64,000 nucleotides of DNA from Strigops habroptila (Eukaryota; Chordata; Aves; Psittaciformes; Psittacidae), in NCBI RefSeq assembly GCF_004027225.2, contig NC_044301.2, forward strand, positions 22,663,340-22,727,339. Direction: 5' to 3'. Below are positions 1-64,000 of this stretch, one piece after another. The notes below the pieces were generated by a model. The model had not been told where the DNA came from and did not search any database. It saw only the letters and a list, made by a program, of their open reading frames with translations. The translations under genes were made by a program, and so were the position numbers. Within the stretch, counting starts at the first letter, position 1. Every line of letters starts with the position of its first letter.

Positions 1-612
1 GTAGTGGGAATATGATTTTCCATTCTGCCTGTTAATGTTCCTGCAGTAATCTGAGCATTTACATGAGTGCGGGTGGTTTTTAACACCAGCTGTTTTTCTG
101 TTTCAGTTAATGCATCCAGCATTATATCTACTTCTCCCCAGTCAAGATCTTGGCTTTTAATGATGAACTCAAACCTTTTACCACTCTATTGGTTTCATAT
201 TACTAATTTTATACACTCACACACGGGATCCCACCAGACATACTTACAATCTTTTAAAACAAAGACAAATTCCAGCTACAACAACAACGATTAGTATTAT
301 GACCATAATATATATATAACTACAACTCAGAATTCATCACATCATATTGACAATATCCAAATCGTCACCATATTCCAAATATTAGGTCAGTTACCAAAAG
401 CCAAACACAACCAATAACCCAATGTATACCTCACAAGCGCTAGCAGCGGGGTATACACCTATACCTACAAAACTTTCTCTGTCTCGATTTATGGGAGGCA
501 CCAAACGGGTAGCTCATAGGGTACTCTATTGCAGAATACCCCCACCACAGCTAGGGTAGCTCATAGGGCGCTTTATTACCAAAACACCCCCACCACAGCT
601 ATCCCTGGTTAG
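1..612 (-). mobile_element. ERV-C fossil, leader and start of gag (partial)
   Basis: Read on the minus strand, about 612 to 400 is the leader of an endogenous retrovirus. It contains the same roughly 50-bp units (core CCTATGAGCTA and AGCTGTGGTGGGGGT) seen at 3,240-3,370. Positions 190 to 1 translate into a capsid-like gag segment rich in ALTETEKQLVLKT. The element runs off the window's left edge. The gag style and the LTR found elsewhere suggest a class I (gamma/epsilon-like) avian ERV, but the class is tentative. It is broken and partial. Its end at about 612 meets a 5-bp filler and then the IST1 3' UTR tail, which is the outer edge of the palindrome. Confidence 0.75.
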
Positions 613-617
613 GGATC

Positions 618-700
618 CCTAATCTTTCCACACCCTTTTCTTTAGCCTTTTGGGTGATTTGTATCTTGCGGGTTGGTTCCTAATAAAGTCTGAGCTCGGG
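618..700 (+). pseudogene. IST1: Duplicated tail of IST1 3' UTR with poly(A) signal
   Basis: This is the mirror copy of 55,493-55,575, which continues without a break into the IST1 3' UTR on the other side. It carries AATAAA at 682-687, the probable IST1 polyadenylation signal. No IST1 coding sequence accompanies it, so it is a dead fragment brought along by the palindrome. That the AATAAA is IST1's real poly(A) site is inferred from position and spacing. Confidence 0.7.
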
Positions 701-936
701 AACAGTCGTACCTGGTGATACTTTTGCCGGGGGTCACACAGTGACGGAACTCTCCATGCTGCAGCCGCAGAGCGCCGGGGCCGGCAATGACTGCGGTGAC
801 CCCGCCCCTCATCAGCCTGCGGGTGGGGTTAGGGCGGGCTCGCTCCGGGTCCCCTCCTGTGTGCTGCCGCGCTGCTATTGGCTGGGAAGGTCCGCCCTCG
901 GCCAATCACCGGGGCGGGAATGGGGCGGTGGCCCGT
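700..936 (+). promoter_or_regulatory. DHODH: Relic of DHODH promoter (left copy)
   Basis: This is a GC- and CpG-rich stretch just upstream of the putative DHODH start codon. It has two CCAAT boxes in opposite orientations, ATTGG at 877-881 and CCAAT at 902-906, and no TATA box, as expected of a housekeeping promoter. It begins right after the IST1 poly(A) signal, so IST1 and DHODH were tightly packed tail to head. Whether it still drives transcription cannot be told from sequence. Confidence 0.55.
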
Positions 937-2653
937 ATGGAAGGGTGAGCGGTGGGGGGTGCTGGGTTGCTGCTGGGCTCGGTGCCGACGGCGGGCGACG
1001 AGTGGTTTTATGTGGTGGTGATGCCTAAGCTCTGTGCTCTCTCCTCTCTGAGGTAGCTCATGGGCTGGCCCTGCGCGCCGCCGTCCCGACGGCCCCGCTG
1101 GTGCGGCTTTGCGGCGGGCGAAGACCGGGGCCGGCAGGGGTGGTCGGAGGGGGCAACCAGGGCGCGGAGGGTGGTGGGGGGATCGCCGGTGGTGGTGATG
1201 TGGGTGGGTGGCTGAGTCTCAGGGTGACCTGCCGCGGTTCATGGGGTCTATGAGCTCTGCCAGCCCGCGGAGGATGCCCAACGGGGCTCCTGGGGTGGTC
1301 CTGGGTTCAGGAGATGTCCCCGGTAGGAGCTGTGGGTCCCCCGGGGCAGAAGGGACAGAGGGCAGGGGACCGGAGCTGCTCCTGCAGGGACTGGAGTGAG
1401 GCCCCAGCTCTGGTTCCCGGGGTCAGTGGGCTCTGGCTCCTGGCTGCCCGTGTGCGACCCAGCCCCTACCCTGCAGGAGGTGTGAGTGCTCGGGTAGTAG
1501 TTCTGCAACCTGGTGGGCCTGGTGGCTGGCTTCAACAAGCATGGCGAAGCTGTGGATGAGCTGTACAAGATGGGGTTTGGCTTTGTGGAAGTCGGGACTG
1601 TTACACCCCACTCCTAGGAGGGGAATTCCAGGCCCAGGGTGTTCCGGCTGGCAGAGGACAAGGTGGTTATTAACAGGTGGGACCCGAGGGTGCTGCTCTG
1701 TGGGGTCCCATGGGCTGCCTGCCCAGAGGTAGGTGTTTATTTGGGTGGTCCCAGTTCTGTGGTCTGTGCTGTGGTGGCTTTTGGGTTGGATGTGCTGAGC
1801 AGAACTGAGGGACCGTATGTCTCCCTCATGTTTCTCCTGTGTCCTGCTCAGGGCTTGTGGACACCAGCCTAGCCCTGAACCTTGCCTGTTCTGGTGCAGG
1901 TATGAATTCAATAGCCACGGCCATGCTGCAGTGGAGCACAGGCTGCAGGCCCACCAGGAGACACAGCTCTGGCTCGCTGGTGGTGAGACAAGCTTAAAAG
2001 CCTTTGCTCTTGGGGTCTGCAGGGTGGGTTTGGGGGTCTCCTAGGTAGGCCAGGAAAAGTGTGTAATGCCAGTGTCCAGGCACAGGAGGGCCCTGGCCAG
2101 AGCAAGGTGCACTCTGACAGCAGGATCCCTCTTGGGGCTGTAGCCTCTCCCCCTTGGGACTGTGACCAGGCACCTTTCTCCAGCCATTTTCTCTGTGACA
2201 GAGGCTATGTTTGCTGCTTTGGGTGGGACATGTCTGCTGAGACTAGCCAGAGCCGGGCAGTTTCTGAGAGCAGCCTCTGCTGGGTGGCCAGGCTCCAGTG
2301 GTGCTGGAGGTGCTGATTGGGACAGCTGTGGTGATGCTCCTGTGGCTGCAGGACAGTCCCAAGCCCACCCCCATAAAACACATGGGCTGCATATCCCCAT
2401 CTTGATTTTAGCTGGTCCTGGGGCCTCCTTTGTCAGGCGCTCTGGGCAGTGGGTGGTCCTGCTGCCCTGGTTCAGCCGTGTATGTGTTCCAGTGGGGATG
2501 CCCCTTGGAGTCAACCTGGGTAAGAACAAGAGCTCCACCAATGCTGCAGCTGACTACGTGGCTGGGGTCTGGATGCTGGGCCCTTTGGCTGACTACCTGG
2601 TTGTGAATGTGTCCAGCCCAAACACCCCAGGGCTGCAGTACCTGCAGGGCAAG
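937..2653 (+). pseudogene. DHODH: DHODH pseudogene, 5' half (left copy)
   Basis: These are first exons of dihydroorotate dehydrogenase, the FMN enzyme of the inner mitochondrial membrane that oxidises dihydroorotate to orotate in pyrimidine synthesis. A possible exon 1 is ATG at 937 with donor GTGAGC at 945. Exon 2 traces at 985-1,115 are out of frame (GDEWFY, then AHGLALR). The third exon (about 1,455-1,676) holds [21 protein letters not shown] and VFRLAEDKVVINR, with stops at 1,483, 1,495, 1,498 and 1,615. The fourth exon is 1,900-1,982 (YEFNSHGHAAVEHRLQA). The fifth, from about 2,490, has [10 protein letters not shown] and [14 protein letters not shown], including the catalytic-serine motif. 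It is cut after LQGK at 2,653 by an ERV LTR. The rest of that exon (KAELCDLLTK) is at 16,212-16,244 on the opposite strand. This copy cannot make enzyme. Confidence 0.95.
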
Positions 2654-3185
2654 CGCTCTGCTGACAGACAGGGTACACCACAAAGTGACCACACACTAGC
2701 TGTATAATATGCAGAGTTTATTAAACAAGCACACTAAAGCAAGCACACTAATGTGAATTAGGTAAATATCTCTCTATATATAGTGAATAAGTACAATAAA
2801 GCAAATCAGAGATATAGGTATATAAGTAAAGTACCAGAGAGAGTTAGCAATGCATTAAATCATTACCATATAGAAAGAACAGAGATTAAGAAGAAATACA
2901 TCACCAATTACCACTGAATCATCATCCAGGCCCACACTTCCAGCTGGGAAGCCCCGTTGCAGCCGATGCCAGGAGTCTCAGGTAATTGGGAAAATTCCTA
3001 CGCAGTGCGTCCACCCATAGGTGAGGCTTCTCCCATGGCCACAAGAGGGTCCTGCTGGCTTTATGCCAGATCTCTAATTGTTTACTCGTGGGACTGTGCA
3101 GTTTCTCATGGTCTTGCTGTTGTCCGTGCTGAGAGCATTGGCCTAGCGCCCCAGTGCAGCCAAGTATGAAGGTCATAGAACAGCT
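2654..3185 (-). mobile_element. ERV-A, downstream part of its 3' LTR (left copy)
   Basis: This matches the distal part of the ERV-A LTR at 16,245-16,975 in reverse orientation. On the DHODH side it is preceded by GCAAG (2,649-2,653), the 5-bp target-site duplication whose partner is at 16,240-16,244 (as CTTGC). On the other side it ends in CAGCT (3,181-3,185), the duplication made when ERV-B inserted into this LTR. It is a fossil fragment with the same history as the ERV-A body at 16,245-20,393. Confidence 0.92.
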
Positions 3186-3239
3186 TGTGGGATAATTACT
3201 GAATATGATTTTAGAAATTAAACTTATATTTAAAAATAT
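3186..3239 (+). mobile_element. ERV-B LTR, first ~55 bp (left copy)
   Basis: It starts TGTGGGATAATTACTGAA exactly where the ERV-B LTR starts (compare 34,611). It follows directly after the CAGCT target duplication in the ERV-A LTR. It is therefore the outer tip of the upstream ERV-B LTR, left behind when an inversion carried the rest of the element away. The match stops at about 3,237 and ERV-C leader sequence begins. Confidence 0.88.
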
Positions 3240-3372
3240 AATACCCCCACCACAGCTAGGGTAGCTCATAGGGCGCTTTATTACCAAAACACCCCCACCA
3301 CAGCTATCCCTGGTTAGCTCATAGGGCACTCTATATTAGAGTCCCTCCACCACTGCTAACCTCCTGTAAGAG
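3240..3372. repeat. ~50-bp tandem units in ERV-C leader
   Basis: About three imperfect units are each built on CCACCACAGCTA, then GTTAGCTCATAGGG, then a C-rich stretch. The same units occur at 500-612 and, mirrored, at 52,821-52,952. They are part of the untranslated leader of ERV-C. Confidence 0.7.
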
Positions 3373-4010
3373 CTCTTTTCCTTTACCGTTACACCTATAT
3401 AATATAATTCATAAAGAATACCTTATAAGAGATGGTCCTTGTCTGCTCCCGCACTGATCCGAGTGAGTCAAGGGGTCCCTCGGGGAAAAAATCGCCGGGG
3501 TACCCAAGGGAGCCCTGTTCTCAGTGGGTCCTGCAGCCGAGCAGAGAGGGTCCCATCTGGGGTGCCAGACTGATTCGTAGAACACGTTAAGAACTTGCCA
3601 ACAAAGTTTTAAGTTGACAAGCAGGTATTCTTTATTGTGGCACCAGGGTACACAGGGGATAGCTCCTCCTAGCGTGTCCCACCCAAGCATCAAACAAACT
3701 GTGATTATATCGTTGTTAATCATACATATTCATTACATTACATGCATATTTATGAAGTTACTTATACATGACATCATATTTCTAGATTATTCTTCCCGCA
3801 TGCGCACTCTATTATGGTAGCTGTCTTTGGGACCCCTGGTGGTCGTTTCTTCATCATCTTCCTCTTCATCACCCTGTCCTTTGGCTGAACTTCAAGTTTG
3901 GAAAGTCTTGTCATCAAGCCAACCGCCACCAGTCCAGTTCTGGCTGGTTATTGTGCACCTCGTTTCCGTTTCTTACTCCTTTCTATTGTTCAAAACCACC
4001 AAGCTCAACA
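3240..4010 (-). mobile_element. ERV-C fossil: LTR, primer site and leader (left copy)
   Basis: On the minus strand the LTR runs 4,010 to 3,571 (about 440 bp, TGTTGAGC...AATCA, with AATAAA inside). It is followed by a primer-binding-like TGGCACCCCAGATGGGAC and a leader that ends in roughly 50-bp tandem units (3,240-3,372). The leader overlaps by about 75-95 bp the ERV-C piece at 400-612, so the two pieces share sequence and did not come from a simple cut. It is probably class I, is broken, and has only its 5' end here. Confidence 0.8.
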
Positions 4011-6415
4011 TCCCATAACCAAGAACCAAAGCTGAGTTTACTTATTTACAAAAGATAATTTTTCATTTTGTATTTTCCTGTCTCATGTACCTCCTATATC
4101 TTCTCTCTTGGGCAATAAGGCACCATCTGGCCTACAATAGATCATCTCTAGAATGGCTGATTCCCTCAGGGACTGGATGCCTCTCTATCGTGGCCCATTT
4201 GGCTGAGCAACACATAACATCATCCTTAGAGGGATAATTTTCCTTCACAGCTGCCAAGAGCTGCCTCCAAAGGCTGAGGGCTTGTTTCTCTTTCGTAATT
4301 GCTTTCTCAATCCCCCCTTCCCTAGCAAGTGATCCCAGCTGCTTGGCTTCCCTACCTTCTAGTTCTTGACCATTGGCCCCATTGTCCCAGCATCGGAGCA
4401 ACCAGGCGATGATGTGCTCCCCTGGAAGACGGGTGAAATCTTTTCATATATTCCGCAGCTCAGTCGAGGTCCGGGATCGAGAAGTTACCTCTTCTTCTTT
4501 GTCTTCCTCTGATTCCTGTATTAATAATTCTTGTTCAGATGCTGGCCCCTCTAGTACACACATTGGGTCTTCATCTTTCTTCACTGCATGAGTTGCTCTT
4601 TGTGGCTCTCGTTTGCGTTTCCCCTTACTTATAGAGGCAACTGATATTGGCACGGATTTGTCATTTGGTTTATCTGCAATGTCTGTCACCGGGGTTGGAG
4701 TGGCTGCAGTGTCTTGCCACTAGGGTTGGAGCAGCTGCAGTGTCTTTCACTGGGGTTGGATTGGTTGCAACAACTGTTGTCAGAGTTGGAGTAGCTGCTG
4801 TGCTTGTTGCTGGGGATGGAGCAGCCACGTTGTCTGTTGCCTTGCCATCAGATCCAGAGACATCTTTTTCCTGCTCCTTACAGAACAAGGCTCTGTAGAT
4901 GAAGGCCAAGCCCCAGCACACTGAGGTGGTTTGTCCCTCTCTGGTATTGCCAGGATGACAGCACACCTTGTCCAAGTGTTTTACTAGTTTTTCTGGATTT
5001 TGCACTTGTTCAGGGGTGAAGTTCCAAAGCACTGGAGGGGCCCACTGGCCTAGATACTTGCCCATACTATCCCACACACCCTGCCACTCATAACTGTCCA
5101 GCCTCAGGGAAAATCTCTTGGTGGTCCTCTCAGATCGTTGTTTAACCTTAGACAAGACCCGAGCCCAACCCTGCTTAACTTTTGTGATCAGACGAAATAG
5201 AGTGTTCTCAAGGTGGTATGGCTGTGGGTAAAACACATGCAGAAGCATGCTGGTTCCCAGCAAAAAGAGTAGGCTGGTTTCAAGGGCGTTAAAAAGATAT
5301 TCAAAACCTTTACAATTCTCAAATGCTGCTGTAAAAAGCCTTGTGGGAGAGCAGAGGGTGTGAGGGAATGTCTCCTTCATAGGCTGACCCTCTGAGGGGA
5401 AAAAAGGAGGTATGATTGTTAATAATTCCCATTACATGCCTCCCAAAGTATAGAGGTGAAGGCCATGCTGAGAATGCATACCAGAGCAGTTTCATGATCA
5501 ATAATTCTATTGTATCACAAGCCATTATCATAAGGTACAACAAAACGAGAACCTTAGCCCAGGCCCCAAGCTGAGAAACACTAAAACAGCAAATACTGGC
5601 TGTAAGGAAGGTACAACATGCTGAAACTTTGAGACCAAGCGCAACAACACCGAGAGCAAATAAATCAACATTGCGACAAGTGACTATTAATCCAAAACAA
5701 TGAATGCTTATCACAAATATGATTAGACACACTCTGGTCAGATCTGTCATTATCTCAACCCTTCATGCCCCACGTTGGGCACCACAAAGGACTGTCGTGG
5801 TTTAAGCCCAGTCAATAACTCAGCATCACGCAGATGCTCACTCACTTCCCCCATTCTTCCCCCCCACTCCTGGAGCAATGGGAGGAGAATCGAAAGAATG
5901 TAAACCCCATGGGTTGAGATAAGAACAGTCCAATAACTAAAGTATAATACAAAACTACTACTACCACCAGCAATAATAATAATGATAAGGTAAATAACAA
6001 GGAGAGAGAATATAAAACTAAAAGGGGAAAAGGAAAAGAAAACAATAAACACAAGTGATGCACAATACAATTGCTCACCACCCACTGACCAATACCCAGC
6101 CCAACCCGAGCAGTGATCTTGGCCTTCCGGGTAACTCCTCCCAGTTTTTATACTAAGCATGACATGCTGTGGTATGGAATACCCCTTTGGCTCGTTTGGG
6201 TCAGGTGTCCTGTCTCTGCTTCCTCGCAGCTTCTTGTGCCCCTTCTCACTGGCAGAGCATGAGCGACAGAAAGTCCTTGGTTGGAGTAAACATTACTTAG
6301 CAACAACTAAAACATTGGTGTGTTATCAGCATTGTTCCCAGACTAAAGCCAAAACACAGCACTGCATCAGCTACTAGGAAGGAGAAAAATAACTGTTAGA
6401 GCTGAACCCAGGACA
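4011..6415 (-). mobile_element. ERV-D fossil (class II, ERVK-like): 5' LTR, primer site, gag (left copy)
   Basis: On the minus strand the LTR runs 6,415 to 5,793 (TGTCCTGGGTTCAG...ACGACA). It is followed by TGGTGCCCAACGTGGGGC, a primer site close to the tRNA-Lys type typical of class II elements. A leader and a gag-like region lie at about 5,750-4,130, with a membrane-rich start, a Pro/Ala/Thr-rich middle and a capsid-like end. The element stops where the ERV-C LTR begins. It interrupts DHX38. It is broken, with several breaks and no pol or env here. A solo LTR of the same family sits in an IST1 intron at 56,751-57,365. Confidence 0.85.
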
Positions 6416-6469
6416 ATGAGGCAATGCAATGAGCTGGACTGCCAGGATATCCTGTATCATACAAGTATG

Positions 6470-9400
6470 AACTCCTTATCGTCACTGTTCCCAATGCCTG
6501 TACTCTGCAAACTCCAAACAAAGGCTGTGAGGCACTACATAACATGTACAGCAGGGTAGTAAGCCAAAAGGTCACAGCATACCCTCTTAGGCTCCTTTTG
6601 CTCCCTGTGCTTATGCACCAATTGGCTGCCTTTCTGGGCTATGATGGACAAATCTGAGGTGGCATCCTTGACAGGGATGACTGGCTCTGGCTAGAGCAAA
6701 GAGGTATTGCTTCAGTACAAGAGCTCACACTTGTGGGGCTCCCTGCCATCAATGCCTTCAGCCACAGTCTCTACCTGCTTGGTGAAGACAATCCATTTAG
6801 TAAAGGCAGTACCAGGTTGTGCACCAACAAATGCACTTTAGCAGAGTTATCCTCCTCAAAATCTTCATCCACTTCAATCCAATGAACCACACCACTGGTC
6901 AGCATGTGATTCATCTCCCAGCACTTGTTATCCTATGGGAAATGACATATCAGAAAGTACATAGAAGCCCCAGAGAAAGCCCAAGAGATCACACACCAGT
7001 GCTCAGGGGTCTGGGCCCCACACTGACAATAAGATCAAACTGATGGTTCTAGCCTAGGGAGCCTGAAAGCAAGCACTAGGGAAGAAACAGTAACTGGAAG
7101 CAGCAGAGTACAGGAAACACAGACTGGCCATATGAAGCATATGGTCAACAGGACTGTCTCCAAGGAAATGCAGGACAGACATTGTCCACAAGGCCCCTAC
7201 CATACTCAGAACACACCAGGAAGCCGGGACATAATCCACTCGTGCTGAGGGCAGCAGCCCCCACCATCCACTGGGCCAACAGTAGATAACCCTCACAATG
7301 TAACTCACACCCCAGAACAGCAAGAGCACAGCCCTCCACATTCCTGCTGCCCTGGACACTGCGACCCACCACAGTCACTCCGGCTGCAAATTCTGCCCCA
7401 CACAGGAGACACAGGGTTGCACTGTCCAGGGGAACTTAACAATAGTTTCCCTGTGAGCTCTCACTCAGCCTGGGCCAGGACACACACTGTCCTTCCCCAC
7501 CTGACAGCAAGGGCTCAGCCTTCACTGCCAGCAAGATCATCTCTGGAGGGGCAGCAAACCCCACATGTTCAGAGCAGCCGACCCCACGTCTCGCCCCTAC
7601 CTCATTGATCTGCCGCCACTGTGCCGAGATGTGCTTCTGCCTCTGCTTGTGCAAGTGCTGCTCCTGCTTCTTCACGTACTCCTTGGAGGAGTAGGCCAAG
7701 GGGTTGTGAAACTCATCGTAGCCCTCGTCCATCATGTACCAGTCCCGGTCAGCTTGCTGGGAGGGGAGAGGTGCGGCCCTGAGCTCCGCCGGCCCCTGCA
7801 GCTCCCCAGGCCGGACCGGGTGCTCCCGCCGCTCCCCGTCTGGCCGCGAGGAGGAGCCCGCCCGCCGCCCTGCCCGGCACCCCCGAGCCCGCTGTCCACA
7901 CCGCTGCTCGCCAGCCTGCCAGCTCTCACCCCCTGGTCGCCTTCCCACTGCTGCCGCTCCTCCTCCGTCTCGAAGGCAATGCCCTCCTCCTCGTTGGCGC
8001 GCCGCCCTGGAGGGGCGAGCTGGTCAGTCCGGGCGCCGGCCCCGATGCTCCAGAGGAAATCCTACAGCACCCAACCTTGTGCTGCTCAGGGGAAGGGGAT
8101 CCCACCAGCGCCCAGCCCAGGCAGCTCAGCCCAGGCTCCTCACCTCTCCCTCTGGATAGCTGTGGTGTGGCCCCAAGGTGTCTCCAGTCATCAGCCCACT
8201 TGTATTTGTACGATGGGGTGGGCAATGGCATCTTATCTGAGTACCTGCTCCTCACAGACCTGAAAAACAGCACGAGGGAGGAACTGGTGCCTACAGCCAG
8301 ATGCAACTCTTACACACACCCTCCCCTTTCTGCAGCTCAACAGTTCGGCCCCAGGCACTGATACCTGTCCCGGTCTCTCCAGTCTGTGTCCCGCTGTGAT
8401 GACGGCCAGTGGCTGCACTCCAAGTCTCAACAGGAAGGCATGGGTGAGGGAGATTCCCACTGTGAGTGGTGGGCACTGCTGTAGCCACTATCATCTTCCT
8501 CCCAGCTGGAGCAAGATGGCATGGCTGTGTCTAGCAGAGAAGATAGAGTTTGGCACCTGATGTTCGAACAGTGACCCCCCAGTGACCAGGAACCACCATA
8601 TACCTTCTAGCAAGGAGCACAGAGAGAGGGTACCCATCTGCCTGCCCCCCCCCCCCCAAGAGAAGGGGCTGGCAATTCCAAGGAAAATTATCAAATGACC
8701 AAATTTCTATCACACAGACCCAGAACAGACCCCACTGCGCAGGGATCAGCCAGATGTTCACACACACGGCTGGTAGATTGTTCCCAGACCCAGGTCAAGC
8801 TAGGAGTTTTATGTTTGCCCTAACCACGAACATTAAAATATACAGGCTTTATGACCCACACTTGTCCTGACAAAAACAGCAGGAAACAACAACGACGAAC
8901 AAGTCCCTTCCTGTTTCGTCTCACACAAGAACTCTAATGGGTCCCACTCCTACCTTTGGGCCAATGTCTGGGACTCTCCGGTTTGCTCCTCCTGCTGCTG
9001 CGCTCCAATGAGCCATCTCTCTCTGACCTACTGCTGTAATGACTTCTGTCCTGCTCCTCTGCAAAAGGAAAGTGAGATCAGGTGCCCAGCACGCAAAGAG
9101 GTTCCCAAGTCTGCTGCAGAAACCACCACAAACATTAGCTAAGGACTGCAAACAGGCTGAGAGATGAGCCCAAGCCCTAAGCAGGAAGAGGCACAAAGGT
9201 CTTTAAGCAGTTACCACGTCCTGTTTACGATCATGGTCCCAATCCCTACCGCATTCCTTCTTTCACTCCTTCTCCTCCTTGGAGGAGGCAAAGACACCAT
9301 GGTCCTGATGCTCCCTTTCCGCTGCTGGCTGCGTTCCCAAAACTCCTCACTGACACCCCCTGTGTAGGAAGGTGTTTCCACATGGATAGAACGGTAATGC

Positions 9401-10213
9401 CTGGAAAGGCAGAGCAGAGAGAATAAAAGCTCAAGAGTGCTGAGGAATACCTGGCTACCTCTGCTATAGCAGAAGGTTATGGCTAAAAGTGCTCTTTCCA
9501 TTCTTTGCTAACAGCCCACCAGGTCTGCTGATGCTCTCACATGCACTTCTGAGCAGGCCACTGCCTCCAGGCATCAGGAAGCAGGGAGTCTCACAACTGG
9601 AATGGCTGGCATTTGCAGGCCTAACAGCGCCTAACAGCACTCTTACCCGTAACGCCCCAGGGAAGGGCGCCAGCAAAATAGCTTTGCCAGAGCTCCTCAG
9701 AACTACAGAGGTGCCCCTAGTCCTACCCCGAAGAGATCCCCAGCCTTGCCTGTCACAGGGCGCAGCCCCGCGGACGCTGACGGTTCTCACGCCCCATGCT
9801 CACGCTCGTTTCCCCGGTGGGGATCCAACGGCCTTGGAGCACCTGGTGCCACCGACAGCACCAGCACCACCCCGCAGACCCGACCTGTCCTCGCGAGCGC
9901 CACAGCTGCTCTGAACGGTCTCCTCATCCCCGTCCTCCTCGGGCTGCTCGCCTCGTCGCGGCCCTCTTCCCAGTCCTTGTAGGAAGAGACCCGGGGCCGC
10001 TTCCCACCAGCCGCCTCCTCCTTGCGCTCCTGCTGCTTCTAGGCCACCAGCACGTCCAGGCCCAGCAAGGAGGCCCCGTGGTGTCGGCGTCTTGAAGACG
10101 TGCTGCTCAGCAGCAGCGCTACCCTGCCGCAGCACCAGCCCGTCGGCCTTGGCGCCCGGGCTCGTCCCCGCCAGCCGGTGCAGCAACTCCTCACTCGCCT
10201 CGGCCATGGCCAT
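6470..10213 (-). pseudogene. DHX38: DHX38 (PRP16) pseudogene, 5' exons only (left copy)
   Basis: This is the mirror copy of the DHX38 remnant at 45,975-49,726, read right to left from the ATG at 10,213. It keeps the arginine/serine-rich N-terminal exons of the spliceosomal helicase and ends at the ERV-D insertion, so the whole helicase core is missing. It shares the in-frame stops of the right copy. It also has one extra G in the first exon (GGGGCC near 10,074, against GGGCC in the mirror), which shifts the frame about 45 codons in; that difference is private to this arm. Exon-by-exon details are given for the right copy. Confidence 0.93.
8649..8660. repeat. Poly-C tract in DHX38 intron (left copy)
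   Basis: A run of about a dozen C is mirrored by a G run near 47,533. It is a mononucleotide tract prone to length error and has no apparent function. Confidence 0.8.
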
Positions 10214-10599
10214 CGCCGCCGAGCGCTACCGCGCCGCGCAGGGAGGGCGGGTAGGCGCTAGCGGGGGAGTAAGCGCCGGAGCTCTGCCACAGCCCCGACC
10301 CGGCTTGCGGTTGCCTCAGCGACCGTAAACCGGCTCCCCAAACGCTGCCATGGCCGCCCTACAGTGCTCCGCGAGAAAAGCCACTCTAGCCACTTGCATC
10401 ATAGACACAGAGGCCGGAACCTATAGGAATGACAACCACCATAGAGTCCAGCGCCATTAGATAAGATGCGCTACCGATCCCTCGTCAGACTTCCGGCGTG
10501 GGGAAACGGTGTGGGGTCACGTGGACGCCGGGGGACTTCCGGGTCTGGAGGGCGCGGCCGGAAGCGAGCGGGCACGGCACCGGGACAGCCCGGCACGGG
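10214..10599 (-). promoter_or_regulatory. DHX38: Relic of DHX38 CpG promoter (left copy)
   Basis: This GC-rich, CpG-rich region lies between the DHX38 start codon and the CR1 fragment. It has several ETS-type CCGGAA/TTCCGG sites and a CACGTG E-box. It mirrors 45,590-45,974. In mammals this promoter is shared with TXNL4B on the other strand, but no TXNL4B exon is recognisable here. Confidence 0.55.
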
Positions 10600-10770
10600 A
10601 GGGAATCATGAACCAACCGGGTGGGAAAGAGCTTCAGATCATCAAATACAACTTTACCCCAGCACTGCCAAGTTCACCGCTAAACCCCGTCACTAAGGGC
10701 CTTGTCTACACGGTTTGTGAACACTTCCAGGGATGGTGATTCCACCACTGCCCTGGCAGCCTGTCCCAAT
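10600..10770 (-). mobile_element. CR1 LINE 3' end (left copy)
   Basis: On the minus strand this reads like the 3' tail of avian CR1 (core motifs CAGTGGTGGAATCACCATCC, then TTGGCAGTG, then a degraded TTGGACTCGATGATCT). It has no reading frame of its own. It directly abuts the haptoglobin exon and marks where the haptoglobin beta chain stops. It is 5'-truncated, as most CR1 copies are. Confidence 0.85.
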
Positions 10771-12376
10771 GCCCGACAACCTTCGGGTAGCCAGGGTGCA
10801 GCACCACGTGCTCAATGGCCAAAGCAGGCTGCTCCTGGCCACCCTGGAAGAGCTGCAGCATAGGGGCAATCTCCTCCAGCTTGGCGTTCTCGCTGTGGTT
10901 CAGGTACATGTTCCTGCCAGTGGTCAGCTGCCACTGGTCACTGATGAGCGTGGCCCCCATGGTGAGGTTGTGGCAGGTCACCAGCCAGCCCTGCCAAGGG
11001 AAGCTGCCCTTCCCAGCCAGCAGGTGCCTGATGATGCGCTGCATCTGCCTGGGGGGGGGTTCTTCAGCTTCCCACACACTGCGTGGGGCAGAGCAGGGCC
11101 CTAGTGAGCCCCTGAGACTGGCAGGCACTGGTGGCAGCCCTAGGGAGCAGCCCCTTCAACTGCCCAGGCAGACCGCTGTCATTCCCCCACCCTGCTCCTC
11201 GCAGCCCCTGCTGCTCTGCTCTCACCTGGCTTGCAGACAAGCGCTCCCTGCCAGCTCCAAGGCTTGCCCACATGTGATTCTCGTCACACTTGTATGTCCC
11301 TTTGGAGGGAACCCGAGTCAACATCCCCACCTTGCATGGGGGAAAGCCCCGCAGCCAGGAAGGCACGGAGGTACTTGTACCCCCCGACCTTGGGTGAGTA
11401 GGGGAGCTACTTGTACCTCCAAGGAAGCTGGGAGTACAGGACAGGACTGTGTTATCCAGCATTGCAGCTCCATGCAGCCCCTGGAGCAGAGGACAAGCCC
11501 CATCCCTGGGTGCTGTGCCCAGGCCCTGTGCCTCACCATCACCAGAACCGCGCAGCTGGTAGTACGGGTTGCAGCAATACTTGACCAGGTGTTCCACTTA
11601 TCCATGTTCAATCTACGCAGGCTTTGCACAGCTCCACTCTGCAGGAAGAGGAGGTTCAGCTGGTCCAGAGGACCCAGCCCAGGACAGAGTCCCCACCTCC
11701 AGCAGGTCCCTCCCCAGTCCCATCTTCCCTGCCTACGCCTGCTCCCTGCCAAGCTGCCCCTGGCTTTGTCCATGCTCCAGTGCTCCCACCCTTGCCCTGG
11801 AAGGTACTGGTGGCAGTTGCTATCTCCAGCACAGGCCAAGCCAGGCCAGCAATCAGCAGCATTGCAGGTCTGCAGGGAAGAAAGGGCATGCTCAGCAGAG
11901 GACTCCTGCCCCCTGCTCCCAGTCTGGGCTCCACCAAGACCAGTGCCCTGGCCAGGCTCATGCCTTGTCCTGGGGGCTCAGGGCATCAGACAGCCTGGAG
12001 AAGTTGCCTGGGTCAGGCCTGGACCCTGCTGCTGTGGAGGACAAGGCTGCAGTGCTGGGGCCTGGAGCACCTCCAGCCCCAACACAGGTCCTGCCACAGC
12101 ACAGCCAGGTCCTCAGCCGGACAAGCAGGACGGACACAGCACCAAGCACATGCAGGGACACAGCAACATTGCTCACCCCATGCTCATAGCTCTCTCTCCT
12201 CACAGCAGCCTCCTTCTGCAGGTCAGTGCTGTTCCAGGCTTCCTCCTCACCCCTTTTATTGCCACCTCCCTTGCCCTGGTGCAACCCATGTGCTCCAGAC
12301 CTCCTGACCCTGCTGTCTGCAGCCAGCACCTTTCCCAGCAGGAAGAGCACAAAAAGCCCCGCCTGGCTCACAGCTG
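10771..12376 (-). pseudogene. HP: Haptoglobin (HP) pseudogene, truncated (left copy)
   Basis: This is the mirror of 43,810-45,415. The first part of the serine-protease-like beta chain is at 11,079-10,771. The two exons of the complement-control (CCP) domain are at about 11,605-11,536 and 11,301-11,227. A hydrophobic signal-like exon is at about 12,376-12,311. It carries the same lesions and the same CR1 truncation as the right copy, described there. An apparent long open frame on the opposite strand here is only the GC-rich shadow of this remnant. Confidence 0.85.
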
Positions 12377-14714
12377 GCCTGGCAGAGGCTCCCTGGAAGC
12401 CCGCCAAGCCCCCAGGGAAGCACCATGCCAAGAATTTCTGGGATTTTGCAGCTACAAATATGCAGGGAGGGATCCGTCTGCAGCCCCTGGTGCCATGACA
12501 TCAACTGAGGTCCACAGAAAGCAGAGCCAGACCCTGCTCCTGCAGAACTGCCCCGTGCAACCACCTAGAGCATCCCTGTAGGGCATGTGCCAGCCCACAG
12601 GCACTGACAGTCACCCCAGTGCTGGCAGGTGGAGCTGGGGCACAGGACCCGAGTCCCCATCCATCCTGTGCCTGGCTCTGCCACAGCTAGGTGCACCCTG
12701 CCAGCTCCTCACGTCAGAGTGCACCCTGCCAGCCCCTCACAGTGGGACTCAGCACCACAGTGCCCTGGGCAGCCCCAGCCTGGCTGCCCAAGGGGTGCAA
12801 CATGTCCTGTTCCATGTTGCTGCAGGCTCCAAGGGACCGCAGCCAAGCCATCCTCTTCCCACAAGCACCCACTCCTTCCCGCCTGCATCCTGGTGCCCGC
12901 GGCCCCTCTGGTGTAGTTGTTTGTCAGCAAGGGCAAGGGCCCAGCCCAGCCTGTTGGGAACTCAGAGCAGCAGCTGCTGGCCAGTGCCCAGCTGGATGCG
13001 GCCACCCAGCAGCAAGGGTGCTGGGCAGAGCACATCAGCCTGCTCTGATGAGCAGAGGCTGCTTCCAGCAGGAGCACAACCAAGAGCAACGTGGAGGGGA
13101 GGGGACACACACCCACCCTCTCACCTACCCCAGGGTGCCAGTGTTGCAGCAAGACCACCCCAAAAACACCTGGAGCATGTGGGGCCAGCCCCAGCCCTGG
13201 GCCATTGAAGCTTGGCCTGCTGGGGGTCTCACCAGCACCCTCCTGGCCCTCCAACACTCCGGTCCTTCGGGCTCAAGAGGGACATTTGTCTGGTCCCAGA
13301 CACTTCAACAGAGGCCTTCCCATACTGTGCAAGCTGCTTCCCCTCTCATGGGGCGCCTGTGACCCATAACAATGCAGGGCTTGGCAGCTCTGGCCCAGCA
13401 CTGGTCACACTCATGCAACCACACTTGAAACACAGAAGGCTGGAGTCCATCACAGGATGCGTCAGGGCTTGACAGCTCCGATCCATGAACCATGCCAGCA
13501 TTCAGGAAGGTGCTGTGGCATTTGATAGCAGAGTTAGAGCAGCAATAGCGCCACCTGCCCAAAGCAGAAAATTTAGGAGATGAGGCTGGCGCAGAGGGCT
13601 GCAGAAATGGGGGAACAGGCAGGAGGCAGCCCTGATATGAGCTGGGGCCACGGAGGGCAGGGTCAGCACTCCTGCTCCTCCTGTAAACAAGCTTGGTGCT
13701 GTGTCGCAATCCTGCTTTGCAGGGTGGGCTGTGAGGCTGCAGAGGGAATGATGTGTCCAGGTCAAGCTGTGTTGCTCAAGAAAAGCCGGATGACCACAGG
13801 GAGTCCAGAGTAAAGCCACAGCCAACACTGGAGGCTCCAAAGGCAAAGCTTACTCAGAGGTATGAACAGGGCCTTTTCATAACAAGCGACAGGGCATAAC
13901 CACAGCTCTCTCCAAACATCTATGTACCATCAGCAAAGGGAAGAAACAGCACCCAGCACCTCCCAAGGGCCCAGCCTCAGGCAAAGGTCTTTGAGAGGGA
14001 AGCCCTGGTGAGTTTTGTGTGGATTCATCCCAGAGCCCAGCTACCCTGCGGCTTCTACCACAGGGACCAGGAACAACATAGAGAGCTGATCCTGATGGGC
14101 TGAATCCCTCTGACCCCAGGGGTGTCCCCAAAGCAACACACAGGACTAGGGTAGCCAAATATTGATTGATGCTCAGGCAGGACCCAGGGCCCAAGGTCTG
14201 TATCAGGACCATGCGTGGAGAAGGGAGGAGGGCAGGTCCTGCTGTGGAGGCTGCAGTGCAGGACCAGGCACCAGCAAGGGCAGGCGGCAGGGGCTGCGTG
14301 TCCCTGGTAGGAAGGACACCCATACACTGCCTGGCCCACAGTTCTGGCAGTAACACCAGGAAAAGCGAGTCCTCCATGGGGAAGTACTGCAGCAGGAGCC
14401 AGGGCAGAGGACAGCCTGCAGCCTGCAGGGCTGTCCCCTCAGAGGCCATCCCCTCAGGGGCCTTCCTCACCACCCAGCAGAGCCTTACCCAATGCTGGTT
14501 TCTGCTGGGGAGCCCAACCACAAGAAAGCCAAAATACAGCCCTGGACAGTAGCACCAGCAGGGAGGCCCCTCCCCTGCTCCCTATCAACACTGACCCTTC
14601 CCAAAGGCTGGGACCAGGACCTCAGCTCAGTCCCAGCCTGACCAGCACTGGAAACATCAGACATATCCCTGCTTGGCCAGAGCTCCTCCAGCATGACCTT
14701 GGTTCTACAGCATG
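12377..14714. other. GC-rich stretch between HP and DHODH remnants, no gene recognised (left copy)
   Basis: This is the former intergenic DNA between DHODH and HP. Several long open frames exist on both strands because the region is GC-rich and poor in stops. None shows a known domain, a convincing splice structure or a start context. A Cys-rich stretch at about 13,305-13,560 (minus; CCSNSAIKCHSTF, nine Cys in some 80 residues) follows a possible acceptor. I cannot assign it. Confidence 0.6.
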
Positions 14715-16244
14715 TCAGGACCAGTGATCTGCTCCAACCACCTCCATGACGTTCTTGAAGCCCTGCTCCCTAACCAGGGACAGTGTGTGTCAGCTGGGCT
14801 GGCCTGGCACTGTGGCTTGGCCCCACAGTACTGTGCCCATGCACCAGCACACAGCTGCCTGGAGCCATGCTGGGGTCAGGGGCTCCCTGGGGAGATGCCT
14901 GGCCCCTCACTCACCTCAGCAGCTCCTCCAGCTCCCACTTCACTGCCTGCACCACTGGCGGCCCATGGTACACAAGTGCTGTGTACATCTGCACAAGTGA
15001 GGATCCAGCATGGATCTTCTCCAGGGCATTGTGCCCACTGTTCACACCACCCACCCTGATGATGTGACCACCCCTGTCCTGTGGACAGATGCGGGGTCAG
15101 GACAGCACGGGCAATGCCGGCACATGCCCCCAAGCCCCTGCCCCTACCTCAAGTGAGGGAGTACACGTCCCTGATGGTCTGTGTGGAGAGCTCCCACAGG
15201 GGCTTCCCACTGAGGCCACTAGGCTCCATGCACCGCCTGCTCTGGAGGCTGTTGGGGCAGCTCACCGTGGTGTTGCTGACAATCAGCCCATTCACACCTA
15301 GATGAGGGGGGCAGCAGCAAGAGGTGTCATGAGCAGCCCCCCTCTCTCATCTCCGGGCTGCCAGGCCAGCACCCCCCTAGGGACATGCCCCAGCAATGTG
15401 CCCCAGGACAAAGCAGCCGCCCCTTACTGCCTGGACCGTCCCCAATGTCTGGGTAACACACAGAGGCCCTCATGGACTCAGAGCTACCCAGGGCACCATC
15501 CCCACAGCAGCCAGAGAGCTGTAGGTCCACCTGTCCCTTTCAGAGAGGGGACTTGCCAGGAGCACCGCAGTCCTGCACCCACACTGCAGGAGGTGAGGCA
15601 GGACACACAACCCCAGCTCCTCGCCAGCCTCCCCTCCCTACCTCCTCACCTCGCAGACAATGCTAGCAACATCCTGCTTGTCCTGTGTGCTGAGGTCGGG
15701 GGCAGTCTTCACCAGCACAGCTGGCTTGCACTCGCAGGGCAGCACATCCTGTGCCACCAGCACCTGCAGGGCAGCGCACAGGGCACAGAGCAACGTGTGG
15801 TGGGGACACCTCCTGCCCCAGATCAGGGACACGCATGCACCCACTGCCACCAGCAGCACAAGGGCAAACCCTGCTCTCCTTACATGGTGCCTGGGGCATG
15901 CAACCTGTACAGGACCACAGGGACTCCCGGTGCCATGGGGTGGGCAGCTCACTACCCCCTTGCAGGAGTGGAGCAGAGGGCAGTGCCCCACTGCTCACAT
16001 GCCCTTTGCTGGAATACAGTGCCCCAGTAAGCCCCGTGCCAGCAGCTGACCAGGGGACATCTTGGTGGCTCTGCCCACCACTCCAGGGTGTCACCATGCT
16101 CCTCCCATGCTGGGGCAAACCCAGCCAGAGCAGAGCAGGTGCTGCCAGGGGACAGGATGCACCCACTGCTACAGCTGTGGTGTGGTCTGGGCTGGCTGTA
16201 AGGGTCACCCACCTTGGTCAGCAGGTCGCACAACTCAGCCTTGC
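14715..16244 (-). pseudogene. DHODH: DHODH pseudogene, 3' half (left copy)
   Basis: This is the mirror of 39,931-41,461. It holds the remaining exons of dihydroorotate dehydrogenase, in the opposite direction to the 5' half at 937-2,653. The first piece, 16,244-16,213, continues the exon that the ERV cut (KAELCDLLTK). The next exons carry [29 protein letters not shown]...GLSGKPL, and [18 protein letters not shown]. The last codes EQGFKNVMEVVGADHWS and a stop at 14,717-14,715. CTTGC at 16,240-16,244 is the ERV-A target duplication. Lesions are given under the right copy. Confidence 0.95.
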
Positions 16245-19200
16245 TGTAATTGATGGGAACCTAGATGAGAGTTGACTCCCTCTCATGACTGAGAGACATA
16301 ACAAAGGATGTTGTTTGCCACAGTATATTCGGCAGAGTATATATGTTCATGTTCATCATGACTGTTTGTTTGTCGGAAAGAGATAGGAAAACATAGGTGT
16401 GCAGCTGTTCTATGACCTTCATACTTGGCTGCACTGGGGCGCCAGGCCAATGCTCTCAGCACGGACAACAGCAAGACCATGAGAAACTGCACAGTCCCAC
16501 GAGTAAACAATTAGAGATCTGGCATAAAGCCAGTTGTTTTTCCAAGGGTACAAAAGTGGGACCCTCTTGTGGCCATGGGAGAAGCCTCACCTATGGATGG
16601 ATGCACTGCGTAGGAATTTTCCCAATTACCTGAGACTCCTGGCATCGGCTGCAACGGGGCTTCCCAGCTGGAAGTGTGGGCCTGGATGATGATTCAGTGG
16701 TAATTGGTGATGTATTTCTTCTTAATCTCTGTTCTTTCTATATGGTAATGATTTAATGCATTGCTAACTCTCTCTGGTACTTTACTTATATACCTATATC
16801 TCTGATTTGCTTTATTGTACTTATTCACTATATATAGAGAGATATTTACCTAATTCACATTAGTGTGCTTGCTTTAGTGTGCTTACTGGCTTTAGTGTGC
16901 TTGTTTAATAAACTCTGCATATTATACAGCTAGTGTGTGGTCACTTTGTGGCATACCCTGTCTGTCAGCAGAACATTTTGGTGTAGTCAGCAGGATATGA
17001 AACAAAATGGCATTTTTTTTAAGATAAAGGAAAAGGTTCCTAAGATGGTGGAGCTGGGTACCCCTGGCTGGGAACAATTACCTTATCGTAACATAGCTGC
17101 TGAATGGTTGTGTTATAGTTTATGTGAGAATTAGGACTCCTGTTTGAATGAGGCAAACCCTCCTGATGTAGTTAAATGTTTGCAAAAAGTTTCAGTAGAA
17201 AAAGGAGAGGAATTAATTGCTCTGGGAAGATGGGGGTGGATCCTACTGTCTGCATACTGAAAGCAGCGTCAGCAGGGAGAGAGAATACAGAGGAAGAAGA
17301 TGGATTTGGAAAAACAAGTTTGTGAATTGCAGGGGAAAATAGTTATGTTACAATGCCAAAATTGATTACTAACTGATAAATTAGACACTTATCAAACGGT
17401 AGCAGAAAAAGTGGCTGTTCGGGTTGCCCAATATAAATATAGAAAGCAAAGAGGTCGAGTAAACCAGCAAAAAGTGCATGCAGCGATTGCGGAGGCAGGA
17501 AGGAATTGGGACCCTAAGAAATGGGACAGAGTGTGTGGTATTCAACCAATTTGGATAATAGTTCAGAGGGTGAGGTGTTTGTTTAAGCAAAGCCAATATT
17601 ACGAAGAAAATTGGAACATGACCCTCTAGGTCATCCGGTTAGGCGGGACATTTTAGAAGATTTCACTCAGCATGAAATTAATGACATTAAGGACAGGTTC
17701 AAACAAAAGCCTGGAGAATCTTTGCTTTCTTGGACCATCAGGTTGCATGATTTAGGGGCTTCGGGAGTTAAATTGGATCCAGATGATGCTAAAAAATTTG
17801 TAATGTTAAGCTCCAACTCATTAGTTCAGGATGCCTTCTATCCTGAACTAATTTATTAGCAGTGGTGGCGGAAGGTTGTAACAGCAAATACCCCACTGAA
17901 GGGGAATGGCCCAGTGCAGATCGACCTTGGTATACTTTATGGGATTGTGTTCAGTGTGTTAAGGAGGAGGGGATGAAGACTGCTATTTTTGTTGGAGATG
18001 CAGATGCTATGCTGCAGGCTCCACTATCAGTTCCAATTCAGAACAGGATTATTAGGACTGCACCACCGGTATATAAAGGCATTATGATGATTTTATTGAT
18101 AAATAAAACTGGAAACCCCATAGGACAAATCATAGAAAAAATCCAGCAATTAGGAGATCTGGGGGAATGGGGCCCCATACAAAACATGAGAGGCGATAAC
18201 CAGTGGGGCGAGATGAAAGAGAATAGACTCTCTCAGAGAGATATGTTTGCTGCCTTGCTAGAAGATGGGATGGCTCGAGATAAGATTGATGGGATTCCCA
18301 CCAATGAAATGTGGAGGTTGTACAAGCAACGTGGGTTGCATAAATCTGTGAAAAGGGTAAACAATTCAAGCTCAGACAAAGTTGATGACATGATGGATGA
18401 AGTAATTTGACCTTCTGCTCCCCCCTTCAAGCCTCAATGGGACAGTACACTTACCAATGGAGGGCCCCCCATCGGCGAGTCAATGGTTCCAGGGGATGAA
18501 AAGGGATGGGATCAGTACACCAATCTTTATCCATGGCCGGATGTTAAAGTGTTAAAAAAAAATTGAGAGAATTAAAAATGGACTGAGATGAGGGCCAAGC
18601 TCCAGCACAAGGATGGGCAAAGACAGACCACTGTCCTCATGTAGAGCTTCAAATTTATTGGAAAAAATAGATCTTGTCAAACGGTTAATGCCCTCATTGA
18701 TACTGGAGCAGAGGCCTCTCTAATTTATGGTAATCCTAAAAAATTTAAAGGGCAAAAGGTTTTGATTACTGGATTAGGTGGCAAATTGAAGCAGTACAGA
18801 CAAAAATTGAGATGAAAATTGGCACTCTGCCAAAACAAACTTATTCACTGCTGATTGTTCCTATTCTTGAATATATGATTGGAATTGACATCTTAAAAGG
18901 ATTGACTTTATGCTTACCTGATGGTAAGTATCAATTTGGAACCAGGACATATGTATCAGCTCAGCCAGTTCTAGTTGGGAAAGTTAAAATGCCCCCGATA
19001 CAAATCCCATCTGCCACCAAGGTAATCACAATGAAACAATATCGTATACCAGGAGGACATGAAGAGATTTCACAGACTATTAAAGATTTATTAGATATGG
19101 GAGTGTTAAAACAAACTACTACTGCCTTTAATAATCCTATGCTGAATTATATGCCATATATGTGGCAATTAAACAAGAAGAACTAGGACGATGTCATATT

Positions 19201-20393
19201 TTTACAGATTCATGGTCAGTCGCTAATGGTTTAGCTATCTGGCTCCCGACTTGGCCAAACATGACTGGAAAATTCATTCCAAAGAAGTATGGGGGAAGGA
19301 ATTGTGGCAAGATATTTGGGCATTTGTCCAACGAACTCGAGTCACAGTGTTCCGGGTAGATGCCCACTGTGGAACTGACACCCTAGAACGATGGTATAAT
19401 TCTGTTGCAGATGGACAAGCAAAAATCTCCCAAGTCATGGTGGAAGACCCTCATCACAAACAATAGATGGGTTTGGCCAAATGGGCACACCAGAAGAGAG
19501 AGAATGGGCACACACATCTTGGAGAGAAGGCTACTTACAGGAGGGCCCAGGACCACAGAATTGTTATAAATTTGGATATCATTAAAACGGTGATAGCCCA
19601 GTGCCCCATCTGCCAACATACACAGCAAAGGATCATACCACATATAGTGCCACTGGAAAAGACAATGCAGTATTAGTGATTAAATCCAGACAAGAAAAAT
19701 AGGAATATGTCCCTGTGAATAAATGTTATTTGAGAGAATGATACTATTACATTTTAGTTTTGTGTTTTACAGAAACTACAGATCCTAGCTGTCCTCATAT
19801 GTCTTATGGCCCCTTTGGGCGATGCCATTATCCCAGGAAGATATCTGAAAAGGACTGACATCTCACTTGTGCGCTGGAGATGGAAGAGCAGCACCAGATC
19901 TTGCAGAAAAGACAATTGCACCTGTAATGTGAACGAACCTTGCTGTTGTAGCAAGTTCAACATTTTCCTCAGGAGTACATAGGTGGACAACCAGTTTGTC
20001 AGAAAAATGCTACTAATAATTGTTTGTACAACATCAAATGGATTAAGATGTAGTAACTATAGCTAATGCTAATGTTGTTGCTATCAAATGTTGTAACCTT
20101 CCTAGTTCTTATATTCACTGTGCTGACAGTACTGAAAATGCATACAATCTGAGTAGTAGTATTTGGGGATATAACTATAGCATCCCTTAATGTGCATAAT
20201 AGTTGTTACACTCATTTTATTAACAATATGGAATTGCTGTCTATGGTACCAATTATGAGACATTGTGTCTTGTGTGTCTCTGTCATGATTGGGAATCAAA
20301 GGACCAAATGTAATGGATGGGAACCTAGCTGAGAGTTGATTCCCTCTCATGACTGAGAGACATAACAGGCAGGAAAACATAGGTGTGCAGCTG
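16245..20393 (+). mobile_element. ERV-A fossil (class III, ERVL-like), with 5' LTR and start of 3' LTR (left copy)
   Basis: The 5' LTR is 16,245-16,975 (731 bp, TGTAATTGATGGG...CAGCAGAACA), with poly(A)-type signals, then a primer-site-like TTGGTGTAGTCAGCAGGAT. Remains of gag (about 17,000-18,410), protease and pol (about 18,660-19,680) and an env-like tail follow. The 3' LTR starts at 20,309 and is interrupted at 20,393 by ERV-B; its other part is at 2,654-3,185. The 5-bp target duplications of this element and of ERV-B, plus the pol style, suggest class III. It is badly broken (well over ten breaks). Its two LTRs differ clearly from each other, so it is older than ERV-B. It sits inside a DHODH exon. 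Confidence 0.88.
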
Positions 20394-23300
20394 TGTTGCG
20401 TGAAAAAGGGTAAAATAATTTGGCAGAAAATAAACCCCCTTGCTTTCCAGCTGATCCTCAGATATTAGAGGGGCTGGGTGCGGCTAGGCTTAGATTCTGA
20501 GTGATGCCCAATTTGCCACTATCAGTCCGGTCGCATTCAATATGTTGAATAATCACAATTCCGGATGCACTAATAGTGCACTGCACCTTCAGTCTAATCG
20601 TGCTCACGAACTAGCACGGCCACACTGAGGGAGCTGGTCGCGTTCAGTGAGAGATTTACGATTAGCTACTTAAACAGTGCAGTTTATTAAAGCAACAGAT
20701 ACAGGTTCTTGTGGATTGCCGGTGATAAATACACTGTCTGCAAAAGCACGTGCAAATAATAAAGTATACAACCGCGCGACAAAGTTATGAATAATACAGC
20801 CTGGCTTTAAAGTATAAAAGTAAAAAGTAACTCTATATAGAGATTCCTAATTTTCCCGGGGAAGCACTGGATACAGTGCAAGTCTTACCCAAAGGCGTCC
20901 CTATGGGGGGGAAGAAAGGTCCAGCCCGTCGACCGGTCCCAGGAGTCGAGAGTAGTCTGCTGATGGGGTTTTCCTCGGCTCGTCCACGATGATGTCTTCC
21001 CTAAAGCCCCCCACTTTTTGGGTCATTTTTATAGTATTTTTCGCTTTCAAGGTGGAGCTTGAGTGACTCTAGTCATACATACCTTTATTGTTATTGGTGT
21101 AAATTTTCCTCGCTTCGCTTTTAAAGGTATATGCCACAAAAAATTCAAAGAGCATGCTCAAAGAGGGGTGGTCTCACTTTGGAGGTGGGTAGCATTGGAG
21201 GTGGAGGTGTGTTTTCGTATTAAAATGCATTATAATGAAGCAAAGTTCACACAAAGGACAGCATTTTGTCAAAAGATGACAGGCCGTTGGCTCAGGGCAG
21301 CAGGTATGCAGCTTATCAGTTTTAAGTACCACCTAGTTCCCATCTCTGCTGGTGTTGGGACAGAGTTTGGCCACAGAATCTCCACTCTGCTCCATCCTCC
21401 GTCAAGCAATGTTGCCGCGGGAACTGCTGTGGAGTAAATTCCTGGCGTACCACGTGCAGCTGCAGCTTACCCTGAAAGTCCGTTTTTCCTTTATGTGTGA
21501 GCAATGCTACATTTTTAAATATAAGTTTAATTTCTAAACCATATTCAGTAATTATCCCACATATTCCACCCCGTGACTATAGTCACTCAAGCTTCACGAT
21601 ACTTAGAGGGAATTGGGAATATCCCATATAGTCTTTGAGTGAGGGTTGTCGAGTCCATATATATCTTGTGGGATATCAAATGAGTTAAGTGTTTCATCAT
21701 AATCCAAAGCCTAACATATAAAGCAATTGTCAAAGCAAAACATAATATAGTGAGCATTAGCAAGATCACAACAGGGTGGAGCATCCTGTTGAGAATCCCT
21801 GTGGCAGTTGGTGACCATCCAAAAAGAGTGTCCCACCATTCATGTCTTCCATCTTTCCTGACTCTTTCTAGCACTCGATGGACTTCTTCCGCATCATGGT
21901 GGATGGTAATTAGAGTCTTTTGTCCACTCTCTCTGGCCTGGATCAGCAATTGCTTCAATTCATCATGGTGTAGTAGCTTTTTCACTAACTTAAGGTTCAT
22001 TCCGATAGGAGCGAGTAGTAGATCATTAGTCAGTGTATAGTCAGATTGCAGCAACTGATGAGATGTGACAGGAGCTGAATAAAGTCGCATCCAATAATGT
22101 TAGTGAAGTTACAAACACAAAGGTTCGAGTGGTTATTTATACCTATAACAGTGTCATCTATCAGTACAGAATTACAAAGAGTTCTCATACAAGCACATCC
22201 TTTTCCAACATATATAAGCACAGATTTTTGAATTTCATGGGGATGTATTTCAAAATGACAAACATTTTGTTCAGTGTCAAGACAAATGTCTTGCGCTTTA
22301 ATGGTATTACTCTCACAAATAAATCCTTGTTGGCTTCGTGTCGTGCATGCATCAACATCGACAGTTTGCCATTTATTTTCGTATTGTGCCCATACCCTAT
22401 GTTCTATTGGATAGAGTATAGTCCCGTGGTGATTCAACCCCAGCGCAATGATTGGGTATATAGTGTATACCAAAGCATTGCGTATCGTTAAGACAAAAGC
22501 AGTGACTTTACTCTCAGTGGGATCGTAAGTGAAGTTAACCAGGTACCACCAAGACTGAAATTTCCTCTCAAATTCAATTGCATTATCCCATATAGTTGGT
22601 GGTCTTTTTCACTCGTTTCTTCCCATTGAGGTAATATATTCGATAAAAGCCATTGGTGATTTCCCAAAGCTAGAAGAGAGGACCGCAAAGGGTATTTCAA
22701 TTTGTTTAGATCACAGAGGCTGTTGTCATGGTGTTAATCTGTTTTGTGCCCAGAGGCAGACCACAAAGACTGGTTGAACCAAAGTAAAATTGGACCAACA
22801 GTCCCATTGCTCCTCAGCACAGGTTTTTATTTGTTTCTCCTCAGTTTTTATTTCAGACTCGTTGGTGAGTGGATCCATTGATAACCCTGCATCCTACCTT
22901 TATTTGTTCTCCCACTGACCCCAGCAACTGTGGAAGTCTGTTTGTGCTATCCCAGCCCCACTCGTTTCCCAAGTACACCTCCGTCCTGTGCATTACCACC
23001 GTTGACAGATTTAAGCCTTTGTTAGAATTTAATCCCATGCTCCCTGTGTATTTTATGTGAGCTTGAGACCAGGGCCATTGCAGGTCTATAGCGAGAAGGA
23101 CCTGCATTGTTAAGATAAGACATAATGTCGTTGATACAATTCGTTGGTTCATTATCTTAAAACTTAGGTTTGCAAACAATCATGCACAACAGAAATAATA
23201 TTACAGCTAAGATGAGTGACAAGATTCCCTGGATGCACTCGAGGTTAGCGTAGGCCAATCCGTCCGTCCACGTGCAGTTCATCTAGGGTTCCTATGAACA

Positions 23301-26300
23301 CAAAAAGGGAAGAGAAACATGCTCGGTCTTATTTGACCGACGGGGTTAAAAAGAAGGCGAGATCCACCGGGTGCTAATCCGGTGTACCTTTCCTGAACAG
23401 TCTTTGGCTTCCCATGCATAGGGATTTTTGGGTGTAACTAGTACCATTGGTACTGTTCCAATCTGGGGCATCTTCACCAGTACCGGTTGTCCGGTGTGAA
23501 GTCCCGTAAGGTGTTCTTCTGGCTTGGTATGAACCTTTGGGGAGATTACATTAGCAGATGCACAAAAAGCTTTCATTTTGGGACAGCCATCTCCACTCCA
23601 TCTGTTATTTAATTGATAGATGGCATCATTCAATCTCAAATGCCACCCAGATTCATGAGTTTTTGCAAAACGCTTAACCAATCCATTGGTGCGTTCCACA
23701 ATGCCATTAGCCTGAGGATAGTAGGGGGTGTGGAATACCCACCGAATCCCTTCTTCTTTGGCCCAGTCTTGTACTATTGTGGCTGTAAAATGTGACCCGT
23801 TGTCACTTTGGATTTCCTCTGGAAGGGGAAATGTGCTAAACCACTCCTTAAGGCCCTTTACTGTGTTTTCTCCTGTGGCTGATGTAAAGTCAGTGGCCAC
23901 AGTGAGTCCAGAGATGATTTCTACTCCCACCAAGACATATTTCTTTCCACCTGATGGTCTCAATGGTCCAATATAGTCAATTTGCCAGGAATGCCACAAT
24001 GTTTTCCTGTCCCGAATATGTAAAGGAGGGGCTTTACTCGGATGGTCTTTATTGAGTCGTAAGCGACATTGTGAGCAGGCAGTCACTACCTGTTCACACA
24101 GCTTAACCGATACAGGCCATCCTCGGGCTAAACCTTCCCGATATAAATCAGCCCGTCCGGTATGGCCACGTTTAACATGTAACCATTCGAGTAAGCATTC
24201 CCATTTCTGATCATCATTTGAAATATCAATTTGCCTCAGCCGTGTGAGGCTGTCTACCTGCTGGTTAAATTGAGCAGTGATTGAGTTTGAACGGTCATGT
24301 CCTTTTACCCAACCAATATGTAGTACTTTTTGTTCCCCTATTTCCAACAGTTGTTTCCAGCTATTGGTTTCCCAAACTGGGACCCTGTTCACCTGCCAGT
24401 CATTTGCTGCCCAATGACCCACCCATTCGGTGGCTCCTTTGAAAACAGCATATGAATCGGTGTAAATGTGACTAGCCCCGTGTTGTGCAGCTAGTAGGAC
24501 TGCTCTAAGCTCCCCTACTTGTGCACTTCCTTCACCTGTTTCAGTTATTCTTTCTCCTGTTGCTACCTCCAGTGCTACAGCTTTGTATTTCCACTTTTAT
24601 TCTCTCGATAAGATGAGGCATCTGTAAACCACACTCCAGTAAGATCACTGCTTTCCTTCAGAGAGGGTGCTTCTCGAATCGGAGATGGTTTATTCGGTGG
24701 AGATTGGAATAACAGAGTGCCATCTATGTCCTTTTGCAGTTTGGATACTTTAACATTGCCTTCAGAGATTGGCATAATTTCATTAATGCCCTCTAAATAA
24801 GCATACCACTTACGAACTGTGGGTTTTTGGGCAATGCCAGCTGGTGGTGCCGTTCCTTTACGGACCATATCTAGGAGGCGAAAAGGCCCCCGAATGATTA
24901 CACTCTGTTCTCTTCTTATTTGTTCTGCTCGTTTCACTGCTCGCACTAGGGATAATAGGCCTTTCTCAAGATCTGAATACCTCCTTTCGGTATCATTGAA
25001 AGAGTGAGAGCTAAACTCCAGCGGTCTTTCTGGTCCTTCTGGCCCCTTTTGCCATAAGTTACAGTGAGAGCCATGTTCGCTGAACCCCCATTCTACATGG
25101 ATAGGGTCAGTGGGGTGGATAGGACCAAGCTGTTGGAATAATCTTAGCTCTTTTATTAGTAATTCCAGTGCATTGGTATGTTGTTCAGTCCATTCCCACT
25201 CTTTTCCCTTTTTGAGCAAACTATAAAGGGGACAGGCAATAATGGAGAAGCCAGGAATATGTTTACGCCAGTAACCTAGAGCCCCCAAAACTTGCTGTAA
25301 TTCCTTTACGCTGGATGGATTTTGTCCATGTTCTAGGTTTTTTAGGGTGTCCTGCGGGATAGAAGCAGCTCCTTTAATCCACCAGACGCCCAGAAATTTG
25401 ACCTCTTGTGCAGGTCCCTGACACTTTGAGTCTGGGATTTCTAAGCCCAGTTCGAGTAATGTTCCCCGAACATTTTCCATTGTGTCTTTTACACTTTCTT
25501 GGTTTTCTCCCCCTATTAGGATGTCATCAATGTATTGATATACAGTGTTGCCAGGTGGAACAGGAATTTCTGCTAAGACTTTAGCCAAAGCATTGTGAGC
25601 AATGGTGGGGGAATGTTTATATCCTTGTGGAAGTCGATTAAAAGTATATTGGATCCCTTTCCACGTGAATGCAAATTGCGCTTTGTCCTGCTCAAGGAGG
25701 GGAATCATGAAAAACATATCTTTAACATCTAGGGCAGCCATCCAAGAATGGGCAGCTCCCTGTATCATTGTCACAATTTCAGCAATATTTGGAACTGCCG
25801 CAGTTAGGGGTGCAGTATTGGCATTTAACTGTCGGTAATCTACTGTGAAACGCCACTGCCCGGTGGGTTTCTTGACTGGCCACACCGGTGAATTATAGGG
25901 TGAGTGAGTTCTTTTAATGATGCCTCTTTTCTCCAACTCTGTCACCACCCCGTCAACCCCTGTAAGTGCTGCTGCAGGCAATGGGTATTGCCTGACATTG
26001 GTAACTTTAGATGCAGGTAAGGGTATGGATGTTTCTAGCAGACTTAACCTCATTGTGCCTGATTCCTTTTCATGTCCTGCAAAACTCCACATAGTTCCAT
26101 CTGGGAGTTTCCACGTTCATCCACACAATATGTCAAATCCTAGAAGGTTGGTATATGCGGCACCCACTAATACTTCTGCCCAAGTCAGTCTCTGTTCCTC
26201 TGGCAACCAGAGGGTTATTTTTGCAGTGGGACATTCCTTTATCACGCCATCAATTCCTGTGAATTTAACTCAGCGTCGGGTAGGTTTTATACCCAGAGTT

Positions 26301-28298
26301 TGTGCCGTCTCATTAGTGATCATTGACATTTGGGCTCCAGTATCAATAAGAAAGTTTACTAATATTTTTCGGGGTCCAACCGGAATGGCAATAATAGGTT
26401 CAGAGTTTTTATTAGTGAGCCATTGTACTGCTAACACCCACCGGGCAGGGTGGCTCACTGCCCTCCCCGGGGATGCAAGTTTTTTTGCTGGGATTCTGAC
26501 AGATCGATCAGGTTGCATTCTGGTGCAGAGGGCACGCCTTCCTCATGGGTCAGGGATTCTCCATTTAAACACTTTCCCCCTACCAGGTTATTCTTTTTAG
26601 ATAGAGATTGGACCAATATACGGAGATCCTCTGTAGAGAAACCATGTAGGAATTGTCGAGGCATACCCAGACTTAGGGCCTTACGCCACAATTCATTCCG
26701 TTCCTTGTTAGGTTTAAACCTCCCATCAGATTTAGAGTTTTGGGTAGGAAAACGATCAGATTTAAAATTTTGAGTAAAAGTTTGGTCAGATTTAGAATTT
26801 TGAGTGTAGACTTGGCGAACCCTTCGGGTGTGATCGGGGGTTTTTTCTCTGAATGAACCGACCCAGCCCATTTGGCGTCCGTATTTGTCTACTTCTTGTA
26901 CAAATTCGTTCCAGGTTAGTGCATAAGCCTGTTGGCCTCGCCTACGACCTTGACTTCGTATACGGTCCTGAATATTGACAACGAATGTTTTAAGGCAATT
27001 AGGAAAACCCCGAATGAGAGGATTTAATCGATCCGGATCAATAGGTGCTGACATCGGGGATTTCCGCAGCTCATCTCTATTATACATTGCTTGTATGCAA
27101 GCTGCTTTTTGTACAGCCTCAGCTAGATCAGTGTAGCTTGTGGTTTGGATCGATAGTGGTTCCCCTCTCTCCGTGGGTCCATACCACCTGCCCAGTATGC
27201 AACTCGAGCAGTTAGGGAATAATGATGATCCCCTGGCAAGGAAGTTAAAAATACTCCAGGCCCCCAAAAACCTCCTGCTTCTTCCTCATTTAACATAACC
27301 ATATCTCCTCCCTGCAGGGAGACTCGCCATAGATACTCTGTCTCAGACTCTCCTGCCCGTCTTGAGTATTTTTCCTTTAATTTCAGTAATTCTGTTGGTG
27401 ACCATGGAGTGGTACGCACAATAGTGTGGACCTCCTCATCACTATCAACAGCAGTTTCAGTTTTAATCAGAGGTCGTAAGGGAATCGATTGAAAAGCAAG
27501 GCTCCCTTCCACCTCATCATCATCACTGTCAGACCAGAAATCTTCTGTCTGAGCTGGGCAACGCATTAACCTACGAATCTGCTGGACCGGAGCAGAAGGT
27601 TGCATTTTATCCAACAGCCCATTCACCTTTTCCAGTAGTAATTTAAGTTGATAATTTTGATTCATTAATCGATCAACTCGGGATCCTAAGATCTTATTTT
27701 CAATCCCGAATCGATCAGCTTGTGATATAAGTTCATCATTTCGAGCTTCTAGTTTGTCATTTTTGCTTGCAAGCTGATCATTTTGAGTTTTTAATTTTTC
27801 ATTTTCACTTGCAAGTTGATTATTTCGAGTTTCTAATTTTTCATTGTTGCTTGCAAGTTCATCATTTTGAGCCTCTAGTTTTTCTCCTGTCTCCTTATGA
27901 AAAGCTAATGATGACTTCAGCACCTCATTTTCTGATTTCAGAGCTGTATATTCTGCAGCAGAAATCAGATTAGGAGCAGGGGCATTTTTAGCTTCTTCTT
28001 GTGCACAAGATAAACAGGCACCTAACACTGCACAAATAACATTTTTAGCTTTTCCCACTCTGATCTTTTGTAAAGCCTGACATTGTTCAATACGTTCTAC
28101 CACTTTCTCTTCATCTTTCCAAAATTTTTGGGCCCACTCCTTCCCAGCCAGGGAAGGGGGACAATCATATTTTTGCAGCAGTTTATCCATGGCAATCCTG
28201 CCGACTACGCCAATTTTCTGTGTTGCGTGAAAAAGGGTAAAATAATTTGGCAGAAAATAAACCCCCTTGCTTTCCAGCTGATCCTCAGATATTAGAGG
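20394..28298 (-). mobile_element. ERV-B fossil (class III, ERVL-like), nested in ERV-A LTR (left copy)
   Basis: On the minus strand it runs from the end of the upstream LTR (28,298-28,221) and a primer-site-like TTGGCGTAGTCGGCAGGAT to gag (about 28,190-26,455), protease (about 26,520-26,090), reverse transcriptase with YIDD, RNase H and integrase (about 26,090-23,346), env (about 23,180-21,600) and the 3' LTR (21,561-20,394, 1,168 bp, TGTGGGATAA...GCAACA). Gag begins with a long coiled coil of repeated Asn/Glu/Leu-rich units. AGCTG at 20,389-20,393 is its target duplication. The surviving ~80 bp of the upstream LTR matches the 3' LTR exactly, so it is young. It is broken, with roughly five breaks. 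Confidence 0.9.
27878..28291. other. Unpaired spacer at the palindrome centre
   Basis: The spacer is only about 414 bp long. It consists of the first part of ERV-B gag, its primer site and about 75 bp of the ERV-B upstream LTR, which exist only once in the window. The right arm starts by joining LTR sequence (ending ATATTAGAGG) to gag (from AGGCTCAAAATG). Both partners carry TAGAGG at the join (CCTCTA at 27,872-27,877 on this strand). This is the fold-back breakpoint. Confidence 0.9.
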
Positions 28299-31200
28299 CT
28301 CAAAATGATGAACTTGCAAGCAACAATGAAAAATTAGAAACTCGAAATAATCAACTTGCAAGTGAAAATGAAAAATTAAAAACTCAAAATGATCAGCTTG
28401 CAAGCAAAAATGACAAACTAGAAGCTCGAAATGATGAACTTATATCACAAGCTGATCGATTCGGGATTGAAAATAAGATCTTAGGATCCCGAGTTGATCG
28501 ATTAATGAATCAAAATTATCAACTTAAATTACTACTGGAAAAGGTGAATGGGCTGTTGGATAAAATGCAACCTTCTGCTCCGGTCCAGCAGATTCGTAGG
28601 TTAATGCGTTGCCCAGCTCAGACAGAAGATTTCTGGTCTGACAGTGATGATGATGAGGTGGAAGGGAGCCTTGCTTTTCAATCGATTCCCTTACGACCTC
28701 TGATTAAAACTGAAACTGCTGTTGATAGTGATGAGGAGGTCCACACTATTGTGCGTACCACTCCATGGTCACCAACAGAATTACTGAAATTAAAGGAAAA
28801 ATACTCAAGACGGGCAGGAGAGTCTGAGACAGAGTATCTATGGCGAGTCTCCCTTCAGGGAGGAGATATGGTTATGTTAAATGAGGAAGAAGCAGGAGGT
28901 TTTTGGGGGCCTGGAGTATTTTTAACTTCCTTGCCAGGGGATCATCATTATTCCCTAACTGCTCGAGTTGCATACTGGGCAGGTGGTATGGACCCACGGG
29001 AGAGAGGGGAACCACTATCGATCCAAACCACAAGCTACACTGATCTAGCTGAGGCTGTACAAAAAGCAGCTTGCATACAAGCAATGTATAATAGAGATGA
29101 GCTGCGGAAATCCCCGATGTCAGCACCTATTGATCCGGATCGATTAAATCCTCTCATTCGGGGTTTTCCTAATTGCCTTAAAACATTCGTTGTCAATATT
29201 CAGGACCGTATACGAAGTCAAGGTCGTAGGCGAGGCCAACAGGCTTATGCACTAACCTGGAACGAATTTGTACAAGAAGTAGACAAATACGGACGCCAAA
29301 TGGGCTGGGTCGGTTCATTCAGAGAAAAAACCCCTGATCACACCCGAAGGGTTCGCCAAGTCTACACTCAAAATTCTAAATCTGACCAAACTTATACTCA
29401 AAATTTTAAATCTGATCGTTTTCCTACCCAAAACTCTAAATCTGATGGGAGGTTTAAACCTAACAAGGAACGGAATGAATTGTGGCGTAAGGCCCTAAGT
29501 CTGGGTATGCCTCGACAATTCCTACATGGTTTCTCTACAGAGGATCTCCGTATATTGGTCCGATCTCTATCTAAAAAGAATAACCTGGTAGGGGGAAAGT
29601 GTTTAACTGGAGAATCCCCGACCCATGAGGAAGGCGTGCCCTCTGCACCAGAACGCAACCTGATCGATCTGTCAGAATCCCAGCAAAAAAACTTGCATCC
29701 CCGGGGAGGGCAGTGAGCCACCCTGCCTGGCGGGTGTTAGCAGTACAATGGCTCTCTAATAAAAACTCTGAACCTATTATTGCCATTCCGGTTGGACCCC
29801 GAAAAATATTAGTAAACTTTCTTATTGATACTGGAGCTCAAATGTCAGTGATCACTAATGAGACGGCACAAACCCTGGGTATAAAACCTACCCGACGCCG
29901 AGTTAAATTCACAGGAATTGATGGCATGATAAAGGAATGTCCCACTGCAAAAATAACCCTCTGGTTGCCAGAGGAACAGAGACTGACTTGGGCAGAAGTA
30001 TTAGTGGGTGCCGCATATACCAACCTTCTAGGATTTGACATATTGTGTGGATGAACGTGGAAACTCCCAGATGGAACTATGTGGAGTTTTGCAGGACATG
30101 AAAAAGAATCAGGCACAATGAGGTTAAGTCTGCTAGAAACATCCATACCCTTACCTGCATCTAAAGTTACCAATGTCAGGCAATACCCATTGCCTGCAGC
30201 AGCACTTACAGGGGTTGACGGGGTGGTGACAGAGTTGGAGAAAAGAGGCATCATTAAAAGAACTCACTCACCCTATAATTCACCGGTGTGGCCAGTCAAG
30301 AAACCCACCGGGCAGTGGCGTTTCACAGTAGATTACCGACAGTTAAATGCCAATACTGCACCCCTAACTGCGGCAGTTCCAAATATTGCTGAAATTGTGA
30401 CAATGATACAGGGAGCTGCCCATTCTTGGATGGCTGCCCTAGATGTTAAAGATATGTTTTTCATGATTCCCCTCCTTGAGCAGGACAAAGCGCAATTTGC
30501 ATTCACGTGGAAAGGGATCCAATATACTTTTAATCGACTTCCACAAGGATATAAACATTCCCCCACCATTGCTCACAATGCTTTGGCTAAAGTCTTAGCA
30601 GAAATTCCTGTTCCACCTGGCAACACTGTATATCAATACATTGATGACATCCTAATAGGGGGAGAAAACCAAGAAAGTGTAAAAGACACAATGGAAAATG
30701 TTCGGGAACATTACTCGAACTGGGCTTAGAAATCCCAGACTCAAAGTGTCAGGGACCTGCACAAGAGGTCAAATTTCTGGGCGTCTGGTGGATTAAAGGA
30801 GCTGCTTCTATCCCGCAGGACACCCTAAAAAACCTAGAACATGGACAAAATCCATCCAGCGTAAAGGAATTACAGCAAGTTTTGGGGGCTCTAGGTTACT
30901 GGCGTAAACATATTCCTGGCTTCTCCATTATTGCCTGTCCCCTTTATAGTTTGCTCAAAAAGGGAAAAGAGTGGGAATGGACTGAACAACATACCAATGC
31001 ACTGGAATTACTAATAAAAGAGCTAAGATTATTCCAACAGCTTGGTCCTATCCACCCCACTGACCCTATCCATGTAGAATGGGGGTTCAGCGAACATGGC
31101 TCTCACTGTAACTTATGGCAAAAGGGGCCAGAAGGACCAGAAAGACCGCTGGAGTTTAGCTCTCACTCTTTCAATGATACCGAAAGGAGGTATTCAGATC

Positions 31201-34200
31201 TTGAGAAAGGCCTATTATCCCTAGTGCGAGCAGTGAAACGAGCAGAACAAATAAGAAGAGAACAGAGTGTAATCATTCGGGGGCCTTTTCGCCTCCTAGA
31301 TATGGTCCGTAAAGGAACGGCACCACCAGCTGGCATTGCCCAAAAACCCACAGTTCGTAAGTGGTATGCTTATTTAGAGGGCATTAATGAAATTATGCCA
31401 ATCTCTGAAGGCAATGTTAAAGTATCCAAACTGCAAAAGGACATAGATGGCACTCTGTTATTCCAATCTCCACCGAATAAACCATCTCCGATTCGAGAAG
31501 CACCCTCTCTGAAGGAAAGCAGTGATCTTACTGGAGTGTGGTTTACAGATGCCTCATCTTATCGAGAGAATAAAAAGTGGAAATACAAAGCTGTAGCACT
31601 GGAGGTAGCAACAGGAGAAAGAATAACTGAAACAGGTGAAGGAAGTGCACAAGTAGGGGAGCTTAGAGCAGTCCTACTAGCTGCACAACACGGGGCTAGT
31701 CACATTTACACCGATTCATATGCTGTTTTCAAAGGAGCCACCGAATGGGTGGGTCATTGGGCAGCAAATGACTGGCAGGTGAACAGGGTCCCAGTTTGGG
31801 AAACCAATAGCTGGAAACAACTGTTGGAAATAGGGGAACAAAAAGTACTACATATTGGTTGGGTAAAAGGACATGACCGTTCAAACTCAATCACTGCTCA
31901 ATTTAACCAGCAGGTAGACAGCCTCACACGGCCGAGGCAAATTGATATTTCAAATGATGATCAGAAATGGGAATGCTTACTCGAATGGTTACATGTTAAA
32001 CGTGGCCATACCGGACGGGCTGATTTATATCGGGAAGGTTTAGCCCGAGGATGGCCTGTATCGGTTAAGCTGTGTGAACAGGTAGTGACTGCCTGCTCAC
32101 AATGTCGCTTACGACTCAATAAAGACCATCCGAGTAAAGCCCCTCCTTTACATATTCGGGACAGGAAAACATTGTGGCATTCCTGGCAAATTGACTATAT
32201 TGGACCATTGAGACCATCAGGTGGAAAGAAATATGTCTTGGTGGGAGTAGAAATCATCTCTGGACTCACTGTGGCCACTGACTTTACATCAGCCACAGGA
32301 GAAAACACAGTAAAGGGCCTTAAGGAGTGGTTTAGCACATTTCCCCTTCCAGAGGAAATCCAAAGTGACAACGGGTCACATTTTACAGCCACAATAGTAC
32401 AAGACTGGGCCAAAGAAGAAGGGATTCGGTGGGTATTCCACACCCCCTACTATCCTCAGGCTAATGGCATTGTGGAATGCACCAATGGATTGGTTAAGCG
32501 TTTTGCAAAAACTCATGAATCTGGGTGGCATTTGAGATTGAATGATGCCATCTATCAATTAAATAACAGATGGAGTGGAGATGGCTGTCCCAAAATGAAA
32601 GCTTTTTGTGCATCTGCTAATGTAATCTCCCCAAAGGTTCATACCAAGCCAGAAGAACACCTTACGGGACTTCACACCAGACAACCGGTACTGGTGAAGA
32701 TGCCCCAGATTGGAACAGTACCAATGGTACTAGTTACACCCAAAAATCCCTATGCATGGGAAGCCAAAGACTGTTCAGGAAAGGTACACCGGATTAGCAC
32801 CCGGTGGATCTCGCCTTCTTTTTAACCCCGTCGGTCAAATAAGACCGAGCATGTTTCTCTTCCCTTTTTGTGTTCATAGGAACCCTAGATGAACTGCACG
32901 TGGACGGACGGATTGGCCTACGCTAACCTCGAGTGCATCCAGGGAATCTTGTCACTCATCTTAGCTGTAATATTATTTCTGTTGTGCATGATTGTTTGCA
33001 AACCTAAGTTTTAAGGTAATGAACCAACGAATTGTATCAACGACATTATGTCTTATCTTAACAATGCAGGTCCTTCTCGCTATAGACCTGCAATGGCCCT
33101 GGTCTCAAGCTCACATAAAATACACAGGGAGCATGGGATTAAATTCTAACAAAGGCTTAAATCTGTCAACAGTGGTAATGCACGGGACGGAGGTGTACTT
33201 GGGAAACGAGTGGGGCTGGGATAGCACAAACAGACTTCCACAGTTGCTGGGGTCAGTGGGAGAACAAATAAAGGTAGGATGCAGGGTTATCAATGGATCC
33301 ACTCACCAACGAGTCTGAAATAAAAACTGAGGAGAAACAAATAAAAACCTGTGCTGAGGAGCAATGGGACTGTTGGTCCAATTTTACTTTGGTTCAACCA
33401 GTCTTTGTGGTCTGCCTCTGGGCACAAAACAGATTAACACCATGACAACAGCCTCTGTGATCTAAACAAATTGAAATACCCTTTGCGGTCCTCTCTTCTA
33501 GCTTTGGGAAATCACCAATGGCTTTTATCGAATATATTACCTCAATGGGAAGAAACGAGTGAAAAAGACCACCAACTATATGGGATAATGCAATTGAATT
33601 TGAGAGGAAATTTCAGTCTTGGTGGTACCTGGTTAACTTCACTTACGATCCCACTGAGAGTAAAGTCACTGCTTTTGTCTTAACGATACGCAATGCTTTG
33701 GTATACACTATATACCCAATCATTGCGCTGGGGTTGAATCACCACGGGACTATACTCTATCCAATAGAACATAGGGTATGGGCACAATACGAAAATAAAT
33801 GGCAAACTGTCGATGTTGATGCATGCACGACACGAAGCCAACAAGGATTTATTTGTGAGAGTAATACCATTAAAGCGCAAGACATTTGTCTTGACACTGA
33901 ACAAAATGTTTGTCATTTTGAAATACATCCCCATGAAATTCAAAAATCTGTGCTTATATATGTTGGAAAAGGATGTGCTTGTATGAGAACTCTTTGTAAT
34001 TCTGTACTGATAGATGACACTGTTATAGGTATAAATAACCACTCGAACCTTTGTGTTTGTAACTTCACTAACATTATTGGATGCGACTTTATTCAGCTCC
34101 TGTCACATCTCATCAGTTGCTGCAATCTGACTATACACTGACTAATGATCTACTACTCGCTCCTATCGGAATGAACCTTAAGTTAGTGAAAAAGCTACTA

Positions 34201-35778
34201 CACCATGATGAATTGAAGCAATTGCTGATCCAGGCCAGAGAGAGTGGACAAAAGACTCTAATTACCATCCACCATGATGCGGAAGAAGTCCATCGAGTGC
34301 TAGAAAGAGTCAGGAAAGATGGAAGACATGAATGGTGGGACACTCTTTTTGGATGGTCACCAACTGCCACAGGGATTCTCAACAGGATGCTCCACCCTGT
34401 TGTGATCTTGCTAATGCTCACTATATTATGTTTTGCTTTGACAATTGCTTTATATGTTAGGCTTTGGATTATGATGAAACACTTAACTCATTTGATATCC
34501 CCACAAGATATATATGGACTCGACAACCCTCACTCAAAGACTATATGGGATATTCCCAATTCCCTCTAAGTATCGTGAAGCTTGAGTGACTATAGTCACG
34601 GGGTGGAATATGTGGGATAATTACTGAATATGATTTAGAAATTAAACTTATATTTAAAAATGTAGCATTGCTCACACATAAAGGAAAAACGGACTTTCAG
34701 GGTAAGCTGCAGCTGCACGTGGTACGCCAGGAATTTACTCCACAGCAGTTCCCGTGGCAACATTGCTTGACGGAGGATGGAGCAGAGTGGAGATTCTGCG
34801 GCCAAACTCTGTCCCAACACCAGCAGAGATGGGAACTAGGTGGTACTTAAAACTGATAAGCTGCATACTTGCTGCCCTGAGCCAACGGCCTGTCATCTTT
34901 TGACAAAATGCTGTCCTTTGTGTGAACTTTGCTTCATTATAATGCATTTTAATACGAAAACACACCTCCACCTCCAATGCTACCCACCTCCAAAGTGAGA
35001 CCACCCCTCTTTGAGCATGCTCTTTGAATTTTTTGTGGCATATACCTTTAAAAGCGAAGCGAGGAAAATTTACACCAATAACAATAAAGGTATGTATGAC
35101 TAGAGTCACTCAAGCTCCACCTTGAAAGCGAAAAATACTATAAAAATGACCCAAAAAGTGGGGGGCTTTAGGGAAGACATCATCGTGGACGAGCCGAGGA
35201 AAACCCCATCAGCAGACTACTCTCGACTCCTGGGACCGGTCGACGGGCTGGACCTTTCTTCCCCCCCATAGGGATGCCTTTGGGTAAGACTTGCACTGTA
35301 TCCAGTGCTTCCCCGGGAAAATTAGGAATCTCTATATAGAGTTACTTTTTACTTTTATACTTTAAAGCCAGGCTGTATTATTCATAACTTTGTCGCGCGG
35401 TTGTATACCTTATTATTTGCACGTGCTTTTGCAGACAGTGTATTTATCACCGGCAATCCACAAGAACCTGTATCTGTTGCTTTAATAAACTGCACTGTTT
35501 AAGTAGCTAATCGTAAATCTCTCACTGAACGCGACCAGCTCCCTCAGTGTGGCCATGCTAGTTCGTGAGCACGATTAGACTGAAGGTGCAGTGCACTATT
35601 AGTGCATCCGGAATTGTGATTATTCAACATATTGAATGCGACCGGACTGATAGTGGCAAATTGGGCATCACTCAGAATCTAAGCCTAGCCGCACCCAGCC
35701 CCTCTAATATCTGAGGATCAGCTGGAAAGCAAGGGGGTTTATTTTCTGCCAAATTATTTTACCCTTTTTCACGCAACA
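28292..35778 (+). mobile_element. ERV-B fossil (class III, ERVL-like), lacking its 5' end (right copy)
   Basis: Its 5' end is missing because of the fold-back. It contains gag from the coiled coil onwards (about 28,300-29,716), protease with a DTGA motif (about 29,713-30,054), reverse transcriptase with YIDD, RNase H and integrase (about 30,080-32,825), env with a C-terminal membrane segment (about 32,990-34,569) and the 3' LTR (34,611-35,778, 1,168 bp). CAGCT follows at 35,779-35,783, the ERV-A target duplication. It is broken, with a similar small number of breaks to the left copy but not all the same ones. An env in a class III element is noteworthy, as mammalian ERVL lacks one. Confidence 0.9.
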
Positions 35779-38700
35779 CAGCTGCACACCTATGTTTTCC
35801 TGCCTGTTATGTCTCTCAGTCATGAGAGGGAATCAACTCTCAGCTAGGTTCCCATCCATTACATTTGGTCCTTTGATTCCCAATCATGACAGAGACACAC
35901 AAGACACAATGTCTCATAATTGGTACCATAGACAGCAATTCCATATTGTTAATAAAATGAGTGTAACAACTATTATGCACATTAAGGGATGCTATAGTTA
36001 TATCCCCAAATACTACTACTCAGATTGTATGCATTTTCAGTACTGTCAGCACAGTGAATATAAGAACTAGGAAGGTTACAACATTTGATAGCAACAACAT
36101 TAGCATTAGCTATAGTTACTACATCTTAATCCATTTGATGTTGTACAAACAATTATTAGTAGCATTTTTCTGACAAACTGGTTGTCCACCTATGTACTCC
36201 TGAGGAAAATGTTGAACTTGCTACAACAGCAAGGTTCGTTCACATTACAGGTGCAATTGTCTTTTCTGCAAGATCTGGTGCTGCTCTTCCATCTCCAGCG
36301 CACAAGTGAGATGTCAGTCCTTTTCAGATATCTTCCTGGGATAATGGCATCGCCCAAAGGGGCCATAAGACATATGAGGACAGCTAGGATCTGTAGTTTC
36401 TGTAAAACACAAAACTAAAATGTAATAGTATCATTCTCTCAAATAACATTTATTCGCAGGGACATATTCCTATTTTTCTTGTCTGGATTTAATCACTAAT
36501 ACTGCATTGTCTTTTCCAGTGGCACTATATGTGGTATGATCCTTTGCTGTGTATGTTGGCAGATGGGGCACTGGGCTATCACCGTTTTAATGATATCCAA
36601 ATTTATAACAATTCTGTGGTCCTGGGCCCTCCTGTAAGTAGCCTTCTCTCCAAGATGTGTGTGCCCATTCTCTCTCTTCTGGTGTGCCCATTTGGCCAAA
36701 CCCATCTATTGTTTGTGATGAGGGTCTTCCACCATGACTTGGGAGATTTTTGCTTGTCCATCTGCAACAGAATTATACCATCGTTCTAGGGTGTCAGTTC
36801 CACAGTGGGCATCTACCCGGAACACTGTGACTCGAGTTCGTTGGACAAATGCCCAAATATCTTGCCACAATTCCTTCCCCCATACTTCTTTGGAATGAAT
36901 TTTCCAGTCATGTTTGGCCAAGTCGGGAGCCAGATAGCTAAACCATTAGCGACTGACCATGAATCTGTAAAAATATGACATCGTCCTAGTTCTTCTTGTT
37001 TAATTGCCACATATATGGCATATAATTCAGCATAGGATTATTAAAGGCAGTAGTAGTTTGTTTTAACACTCCCATATCTAATAAATCTTTAATAGTCTGT
37101 GAAATCTCTTCATGTCCTCCTGGTATACGATATTGTTTCATTGTGATTACCTTGGTGGCAGATGGGATTTGTATCGGGGGCATTTTAACTTTCCCAACTA
37201 GAACTGGCTGAGCTGATACATATGTCCTGGTTCCAAATTGATACTTACCATCAGGTAAGCATAAAGTCAATCCTTTTAAGATGTCAATTCCAATCATATA
37301 TTCAAGAATAGGAACAATCAGCAGTGAATAAGTTTGTTTTGGCAGAGTGCCAATTTTCATCTCAATTTTTGTCTGTACTGCTTCAATTTGCCACCTAATC
37401 CAGTAATCAAACCTTTTGCCCTTTAAATTTTTTAGGATTACCATAAATTAGAGAGGCCTCTGCTCCAGTATCAATGAGGGCATTAACCGTTTGACAAGAT
37501 CTATTTTTTCCAATAAATTTGAAGCTCTACATGAGGACAGTGGTCTGTCTTTGCCCATCCTTGTGCTGGAGCTTGGCCCTCATCTCAGTCCATTTTTAAT
37601 TCTCTCAATTTTTTTTTTAACACTTTAACATCCGGCCATGGATAAAGATTGGTGTACTGATCCCATCCCTTTTCATCCCCTGGAACCATTGACTCGCCGA
37701 TGGGGGGCCCTCCATTGGTAAGTGTACTGTCCCATTGAGGCTTGAAGGGGGGAGCAGAAGGTCAAATTACTTCATCCATCATGTCATCAACTTTGTCTGA
37801 GCTTGAATTGTTTACCCTTTTCACAGATTTATGCAACCCACGTTGCTTGTACAACCTCCACATTTCATTGGTGGGAATCCCATCAATCTTATCTCGAGCC
37901 ATCCCATCTTCTAGCAAGGCAGCAAACATATCTCTCTGAGAGAGTCTATTCTCTTTCATCTCGCCCCACTGGTTATCGCCTCTCATGTTTTGTATGGGGC
38001 CCCATTCCCCCAGATCTCCTAATTGCTGGATTTTTTCTATGATTTCTACTATGGGGTTTCCAGTTTCATTTATCAATAAAGTCATCATAATGCCTTTATA
38101 TGCCGGTGGTGCAGTCCTAATAATCCTGTTCCGAATTGGAACTGATAGTGGAGCCTGCAGCATAGCATCTGCATCTCCAACAAAAATAGCAGTCTTCATT
38201 CCCTCCTTAACACACTGAACACAATCCCATAAAGTATACCAAGGTCGATCTGCACTGGGCCATTCCCCTTCAGTGGGGTATTTGCTGTTACAACCTTCCG
38301 CCACCACTGCTAATAAATTAGTTCAGGATAGAAGGCATCCTGAACTAATGAGTTGGAGCTTAACATTACAAATTTTTTAGCATCATCTGGATCCAATTTA
38401 ACTCCCGAAGCCCCTAAATCATGCAACCTGATGGTCCAAGAAAGCAAAGATTCTCCAGGCTTTTGTTTGAACCTGTCCATAATGTCATTAATTTCATGCT
38501 GAGTGAAATCTTCTAAAACGTCCCGCCTAACCGGACGACCTAGAGGGTTGTGTTCCAATTTTCTTTGTAATGTTGGCTTTGCTTCAACAAACACCTCACC
38601 CTCTGAACTACTGTCCAAATTGGTTGAATCCCACACATCTCCGTCCCATTTCTCAGGGTCCCAATTCCTTCCTGCCTCCGCGATCACGGCATGCACTTTT

Positions 38701-39930
38701 TTCTGGTTTACTCGACCCCTTCGCTTTCTATATTTATATTGGGCGACCTGAACAGCCACTTTTTCTGCTACCGTTTGATAAGTGTCCAATTTATCAGTTA
38801 GTTAGTAATCGATTTTGGCATTGTAACATAACTATTTTTCCCTGCAATTCACAAACTTGTTTTTCCAAATCCATCTTCTCCCTCCGTATTCTCTCTCCCT
38901 GCTGACGCTGCTTTCAGTATGCAGACAGTAGGATCCACCCCCATCTTCCCAGAGCAATTAATTCCTCTCCTTTTTCTACTGAAACTTTTTGCAAACATTT
39001 AACTACATCAGGAGGGTTTGCCTCATTCAAACAGGAGTCCTAATTCTCACATAAACTATAACACAACCATTCAGCAGCTATGTTACGATAAGGTAATTGT
39101 TCCCAGCCAGGGGTACCCAGCTCCACCATCTTAGGAACCTTTTCCTTTATCTTAAAAAAAATGCCATTTTGTTTCATATCCTGCTGACTACACCAAAATG
39201 TTCTGCTGACAGACAGGGTATGCCACAAAAGTGACCACACACTAGCTGTATAATATGCAGAGTTTATTAAACAAGCACACTAAAGCCAGTAAGCACACTA
39301 AAGCAAGCACACTAATGTGAATTAGGTAAATATCTCTCTATATATAGTGAATAAGTACAATAAAGCAAATCAGAGATATAGGTATATAAGTAAAGTACCA
39401 GAGAGAGTTAGCAATGCATTAAATCATTACCATATAGAAAGAACAGAGATTAAGAAGAAATACATCACCAATTACCACTGAATCATCATCCAGGCCCACA
39501 CTTCCAGCTGGGAAGCCCCGTTGCAGCCGATGCCAGGAGTCTCAGGTAATTGGGAAAATTCCTACGCAGTGCATCCATCCATAGGTGAGGCTTCTCCCAT
39601 GGCCACAAGAGGGTCCCACTTTTGTACCCTTGGAAAAACAACTGGCTTTATGCCAGATCTCTAATTGTTTACTCGTGGGACTGTGCAGTTTCTCATGGTC
39701 TTGCTGTTGTCCGTGCTGAGAGCATTGGCCTGGCGCCCCAGTGCAGCCAAGTATGAAGGTCATAGAACAGCTGCACACCTATGTTTTCCTATCTCTTTCC
39801 GACAAACAAACAGTCATGATGAACATGAACATATATACTCTGCCGAATATACTGTGGCAAACAACATCCTTTGTTATGTCTCTCAGTCATGAGAGGGAGT
39901 CAACTCTCATCTAGGTTCCCATCAATTACA
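35779..39930 (-). mobile_element. ERV-A fossil (class III, ERVL-like) (right copy)
   Basis: This is the mirror of 16,245-20,393. Read on the minus strand: 5' LTR 39,930-39,199, then gag, protease and pol remains, an env-like tail, and the first ~85 bp of the 3' LTR (about 35,863-35,779), where ERV-B has inserted. At 39,931-39,935 GCAAG, the target duplication, continues straight into DHODH coding sequence. It is badly broken and older than ERV-B. Confidence 0.88.
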
Positions 39931-41461
39931 GCAAGGCTGAGTTGTGCGACCTGCTGACCAAGGTGGGTGACCCTTACAGCCAGCCCAGACCACACCACAG
40001 CTGTAGCAGTGGGTGCATCCTGTCCCCTGGCAGCACCTGCTCTGCTCTGGCTGGGTTTGCCCCAGCATGGGGAGGAGCATGGTGACACCCTGGAGTGGTG
40101 GGCAGAGCCACCAAGATGTCCCCTGGTCAGCTGCTGGCACGGGGCTTACTGGGGCACTGTATTCCAGCAAAGGGCATGTGAGCAGTGGGGCACTGCCCTC
40201 TGCTCCACTCCTGCAAGGGGGTAGTGAGCTGCCCACCCCATGGCACCGGGAGTCCCTGTGGTCCTGTACAGGTTGCATGCCCCAGGCACCATGTAAGGAG
40301 AGCAGGGTTTGCCCTTGTGCTGCTGGTGGCAGTGGGTGCATGCGTGTCCCTGATCTGGGGCAGGAGGTGTCCCCACCACACGTTGCTCTGTGCCCTGTGC
40401 GCTGCCCTGCAGGTGCTGGTGGCACAGGATGTGCTGCCCTGCGAGTGCAAGCCAGCTGTGCTGGTGAAGACTGCCCCCGACCTCAGCACACAGGACAAGC
40501 AGGATGTTGCTAGCATTGTCTGCGAGGTGAGGAGGTAGGGAGGGGAGGCTGGCGAGGAGCTGGGGTTGTGTGTCCTGCCTCACCTCCTGCAGTGTGGGTG
40601 CAGGACTGCGGTGCTCCTGGCAAGTCCCCTCTCTGAAAGGGACAGGTGGACCTACAGCTCTCTGGCTGCTGTGGGGATGGTGCCCTGGGTAGCTCTGAGT
40701 CCATGAGGGCCTCTGTGTGTTACCCAGACATTGGGGACGGTCCAGGCAGTAAGGGGCGGCTGCTTTGTCCTGGGGCACATTGCTGGGGCATGTCCCTAGG
40801 GGGGTGCTGGCCTGGCAGCCCGGAGATGAGAGAGGGGGGCTGCTCATGACACCTCTTGCTGCTGCCCCCCTCATCTAGGTGTGAATGGGCTGATTGTCAG
40901 CAACACCACGGTGAGCTGCCCCAACAGCCTCCAGAGCAGGCGGTGCATGGAGCCTAGTGGCCTCAGTGGGAAGCCCCTGTGGGAGCTCTCCACACAGACC
41001 ATCAGGGACGTGTACTCCCTCACTTGAGGTAGGGGCAGGGGCTTGGGGGCATGTGCCGGCATTGCCCGTGCTGTCCTGACCCCGCATCTGTCCACAGGAC
41101 AGGGGTGGTCACATCATCAGGGTGGGTGGTGTGAACAGTGGGCACAATGCCCTGGAGAAGATCCATGCTGGATCCTCACTTGTGCAGATGTACACAGCAC
41201 TTGTGTACCATGGGCCGCCAGTGGTGCAGGCAGTGAAGTGGGAGCTGGAGGAGCTGCTGAGGTGAGTGAGGGGCCAGGCATCTCCCCAGGGAGCCCCTGA
41301 CCCCAGCATGGCTCCAGGCAGCTGTGTGCTGGTGCATGGGCACAGTACTGTGGGGCCAAGCCACAGTGCCAGGCCAGCCCAGCTGACACACACTGTCCCT
41401 GGTTAGGGAGCAGGGCTTCAAGAACGTCATGGAGGTGGTTGGAGCAGATCACTGGTCCTGA
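39931..41461 (+). pseudogene. DHODH: DHODH pseudogene, 3' half (right copy)
   Basis: The exon pieces are as follows. 39,931-39,962 is KAELCDLLTK, resuming the exon cut by ERV-A. 40,413-40,526 is VLVAQDVLPCE, then KPAVLVKTAPDLSTQDKQD, open. 40,879-41,028 is [10 protein letters not shown], then [17 protein letters not shown], out of frame at its start and ending in TGA at SLT. 41,099-41,261 is [19 protein letters not shown] and [16 protein letters not shown]. The last exon ends GADHWS with TGA at 41,459-41,461. These cover the C-terminal FMN- and orotate-binding half of the barrel. Splice sites are largely kept. The 5' half is at 53,540-55,256 on the other strand, so the gene is split, inverted and carries further stops. 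A working DHODH would have to lie elsewhere in the genome. Confidence 0.95.
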
Positions 41462-43809
41462 CATGCTGTAGAACCAAGGTCATGCTGGAGGAGCTCTGGC
41501 CAAGCAGGGATATGTCTGATGTTTCCAGTGCTGGTCAGGCTGGGACTGAGCTGAGGTCCTGGTCCCAGCCTTTGGGAAGGGTCAGTGTTGATAGGGAGCA
41601 GGGGAGGGGCCTCCCTGCTGGTGCTACTGTCCAGGGCTGTATTTTGGCTTTCTTGTGGTTGGGCTCCCCAGCAGAAACCAGCATTGGGTAAGGCTCTGCT
41701 GGGTGGTGAGGAAGGCCCCTGAGGGGATGGCCTCTGAGGGGACAGCCCTGCAGGCTGCAGGCTGTCCTCTGCCCTGGCTCCTGCTGCAGTACTTCCCCAT
41801 GGAGGACTCGCTTTTCCTGGTGTTACTGCCAGAACTGTGGGCCAGGCAGTGTATGGGGTGTCCTTCCTACCAGGGACACGCAGCCCCTGCCGCCTGCCCT
41901 TGCTGGTGCCTGGTCCTGCACTGCAGCCTCCACAGCAGGACCTGCCCTCCTCCCTTCTCCACGCATGGTCCTGATACAGACCTTGGGCCCTGGGTCCTGC
42001 CTGAGCATCAATCAATATTTGGCTACCCTAGTCCTGTGTGTTGCTTTGGGGACACCCCTGGGGTCAGAGGGATTCAGCCCATCAGGATCAGCTCTCTATG
42101 TTGTTCCTGGTCCCTGTGGTAGAAGCCGCAGGGTAGCTGGGCTCTGGGATGAATCCACACAAAACTCACCAGGGCTTCCCTCTCAAAGACCTTTGCCTGA
42201 GGCTGGGCCCTTGGGAGGTGCTGGGTGCTGTTTCTTCCCTTTGCTGATGGTACATAGATGTTTGGAGAGAGCTGTGGTTATGCCCTGTCGCTTGTTATGA
42301 AAAGGCCCTGTTCATACCTCTGAGTAAGCTTTGCCTTTGGAGCCTCCAGTGTTGGCTGTGGCTTTACTCTGGACTCCCTGTGGTCATCCGGCTTTTCTTG
42401 AGCAACACAGCTTGACCTGGACACATCATTCCCTCTGCAGCCTCACAGCCCACCCTGCAAAGCAGGATTGCGACACAGCACCAAGCTTGTTTACAGGAGG
42501 AGCAGGAGTGCTGACCCTGCCCTCCGTGGCCCCCAGCTCATATCAGGGCTGCCTCCTGCCTGTTCCCCCATTTCTGCAGCCCTCTGCGCCAGCCTCATCT
42601 CCTAAATTTTCTGCTTTGGGCAGGTGGCGCTATTGCTGCTCTAACTCTGCTATCAAATGCCACAGCACCTTCCTGAATGCTGGCATGGTTCATGGATCGG
42701 AGCTGTCAAGCCCTGACGCATCCTGTGATGGACTCCAGCCTTCTGTGTTTCAAGTGTGGTTGCATGAGTGTGACCAGTGCTGGGCCAGAGCTGCCAAGCC
42801 CTGCATTGTTATGGGTCACAGGCGCCCCATGAGAGGGGAAGCAGCTTGCACAGTATGGGAAGGCCTCTGTTGAAGTGTCTGGGACCAGACAAATGTCCCT
42901 CTTGAGCCCGAAGGACCGGAGTGTTGGAGGGCCAGGAGGGTGCTGGTGAGACCCCCAGCAGGCCAAGCTTCAATGGCCCAGGGCTGGGGCTGGCCCCACA
43001 TGCTCCAGGTGTTTTTGGGGTGGTCTTGCTGCAACACTGGCACCCTGGGGTAGGTGAGAGGGTGGGTGTGTGTCCCCTCCCCTCCACGTTGCTCTTGGTT
43101 GTGCTCCTGCTGGAAGCAGCCTCTGCTCATCAGAGCAGGCTGATGTGCTCTGCCCAGCACCCTTGCTGCTGGGTGGCCGCATCCAGCTGGGCACTGGCCA
43201 GCAGCTGCTGCTCTGAGTTCCCAACAGGCTGGGCTGGGCCCTTGCCCTTGCTGACAAACAACTACACCAGAGGGGCCGCGGGCACCAGGATGCAGGCGGG
43301 AAGGAGTGGGTGCTTGTGGGAAGAGGATGGCTTGGCTGCGGTCCCTTGGAGCCTGCAGCAACATGGAACAGGACATGTTGCACCCCTTGGGCAGCCAGGC
43401 TGGGGCTGCCCAGGGCACTGTGGTGCTGAGTCCCACTGTGAGGGGCTGGCAGGGTGCACTCTGACGTGAGGAGCTGGCAGGGTGCACCTAGCTGTGGGCA
43501 GAGCCAGGCACAGGATGGATGGGACTCGGGTCCTGTGCCCCAGCTCCACCTGCCAGCACTGGGGTGACTGTCAGTGCCCTGTGGGGCTGGCACATGCCCT
43601 ACAGGGACTGCTCTAGGTGGTTGCACGGGGCAGTTCTGCAGGAGCAGGGTCTGGCTCTGCTTTCTGTGGACCTCAGTTGATGTCATGGCACCAGGGGCTG
43701 CAGACGGATCCCTCCCTGCATATTTGTAGCTGCAAAATCCCAGAAATTCTTGGCATGGTGCTTCCCTGGGGGCTTGGCGGGCTTCCAGGGAGCCTCTGCC
43801 AGGCCAGCT
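41462..43809. other. GC-rich stretch between DHODH and HP remnants, no gene recognised (right copy)
   Basis: This is the mirror of 12,377-14,714. Long open frames on both strands reflect base composition. The Cys-rich frame at about 42,625-42,873 follows TTTGGGCAG, a possible acceptor, but I recognise no family. Nothing else stands out. Confidence 0.6.
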
Positions 43810-45415
43810 GTGAGCCAGGCGGGGCTTTTTGTGCTCTTCCTGCTGGGAAAGGTGCTGGCTGCAGACAGCAGGGTCAGGAGGTCTGGAGCACATGGGTTGC
43901 ACCAGGGCAAGGGAGGTGGCAATAAAAGGGGTGAGGAGGAAGCCTGGAACAGCACTGACCTGCAGAAGGAGGCTGCTGTGAGGAGAGAGAGCTATGAGCA
44001 TGGGGTGAGCAATGTTGCTGTGTCCCTGCATGTGCTTGGTGCTGTGTCCGTCCTGCTTGTCCGGCTGAGGACCTGGCTGTGCTGTGGCAGGACCTGTGTT
44101 GGGGCTGGAGGTGCTCCAGGCCCCAGCACTGCAGCCTTGTCCTCCACAGCAGCAGGGTCCAGGCCTGACCCAGGCAACTTCTCCAGGCTGTCTGATGCCC
44201 TGAGCCCCCAGGACAAGGCATGAGCCTGGCCAGGGCACTGGTCTTGGTGGAGCCCAGACTGGGAGCAGGGGGCAGGAGTCCTCTGCTGAGCATGCCCTTT
44301 CTTCCCTGCAGACCTGCAATGCTGCTGATTGCTGGCCTGGCTTGGCCTGTGCTGGAGATAGCAACTGCCACCAGTACCTTCCAGGGCAAGGGTGGGAGCA
44401 CTGGAGCATGGACAAAGCCAGGGGCAGCTTGGCAGGGAGCAGGCGTAGGGCAGGGAAGATGGGACTGGGGAGGGACCTGCTGGAGGTGGGGACTCTGTCC
44501 TGGGCTGGGTCCTCTGGACCAGCTGAACCTCCTCTTCCTGCAGAGTGGAGCTGTGCAAAGCCTGCGTAGATTGAACATGGATAAGTGGAACACCTGGTCA
44601 AGTATTGCTGCAACCCGTACTACCAGCTGCGCGGTTCTGGTGATGGTGAGGCACAGGGCCTGGGCACAGCACCCAGGGATGGGGCTTGTCCTCTGCTCCA
44701 GGGGCTGCATGGAGCTGCAATGCTGGATAACACAGTCCTGTCCTGTACTCCCAGCTTCCTTGGAGGTACAAGTAGCTCCCCTACTCACCCAAGGTCGGGG
44801 GGTACAAGTACCTCCGTGCCTTCCTGGCTGCGGGGCTTTCCCCCATGCAAGGTGGGGATGTTGACTCGGGTTTCCCTCCAAAGGGACATACAAGTGTGAC
44901 GAGAATCACATGTGGGCAAGCCTTGGAGCTGGCAGGGAGGCGCTTGTCTGCAAGCCAGGTGAGAGCAGAGCAGCAGGGGCTGCGAGGAGCAGGGTGGGGG
45001 AATGACAGCGGTCTGCCTGGGCAGTTGAAGGGGCTGCTCCCTAGGGCTGCCACCAGTGCCTGCCAGTCTCAGGGGGCTCACTAGGGCCCTGCTCTGCCCC
45101 ACGCAGTGTGTGGGAAGCTGAAGAACCCCCCCCCAGGCAGATGCAGCGCATCATCAGGCACCTGCTGGCTGGGAAGGGCAGCTTCCCTTGGCAGGGCTGG
45201 CTGGTGACCTGCCACAACCTCACCATGGGGGCCACGCTCATCAGTGACCAGTGGCAGCTGACCACTGGCAGGAACATGTACCTGAACCACAGCGAGAACG
45301 CCAAGCTGGAGGAGATTGCCCCTATGCTGCAGCTCTTCCAGGGTGGCCAGGAGCAGCCTGCTTTGGCCATTGAGCACGTGGTGCTGCACCCTGGCTACCC
45401 GAAGGTTGTCGGGCA
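43810..45415 (+). pseudogene. HP: Haptoglobin (HP) pseudogene, truncated (right copy)
   Basis: Haptoglobin is the plasma haemoglobin scavenger: an alpha chain with a CCP domain and an inactive serine-protease-like beta chain. Seen here: a hydrophobic signal-like stretch (AGLFVLFLLGKVLAADS, about 43,810-43,875); a CCP exon ending at about 44,645 (VEHLVKYCCNPYYQLRGSGD) with stops at 44,567 and 44,582; a second CCP exon at 44,886-44,960 (GTYKCDENHMW); and a beta-chain exon from 45,106 (CGKLKNPPP, then IIRHLLAGKGSFPWQGW, LTTGRNMYLNHSENA, EHVVLHPGYPKVV). A C9 run at 45,126-45,134 shifts the frame. The catalytic-His region reads LTTGRN, as in haptoglobin and not in a protease. The beta chain ends at the CR1 element, so its C-terminal two thirds are lost. 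It is dead. Position between DHODH and DHX38 matches mammals. Confidence 0.88.
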
Positions 45416-45586
45416 TTGGGACAGGCTGCCCAGGGCAGTGGTGGAATCACCATCCCTGGAAGTGTTCACAAACCGTGTAGACAAGGCCCTTAGTGACGGG
45501 GTTTAGCGGTGAACTTGGCAGTGCTGGGGTAAAGGTTGTATTTGATGATCTGAAGCTCTTTCCCACCCGGTTGGTTCATGATTCCC
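45416..45586 (+). mobile_element. CR1 LINE 3' end (right copy)
   Basis: This is a 5'-truncated CR1 tail (CAGGGCAGTGGTGGAATCAC, then TTGGCAGTGCTGGGGTAAAG, then TTTGATGATCTGAAGCTC). It directly follows the haptoglobin beta-chain remnant and separates it from the DHX38 promoter. The usual terminal ATTCTATG repeats are worn away. Confidence 0.85.
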
Positions 45587-45589
45587 TCC

Positions 45590-45974
45590 CCGTGCCGGGC
45601 TGTCCCGGTGCCGTGCCCGCTCGCTTCCGGCCGCGCCCTCCAGACCCGGAAGTCCCCCGGCGTCCACGTGACCCCACACCGTTTCCCCACGCCGGAAGTC
45701 TGACGAGGGATCGGTAGCGCATCTTATCTAATGGCGCTGGACTCTATGGTGGTTGTCATTCCTATAGGTTCCGGCCTCTGTGTCTATGATGCAAGTGGCT
45801 AGAGTGGCTTTTCTCGCGGAGCACTGTAGGGCGGCCATGGCAGCGTTTGGGGAGCCGGTTTACGGTCGCTGAGGCAACCGCAAGCCGGGTCGGGGCTGTG
45901 GCAGAGCTCCGGCGCTTACTCCCCCGCTAGCGCCTACCCGCCCTCCCTGCGCGGCGCGGTAGCGCTCGGCGGCG
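45590..45974 (+). promoter_or_regulatory. DHX38: Relic of DHX38 CpG promoter (right copy)
   Basis: This CpG-rich block has ETS-type sites at 45,624-45,630, 45,646-45,652 and 45,692-45,698 and a CACGTG E-box at 45,665-45,670. It ends just before the DHX38 start codon at 45,975. It is a TATA-less housekeeping promoter by appearance. Activity cannot be judged from sequence. Confidence 0.55.
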
Positions 45975-48900
45975 ATGGCCATGGCCGAGGCGAGTGAGGA
46001 GTTGCTGCACCGGCTGGCGGGGACGAGCCCGGGCGCCAAGGCCGACGGGCTGGTGCTGCGGCAGGGTAGCGCTGCTGCTGAGCAGCACGTCTTCAAGACG
46101 CCGACACCACGGGCCTCCTTGCTGGGCCTGGACGTGCTGGTGGCCTAGAAGCAGCAGGAGCGCAAGGAGGAGGCGGCTGGTGGGAAGCGGCCCCGGGTCT
46201 CTTCCTACAAGGACTGGGAAGAGGGCCGCGACGAGGCGAGCAGCCCCGAGGAGGACGGGGATGAGGAGACCGTTCAGAGCAGCTGTGGCGCTCGCGAGGA
46301 CAGGTCGGGTCTGCGGGGTGGTGCTGGTGCTGTCGGTGGCACCAGGTGCTCCAAGGCCGTTGGATCCCCACCGGGGAAACGAGCGTGAGCATGGGGCGTG
46401 AGAACCGTCAGCGTCCGCGGGGCTGCGCCCTGTGACAGGCAAGGCTGGGGATCTCTTCGGGGTAGGACTAGGGGCACCTCTGTAGTTCTGAGGAGCTCTG
46501 GCAAAGCTATTTTGCTGGCGCCCTCCCTGGGGCGTTACGGGTAAGAGTGCTGTTAGGCGCTGTTAGGCCTGCAAATGCCAGCCATTCCAGTTGTGAGACT
46601 CCCTGCTTCCTGATGCCTGGAGGCAGTGGCCTGCTCAGAAGTGCATGTGAGAGCATCAGCAGACCTGGTGGGCTGTTAGCAAAGAATGGAAAGAGCACTT
46701 TTAGCCATAACCTTCTGCTATAGCAGAGGTAGCCAGGTATTCCTCAGCACTCTTGAGCTTTTATTCTCTCTGCTCTGCCTTTCCAGGCATTACCGTTCTA
46801 TCCATGTGGAAACACCTTCCTACACAGGGGGTGTCAGTGAGGAGTTTTGGGAACGCAGCCAGCAGCGGGAAAGGGAGCATCAGGACCATGGTGTCTTTGC
46901 CTCCTCCAAGGAGGAGAAGGAGTGAAAGAAGGAATGCGGTAGGGATTGGGACCATGATCGTAAACAGGACCGTGGTAACTGCTTAAAGACCTTTGTGCCT
47001 CTTCCTGCTTAGGGCTTGGGCTCATCTCTCAGCCTGTTTGCAGTCCTTAGCTAATGTTTGTGGTGGTTTCTGCAGCAGACTTGGGAACCTCTTTGCGTGC
47101 TGGGCACCTGATCTCACTTTCCTTTTGCAGAGGAGCAGGACAGAAGTCATTACAGCAGTAGGTCAGAGAGAGATGGCTCATTGGAGCGCAGCAGCAGGAG
47201 GAGCAAACCGGAGAGTCCCAGACATTGGCCCAAAGGTAGGAGTGGGACCCATTAGAGTTCTTGTGTGAGACGAAACAGGAAGGGACTTGTTCGTCGTTGT
47301 TGTTTCCTGCTGTTTTTGTCAGGACAAGTGTGGGTCATAAAGCCTGTATATTTTAATGTTCGTGGTTAGGGCAAACATAAAACTCCTAGCTTGACCTGGG
47401 TCTGGGAACAATCTACCAGCCGTGTGTGTGAACATCTGGCTGATCCCTGCGCAGTGGGGTCTGTTCTGGGTCTGTGTGATAGAAATTTGGTCATTTGATA
47501 ATTTTCCTTGGAATTGCCAGCCCCTTCTCTTGGGGGGGGGGGGGGCAGGCAGATGGGTACCCTCTCTCTGTGCTCCTTGCTAGAAGGTATATGGTGGTTC
47601 CTGGTCACTGGGGGGGTCACTGTTCGAACATCAGGTGCCAAACTCTATCTTCTCTGCTAGACACAGCCATGCCATCTTGCTCCAGCTGGGAGGAAGATGA
47701 TAGTGGCTACAGCAGTGCCCACCACTCACAGTGGGAATCTCCCTCACCCATGCCTTCCTGTTGAGACTTGGAGTGCAGCCACTGGCCGTCATCACAGCGG
47801 GACACAGACTGGAGAGACCGGGACAGGTATCAGTGCCTGGGGCCGAACTGTTGAGCTGCAGAAAGGGGAGGGTGTGTGTAAGAGTTGCATCTGGCTGTAG
47901 GCACCAGTTCCTCCCTCGTGCTGTTTTTCAGGTCTGTGAGGAGCAGGTACTCAGATAAGATGCCATTGCCCACCCCATCGTACAAATACAAGTGGGCTGA
48001 TGACTGGAGACACCTTGGGGCCACACCACAGCTATCCAGAGGGAGAGGTGAGGAGCCTGGGCTGAGCTGCCTGGGCTGGGCGCTGGTGGGATCCCCTTCC
48101 CCTGAGCAGCACAAGGTTGGGTGCTGTAGGATTTCCTCTGGAGCATCGGGGCCGGCGCCCGGACTGACCAGCTCGCCCCTCCAGGGCGGCGCGCCAACGA
48201 GGAGGAGGGCATTGCCTTCGAGACGGAGGAGGAGCGGCAGCAGTGGGAAGGCGACCAGGGGGTGAGAGCTGGCAGGCTGGCGAGCAGCGGTGTGGACAGC
48301 GGGCTCGGGGGTGCCGGGCAGGGCGGCGGGCGGGCTCCTCCTCGCGGCCAGACGGGGAGCGGCGGGAGCACCCGGTCCGGCCTGGGGAGCTGCAGGGGCC
48401 GGCGGAGCTCAGGGCCGCACCTCTCCCCTCCCAGCAAGCTGACCGGGACTGGTACATGATGGACGAGGGCTACGATGAGTTTCACAACCCCTTGGCCTAC
48501 TCCTCCAAGGAGTACGTGAAGAAGCAGGAGCAGCACTTGCACAAGCAGAGGCAGAAGCACATCTCGGCACAGTGGCGGCAGATCAATGAGGTAGGGGCGA
48601 GACGTGGGGTCGGCTGCTCTGAACATGTGGGGTTTGCTGCCCCTCCAGAGATGATCTTGCTGGCAGTGAAGGCTGAGCCCTTGCTGTCAGGTGGGGAAGG
48701 ACAGTGTGTGTCCTGGCCCAGGCTGAGTGAGAGCTCACAGGGAAACTATTGTTAAGTTCCCCTGGACAGTGCAACCCTGTGTCTCCTGTGTGGGGCAGAA
48801 TTTGCAGCCGGAGTGACTGTGGTGGGTCGCAGTGTCCAGGGCAGCAGGAATGTGGAGGGCTGTGCTCTTGCTGTTCTGGGGTGTGAGTTACATTGTGAGG

Positions 48901-49726
48901 GTTATCTACTGTTGGCCCAGTGGATGGTGGGGGCTGCTGCCCTCAGCACGAGTGGGATTATGTCCCGGCTTCCTGGTGTGTTCTGAGTATGGTAGGGGCC
49001 TTGTGGACAATGTCTGTCCTGCATTTCCTTGGAGACAGTCCTGTTGACCATATGCTTCATATGGCCAGTCTGTGTTTCCTGTACTCTGCTGCTTCCAGTT
49101 ACTGTTTCTTCCCTAGTGCTTGCTTTCAGGCTCCCTAGGCTAGAACCATCAGTTTGATCTTATTGTCAGTGTGGGGCCCAGACCCCTGAGCACTGGTGTG
49201 TGATCTCTTGGGCTTTCTCTGGGGCTTCTATGTACTTTCTGATATGTCATTTCCCATAGGATAACAAGTGCTGGGAGATGAATCACATGCTGACCAGTGG
49301 TGTGGTTCATTGGATTGAAGTGGATGAAGATTTTGAGGAGGATAACTCTGCTAAAGTGCATTTGTTGGTGCACAACCTGGTACTGCCTTTACTAAATGGA
49401 TTGTCTTCACCAAGCAGGTAGAGACTGTGGCTGAAGGCATTGATGGCAGGGAGCCCCACAAGTGTGAGCTCTTGTACTGAAGCAATACCTCTTTGCTCTA
49501 GCCAGAGCCAGTCATCCCTGTCAAGGATGCCACCTCAGATTTGTCCATCATAGCCCAGAAAGGCAGCCAATTGGTGCATAAGCACAGGGAGCAAAAGGAG
49601 CCTAAGAGGGTATGCTGTGACCTTTTGGCTTACTACCCTGCTGTACATGTTATGTAGTGCCTCACAGCCTTTGTTTGGAGTTTGCAGAGTACAGGCATTG
49701 GGAACAGTGACGATAAGGAGTTCATA
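45975..49726 (+). pseudogene. DHX38: DHX38 (PRP16) pseudogene, 5' exons only (right copy)
   Basis: DHX38/PRP16 is the DEAH helicase that remodels the spliceosome for the second splicing step. Exons seen: 45,975-46,302 (GSAAAEQHVFKTPTP, SSYKDWEE; TAG at 46,146); about 46,787-46,975 ([21 protein letters not shown] at 46,923); about 47,131-47,235; 47,658-47,826 ([19 protein letters not shown] at 47,762); 47,931-48,047 ([19 protein letters not shown]); about 48,183-48,259; 48,435-48,590 ([20 protein letters not shown]); 49,260-49,420 ([19 protein letters not shown]; 4-bp deletion near its end); 49,503-49,609 ([17 protein letters not shown]); and a trace at 49,688-49,726 (HWEQ, then stops). ERV-D follows at 49,777. 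No helicase motif is present. It is certainly dead. Confidence 0.95.
47533..47546. repeat. Poly-G tract in DHX38 intron (right copy)
   Basis: A run of about a dozen G mirrors the C tract at 8,649-8,660. It is a mononucleotide run with no apparent function. Confidence 0.8.
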
Positions 49727-49776
49727 CTTGTATGATACAGGATATCCTGGCAGTCCAGCTCATTGCATTGCCTCAT

Positions 49777-52183
49777 TGTCCTGGGTTCAGCTCTAACAGT
49801 TATTTTTCTCCTTCCTAGTAGCTGATGCAGTGCTGTGTTTTGGCTTTAGTCTGGGAACAATGCTGATAACACACCAATGTTTTAGTTGTTGCTAAGTAAT
49901 GTTTACTCCAACCAAGGACTTTTCTGTCGCTCATGCTCTGCCAGTGAGAAGGGGCACAAGAAGCTGCGAGGAAGCAGAGACAGGACACCTGACCCAAACG
50001 AGCCAAAGGGGTATTCCATACCACAGCATGTCATGCTTAGTATAAAAACTGGGAGGAGTTACCCGGAAGGCCAAGATCACTGCTCGGGTTGGGCTGGGTA
50101 TTGGTCAGTGGGTGGTGAGCAATTGTATTGTGCATCACTTGTGTTTATTGTTTTCTTTTCCTTTTCCCCTTTTAGTTTTATATTCTCTCTCCTTGTTATT
50201 TACCTTATCATTATTATTATTGCTGGTGGTAGTAGTAGTTTTGTATTATACTTTAGTTATTGGACTGTTCTTATCTCAACCCATGGGGTTTACATTCTTT
50301 CGATTCTCCTCCCCATTGCTCCAGGAGTGGGGGGGAAGAATGGGGGAAGTGAGTGAGCATCTGCGTGATGCTGAGTTATTGACTGGGCTTAAACCACGAC
50401 AGTCCTTTGTGGTGCCCAACGTGGGGCATGAAGGGTTGAGATAATGACAGATCTGACCAGAGTGTGTCTAATCATATTTGTGATAAGCATTCATTGTTTT
50501 GGATTAATAGTCACTTGTCGCAATGTTGATTTATTTGCTCTCGGTGTTGTTGCGCTTGGTCTCAAAGTTTCAGCATGTTGTACCTTCCTTACAGCCAGTA
50601 TTTGCTGTTTTAGTGTTTCTCAGCTTGGGGCCTGGGCTAAGGTTCTCGTTTTGTTGTACCTTATGATAATGGCTTGTGATACAATAGAATTATTGATCAT
50701 GAAACTGCTCTGGTATGCATTCTCAGCATGGCCTTCACCTCTATACTTTGGGAGGCATGTAATGGGAATTATTAACAATCATACCTCCTTTTTTCCCCTC
50801 AGAGGGTCAGCCTATGAAGGAGACATTCCCTCACACCCTCTGCTCTCCCACAAGGCTTTTTACAGCAGCATTTGAGAATTGTAAAGGTTTTGAATATCTT
50901 TTTAACGCCCTTGAAACCAGCCTACTCTTTTTGCTGGGAACCAGCATGCTTCTGCATGTGTTTTACCCACAGCCATACCACCTTGAGAACACTCTATTTC
51001 GTCTGATCACAAAAGTTAAGCAGGGTTGGGCTCGGGTCTTGTCTAAGGTTAAACAACGATCTGAGAGGACCACCAAGAGATTTTCCCTGAGGCTGGACAG
51101 TTATGAGTGGCAGGGTGTGTGGGATAGTATGGGCAAGTATCTAGGCCAGTGGGCCCCTCCAGTGCTTTGGAACTTCACCCCTGAACAAGTGCAAAATCCA
51201 GAAAAACTAGTAAAACACTTGGACAAGGTGTGCTGTCATCCTGGCAATACCAGAGAGGGACAAACCACCTCAGTGTGCTGGGGCTTGGCCTTCATCTACA
51301 GAGCCTTGTTCTGTAAGGAGCAGGAAAAAGATGTCTCTGGATCTGATGGCAAGGCAACAGACAACGTGGCTGCTCCATCCCCAGCAACAAGCACAGCAGC
51401 TACTCCAACTCTGACAACAGTTGTTGCAACCAATCCAACCCCAGTGAAAGACACTGCAGCTGCTCCAACCCTAGTGGCAAGACACTGCAGCCACTCCAAC
51501 CCCGGTGACAGACATTGCAGATAAACCAAATGACAAATCCGTGCCAATATCAGTTGCCTCTATAAGTAAGGGGAAACGCAAACGAGAGCCACAAAGAGCA
51601 ACTCATGCAGTGAAGAAAGATGAAGACCCAATGTGTGTACTAGAGGGGCCAGCATCTGAACAAGAATTATTAATACAGGAATCAGAGGAAGACAAAGAAG
51701 AAGAGGTAACTTCTCGATCCCGGACCTCGACTGAGCTGCGGAATATATGAAAAGATTTCACCCGTCTTCCAGGGGAGCACATCATCGCCTGGTTGCTCCG
51801 ATGCTGGGACAATGGGGCCAATGGTCAAGAACTAGAAGGTAGGGAAGCCAAGCAGCTGGGATCACTTGCTAGGGAAGGGGGGATTGAGAAAGCAATTACG
51901 AAAGAGAAACAAGCCCTCAGCCTTTGGAGGCAGCTCTTGGCAGCTGTGAAGGAAAATTATCCCTCTAAGGATGATGTTATGTGTTGCTCAGCCAAATGGG
52001 CCACGATAGAGAGGCATCCAGTCCCTGAGGGAATCAGCCATTCTAGAGATGATCTATTGTAGGCCAGATGGTGCCTTATTGCCCAAGAGAGAAGATATAG
52101 GAGGTACATGAGACAGGAAAATACAAAATGAAAAATTATCTTTTGTAAATAAGTAAACTCAGCTTTGGTTCTTGGTTATGGGA
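49777..52183 (+). mobile_element. ERV-D fossil (class II, ERVK-like): 5' LTR, primer site, gag (right copy)
   Basis: The LTR is 49,777-50,401 (about 625 bp, TGTCCTGGG...ACGACA). A tRNA-Lys-like primer site follows at 50,410-50,427, then a leader and gag-like region to about 52,060. It breaks DHX38 just after the trace of its eleventh exon. The element ends where the ERV-C LTR begins (52,184). It is broken, with several breaks; pol, env and a 3' LTR are not in the window. Confidence 0.85.
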
Positions 52184-52952
52184 TGTTGAGCTTGGTGGTT
52201 TTGAACAATAGAAAGGAGTAAGAAACGGAAACGAGGTGCACAATAACCAGCCAGAACTGGACTGGTGGCGGTTGGCTTGATGACAAGACTTTCCAAACTT
52301 GAAGTTCAGCCAAAGGACAGGGTGATGAAGAGGAAGATGATGAAGAAACGACCACCAGGGGTCCCAAAGACAGCTACCATAATAGAGTGCGCATGCGGGA
52401 AGAATAATCTAGAAATATGATGTCATGTATAAGTAACTTCATAAATATGCATGTAATGTAATGAATATGTATGATTAACAACGATATAATCACAGTTTGT
52501 TTGATGCTTGGGTGGGACACGCTAGGAGGAGCTATCCCCTGTGTACCCTGGTGCCACAATAAAGAATACCTGCTTGTCAACTTAAAACTTTGTTGGCAAG
52601 TTCTTAACGTGTTCTACGAATCAGTCTGGCACCCCAGATGGGACCCTCTCTGCTCGGCTGCAGGACCCACTGAGAACAGGGCTCCCTTGGGTACCCCGGC
52701 GATTTTTTCCCCGAGGGACCCCTTGACTCACTCGGATCAGTGCGGGAGCAGACAAGGACCATCTCTTATAAGGTATTCTTTATGAATTATATTATATAGG
52801 TGTAACGGTAAAGGAAAAGAGCTCTTACAGGAGGTTAGCAGTGGTGGAGGGACTCTAATATAGAGTGCCCTATGAGCTAACCAGGGATAGCTGTGGTGGG
52901 GGTGTTTTGGTAATAAAGCGCCCTATGAGCTACCCTAGCTGTGGTGGGGGTA
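52184..52952 (+). mobile_element. ERV-C fossil: LTR, primer site, leader (right copy)
   Basis: The LTR is 52,184-52,623, the primer-site-like TGGCACCCCAGATGGGAC starts at 52,627, and the leader ends in roughly 50-bp tandem units (52,821-52,952). It is cut at about 52,952, where the tip of an ERV-B LTR follows in reverse. Only the 5' end is present. It is probably class I and is broken. Confidence 0.8.
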
Positions 52953-53007
52953 TTATATTTTTAAATATAAGTTTAATTTCTAAATCATATTCAGTAATTA
53001 TCCCACA
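52953..53007 (-). mobile_element. ERV-B LTR, first ~55 bp (right copy)
   Basis: Reverse complement of the start of the ERV-B LTR (ending TTATCCCACA at 53,007). It sits next to AGCTG (53,008-53,012), the ERV-B target duplication in the ERV-A LTR. Confidence 0.88.
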
Positions 53008-53539
53008 AGCTGTTCTATGACCTTCATACTTGGCTGCACTGGGGCGCTAGGCCAATGCTCTCAGCACGGACAACAGCAAGACCATGAGAAACTGCACAGT
53101 CCCACGAGTAAACAATTAGAGATCTGGCATAAAGCCAGCAGGACCCTCTTGTGGCCATGGGAGAAGCCTCACCTATGGGTGGACGCACTGCGTAGGAATT
53201 TTCCCAATTACCTGAGACTCCTGGCATCGGCTGCAACGGGGCTTCCCAGCTGGAAGTGTGGGCCTGGATGATGATTCAGTGGTAATTGGTGATGTATTTC
53301 TTCTTAATCTCTGTTCTTTCTATATGGTAATGATTTAATGCATTGCTAACTCTCTCTGGTACTTTACTTATATACCTATATCTCTGATTTGCTTTATTGT
53401 ACTTATTCACTATATATAGAGAGATATTTACCTAATTCACATTAGTGTGCTTGCTTTAGTGTGCTTGTTTAATAAACTCTGCATATTATACAGCTAGTGT
53501 GTGGTCACTTTGTGGTGTACCCTGTCTGTCAGCAGAGCG
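53008..53539 (+). mobile_element. ERV-A, downstream part of its 3' LTR (right copy)
   Basis: This is the mirror of 2,654-3,185. It ends CAGCAGAGCG at 53,539, followed by CTTGC (53,540-53,544), the target duplication at the cut DHODH exon. Confidence 0.92.
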
Positions 53540-55256
53540 CTTGCCCTGCAGGTACTGCAGCCCTGGGGTGTTTGGGCTGGACACATTCACAACCAGGTAG
53601 TCAGCCAAAGGGCCCAGCATCCAGACCCCAGCCACGTAGTCAGCTGCAGCATTGGTGGAGCTCTTGTTCTTACCCAGGTTGACTCCAAGGGGCATCCCCA
53701 CTGGAACACATACACGGCTGAACCAGGGCAGCAGGACCACCCACTGCCCAGAGCGCCTGACAAAGGAGGCCCCAGGACCAGCTAAAATCAAGATGGGGAT
53801 ATGCAGCCCATGTGTTTTATGGGGGTGGGCTTGGGACTGTCCTGCAGCCACAGGAGCATCACCACAGCTGTCCCAATCAGCACCTCCAGCACCACTGGAG
53901 CCTGGCCACCCAGCAGAGGCTGCTCTCAGAAACTGCCCGGCTCTGGCTAGTCTCAGCAGACATGTCCCACCCAAAGCAGCAAACATAGCCTCTGTCACAG
54001 AGAAAATGGCTGGAGAAAGGTGCCTGGTCACAGTCCCAAGGGGGAGAGGCTACAGCCCCAAGAGGGATCCTGCTGTCAGAGTGCACCTTGCTCTGGCCAG
54101 GGCCCTCCTGTGCCTGGACACTGGCATTACACACTTTTCCTGGCCTACCTAGGAGACCCCCAAACCCACCCTGCAGACCCCAAGAGCAAAGGCTTTTAAG
54201 CTTGTCTCACCACCAGCGAGCCAGAGCTGTGTCTCCTGGTGGGCCTGCAGCCTGTGCTCCACTGCAGCATGGCCGTGGCTATTGAATTCATACCTGCACC
54301 AGAACAGGCAAGGTTCAGGGCTAGGCTGGTGTCCACAAGCCCTGAGCAGGACACAGGAGAAACATGAGGGAGACATACGGTCCCTCAGTTCTGCTCAGCA
54401 CATCCAACCCAAAAGCCACCACAGCACAGACCACAGAACTGGGACCACCCAAATAAACACCTACCTCTGGGCAGGCAGCCCATGGGACCCCACAGAGCAG
54501 CACCCTCGGGTCCCACCTGTTAATAACCACCTTGTCCTCTGCCAGCCGGAACACCCTGGGCCTGGAATTCCCCTCCTAGGAGTGGGGTGTAACAGTCCCG
54601 ACTTCCACAAAGCCAAACCCCATCTTGTACAGCTCATCCACAGCTTCGCCATGCTTGTTGAAGCCAGCCACCAGGCCCACCAGGTTGCAGAACTACTACC
54701 CGAGCACTCACACCTCCTGCAGGGTAGGGGCTGGGTCGCACACGGGCAGCCAGGAGCCAGAGCCCACTGACCCCGGGAACCAGAGCTGGGGCCTCACTCC
54801 AGTCCCTGCAGGAGCAGCTCCGGTCCCCTGCCCTCTGTCCCTTCTGCCCCGGGGGACCCACAGCTCCTACCGGGGACATCTCCTGAACCCAGGACCACCC
54901 CAGGAGCCCCGTTGGGCATCCTCCGCGGGCTGGCAGAGCTCATAGACCCCATGAACCGCGGCAGGTCACCCTGAGACTCAGCCACCCACCCACATCACCA
55001 CCACCGGCGATCCCCCCACCACCCTCCGCGCCCTGGTTGCCCCCTCCGACCACCCCTGCCGGCCCCGGTCTTCGCCCGCCGCAAAGCCGCACCAGCGGGG
55101 CCGTCGGGACGGCGGCGCGCAGGGCCAGCCCATGAGCTACCTCAGAGAGGAGAGAGCACAGAGCTTAGGCATCACCACCACATAAAACCACTCGTCGCCC
55201 GCCGTCGGCACCGAGCCCAGCAGCAACCCAGCACCCCCCACCGCTCACCCTTCCAT
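53540..55256 (-). pseudogene. DHODH: DHODH pseudogene, 5' half (right copy, ancestral position)
   Basis: This is the mirror of 937-2,653, read leftwards from the putative ATG at 55,256-55,254. Because it lies tail-to-head next to the single-copy IST1 and reads the same way, this is the copy still in its original place. It has the same stops and exon 2 damage as the left copy. Exon 5, with the catalytic-serine motif NVSSPNT, is cut after LQGK at 53,540 by ERV-A. The remaining exons are 12-14 kb away in the opposite orientation (39,931-41,461). Confidence 0.95.
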
Positions 55257-55492
55257 ACGGGCCACCGCCCCATTCCCGCCCCGGTGATTGGCCGAGGGCG
55301 GACCTTCCCAGCCAATAGCAGCGCGGCAGCACACAGGAGGGGACCCGGAGCGAGCCCGCCCTAACCCCACCCGCAGGCTGATGAGGGGCGGGGTCACCGC
55401 AGTCATTGCCGGCCCCGGCGCTCTGCGGCTGCAGCATGGAGAGTTCCGTCACTGTGTGACCCCCGGCAAAAGTATCACCAGGTACGACTGTT
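55257..55492 (-). promoter_or_regulatory. DHODH: Relic of DHODH promoter (right copy)
   Basis: This is a CpG-rich, TATA-less region with CCAAT at 55,312-55,316 and ATTGG at 55,287-55,291. It lies immediately downstream of the IST1 poly(A) signal, showing how tightly the two genes were packed. Confidence 0.55.
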
Positions 55493-56335
55493 CCCGAGCT
55501 CAGACTTTATTAGGAACCAACCCGCAAGATACAAATCACCCAAAAGGCTAAAGAAAAGGGTGTGGAAAGATTAGGTACAGAGAAGCCACAGAGCACGTTG
55601 CAAGTGGCACAGGTACAGCCAGCAGCTCCCCACCGTGCTCGGGGTGAGCAGAGCTGTTGCCACACGTCCTGTCAGCGTCCCCTTGGCCTCTGTTCAACCT
55701 GCACGTTTAGTGCCCAACGAGCAGCAGCAGGCACCCGTGAGTCCCTCTGCCTGGCCCACTCACGGTGCCAGGGGGTTCAGGACAGGGAACCGCACAGTGG
55801 CATCTCCCGTGGCCAGGGACCAGAGCCCTGCACAAAGAACATGGCCAAGACCACGGGGAGTCCCCAAGCATCCAGCAGGAGTGAAAGAGGACATCAGGCC
55901 AACTGTGAGCAGATACAGCTGGAGCCAAGGAGGTGGCAGATAGGTACAACCTTGAAGGGCAATGCTGCATCTCCTCACGCATAACTGCATTCCCCACCTC
56001 AGCCCTGGTTAGCTGGAAGTCTTACCAAAGCGACTTAATCGCCTTAATGCCCTTGAGACCAAAGGGCAAGCACAGCTTCTCTGTACAGCTACCCAGACAG
56101 ACAGGGTCTGCTCCCTGCTCCAGTCTCACCAGATTCCCTGCAGCTCACCTCCTGAAGCAACAAAGGTCAGGACAGTAGCAGCACTGGGTTTAAGTACAGC
56201 AGGAAGAGAGCTCAAAAAGCAGAGAGCATTCATTTGAAGTTAATACAGGAAACCAATTTCAAGGGGAGTTGGTTTCAGAGAGAAGAGCCATCATATCTCC
56301 TGCCCCTCAACCTTGCAGTTACAGCCCAGTCGGTT
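55493..56335 (-). other. IST1: IST1 3' UTR and poly(A) signal
   Basis: On the minus strand about 840 bases follow the IST1 stop codon down to AATAAA (TTTATT on the plus strand at 55,506-55,511). No other gene is seen here. The palindrome boundary (about 55,575) lies inside this UTR, so its last 80 or so bases exist twice in the window. UTR extent is inferred from the poly(A) signal only. Confidence 0.65.
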
Positions 56336-59300
56336 TTATGTTTTCTTCTTTAGCTCCTCAAATCTCCTAGAAAGATCATCAAAGTCAATGTCTTCAGAGA
56401 CAGAAGAGTTGGCTCCGGCAGATGCTGTTGGCAGCGTATCTGGCACAGATGGTAGTTCAGGCAGCACAAAGTTATCAATGGTATTAGGAGCTCCAGCCTT
56501 TGGTTTAGGAGAAGCCTCTGACTTGGGCCTGGGCCCTATTTAGAGTAAGAGAAATATCATTTCACCTCACCACCATCGCAGTCCCACCACAGGCCAACAG
56601 GGCCACACAAAAGAAAGACTGTTCTACCAAAAGGGCAGTACCAATGTGTCCTTCAGAATAGGACCAGCGGTCACACAGCTCAGATCACACACAGACTCAC
56701 TGGGGAAAACTACAAAGTCTCAGGTTTATGTGGCTGCAAAGGGCAGCAGCTGTCCTGGGTTCAGCTGTAACAGTTATTTTTCTCCTTCTTAGTAGCTGGT
56801 GCAGTGCTGTGTTTTCAACTTTAGTCTGAGAACAGTGCTAATAACACACCAATGTTTTAGTTGTTGCTAAATAATGCTTACTCCAATCAAGGACTTTTCA
56901 GTCTCATGCTCTGCCAGTGAGGAGGGGCACAGAAAGCCAGGAGGAAGCAGAGACAGGACACCTGACCCAAACAAGCCAAAGGGGTATTCCATACCACAGC
57001 ATGTCATGCCCAGCATATAAACCAGGGGGAGTTACCCAGAAGGTCCAGATCACCGCTCAGGTCAGGCTAGGTATCGGTTGGCAGATGGTGAGCAATTGTA
57101 TTGTGCATCACTTGTGTTTATTGTTGTTTTCCCTTTCCCTTTTTAGTTTTATATCCTCTCCCCTTGTTATTTCCCTTATCATTATTATTATTGATGGTAG
57201 TAGTAGTAGTTTTGTATTATACTGGACTGTTCTTATCTCAACCCATGGAATTTACATTCTTTTGATTCTCCTCCCCATCCCCCCAGGAGCAGGGGGGAGA
57301 AGAAGGGGGGTAGTGAGCAAGCGGCTGTGTGGTTCTGAGTTACTGGCTGGGCTTAAACCACGACAGCAGTCCCCTGTGCTGTGGCTGCAGCAAGCAGCAG
57401 CAGATGCTCCTCCGCAGCCCACAGCCAGCTGCAGCTGGGTGGGAGCTGCCTCAACACCTGCACTGGCAGGACTGCATTATAGGGATCCAAAGCCCCGGAT
57501 TTCTCTATTCTAGCACCTCCTAGAGACACACGCAGGTATTGCACGCTGTCACCCAGCTGTCAGACTGAAGCATACAGCCAGACCCAGTGCACCCACAGGC
57601 CTATCTTCTTCAGCACACATCACCAACACTCCCCAGAGAACTCCCTTAGAAACCCTTGCTGGAGCTGGCAAGGGTCTACTTACTCTAAAAAGCCTCTCCG
57701 CCCTTATCAAGTGCTGAAGGTAACAAGTGCTTTCAAAATACACAGAGCAGAATCACACTGCACAGGACAGGAGAATTTTGTTATGGTCCAATTACGATGC
57801 ATGAAGCATCTCATAAGCCTTTAGACAGATGGACCAAGGGATAACAGCTAGCACTACTAGCCCTGCTCTGCTGTATACAACCTCAGCACTGACATTAATA
57901 CAAACCTATCTACCCTCTTGGTGCTTACTTCTTTTATTCTCTTGCTGCAGAACAGTATTATTTACACAGTGTAAAAATACATTATCACTTAGAGCTGTTG
58001 CTTTCTCATTTTATCTTGCAACACCCTATTCTTGTTCCAACAGGACAGCTTAAGCCAGAGACCTAGTACTGACTCCTAAGTCAGACTCTAGTTCTTGAGT
58101 TTCCCAGTGGAAGTCTGGATCTTCCCTGTTTTGAGAGGATACTCTGCATTTCTGCCAGAGTCCTTTCCAAACTCAAATCCTCTTCTCAAGATACATCGGG
58201 TTCTACAGATTGCTCCCTATATGGAAAGCTTCCTCCCAGGGACACTAGGATCCTGAGCTAACCACAGCCCCTAACCACCCCAGGTTTCCCAAACTTCTGG
58301 ATGCACTCACCAGGCACCAGTGCAAGAGTGTCCTTGTCAGCATTAGGCTCGTCAATCTGAAAAAGACTCTGTTACTACAGCTCTCTGCTACCTGGCAGAG
58401 GATCTCACCAGTGTGTGGGCACTGCTCATGGACAATAGGAGCCACACCTGTGCAGAGCAATGCACATCCCACCCCCCCAAAGTAAGCAGGCAGCCCTGGC
58501 TTCCAGCACACTCAAAAGAACCTGCCTCTCTTCCCAAGAAAAGGAGGCAGTGCTTCAACTTTCCTCTCCCTCCCTGTCAATTGAAGCAGCTTCACTGGCC
58601 ATATTCCAGAACTGGATAAACAGAGCATGTCCACTAGCAGGTCTGAAATATTTATTACAGACATAAGTGGAAGAAGACTGCCCTCTTCATCCATGTAATC
58701 CCAGCCACTGCTTCCTTTCTTTCATAAAGGACAGACAGGTCCTTGTAACCAGTAGCAAGGTATGAAATGACCCCATCCCAGGTCTTGGTCAGGTTGGGAC
58801 AAAGACCCACAGCATGGTCAACTGTGCTGGCATAACTCCTCATTCCCTGCGGGCTGCAGCCAGTGACATCTGTCCCCACCCAGCTAGCAACTGCTGTGTC
58901 TGTGCATGTACCTCCTGCACTCAAAGGCTGCTGTGCAGCTCATACAAGGTGTCAGCACACAGCGGTGCTTGGCAACGCTCATCCCTACACTCGGGATACT
59001 ACAAAAACAAGCAGCATGTCGCTGAAAGCAAAATGGGAGGCATGGTCATTAACTGCAGCAACAAAAACAGACAAGCAGAGAAAGAGAAGACTCCATCCTC
59101 TCCTTTGTTGTCCCCAAGGACCAAGAAAAGCCTGGGAGAGGAAGTATTTAAACATACATAATCTGGGTCAGCCAAAATTGTCATCCAGGCTAACTACATG
59201 TTAATTCAAAAGCTATAATTAAACAGACTGAAGGTGATAAGCTCTCACGTGGCAAAAATCAGAATTTGTGGACTTGTTAACTGTTTATCACCATTTTAAC

Positions 59301-62300
59301 AATGCAGTAAAATAAATCTTGGCTTTCCTTTGCAGCCAAACCACACAGCTGAATGAGGTCACAAGTCATTCTCCCATCACATGCACTCAGTGATTCACCA
59401 CACCCTAAGCAATGCCAAGCTCCACCCCCAAAGCTGAACAGGTTGACAGCAATGTGCTTCATCAACATTTGCCTTTTCTGTGGCTACCACAGCCCTCTTT
59501 TTGCAGTTCCCTCTGCTGCCTACAATGGTGATCCAGCTCAGGCACTTACAGACTTGTATGTTGGTGGGGTTGCTGGAATTGGTGGTGGATGGATGTTGGT
59601 GAAAGGCTGGTAGGTCCCCACTGGTAGGCCACTGAAGTTCTCCTGTACAGAGAGATTAGAGTCATGCACTGGACTACACACCTGGGAGAGTGACCATGGG
59701 AGAGAACACAGCTACTGTGGGAGTCAGAGAAAGTAGTAACCTAAGGCAAGTATCCAACCTGGTATAGTTTATACTTAATACTTGTAAATCTTTTCCTAGT
59801 AAGTCAGATGTAGTCACCTGGAACAACCAGACCCAGCTAATAGGACTGTGGGTTATTCTAAAGAACCATCATGACTAAACACCTTTCACAGTATTAGAAG
59901 TACCAGGGCGAAAAAAGGCAATATCCTGCATTAAGCACACCAGAGCCATTTCTCCCAAGTGCAGCATCACAAAACAGAAAGGAGGCCTCTGGCTTGCTCA
60001 AGGCTTTATATTACCCTTACGTGTAACACACCAGTGCCTCAAAGACCTAGACTTTGCACAAGCCCTCAGCATATTTATGCCTGGGCCAACGGCCAGCTGA
60101 TGATACTTGGCCTGGATTCTGTACAAAAAAAAAAAACCACACTGCAGCACTGCTGGGACCATAAGAAGACTCCAAGCCATCCCACCATTCTGCCACTCTC
60201 CAGTCTACACAGATACCCTGTAAATTACTGAATTCAGAAAACAGTGCTCTTTTCAGCTCCCACCTTCCAGCCTCACAAGTCACCTCCAAGAGCTGTTGGC
60301 CTAGTCCCCTTGCTCTTGCGGGTCTGAAGGCAGAGCACTTCCACATTCTTATGTGCTGTTCCCACCCCGCAAAACTCATCTCATTTCCTTAACTGAATCT
60401 TGTCACACTACCAGCCTACCAACTTCAAAGTGCAGCTCCAACCCCTGGTCAAAAGTCTGGCAGTCAGAAGACTGCCTCAGGAGTTAAGTCTGGACTCATC
60501 TGTTCCCTGAAGGCAAAGAAGGCTAGCTGGAGAACAGGGCTAGGAACCTCCACAGTCAAGAAGCAACATGAAGCTTCAGCTGCACTGCCAACAGTTTCCA
60601 TCCCATGCAGTCCCACACCAACACAATGGCCTTCCAACACATCAAGCTATCAGGTACAGACACTTCCCAGGCAGCAGGCACAGGGCTAAGCATCACAATC
60701 GGAGTCTTCCACAGAAAAAGGGAACACTCAAAGCAAAGGTACTTACCAGTCCCTTTGGAGGCAGGTAGGAGAAGGGCAGATTTGGTGTTGGCATGGGCAT
60801 AGGCATCATCACTGGCATGGGTACTAATCCATCATGATCAACCAGTGGGGCTGTAAATTCACCACCTCCTCCCCCTCCATGGCCACCCTTCTTCACATTG
60901 TCTGTAAATCCCACATCAATCAGATCTGCCTCTCCACCTGCAGGGGCTTCAGCCTGGAGAGGGTGGAAGAATTCTGCTCACCAACACATCTATTCTGATC
61001 CCAGCTCTCTGAACAGCATTAGATGCAGCTTGAACAAGATGAGACAACACAATGAGGACAGAATAGACAGTAGCTACACAATGATATTAACAGGAACCAG
61101 AAAGGGAACCAGACTACAACATGGCTGACTACAGCCACATGCTGTAGGGCTGTGGGAAGAAGCAGGGATCGTGTACGCTAGGGCTATCTAGAATATACCA
61201 AAGCACAACTACCACTGAGTTTGCTGCAATGCCACAGCCCTGTGCTCTGAAAGCCCACACAGAACTAATGGAACATTTCAGCCACTGAAACACAGAAAAG
61301 AGCTCTGGACTTGCAGGTGCCTAACTCACCATCACCACAGAGTCAGGTTCATAGGGCACATTGTAGTTCTTGGCAATCTCAATGAGGTATCTCTCCACCA
61401 GAATCTTGGGTGGTGCCTCCATGCTCAGCTTGTGCATCAGCTGGAACACAAGGTACAGAGACACTCAAGGGACTGGGGCAGTGCAACAGAGCTCCATCCC
61501 AGCCAGGGCCACCTGCTGCAGGGACACAGTGCAGCCCCGGGGAGGCCCTTCCTCCCAGCCCAGCACTGCTGCAGAGGAGGCTGCTGGTAACCACAGGCTA
61601 GGGCTCCATGTGCACTGCTCCTCTCCATCCACAGCCAGCACAGCAGGGCCCCACCTGTCAGGGACCTCAGCACTGTGCTCCAGTGCAGGCAGGACCCCAG
61701 CTGTGCAGCTGGCCCACCCTATCCTGCATGACCCATAGGCATCAGCCACTAGTGACAGGAAAAAGGGGCAGAAAGCCACAGCAGGCATGTCTGTTCTGCC
61801 AGCTCCAGCTGGCTGCTGTTGTTCTACCAGTTCATTACCCTGTCATTGACTGTCCCAATCTGGTTTGTTCGGCACAGCTTCCCATACTCCTTGCTGTACT
61901 TGGCACACAGCTGGTCAGCAACCTGTAATAGGAGAGAAACTCTGGGAATGTGCACACCTTTGCTTTCCCCACCACACACTGCACATCTGCTGGATCACTC
62001 TCATTTCTGCCACCGAGTACCCCAGCTGAGCAGTCTTAGCCATCCCTGATGCTCCAGGGACACCTATACTGAGGTCTCCATCTCTGCCTTAATGACAGAG
62101 ACCCAAAGATTTCCACCAGCTTCTTGCAGCATCACCCCCACCCTGCACACGTAACACCCCTCAAACAACCCTACTCACAATCTTCAACTCAGCCACTTCT
62201 GACTGGAGTCGTGGTGCAGCCCAAATCAGTGCAGATACTGCTTCTGCCAGGCCAGAGTCCAGCTCCCTATGGATAACAGAAGACAATCCTATCTCCACAC

Positions 62301-62905
62301 AAAGCATTTAGTCTTTGCTGCCCTCAATCTGCTTAGCCTGAAGGTCCCATCCTCCTTGCTGGGCTCCAGAGCCTTCCCTGCCTGGGGAAGAAAAGGTCTC
62401 TGGAGTCCCTAGAACACCTAAACACAGGTCCCCTTCTGTACCCCAGGCCTGCCCCTAACAGCATTCCTCCCTGAGTCCAGGGGCCTGGACCCTCTCCCAC
62501 AGCACACCCTCTAGGCCAGAGCTTACTTCATGGACTGAATCAAGCCGAAGCGGGCTAGCAGCAGGTCGCAGTACAGCTCCAGGATCTCCATGGCCTCCAC
62601 AAGGTAATCTTCATGGATAACATGCTCCACACGAATCCTGGCACGCTCATCTTTTCCAGCTGACAGATAATCTGCAATCTCCTTCCTTGCCTTCTGGGCC
62701 AGCTCAGCTACAGCACATATCCCCAAGACCCATCACTGTGCTGGCAGGGGCTGCTGCCTCCATACCCATCCACAGTGCCCACCACACAAAGTCACCACAA
62801 GCTTCTCAAATACTTACTCTTCTTTTTCTCCAGCAGTTTGAGGCGATTGATGACAAGGCGCAGGTTGACTCGCAAGCGCTCAGCCTTGAACCCAGAGCCC
62901 AACAT
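56336..62905 (-). CDS. IST1: IST1, ESCRT-III regulator, nine coding exons, intact
   Basis: IST1 is an ESCRT-III family protein that binds CHMP1 and recruits VPS4, LIP5 and spastin in membrane scission, abscission and endosomal tubule cutting. Coding exons, in reading order: 62,905-62,818, 62,707-62,527, 62,266-62,179, 61,922-61,839, 61,440-61,330, 60,953-60,747, 59,642-59,550, 58,356-58,311, 56,535-56,336. All have GT/AG borders and compatible phases and sum to 366 codons with the stop, the usual vertebrate length. Start MLGSGFKAERLRVNLRL; helical core to about residue 190 (KARKEIADYL, VEAMEILELYCDLLLARFGL); Pro/Met-rich linker; then both VPS4-binding motifs, LPELPSVP and the C-terminal DDLSRRFEELKKKT. 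The exon at 62,818 extends to 62,917, with an acceptor, so a 5' UTR exon lies upstream. No lesion is seen. Confidence 0.97.
56751..57365 (+). mobile_element. Solo LTR of the ERV-D family (class II)
   Basis: It begins TGTCCTGGGTTCAGCTG and ends AAACCACGACA, matching the ERV-D LTR at 49,777-50,401 along its length with scattered differences. It is flanked by GCAGC (56,746-56,750) and GCAGT (57,366-57,370), a probable worn target duplication. It lies antisense in the last IST1 intron. No internal sequence is present; it is the remnant of LTR-LTR recombination. Confidence 0.88.
57371..58310. other. IST1 last intron, remaining part
   Basis: This is intronic DNA between the solo LTR and the 46-base exon at 58,311-58,356. 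I see no gene, RNA or repeat that I recognise. Confidence 0.6.
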
Positions 62906-62917
62906 GACAAATACTTT

Positions 62918-64000
62918 CTGTGGGAGAAAAGGGGAAGGTCAGTGGAACCAAGAGCTGTTGGTCAGAAGGACAGCAGTCACTGTTTCACTTAAGGAAAAAA
63001 AGAAACACCAACAAACCACCACCAAATTCTCCAAACAGGCACAGGCCTGCTATTCCTGAATCTGGTTATTTACAAATGACTAGACCTACAGCACTCATCA
63101 TTCCCTTTCCCACTTTACAACCCTGCGCCTAACCAAGGCCAACAGGGAATAGAAACTTACACATGTAAGATGATCAAAACCTGGGACTACTCCATAAATA
63201 GGAACAGGGTTAGAAAACACATCCTAAAACAAGAAGATAAGGGCCTGGGTCTATTTAATCTAGATAAGTGACACCAGCCACTGATGTGAATACCAGAGTA
63301 CAGTAAAGCTTTAAGAATGTTAGAGAAACATTTACCAGCAGTGGTCTAGGAAAATGTGGCTGTGCCTCAGTTCAGTACACTGAGCTTACTGAAATGGCAT
63401 TTTGGGGTTCAGCTTTAGAAATCTAAGAAGCCCAAGTAGAAACACCCCCCCCCCACACACACACTTCACAATAAACAGCATAGCTGCTAGAAGACATGCT
63501 TTTGTTCCCATACTTTGAAAGGTGAGGGAAGTAAACCAATGCCTCAAGATGCTATCTGTGACAACTATCACAGTCAAATCCTCTCTGTTACTTCATTGAC
63601 AAAACCACATTTTTAAAGAAACATGTAGTCAACTGCAAGAACCAAGACAACCTTTGTCCTTTTAATGAAAGCTGTAAACCAGCTGTATAATTAACCCAAG
63701 GACCGCACAAACTAAGGTTGCAACAATCCTAACATCGTAGGCTTAAACTAACAATAATATGTGTGCAACTTTAAACTAACATAGTAAAATACAACAAGCT
63801 GTTCTAACTTGCTGACACATAGGGAGTAAGGAATGTCTGGCTGAGGGGGGAAGGAACATCACGGGACTGATAACAACTAAGGAAACAATCAATAAGACCA
63901 AGGATGCCAGCCTTCAAGATAACAGAGACTGGAACAGAACAGAAGCAAGGACATACCAACTGCTAACTCAGCACTAGGACCTTGCGAGCGTGCGCAAGCA
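62918..64000. other. IST1 5' intron / upstream region
   Basis: Upstream of the first coding exon of IST1 (acceptor CCCACAG at its edge on the minus strand) lies intronic sequence to the window's end. The 5' UTR exon and promoter are not identified here. A short C-run/CA microsatellite sits at about 63,446-63,466. Confidence 0.6.

Follow-up and report, generated by a model that had tools for sequence, protein, structure and literature searches.

Palindromes of Y and W chromosomes are usually viewed as devices protecting genes, and a paper from 2010 reportedly describes, to judge by its title, an avian W palindrome with gene conversion as is proposed here. The closest described system is the W chromosome of the Pekin duck, for which 38 palindromes of 15.2-345.5 kb, together 22% of the assembled W, were reported; in the excerpted text of that report they consist of nested repeats and hold no robustly expressed genes (PMC7787181). 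Human Y palindromes such as P6 are described as exchanging conversion tracts of up to more than 9 kb (excerpts of PMC3723533), and fold-back inverted duplications from patients as having a minimum spacer of 766 bp and microhomologies of 2-8 bp (excerpts of PMC3907307). A literature search for W palindromes of parrots returned work on duck and canary only, and PMC8854603, on the neo-sex chromosomes of parrots, nowhere mentions palindromes.

The window, i.e. the whole stretch of 64,000 nucleotides from Strigops habroptila analysed here, corresponds to positions 22,663,340-22,727,339 of contig C25, which measures 37.4 Mb and represents about 3% of the assembly (1,148,577,936 bp in 89 contigs were searched). 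BLASTN comparison of the window with its own reverse complement returned one long inverted match, pairing 618-27,877 with 55,575-28,293, with 63 mismatches and 37 gap openings. A preliminary description made from the letters alone had claimed a near-perfect palindrome of about 55 kb with a 0.4-kb spacer. This palindrome is present (arms 99.62% identical, spacer of 415 bp), its coordinates had been given correctly to within a base or two, and the alignment of the arms which that description proposed for measuring exact identity gave 99.619% over 27,292 columns. The ends were sharp, since only 17 of 60 positions matched just outside the palindrome and 20 of 60 just inside, and no N occurred anywhere in the window. 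The features to which the following paragraphs refer are listed below in window positions.

1..612, minus strand: left flank, 5' part of another ERV, with a gag-like reading recognised by eye and leader repeats
613..617, unstranded: left outer joint, 5 bp between ERV leader and arm
618..27877, plus strand: left arm, 27,260 bp, inverted duplicate
618..17199, unstranded: outer arm, host-derived; against the other arm, no substitution and 27 one-base indels
1477..2668, plus strand: DHODH pseudogene, exons for human amino acids 79-231, with stops; mirror at 53,525-54,716
2657..3185, unstranded: LTR copy, one end of an older inversion; mirror at 53,008-53,536
6580..10183, minus strand: DHX38 (PRP16) pseudogene, only human amino acids 10-463; mirror at 46,005-49,612
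10778..11666, minus strand: haptoglobin (HP) pseudogene; mirror at 44,510-45,407
14914..15766, minus strand: DHODH pseudogene, exons for human amino acids 235-378, inverted; mirror at 40,410-41,262
16403..16972, unstranded: LTR copy, other end of the older inversion; mirror at 39,202-39,772
17289..18126, unstranded: divergent island 1, in gag of the second ERV, with 33 substitutions and changes private to each arm
20391..28292, minus strand: left-arm ERV, its 5' LTR cut by the centre joint
26066..26836, unstranded: divergent island 2, in gag/pro of the first ERV, with 15 substitutions and changes private to each arm
27878..28292, minus strand: spacer, 415 bp, belonging to the left-arm ERV (5' end of gag, leader, 75 bp of LTR)
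28293..28298, unstranded: centre joint, 6 bp common to both joined partners (inverted microhomology)
28293..55575, minus strand: right arm, 27,283 bp, adjoining IST1 and representing the native copy
56339..62905, minus strand: IST1, open exons, native right flank, with its stop about 760 bp from the palindrome

The present palindrome belongs to the kind found on the Pekin duck W: both are avian, repeat-rich and tens of kb in size with no working gene found, and the 27-kb arms, made of ERVs and pseudogenes, lie within the 15-345 kb of that gene-poor, repeat-rich type. The account of the duck W, as excerpted, differs from ours in that we deal with a single case, for which breakpoints are placed on the homologous contig C26, the dead genes are named and identical stretches alternate with divergent ones in a mosaic (PMC7787181). 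As in human Y palindromes such as P6, the repeats are large and inverted and the arms near-identical, forming an inverted pair more than 99% identical around a short spacer. Unlike P6 in the excerpts of PMC3723533, the arms held no open gene that could be found, and GC-biased conversion, which was looked for in the arms, was not detected.

Searches with tblastn found no open host gene in the arms, the copies of DHODH and HP being broken and that of DHX38 truncated, in accordance with the pseudogenes and ERVs announced by the preliminary description. Functional, sex-expressed genes as in ampliconic palindromes thus appear to be missing from the arms. TXNL4B, included in the same query, had no match in the window or in the compared stretch of C26, and neither tRNAs nor Rfam matches were present in the window. 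Several other observations concern the repeats and genes of this region. In the gag of the first ERV family (27729-27884 and 28291-28441), a 42-bp tandem repeat encodes a coiled coil, for which Pfam matches were solely to coiled-coil families and under the cut-off. A dispersed repeat of about 0.6 kb lies in the right flank (56751-57366) and in both arms (5792-6415 and 49777-50402), and recurs several times in adjacent C25 and C26 sequence. The W-type IST1 (56339-62905) is open, yet shows residue changes at positions that seem conserved with respect to human; relaxed selection on the C25 copy is a possible explanation.

IST1 DNA matched C25 and C26 only. The copy on C26, a contig of 101.9 Mb, was 85% identical, and C26 carries open exons of IST1, DHODH, HP and DHX38, genes that lie on chromosome 11 in chicken. 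The open haptoglobin of this putative Z (C26:1212958-1214358) has a beta chain without stop over human amino acids 147-404, although haptoglobin is not known from chicken and other neognath birds. ERV-related sequences were concentrated on C25, which received 56 of the 79 match rows of a probe across the palindrome centre, three of them being the window itself (best 40 of 317 candidates), and 39 of the 51 rows of a probe from the second ERV, two of them being the window itself (best 40 of 56 candidates). Avian W chromosomes have been reported as ERV refuges (excerpts of PMC8310711), and a neo-W/neo-Z stratum made from chromosome 11 has been reported for parrots, with a Z-W identity of about 86% in stratum S4 (excerpts of PMC8854603). 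Gene order, Z-W identity and decayed genes in our data correspond to those of this S4 stratum of the neo-W. The C25 window fits the chromosome 11-derived part of the neo-W and C26 the Z, a sex linkage that we infer from sequence comparison. The sex-chromosome setting envisaged by the preliminary description accordingly receives indirect support from the ERV-rich C25 and from a gametologue of about 85% identity with open genes on C26.

Comparison with C26 also placed the edges of the palindrome. Positions 55,485-56,750 aligned unbroken to C26 1,206,664-1,205,431, and since this alignment crosses 55,575, the right edge of the palindrome is native; further out, 27 kb of the right flank on C25 were collinear with C26 1,194,437-1,170,001. 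The outer edge of the left arm had no counterpart on C26, whereas its mirror edge has one. On the left side, an anchor at C25 22,657,512-22,659,674 corresponded to C26 1,229,850-1,228,675 in the correct order and relative orientation (81.9% identity over 304 columns and 76.4% over 882), and this flank is single-copy, as an 841-bp piece of the anchor had no other match. Because both flanks are collinear with C26, the palindrome replaces C26 1,206.7-1,228.7 kb. Within this interval, C26 1,219,281-1,228,675, including the second half of DHX38, was unmatched in the window and in the 50 kb to its left and 30 kb to its right. No N was present from the left anchor through the right flank; in the 60 kb fetched on the left side, the sole nearby gap consisted of 204 N at 22,655,177-22,655,380, left of the anchor and 8.6 kb from the palindrome. 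Beyond this gap, about 25 kb left of the window, C25 carries a diverged tandem satellite at about 22,637,800-22,640,900.

The arms contain the trace of an older rearrangement. The LTR copies at 2,657-3,185 and 16,403-16,972 matched each other in inverted orientation with 5 mismatches in 570 columns and 4 gap openings, and the segment between them (3,186-16,402) is oriented opposite to C26 1,219,281-1,208,667. This inversion (2657-16972) divides DHODH, and recombination between the two LTRs would be its simplest cause. As it was found in both arms, it predates the palindrome.

We consider it likely, with a probability of roughly two in three, that the locus is a real palindrome of the neo-W, made by microhomology-mediated template switching and later homogenised from arm to arm. 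The preliminary description, which had announced a few differences per kb, had missed how unevenly they are spread. The 16,605 outer columns differed by 27 one-base indels and by no substitution, whereas 63 substitutions and 10 indels fell within the 10,687 inner columns (Fisher p = 1.8e-16). About 30 outer substitutions would be expected from the inner background, and the probability of seeing none under equal rates is about 1e-13; therefore, either the outer arm was homogenised after divergence of the inner arm, or the assembler duplicated one consensus. Probed with 6,500-11,700 of the outer arm, the assembly gave two full-length matches corresponding to the two arms, the other matches being the diverged C26 partner and short repeats; among the best 40 of 3,505 candidates both full-length matches were thus on C25, and the existence of further outer-arm copies elsewhere in the genome was rejected.

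The second of these possibilities, an assembly artefact, would mean that the left arm falsely repeats the right one, having been built from chimeric or error-rich reads and placed between the left flank and the true arm. The outer differences are solely one-base indels: the base was missing from the left arm in 23 of 27 cases, and 26 were located in runs of at least two. C26 could score nine of them, seven agreeing with the right arm and two with the left (18 were unscorable). This one-sided pattern suggests that the left arm contains consensus errors, and it resembles that of 'homotype' false duplications with sequencing errors, and both heterotype and homotype false duplications, in the excerpts of PMC9516828, show error-type indels in one copy with a gap nearby, such as the one 8.6 kb off. 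The left bias of the indels lowers the trust in the exact identity, and for this reason the artefact is retained as the first of the rival explanations, albeit an unlikely one. It needs two separate chimeric joints formed without long homology, after which the contig would have to return, correctly oriented, into the single-copy flank that belongs there. A hemizygous W moreover has no alleles to give 63 inner substitutions, the states of which were mostly absent from other ERV copies. The false duplications of the same source also differ from the present case, where both flanks are single-copy and collinear, the sequence between the copies is gap-free and private substitutions occur in both of them.

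Transitions accounted for 52 of the 63 inner substitutions, and 31 were of CpG type. Besides those in the two islands, 14 were located between 18,200 and 26,000 and one past 26,900. The arms diverge by about 2-4% over the two stretches. Four relatives, 91-92% identical, served to polarise island 1. Changes could clearly be assigned as derived to the left arm in 14 cases and to the right arm in 9; another 9 were weak and 1 was unclear. The two arms shared 20 states that set them apart from all four relatives, and outside the arms the closest copy among the best 40 of 56 candidates was 91% identical. For island 2, 30 ERV pieces were fetched and 29 aligned, 22-29 of them covering each site. Among 16 sites of this region (25,985-27,500), 5 were private to the left arm, 2 were private to the right arm and 9 showed minority states present in at least one other copy. 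Four ERV states that appeared restricted to the two arms in a comparison with seven copies fell to none with the 29 aligned copies. Because the islands carry arm-private changes and island 1 has no assembled donor beyond 91% among those candidates, the inner arms most likely represent two real loci. If never converted, island 1 suggests an age of millions of years, a figure that gives no firm date. For the outer arm, the Z-W distance of about 0.15-0.19 combined with the date in the excerpts of PMC8854603 would place the last conversion less than about 0.05 My ago.

These data also bear on a real but very recent inverted duplication without conversion between the arms, in which conversion by other ERV copies would have introduced the inner differences, and errors would account for the outer indels. 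Such an event would explain the absence of substitutions in 16,605 outer columns and the fact that every substitution falls in multi-copy ERV sequence, and three right-arm states of island 2 were indeed shared with one other copy. We regard it as improbable, because island 1 has no fitting assembled donor (its nearest non-arm match of 91% being that among the best 40 of 56 candidates) and the 14 background substitutions between the islands would be left to explain. The causes proposed in the preliminary description therefore stand in part. The joint, with its 6-bp microhomology, resembles one left by a fold-back or a template switch, but a 'very recent' origin is not favoured in view of stretches diverging by about 2-4% and of private changes in both arms.

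At the palindrome centre two ERVs meet head to head, that of the left arm with its 5' end (the spacer) and that of the right arm with its gag. The spacer is continuous with the left arm only: a reading frame on the minus strand (27,123-28,439) passes through it, and positions 28,218-28,292 are identical over 75 bp to the LTR at 20,391-20,465. In other ERV copies, matches to the left side extended as far as 28,298 and those to the right side started at 28,293, and because they overlap at 28,293-28,298, the shared 6-bp stretch is visible from both sides. The LTR context at this joint could be read in six of the seven fetched ERV copies, and a match spanning the joint was found nowhere else among the best 40 of 317 candidates. 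A spacer continuous with one arm and a shared stretch of 6 bp, within the 2-8 bp range, are the features of a fold-back or microhomology-mediated inverted duplication. At the left outer joint, an ERV leader (535-612) identical to 3,240-3,317 is followed by 5 bp and then by the left arm. Positions 613-626 at this joint form a 14-bp perfect palindrome, TTAGGGATCCCTAA, in which two telomere-like hexamers face each other across a central AT and which includes a BamHI site; it is probably due to chance.

In the excerpts of PMC3907307, the inverted duplications of patients likewise combine a spacer flanking the joint on one side with a short inverted microhomology, but here the spacer is shorter, the arms are far shorter and the structure is internal to the chromosome instead of accompanying a terminal deletion. 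The resemblance brings in a last mechanism, by which a broken end would fold back to give a dicentric chromosome, followed by breakage and rejoining in the sense of Hermetz et al., and not by a template switch in place. This appears very improbable, as the native order is found on the far side, unlike in a terminal deletion or translocation, and the 415-bp spacer is under the range of Hermetz et al. A plain fold-back chimera at a contig end was rejected, the far flank being native, single-copy and collinear with C26, as was, if C25 is W, an allelic (heterotype) duplication, because the W is hemizygous.

A template switch in two steps and in place would fit better, because the chromosome continues in native order. 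Under this preferred reading, the native order would have been IST1, then DHODH, HP and DHX38. Comparison with C26 shows that an older inversion between two inverted LTR copies split DHODH and that ERVs were inserted. Synthesis during replication or repair may then have jumped from the far-side ERV into the tail of IST1, and about 27 kb would have been copied inverted, up to the 5' LTR of an ERV. A fold-back across about 415 bp, primed by the 6-bp microhomology, would have allowed the native order to be resumed towards IST1. The two joints are read directly in the contig; the sequence of steps and the enzymes are inferred. The intervening stretch with the second half of DHX38 may have been lost at that time or before. 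The mosaic of differences suggests that arm-to-arm gene conversion would keep the single-copy outer 16.6 kb identical, and that parts of the ERV-borne inner arm would have escaped conversion and diverged. As the arms yielded no open host gene, their homogenisation would be a side effect of the geometry and would not serve to maintain a gene.

To the duck W kind, this locus adds a joint located in an ERV, breakpoints resolved to the base by comparison with a homologue, and a mosaic opposing single-copy to ERV-borne sequence. Its joints and the mosaic of arm differences constitute a test bed for dating, and for distinguishing conversion from assembly collapse. It can be proposed, as a tentative view that we hold to be possible but doubtful, that a gene-less W palindrome homogenised over at least 16 kb reflects conversion without gene selection, the geometry and ERV content setting the map of identity. 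In that case, single-copy parts of the arms would become identical, the other arm being their sole partner, and ERV parts would diverge through exchange with dozens of relatives, or through lack of exchange. If the palindrome is real, an ERV would have supplied the joint of a W palindrome, and homogenisation in the absence of a gene to protect would be suggested.
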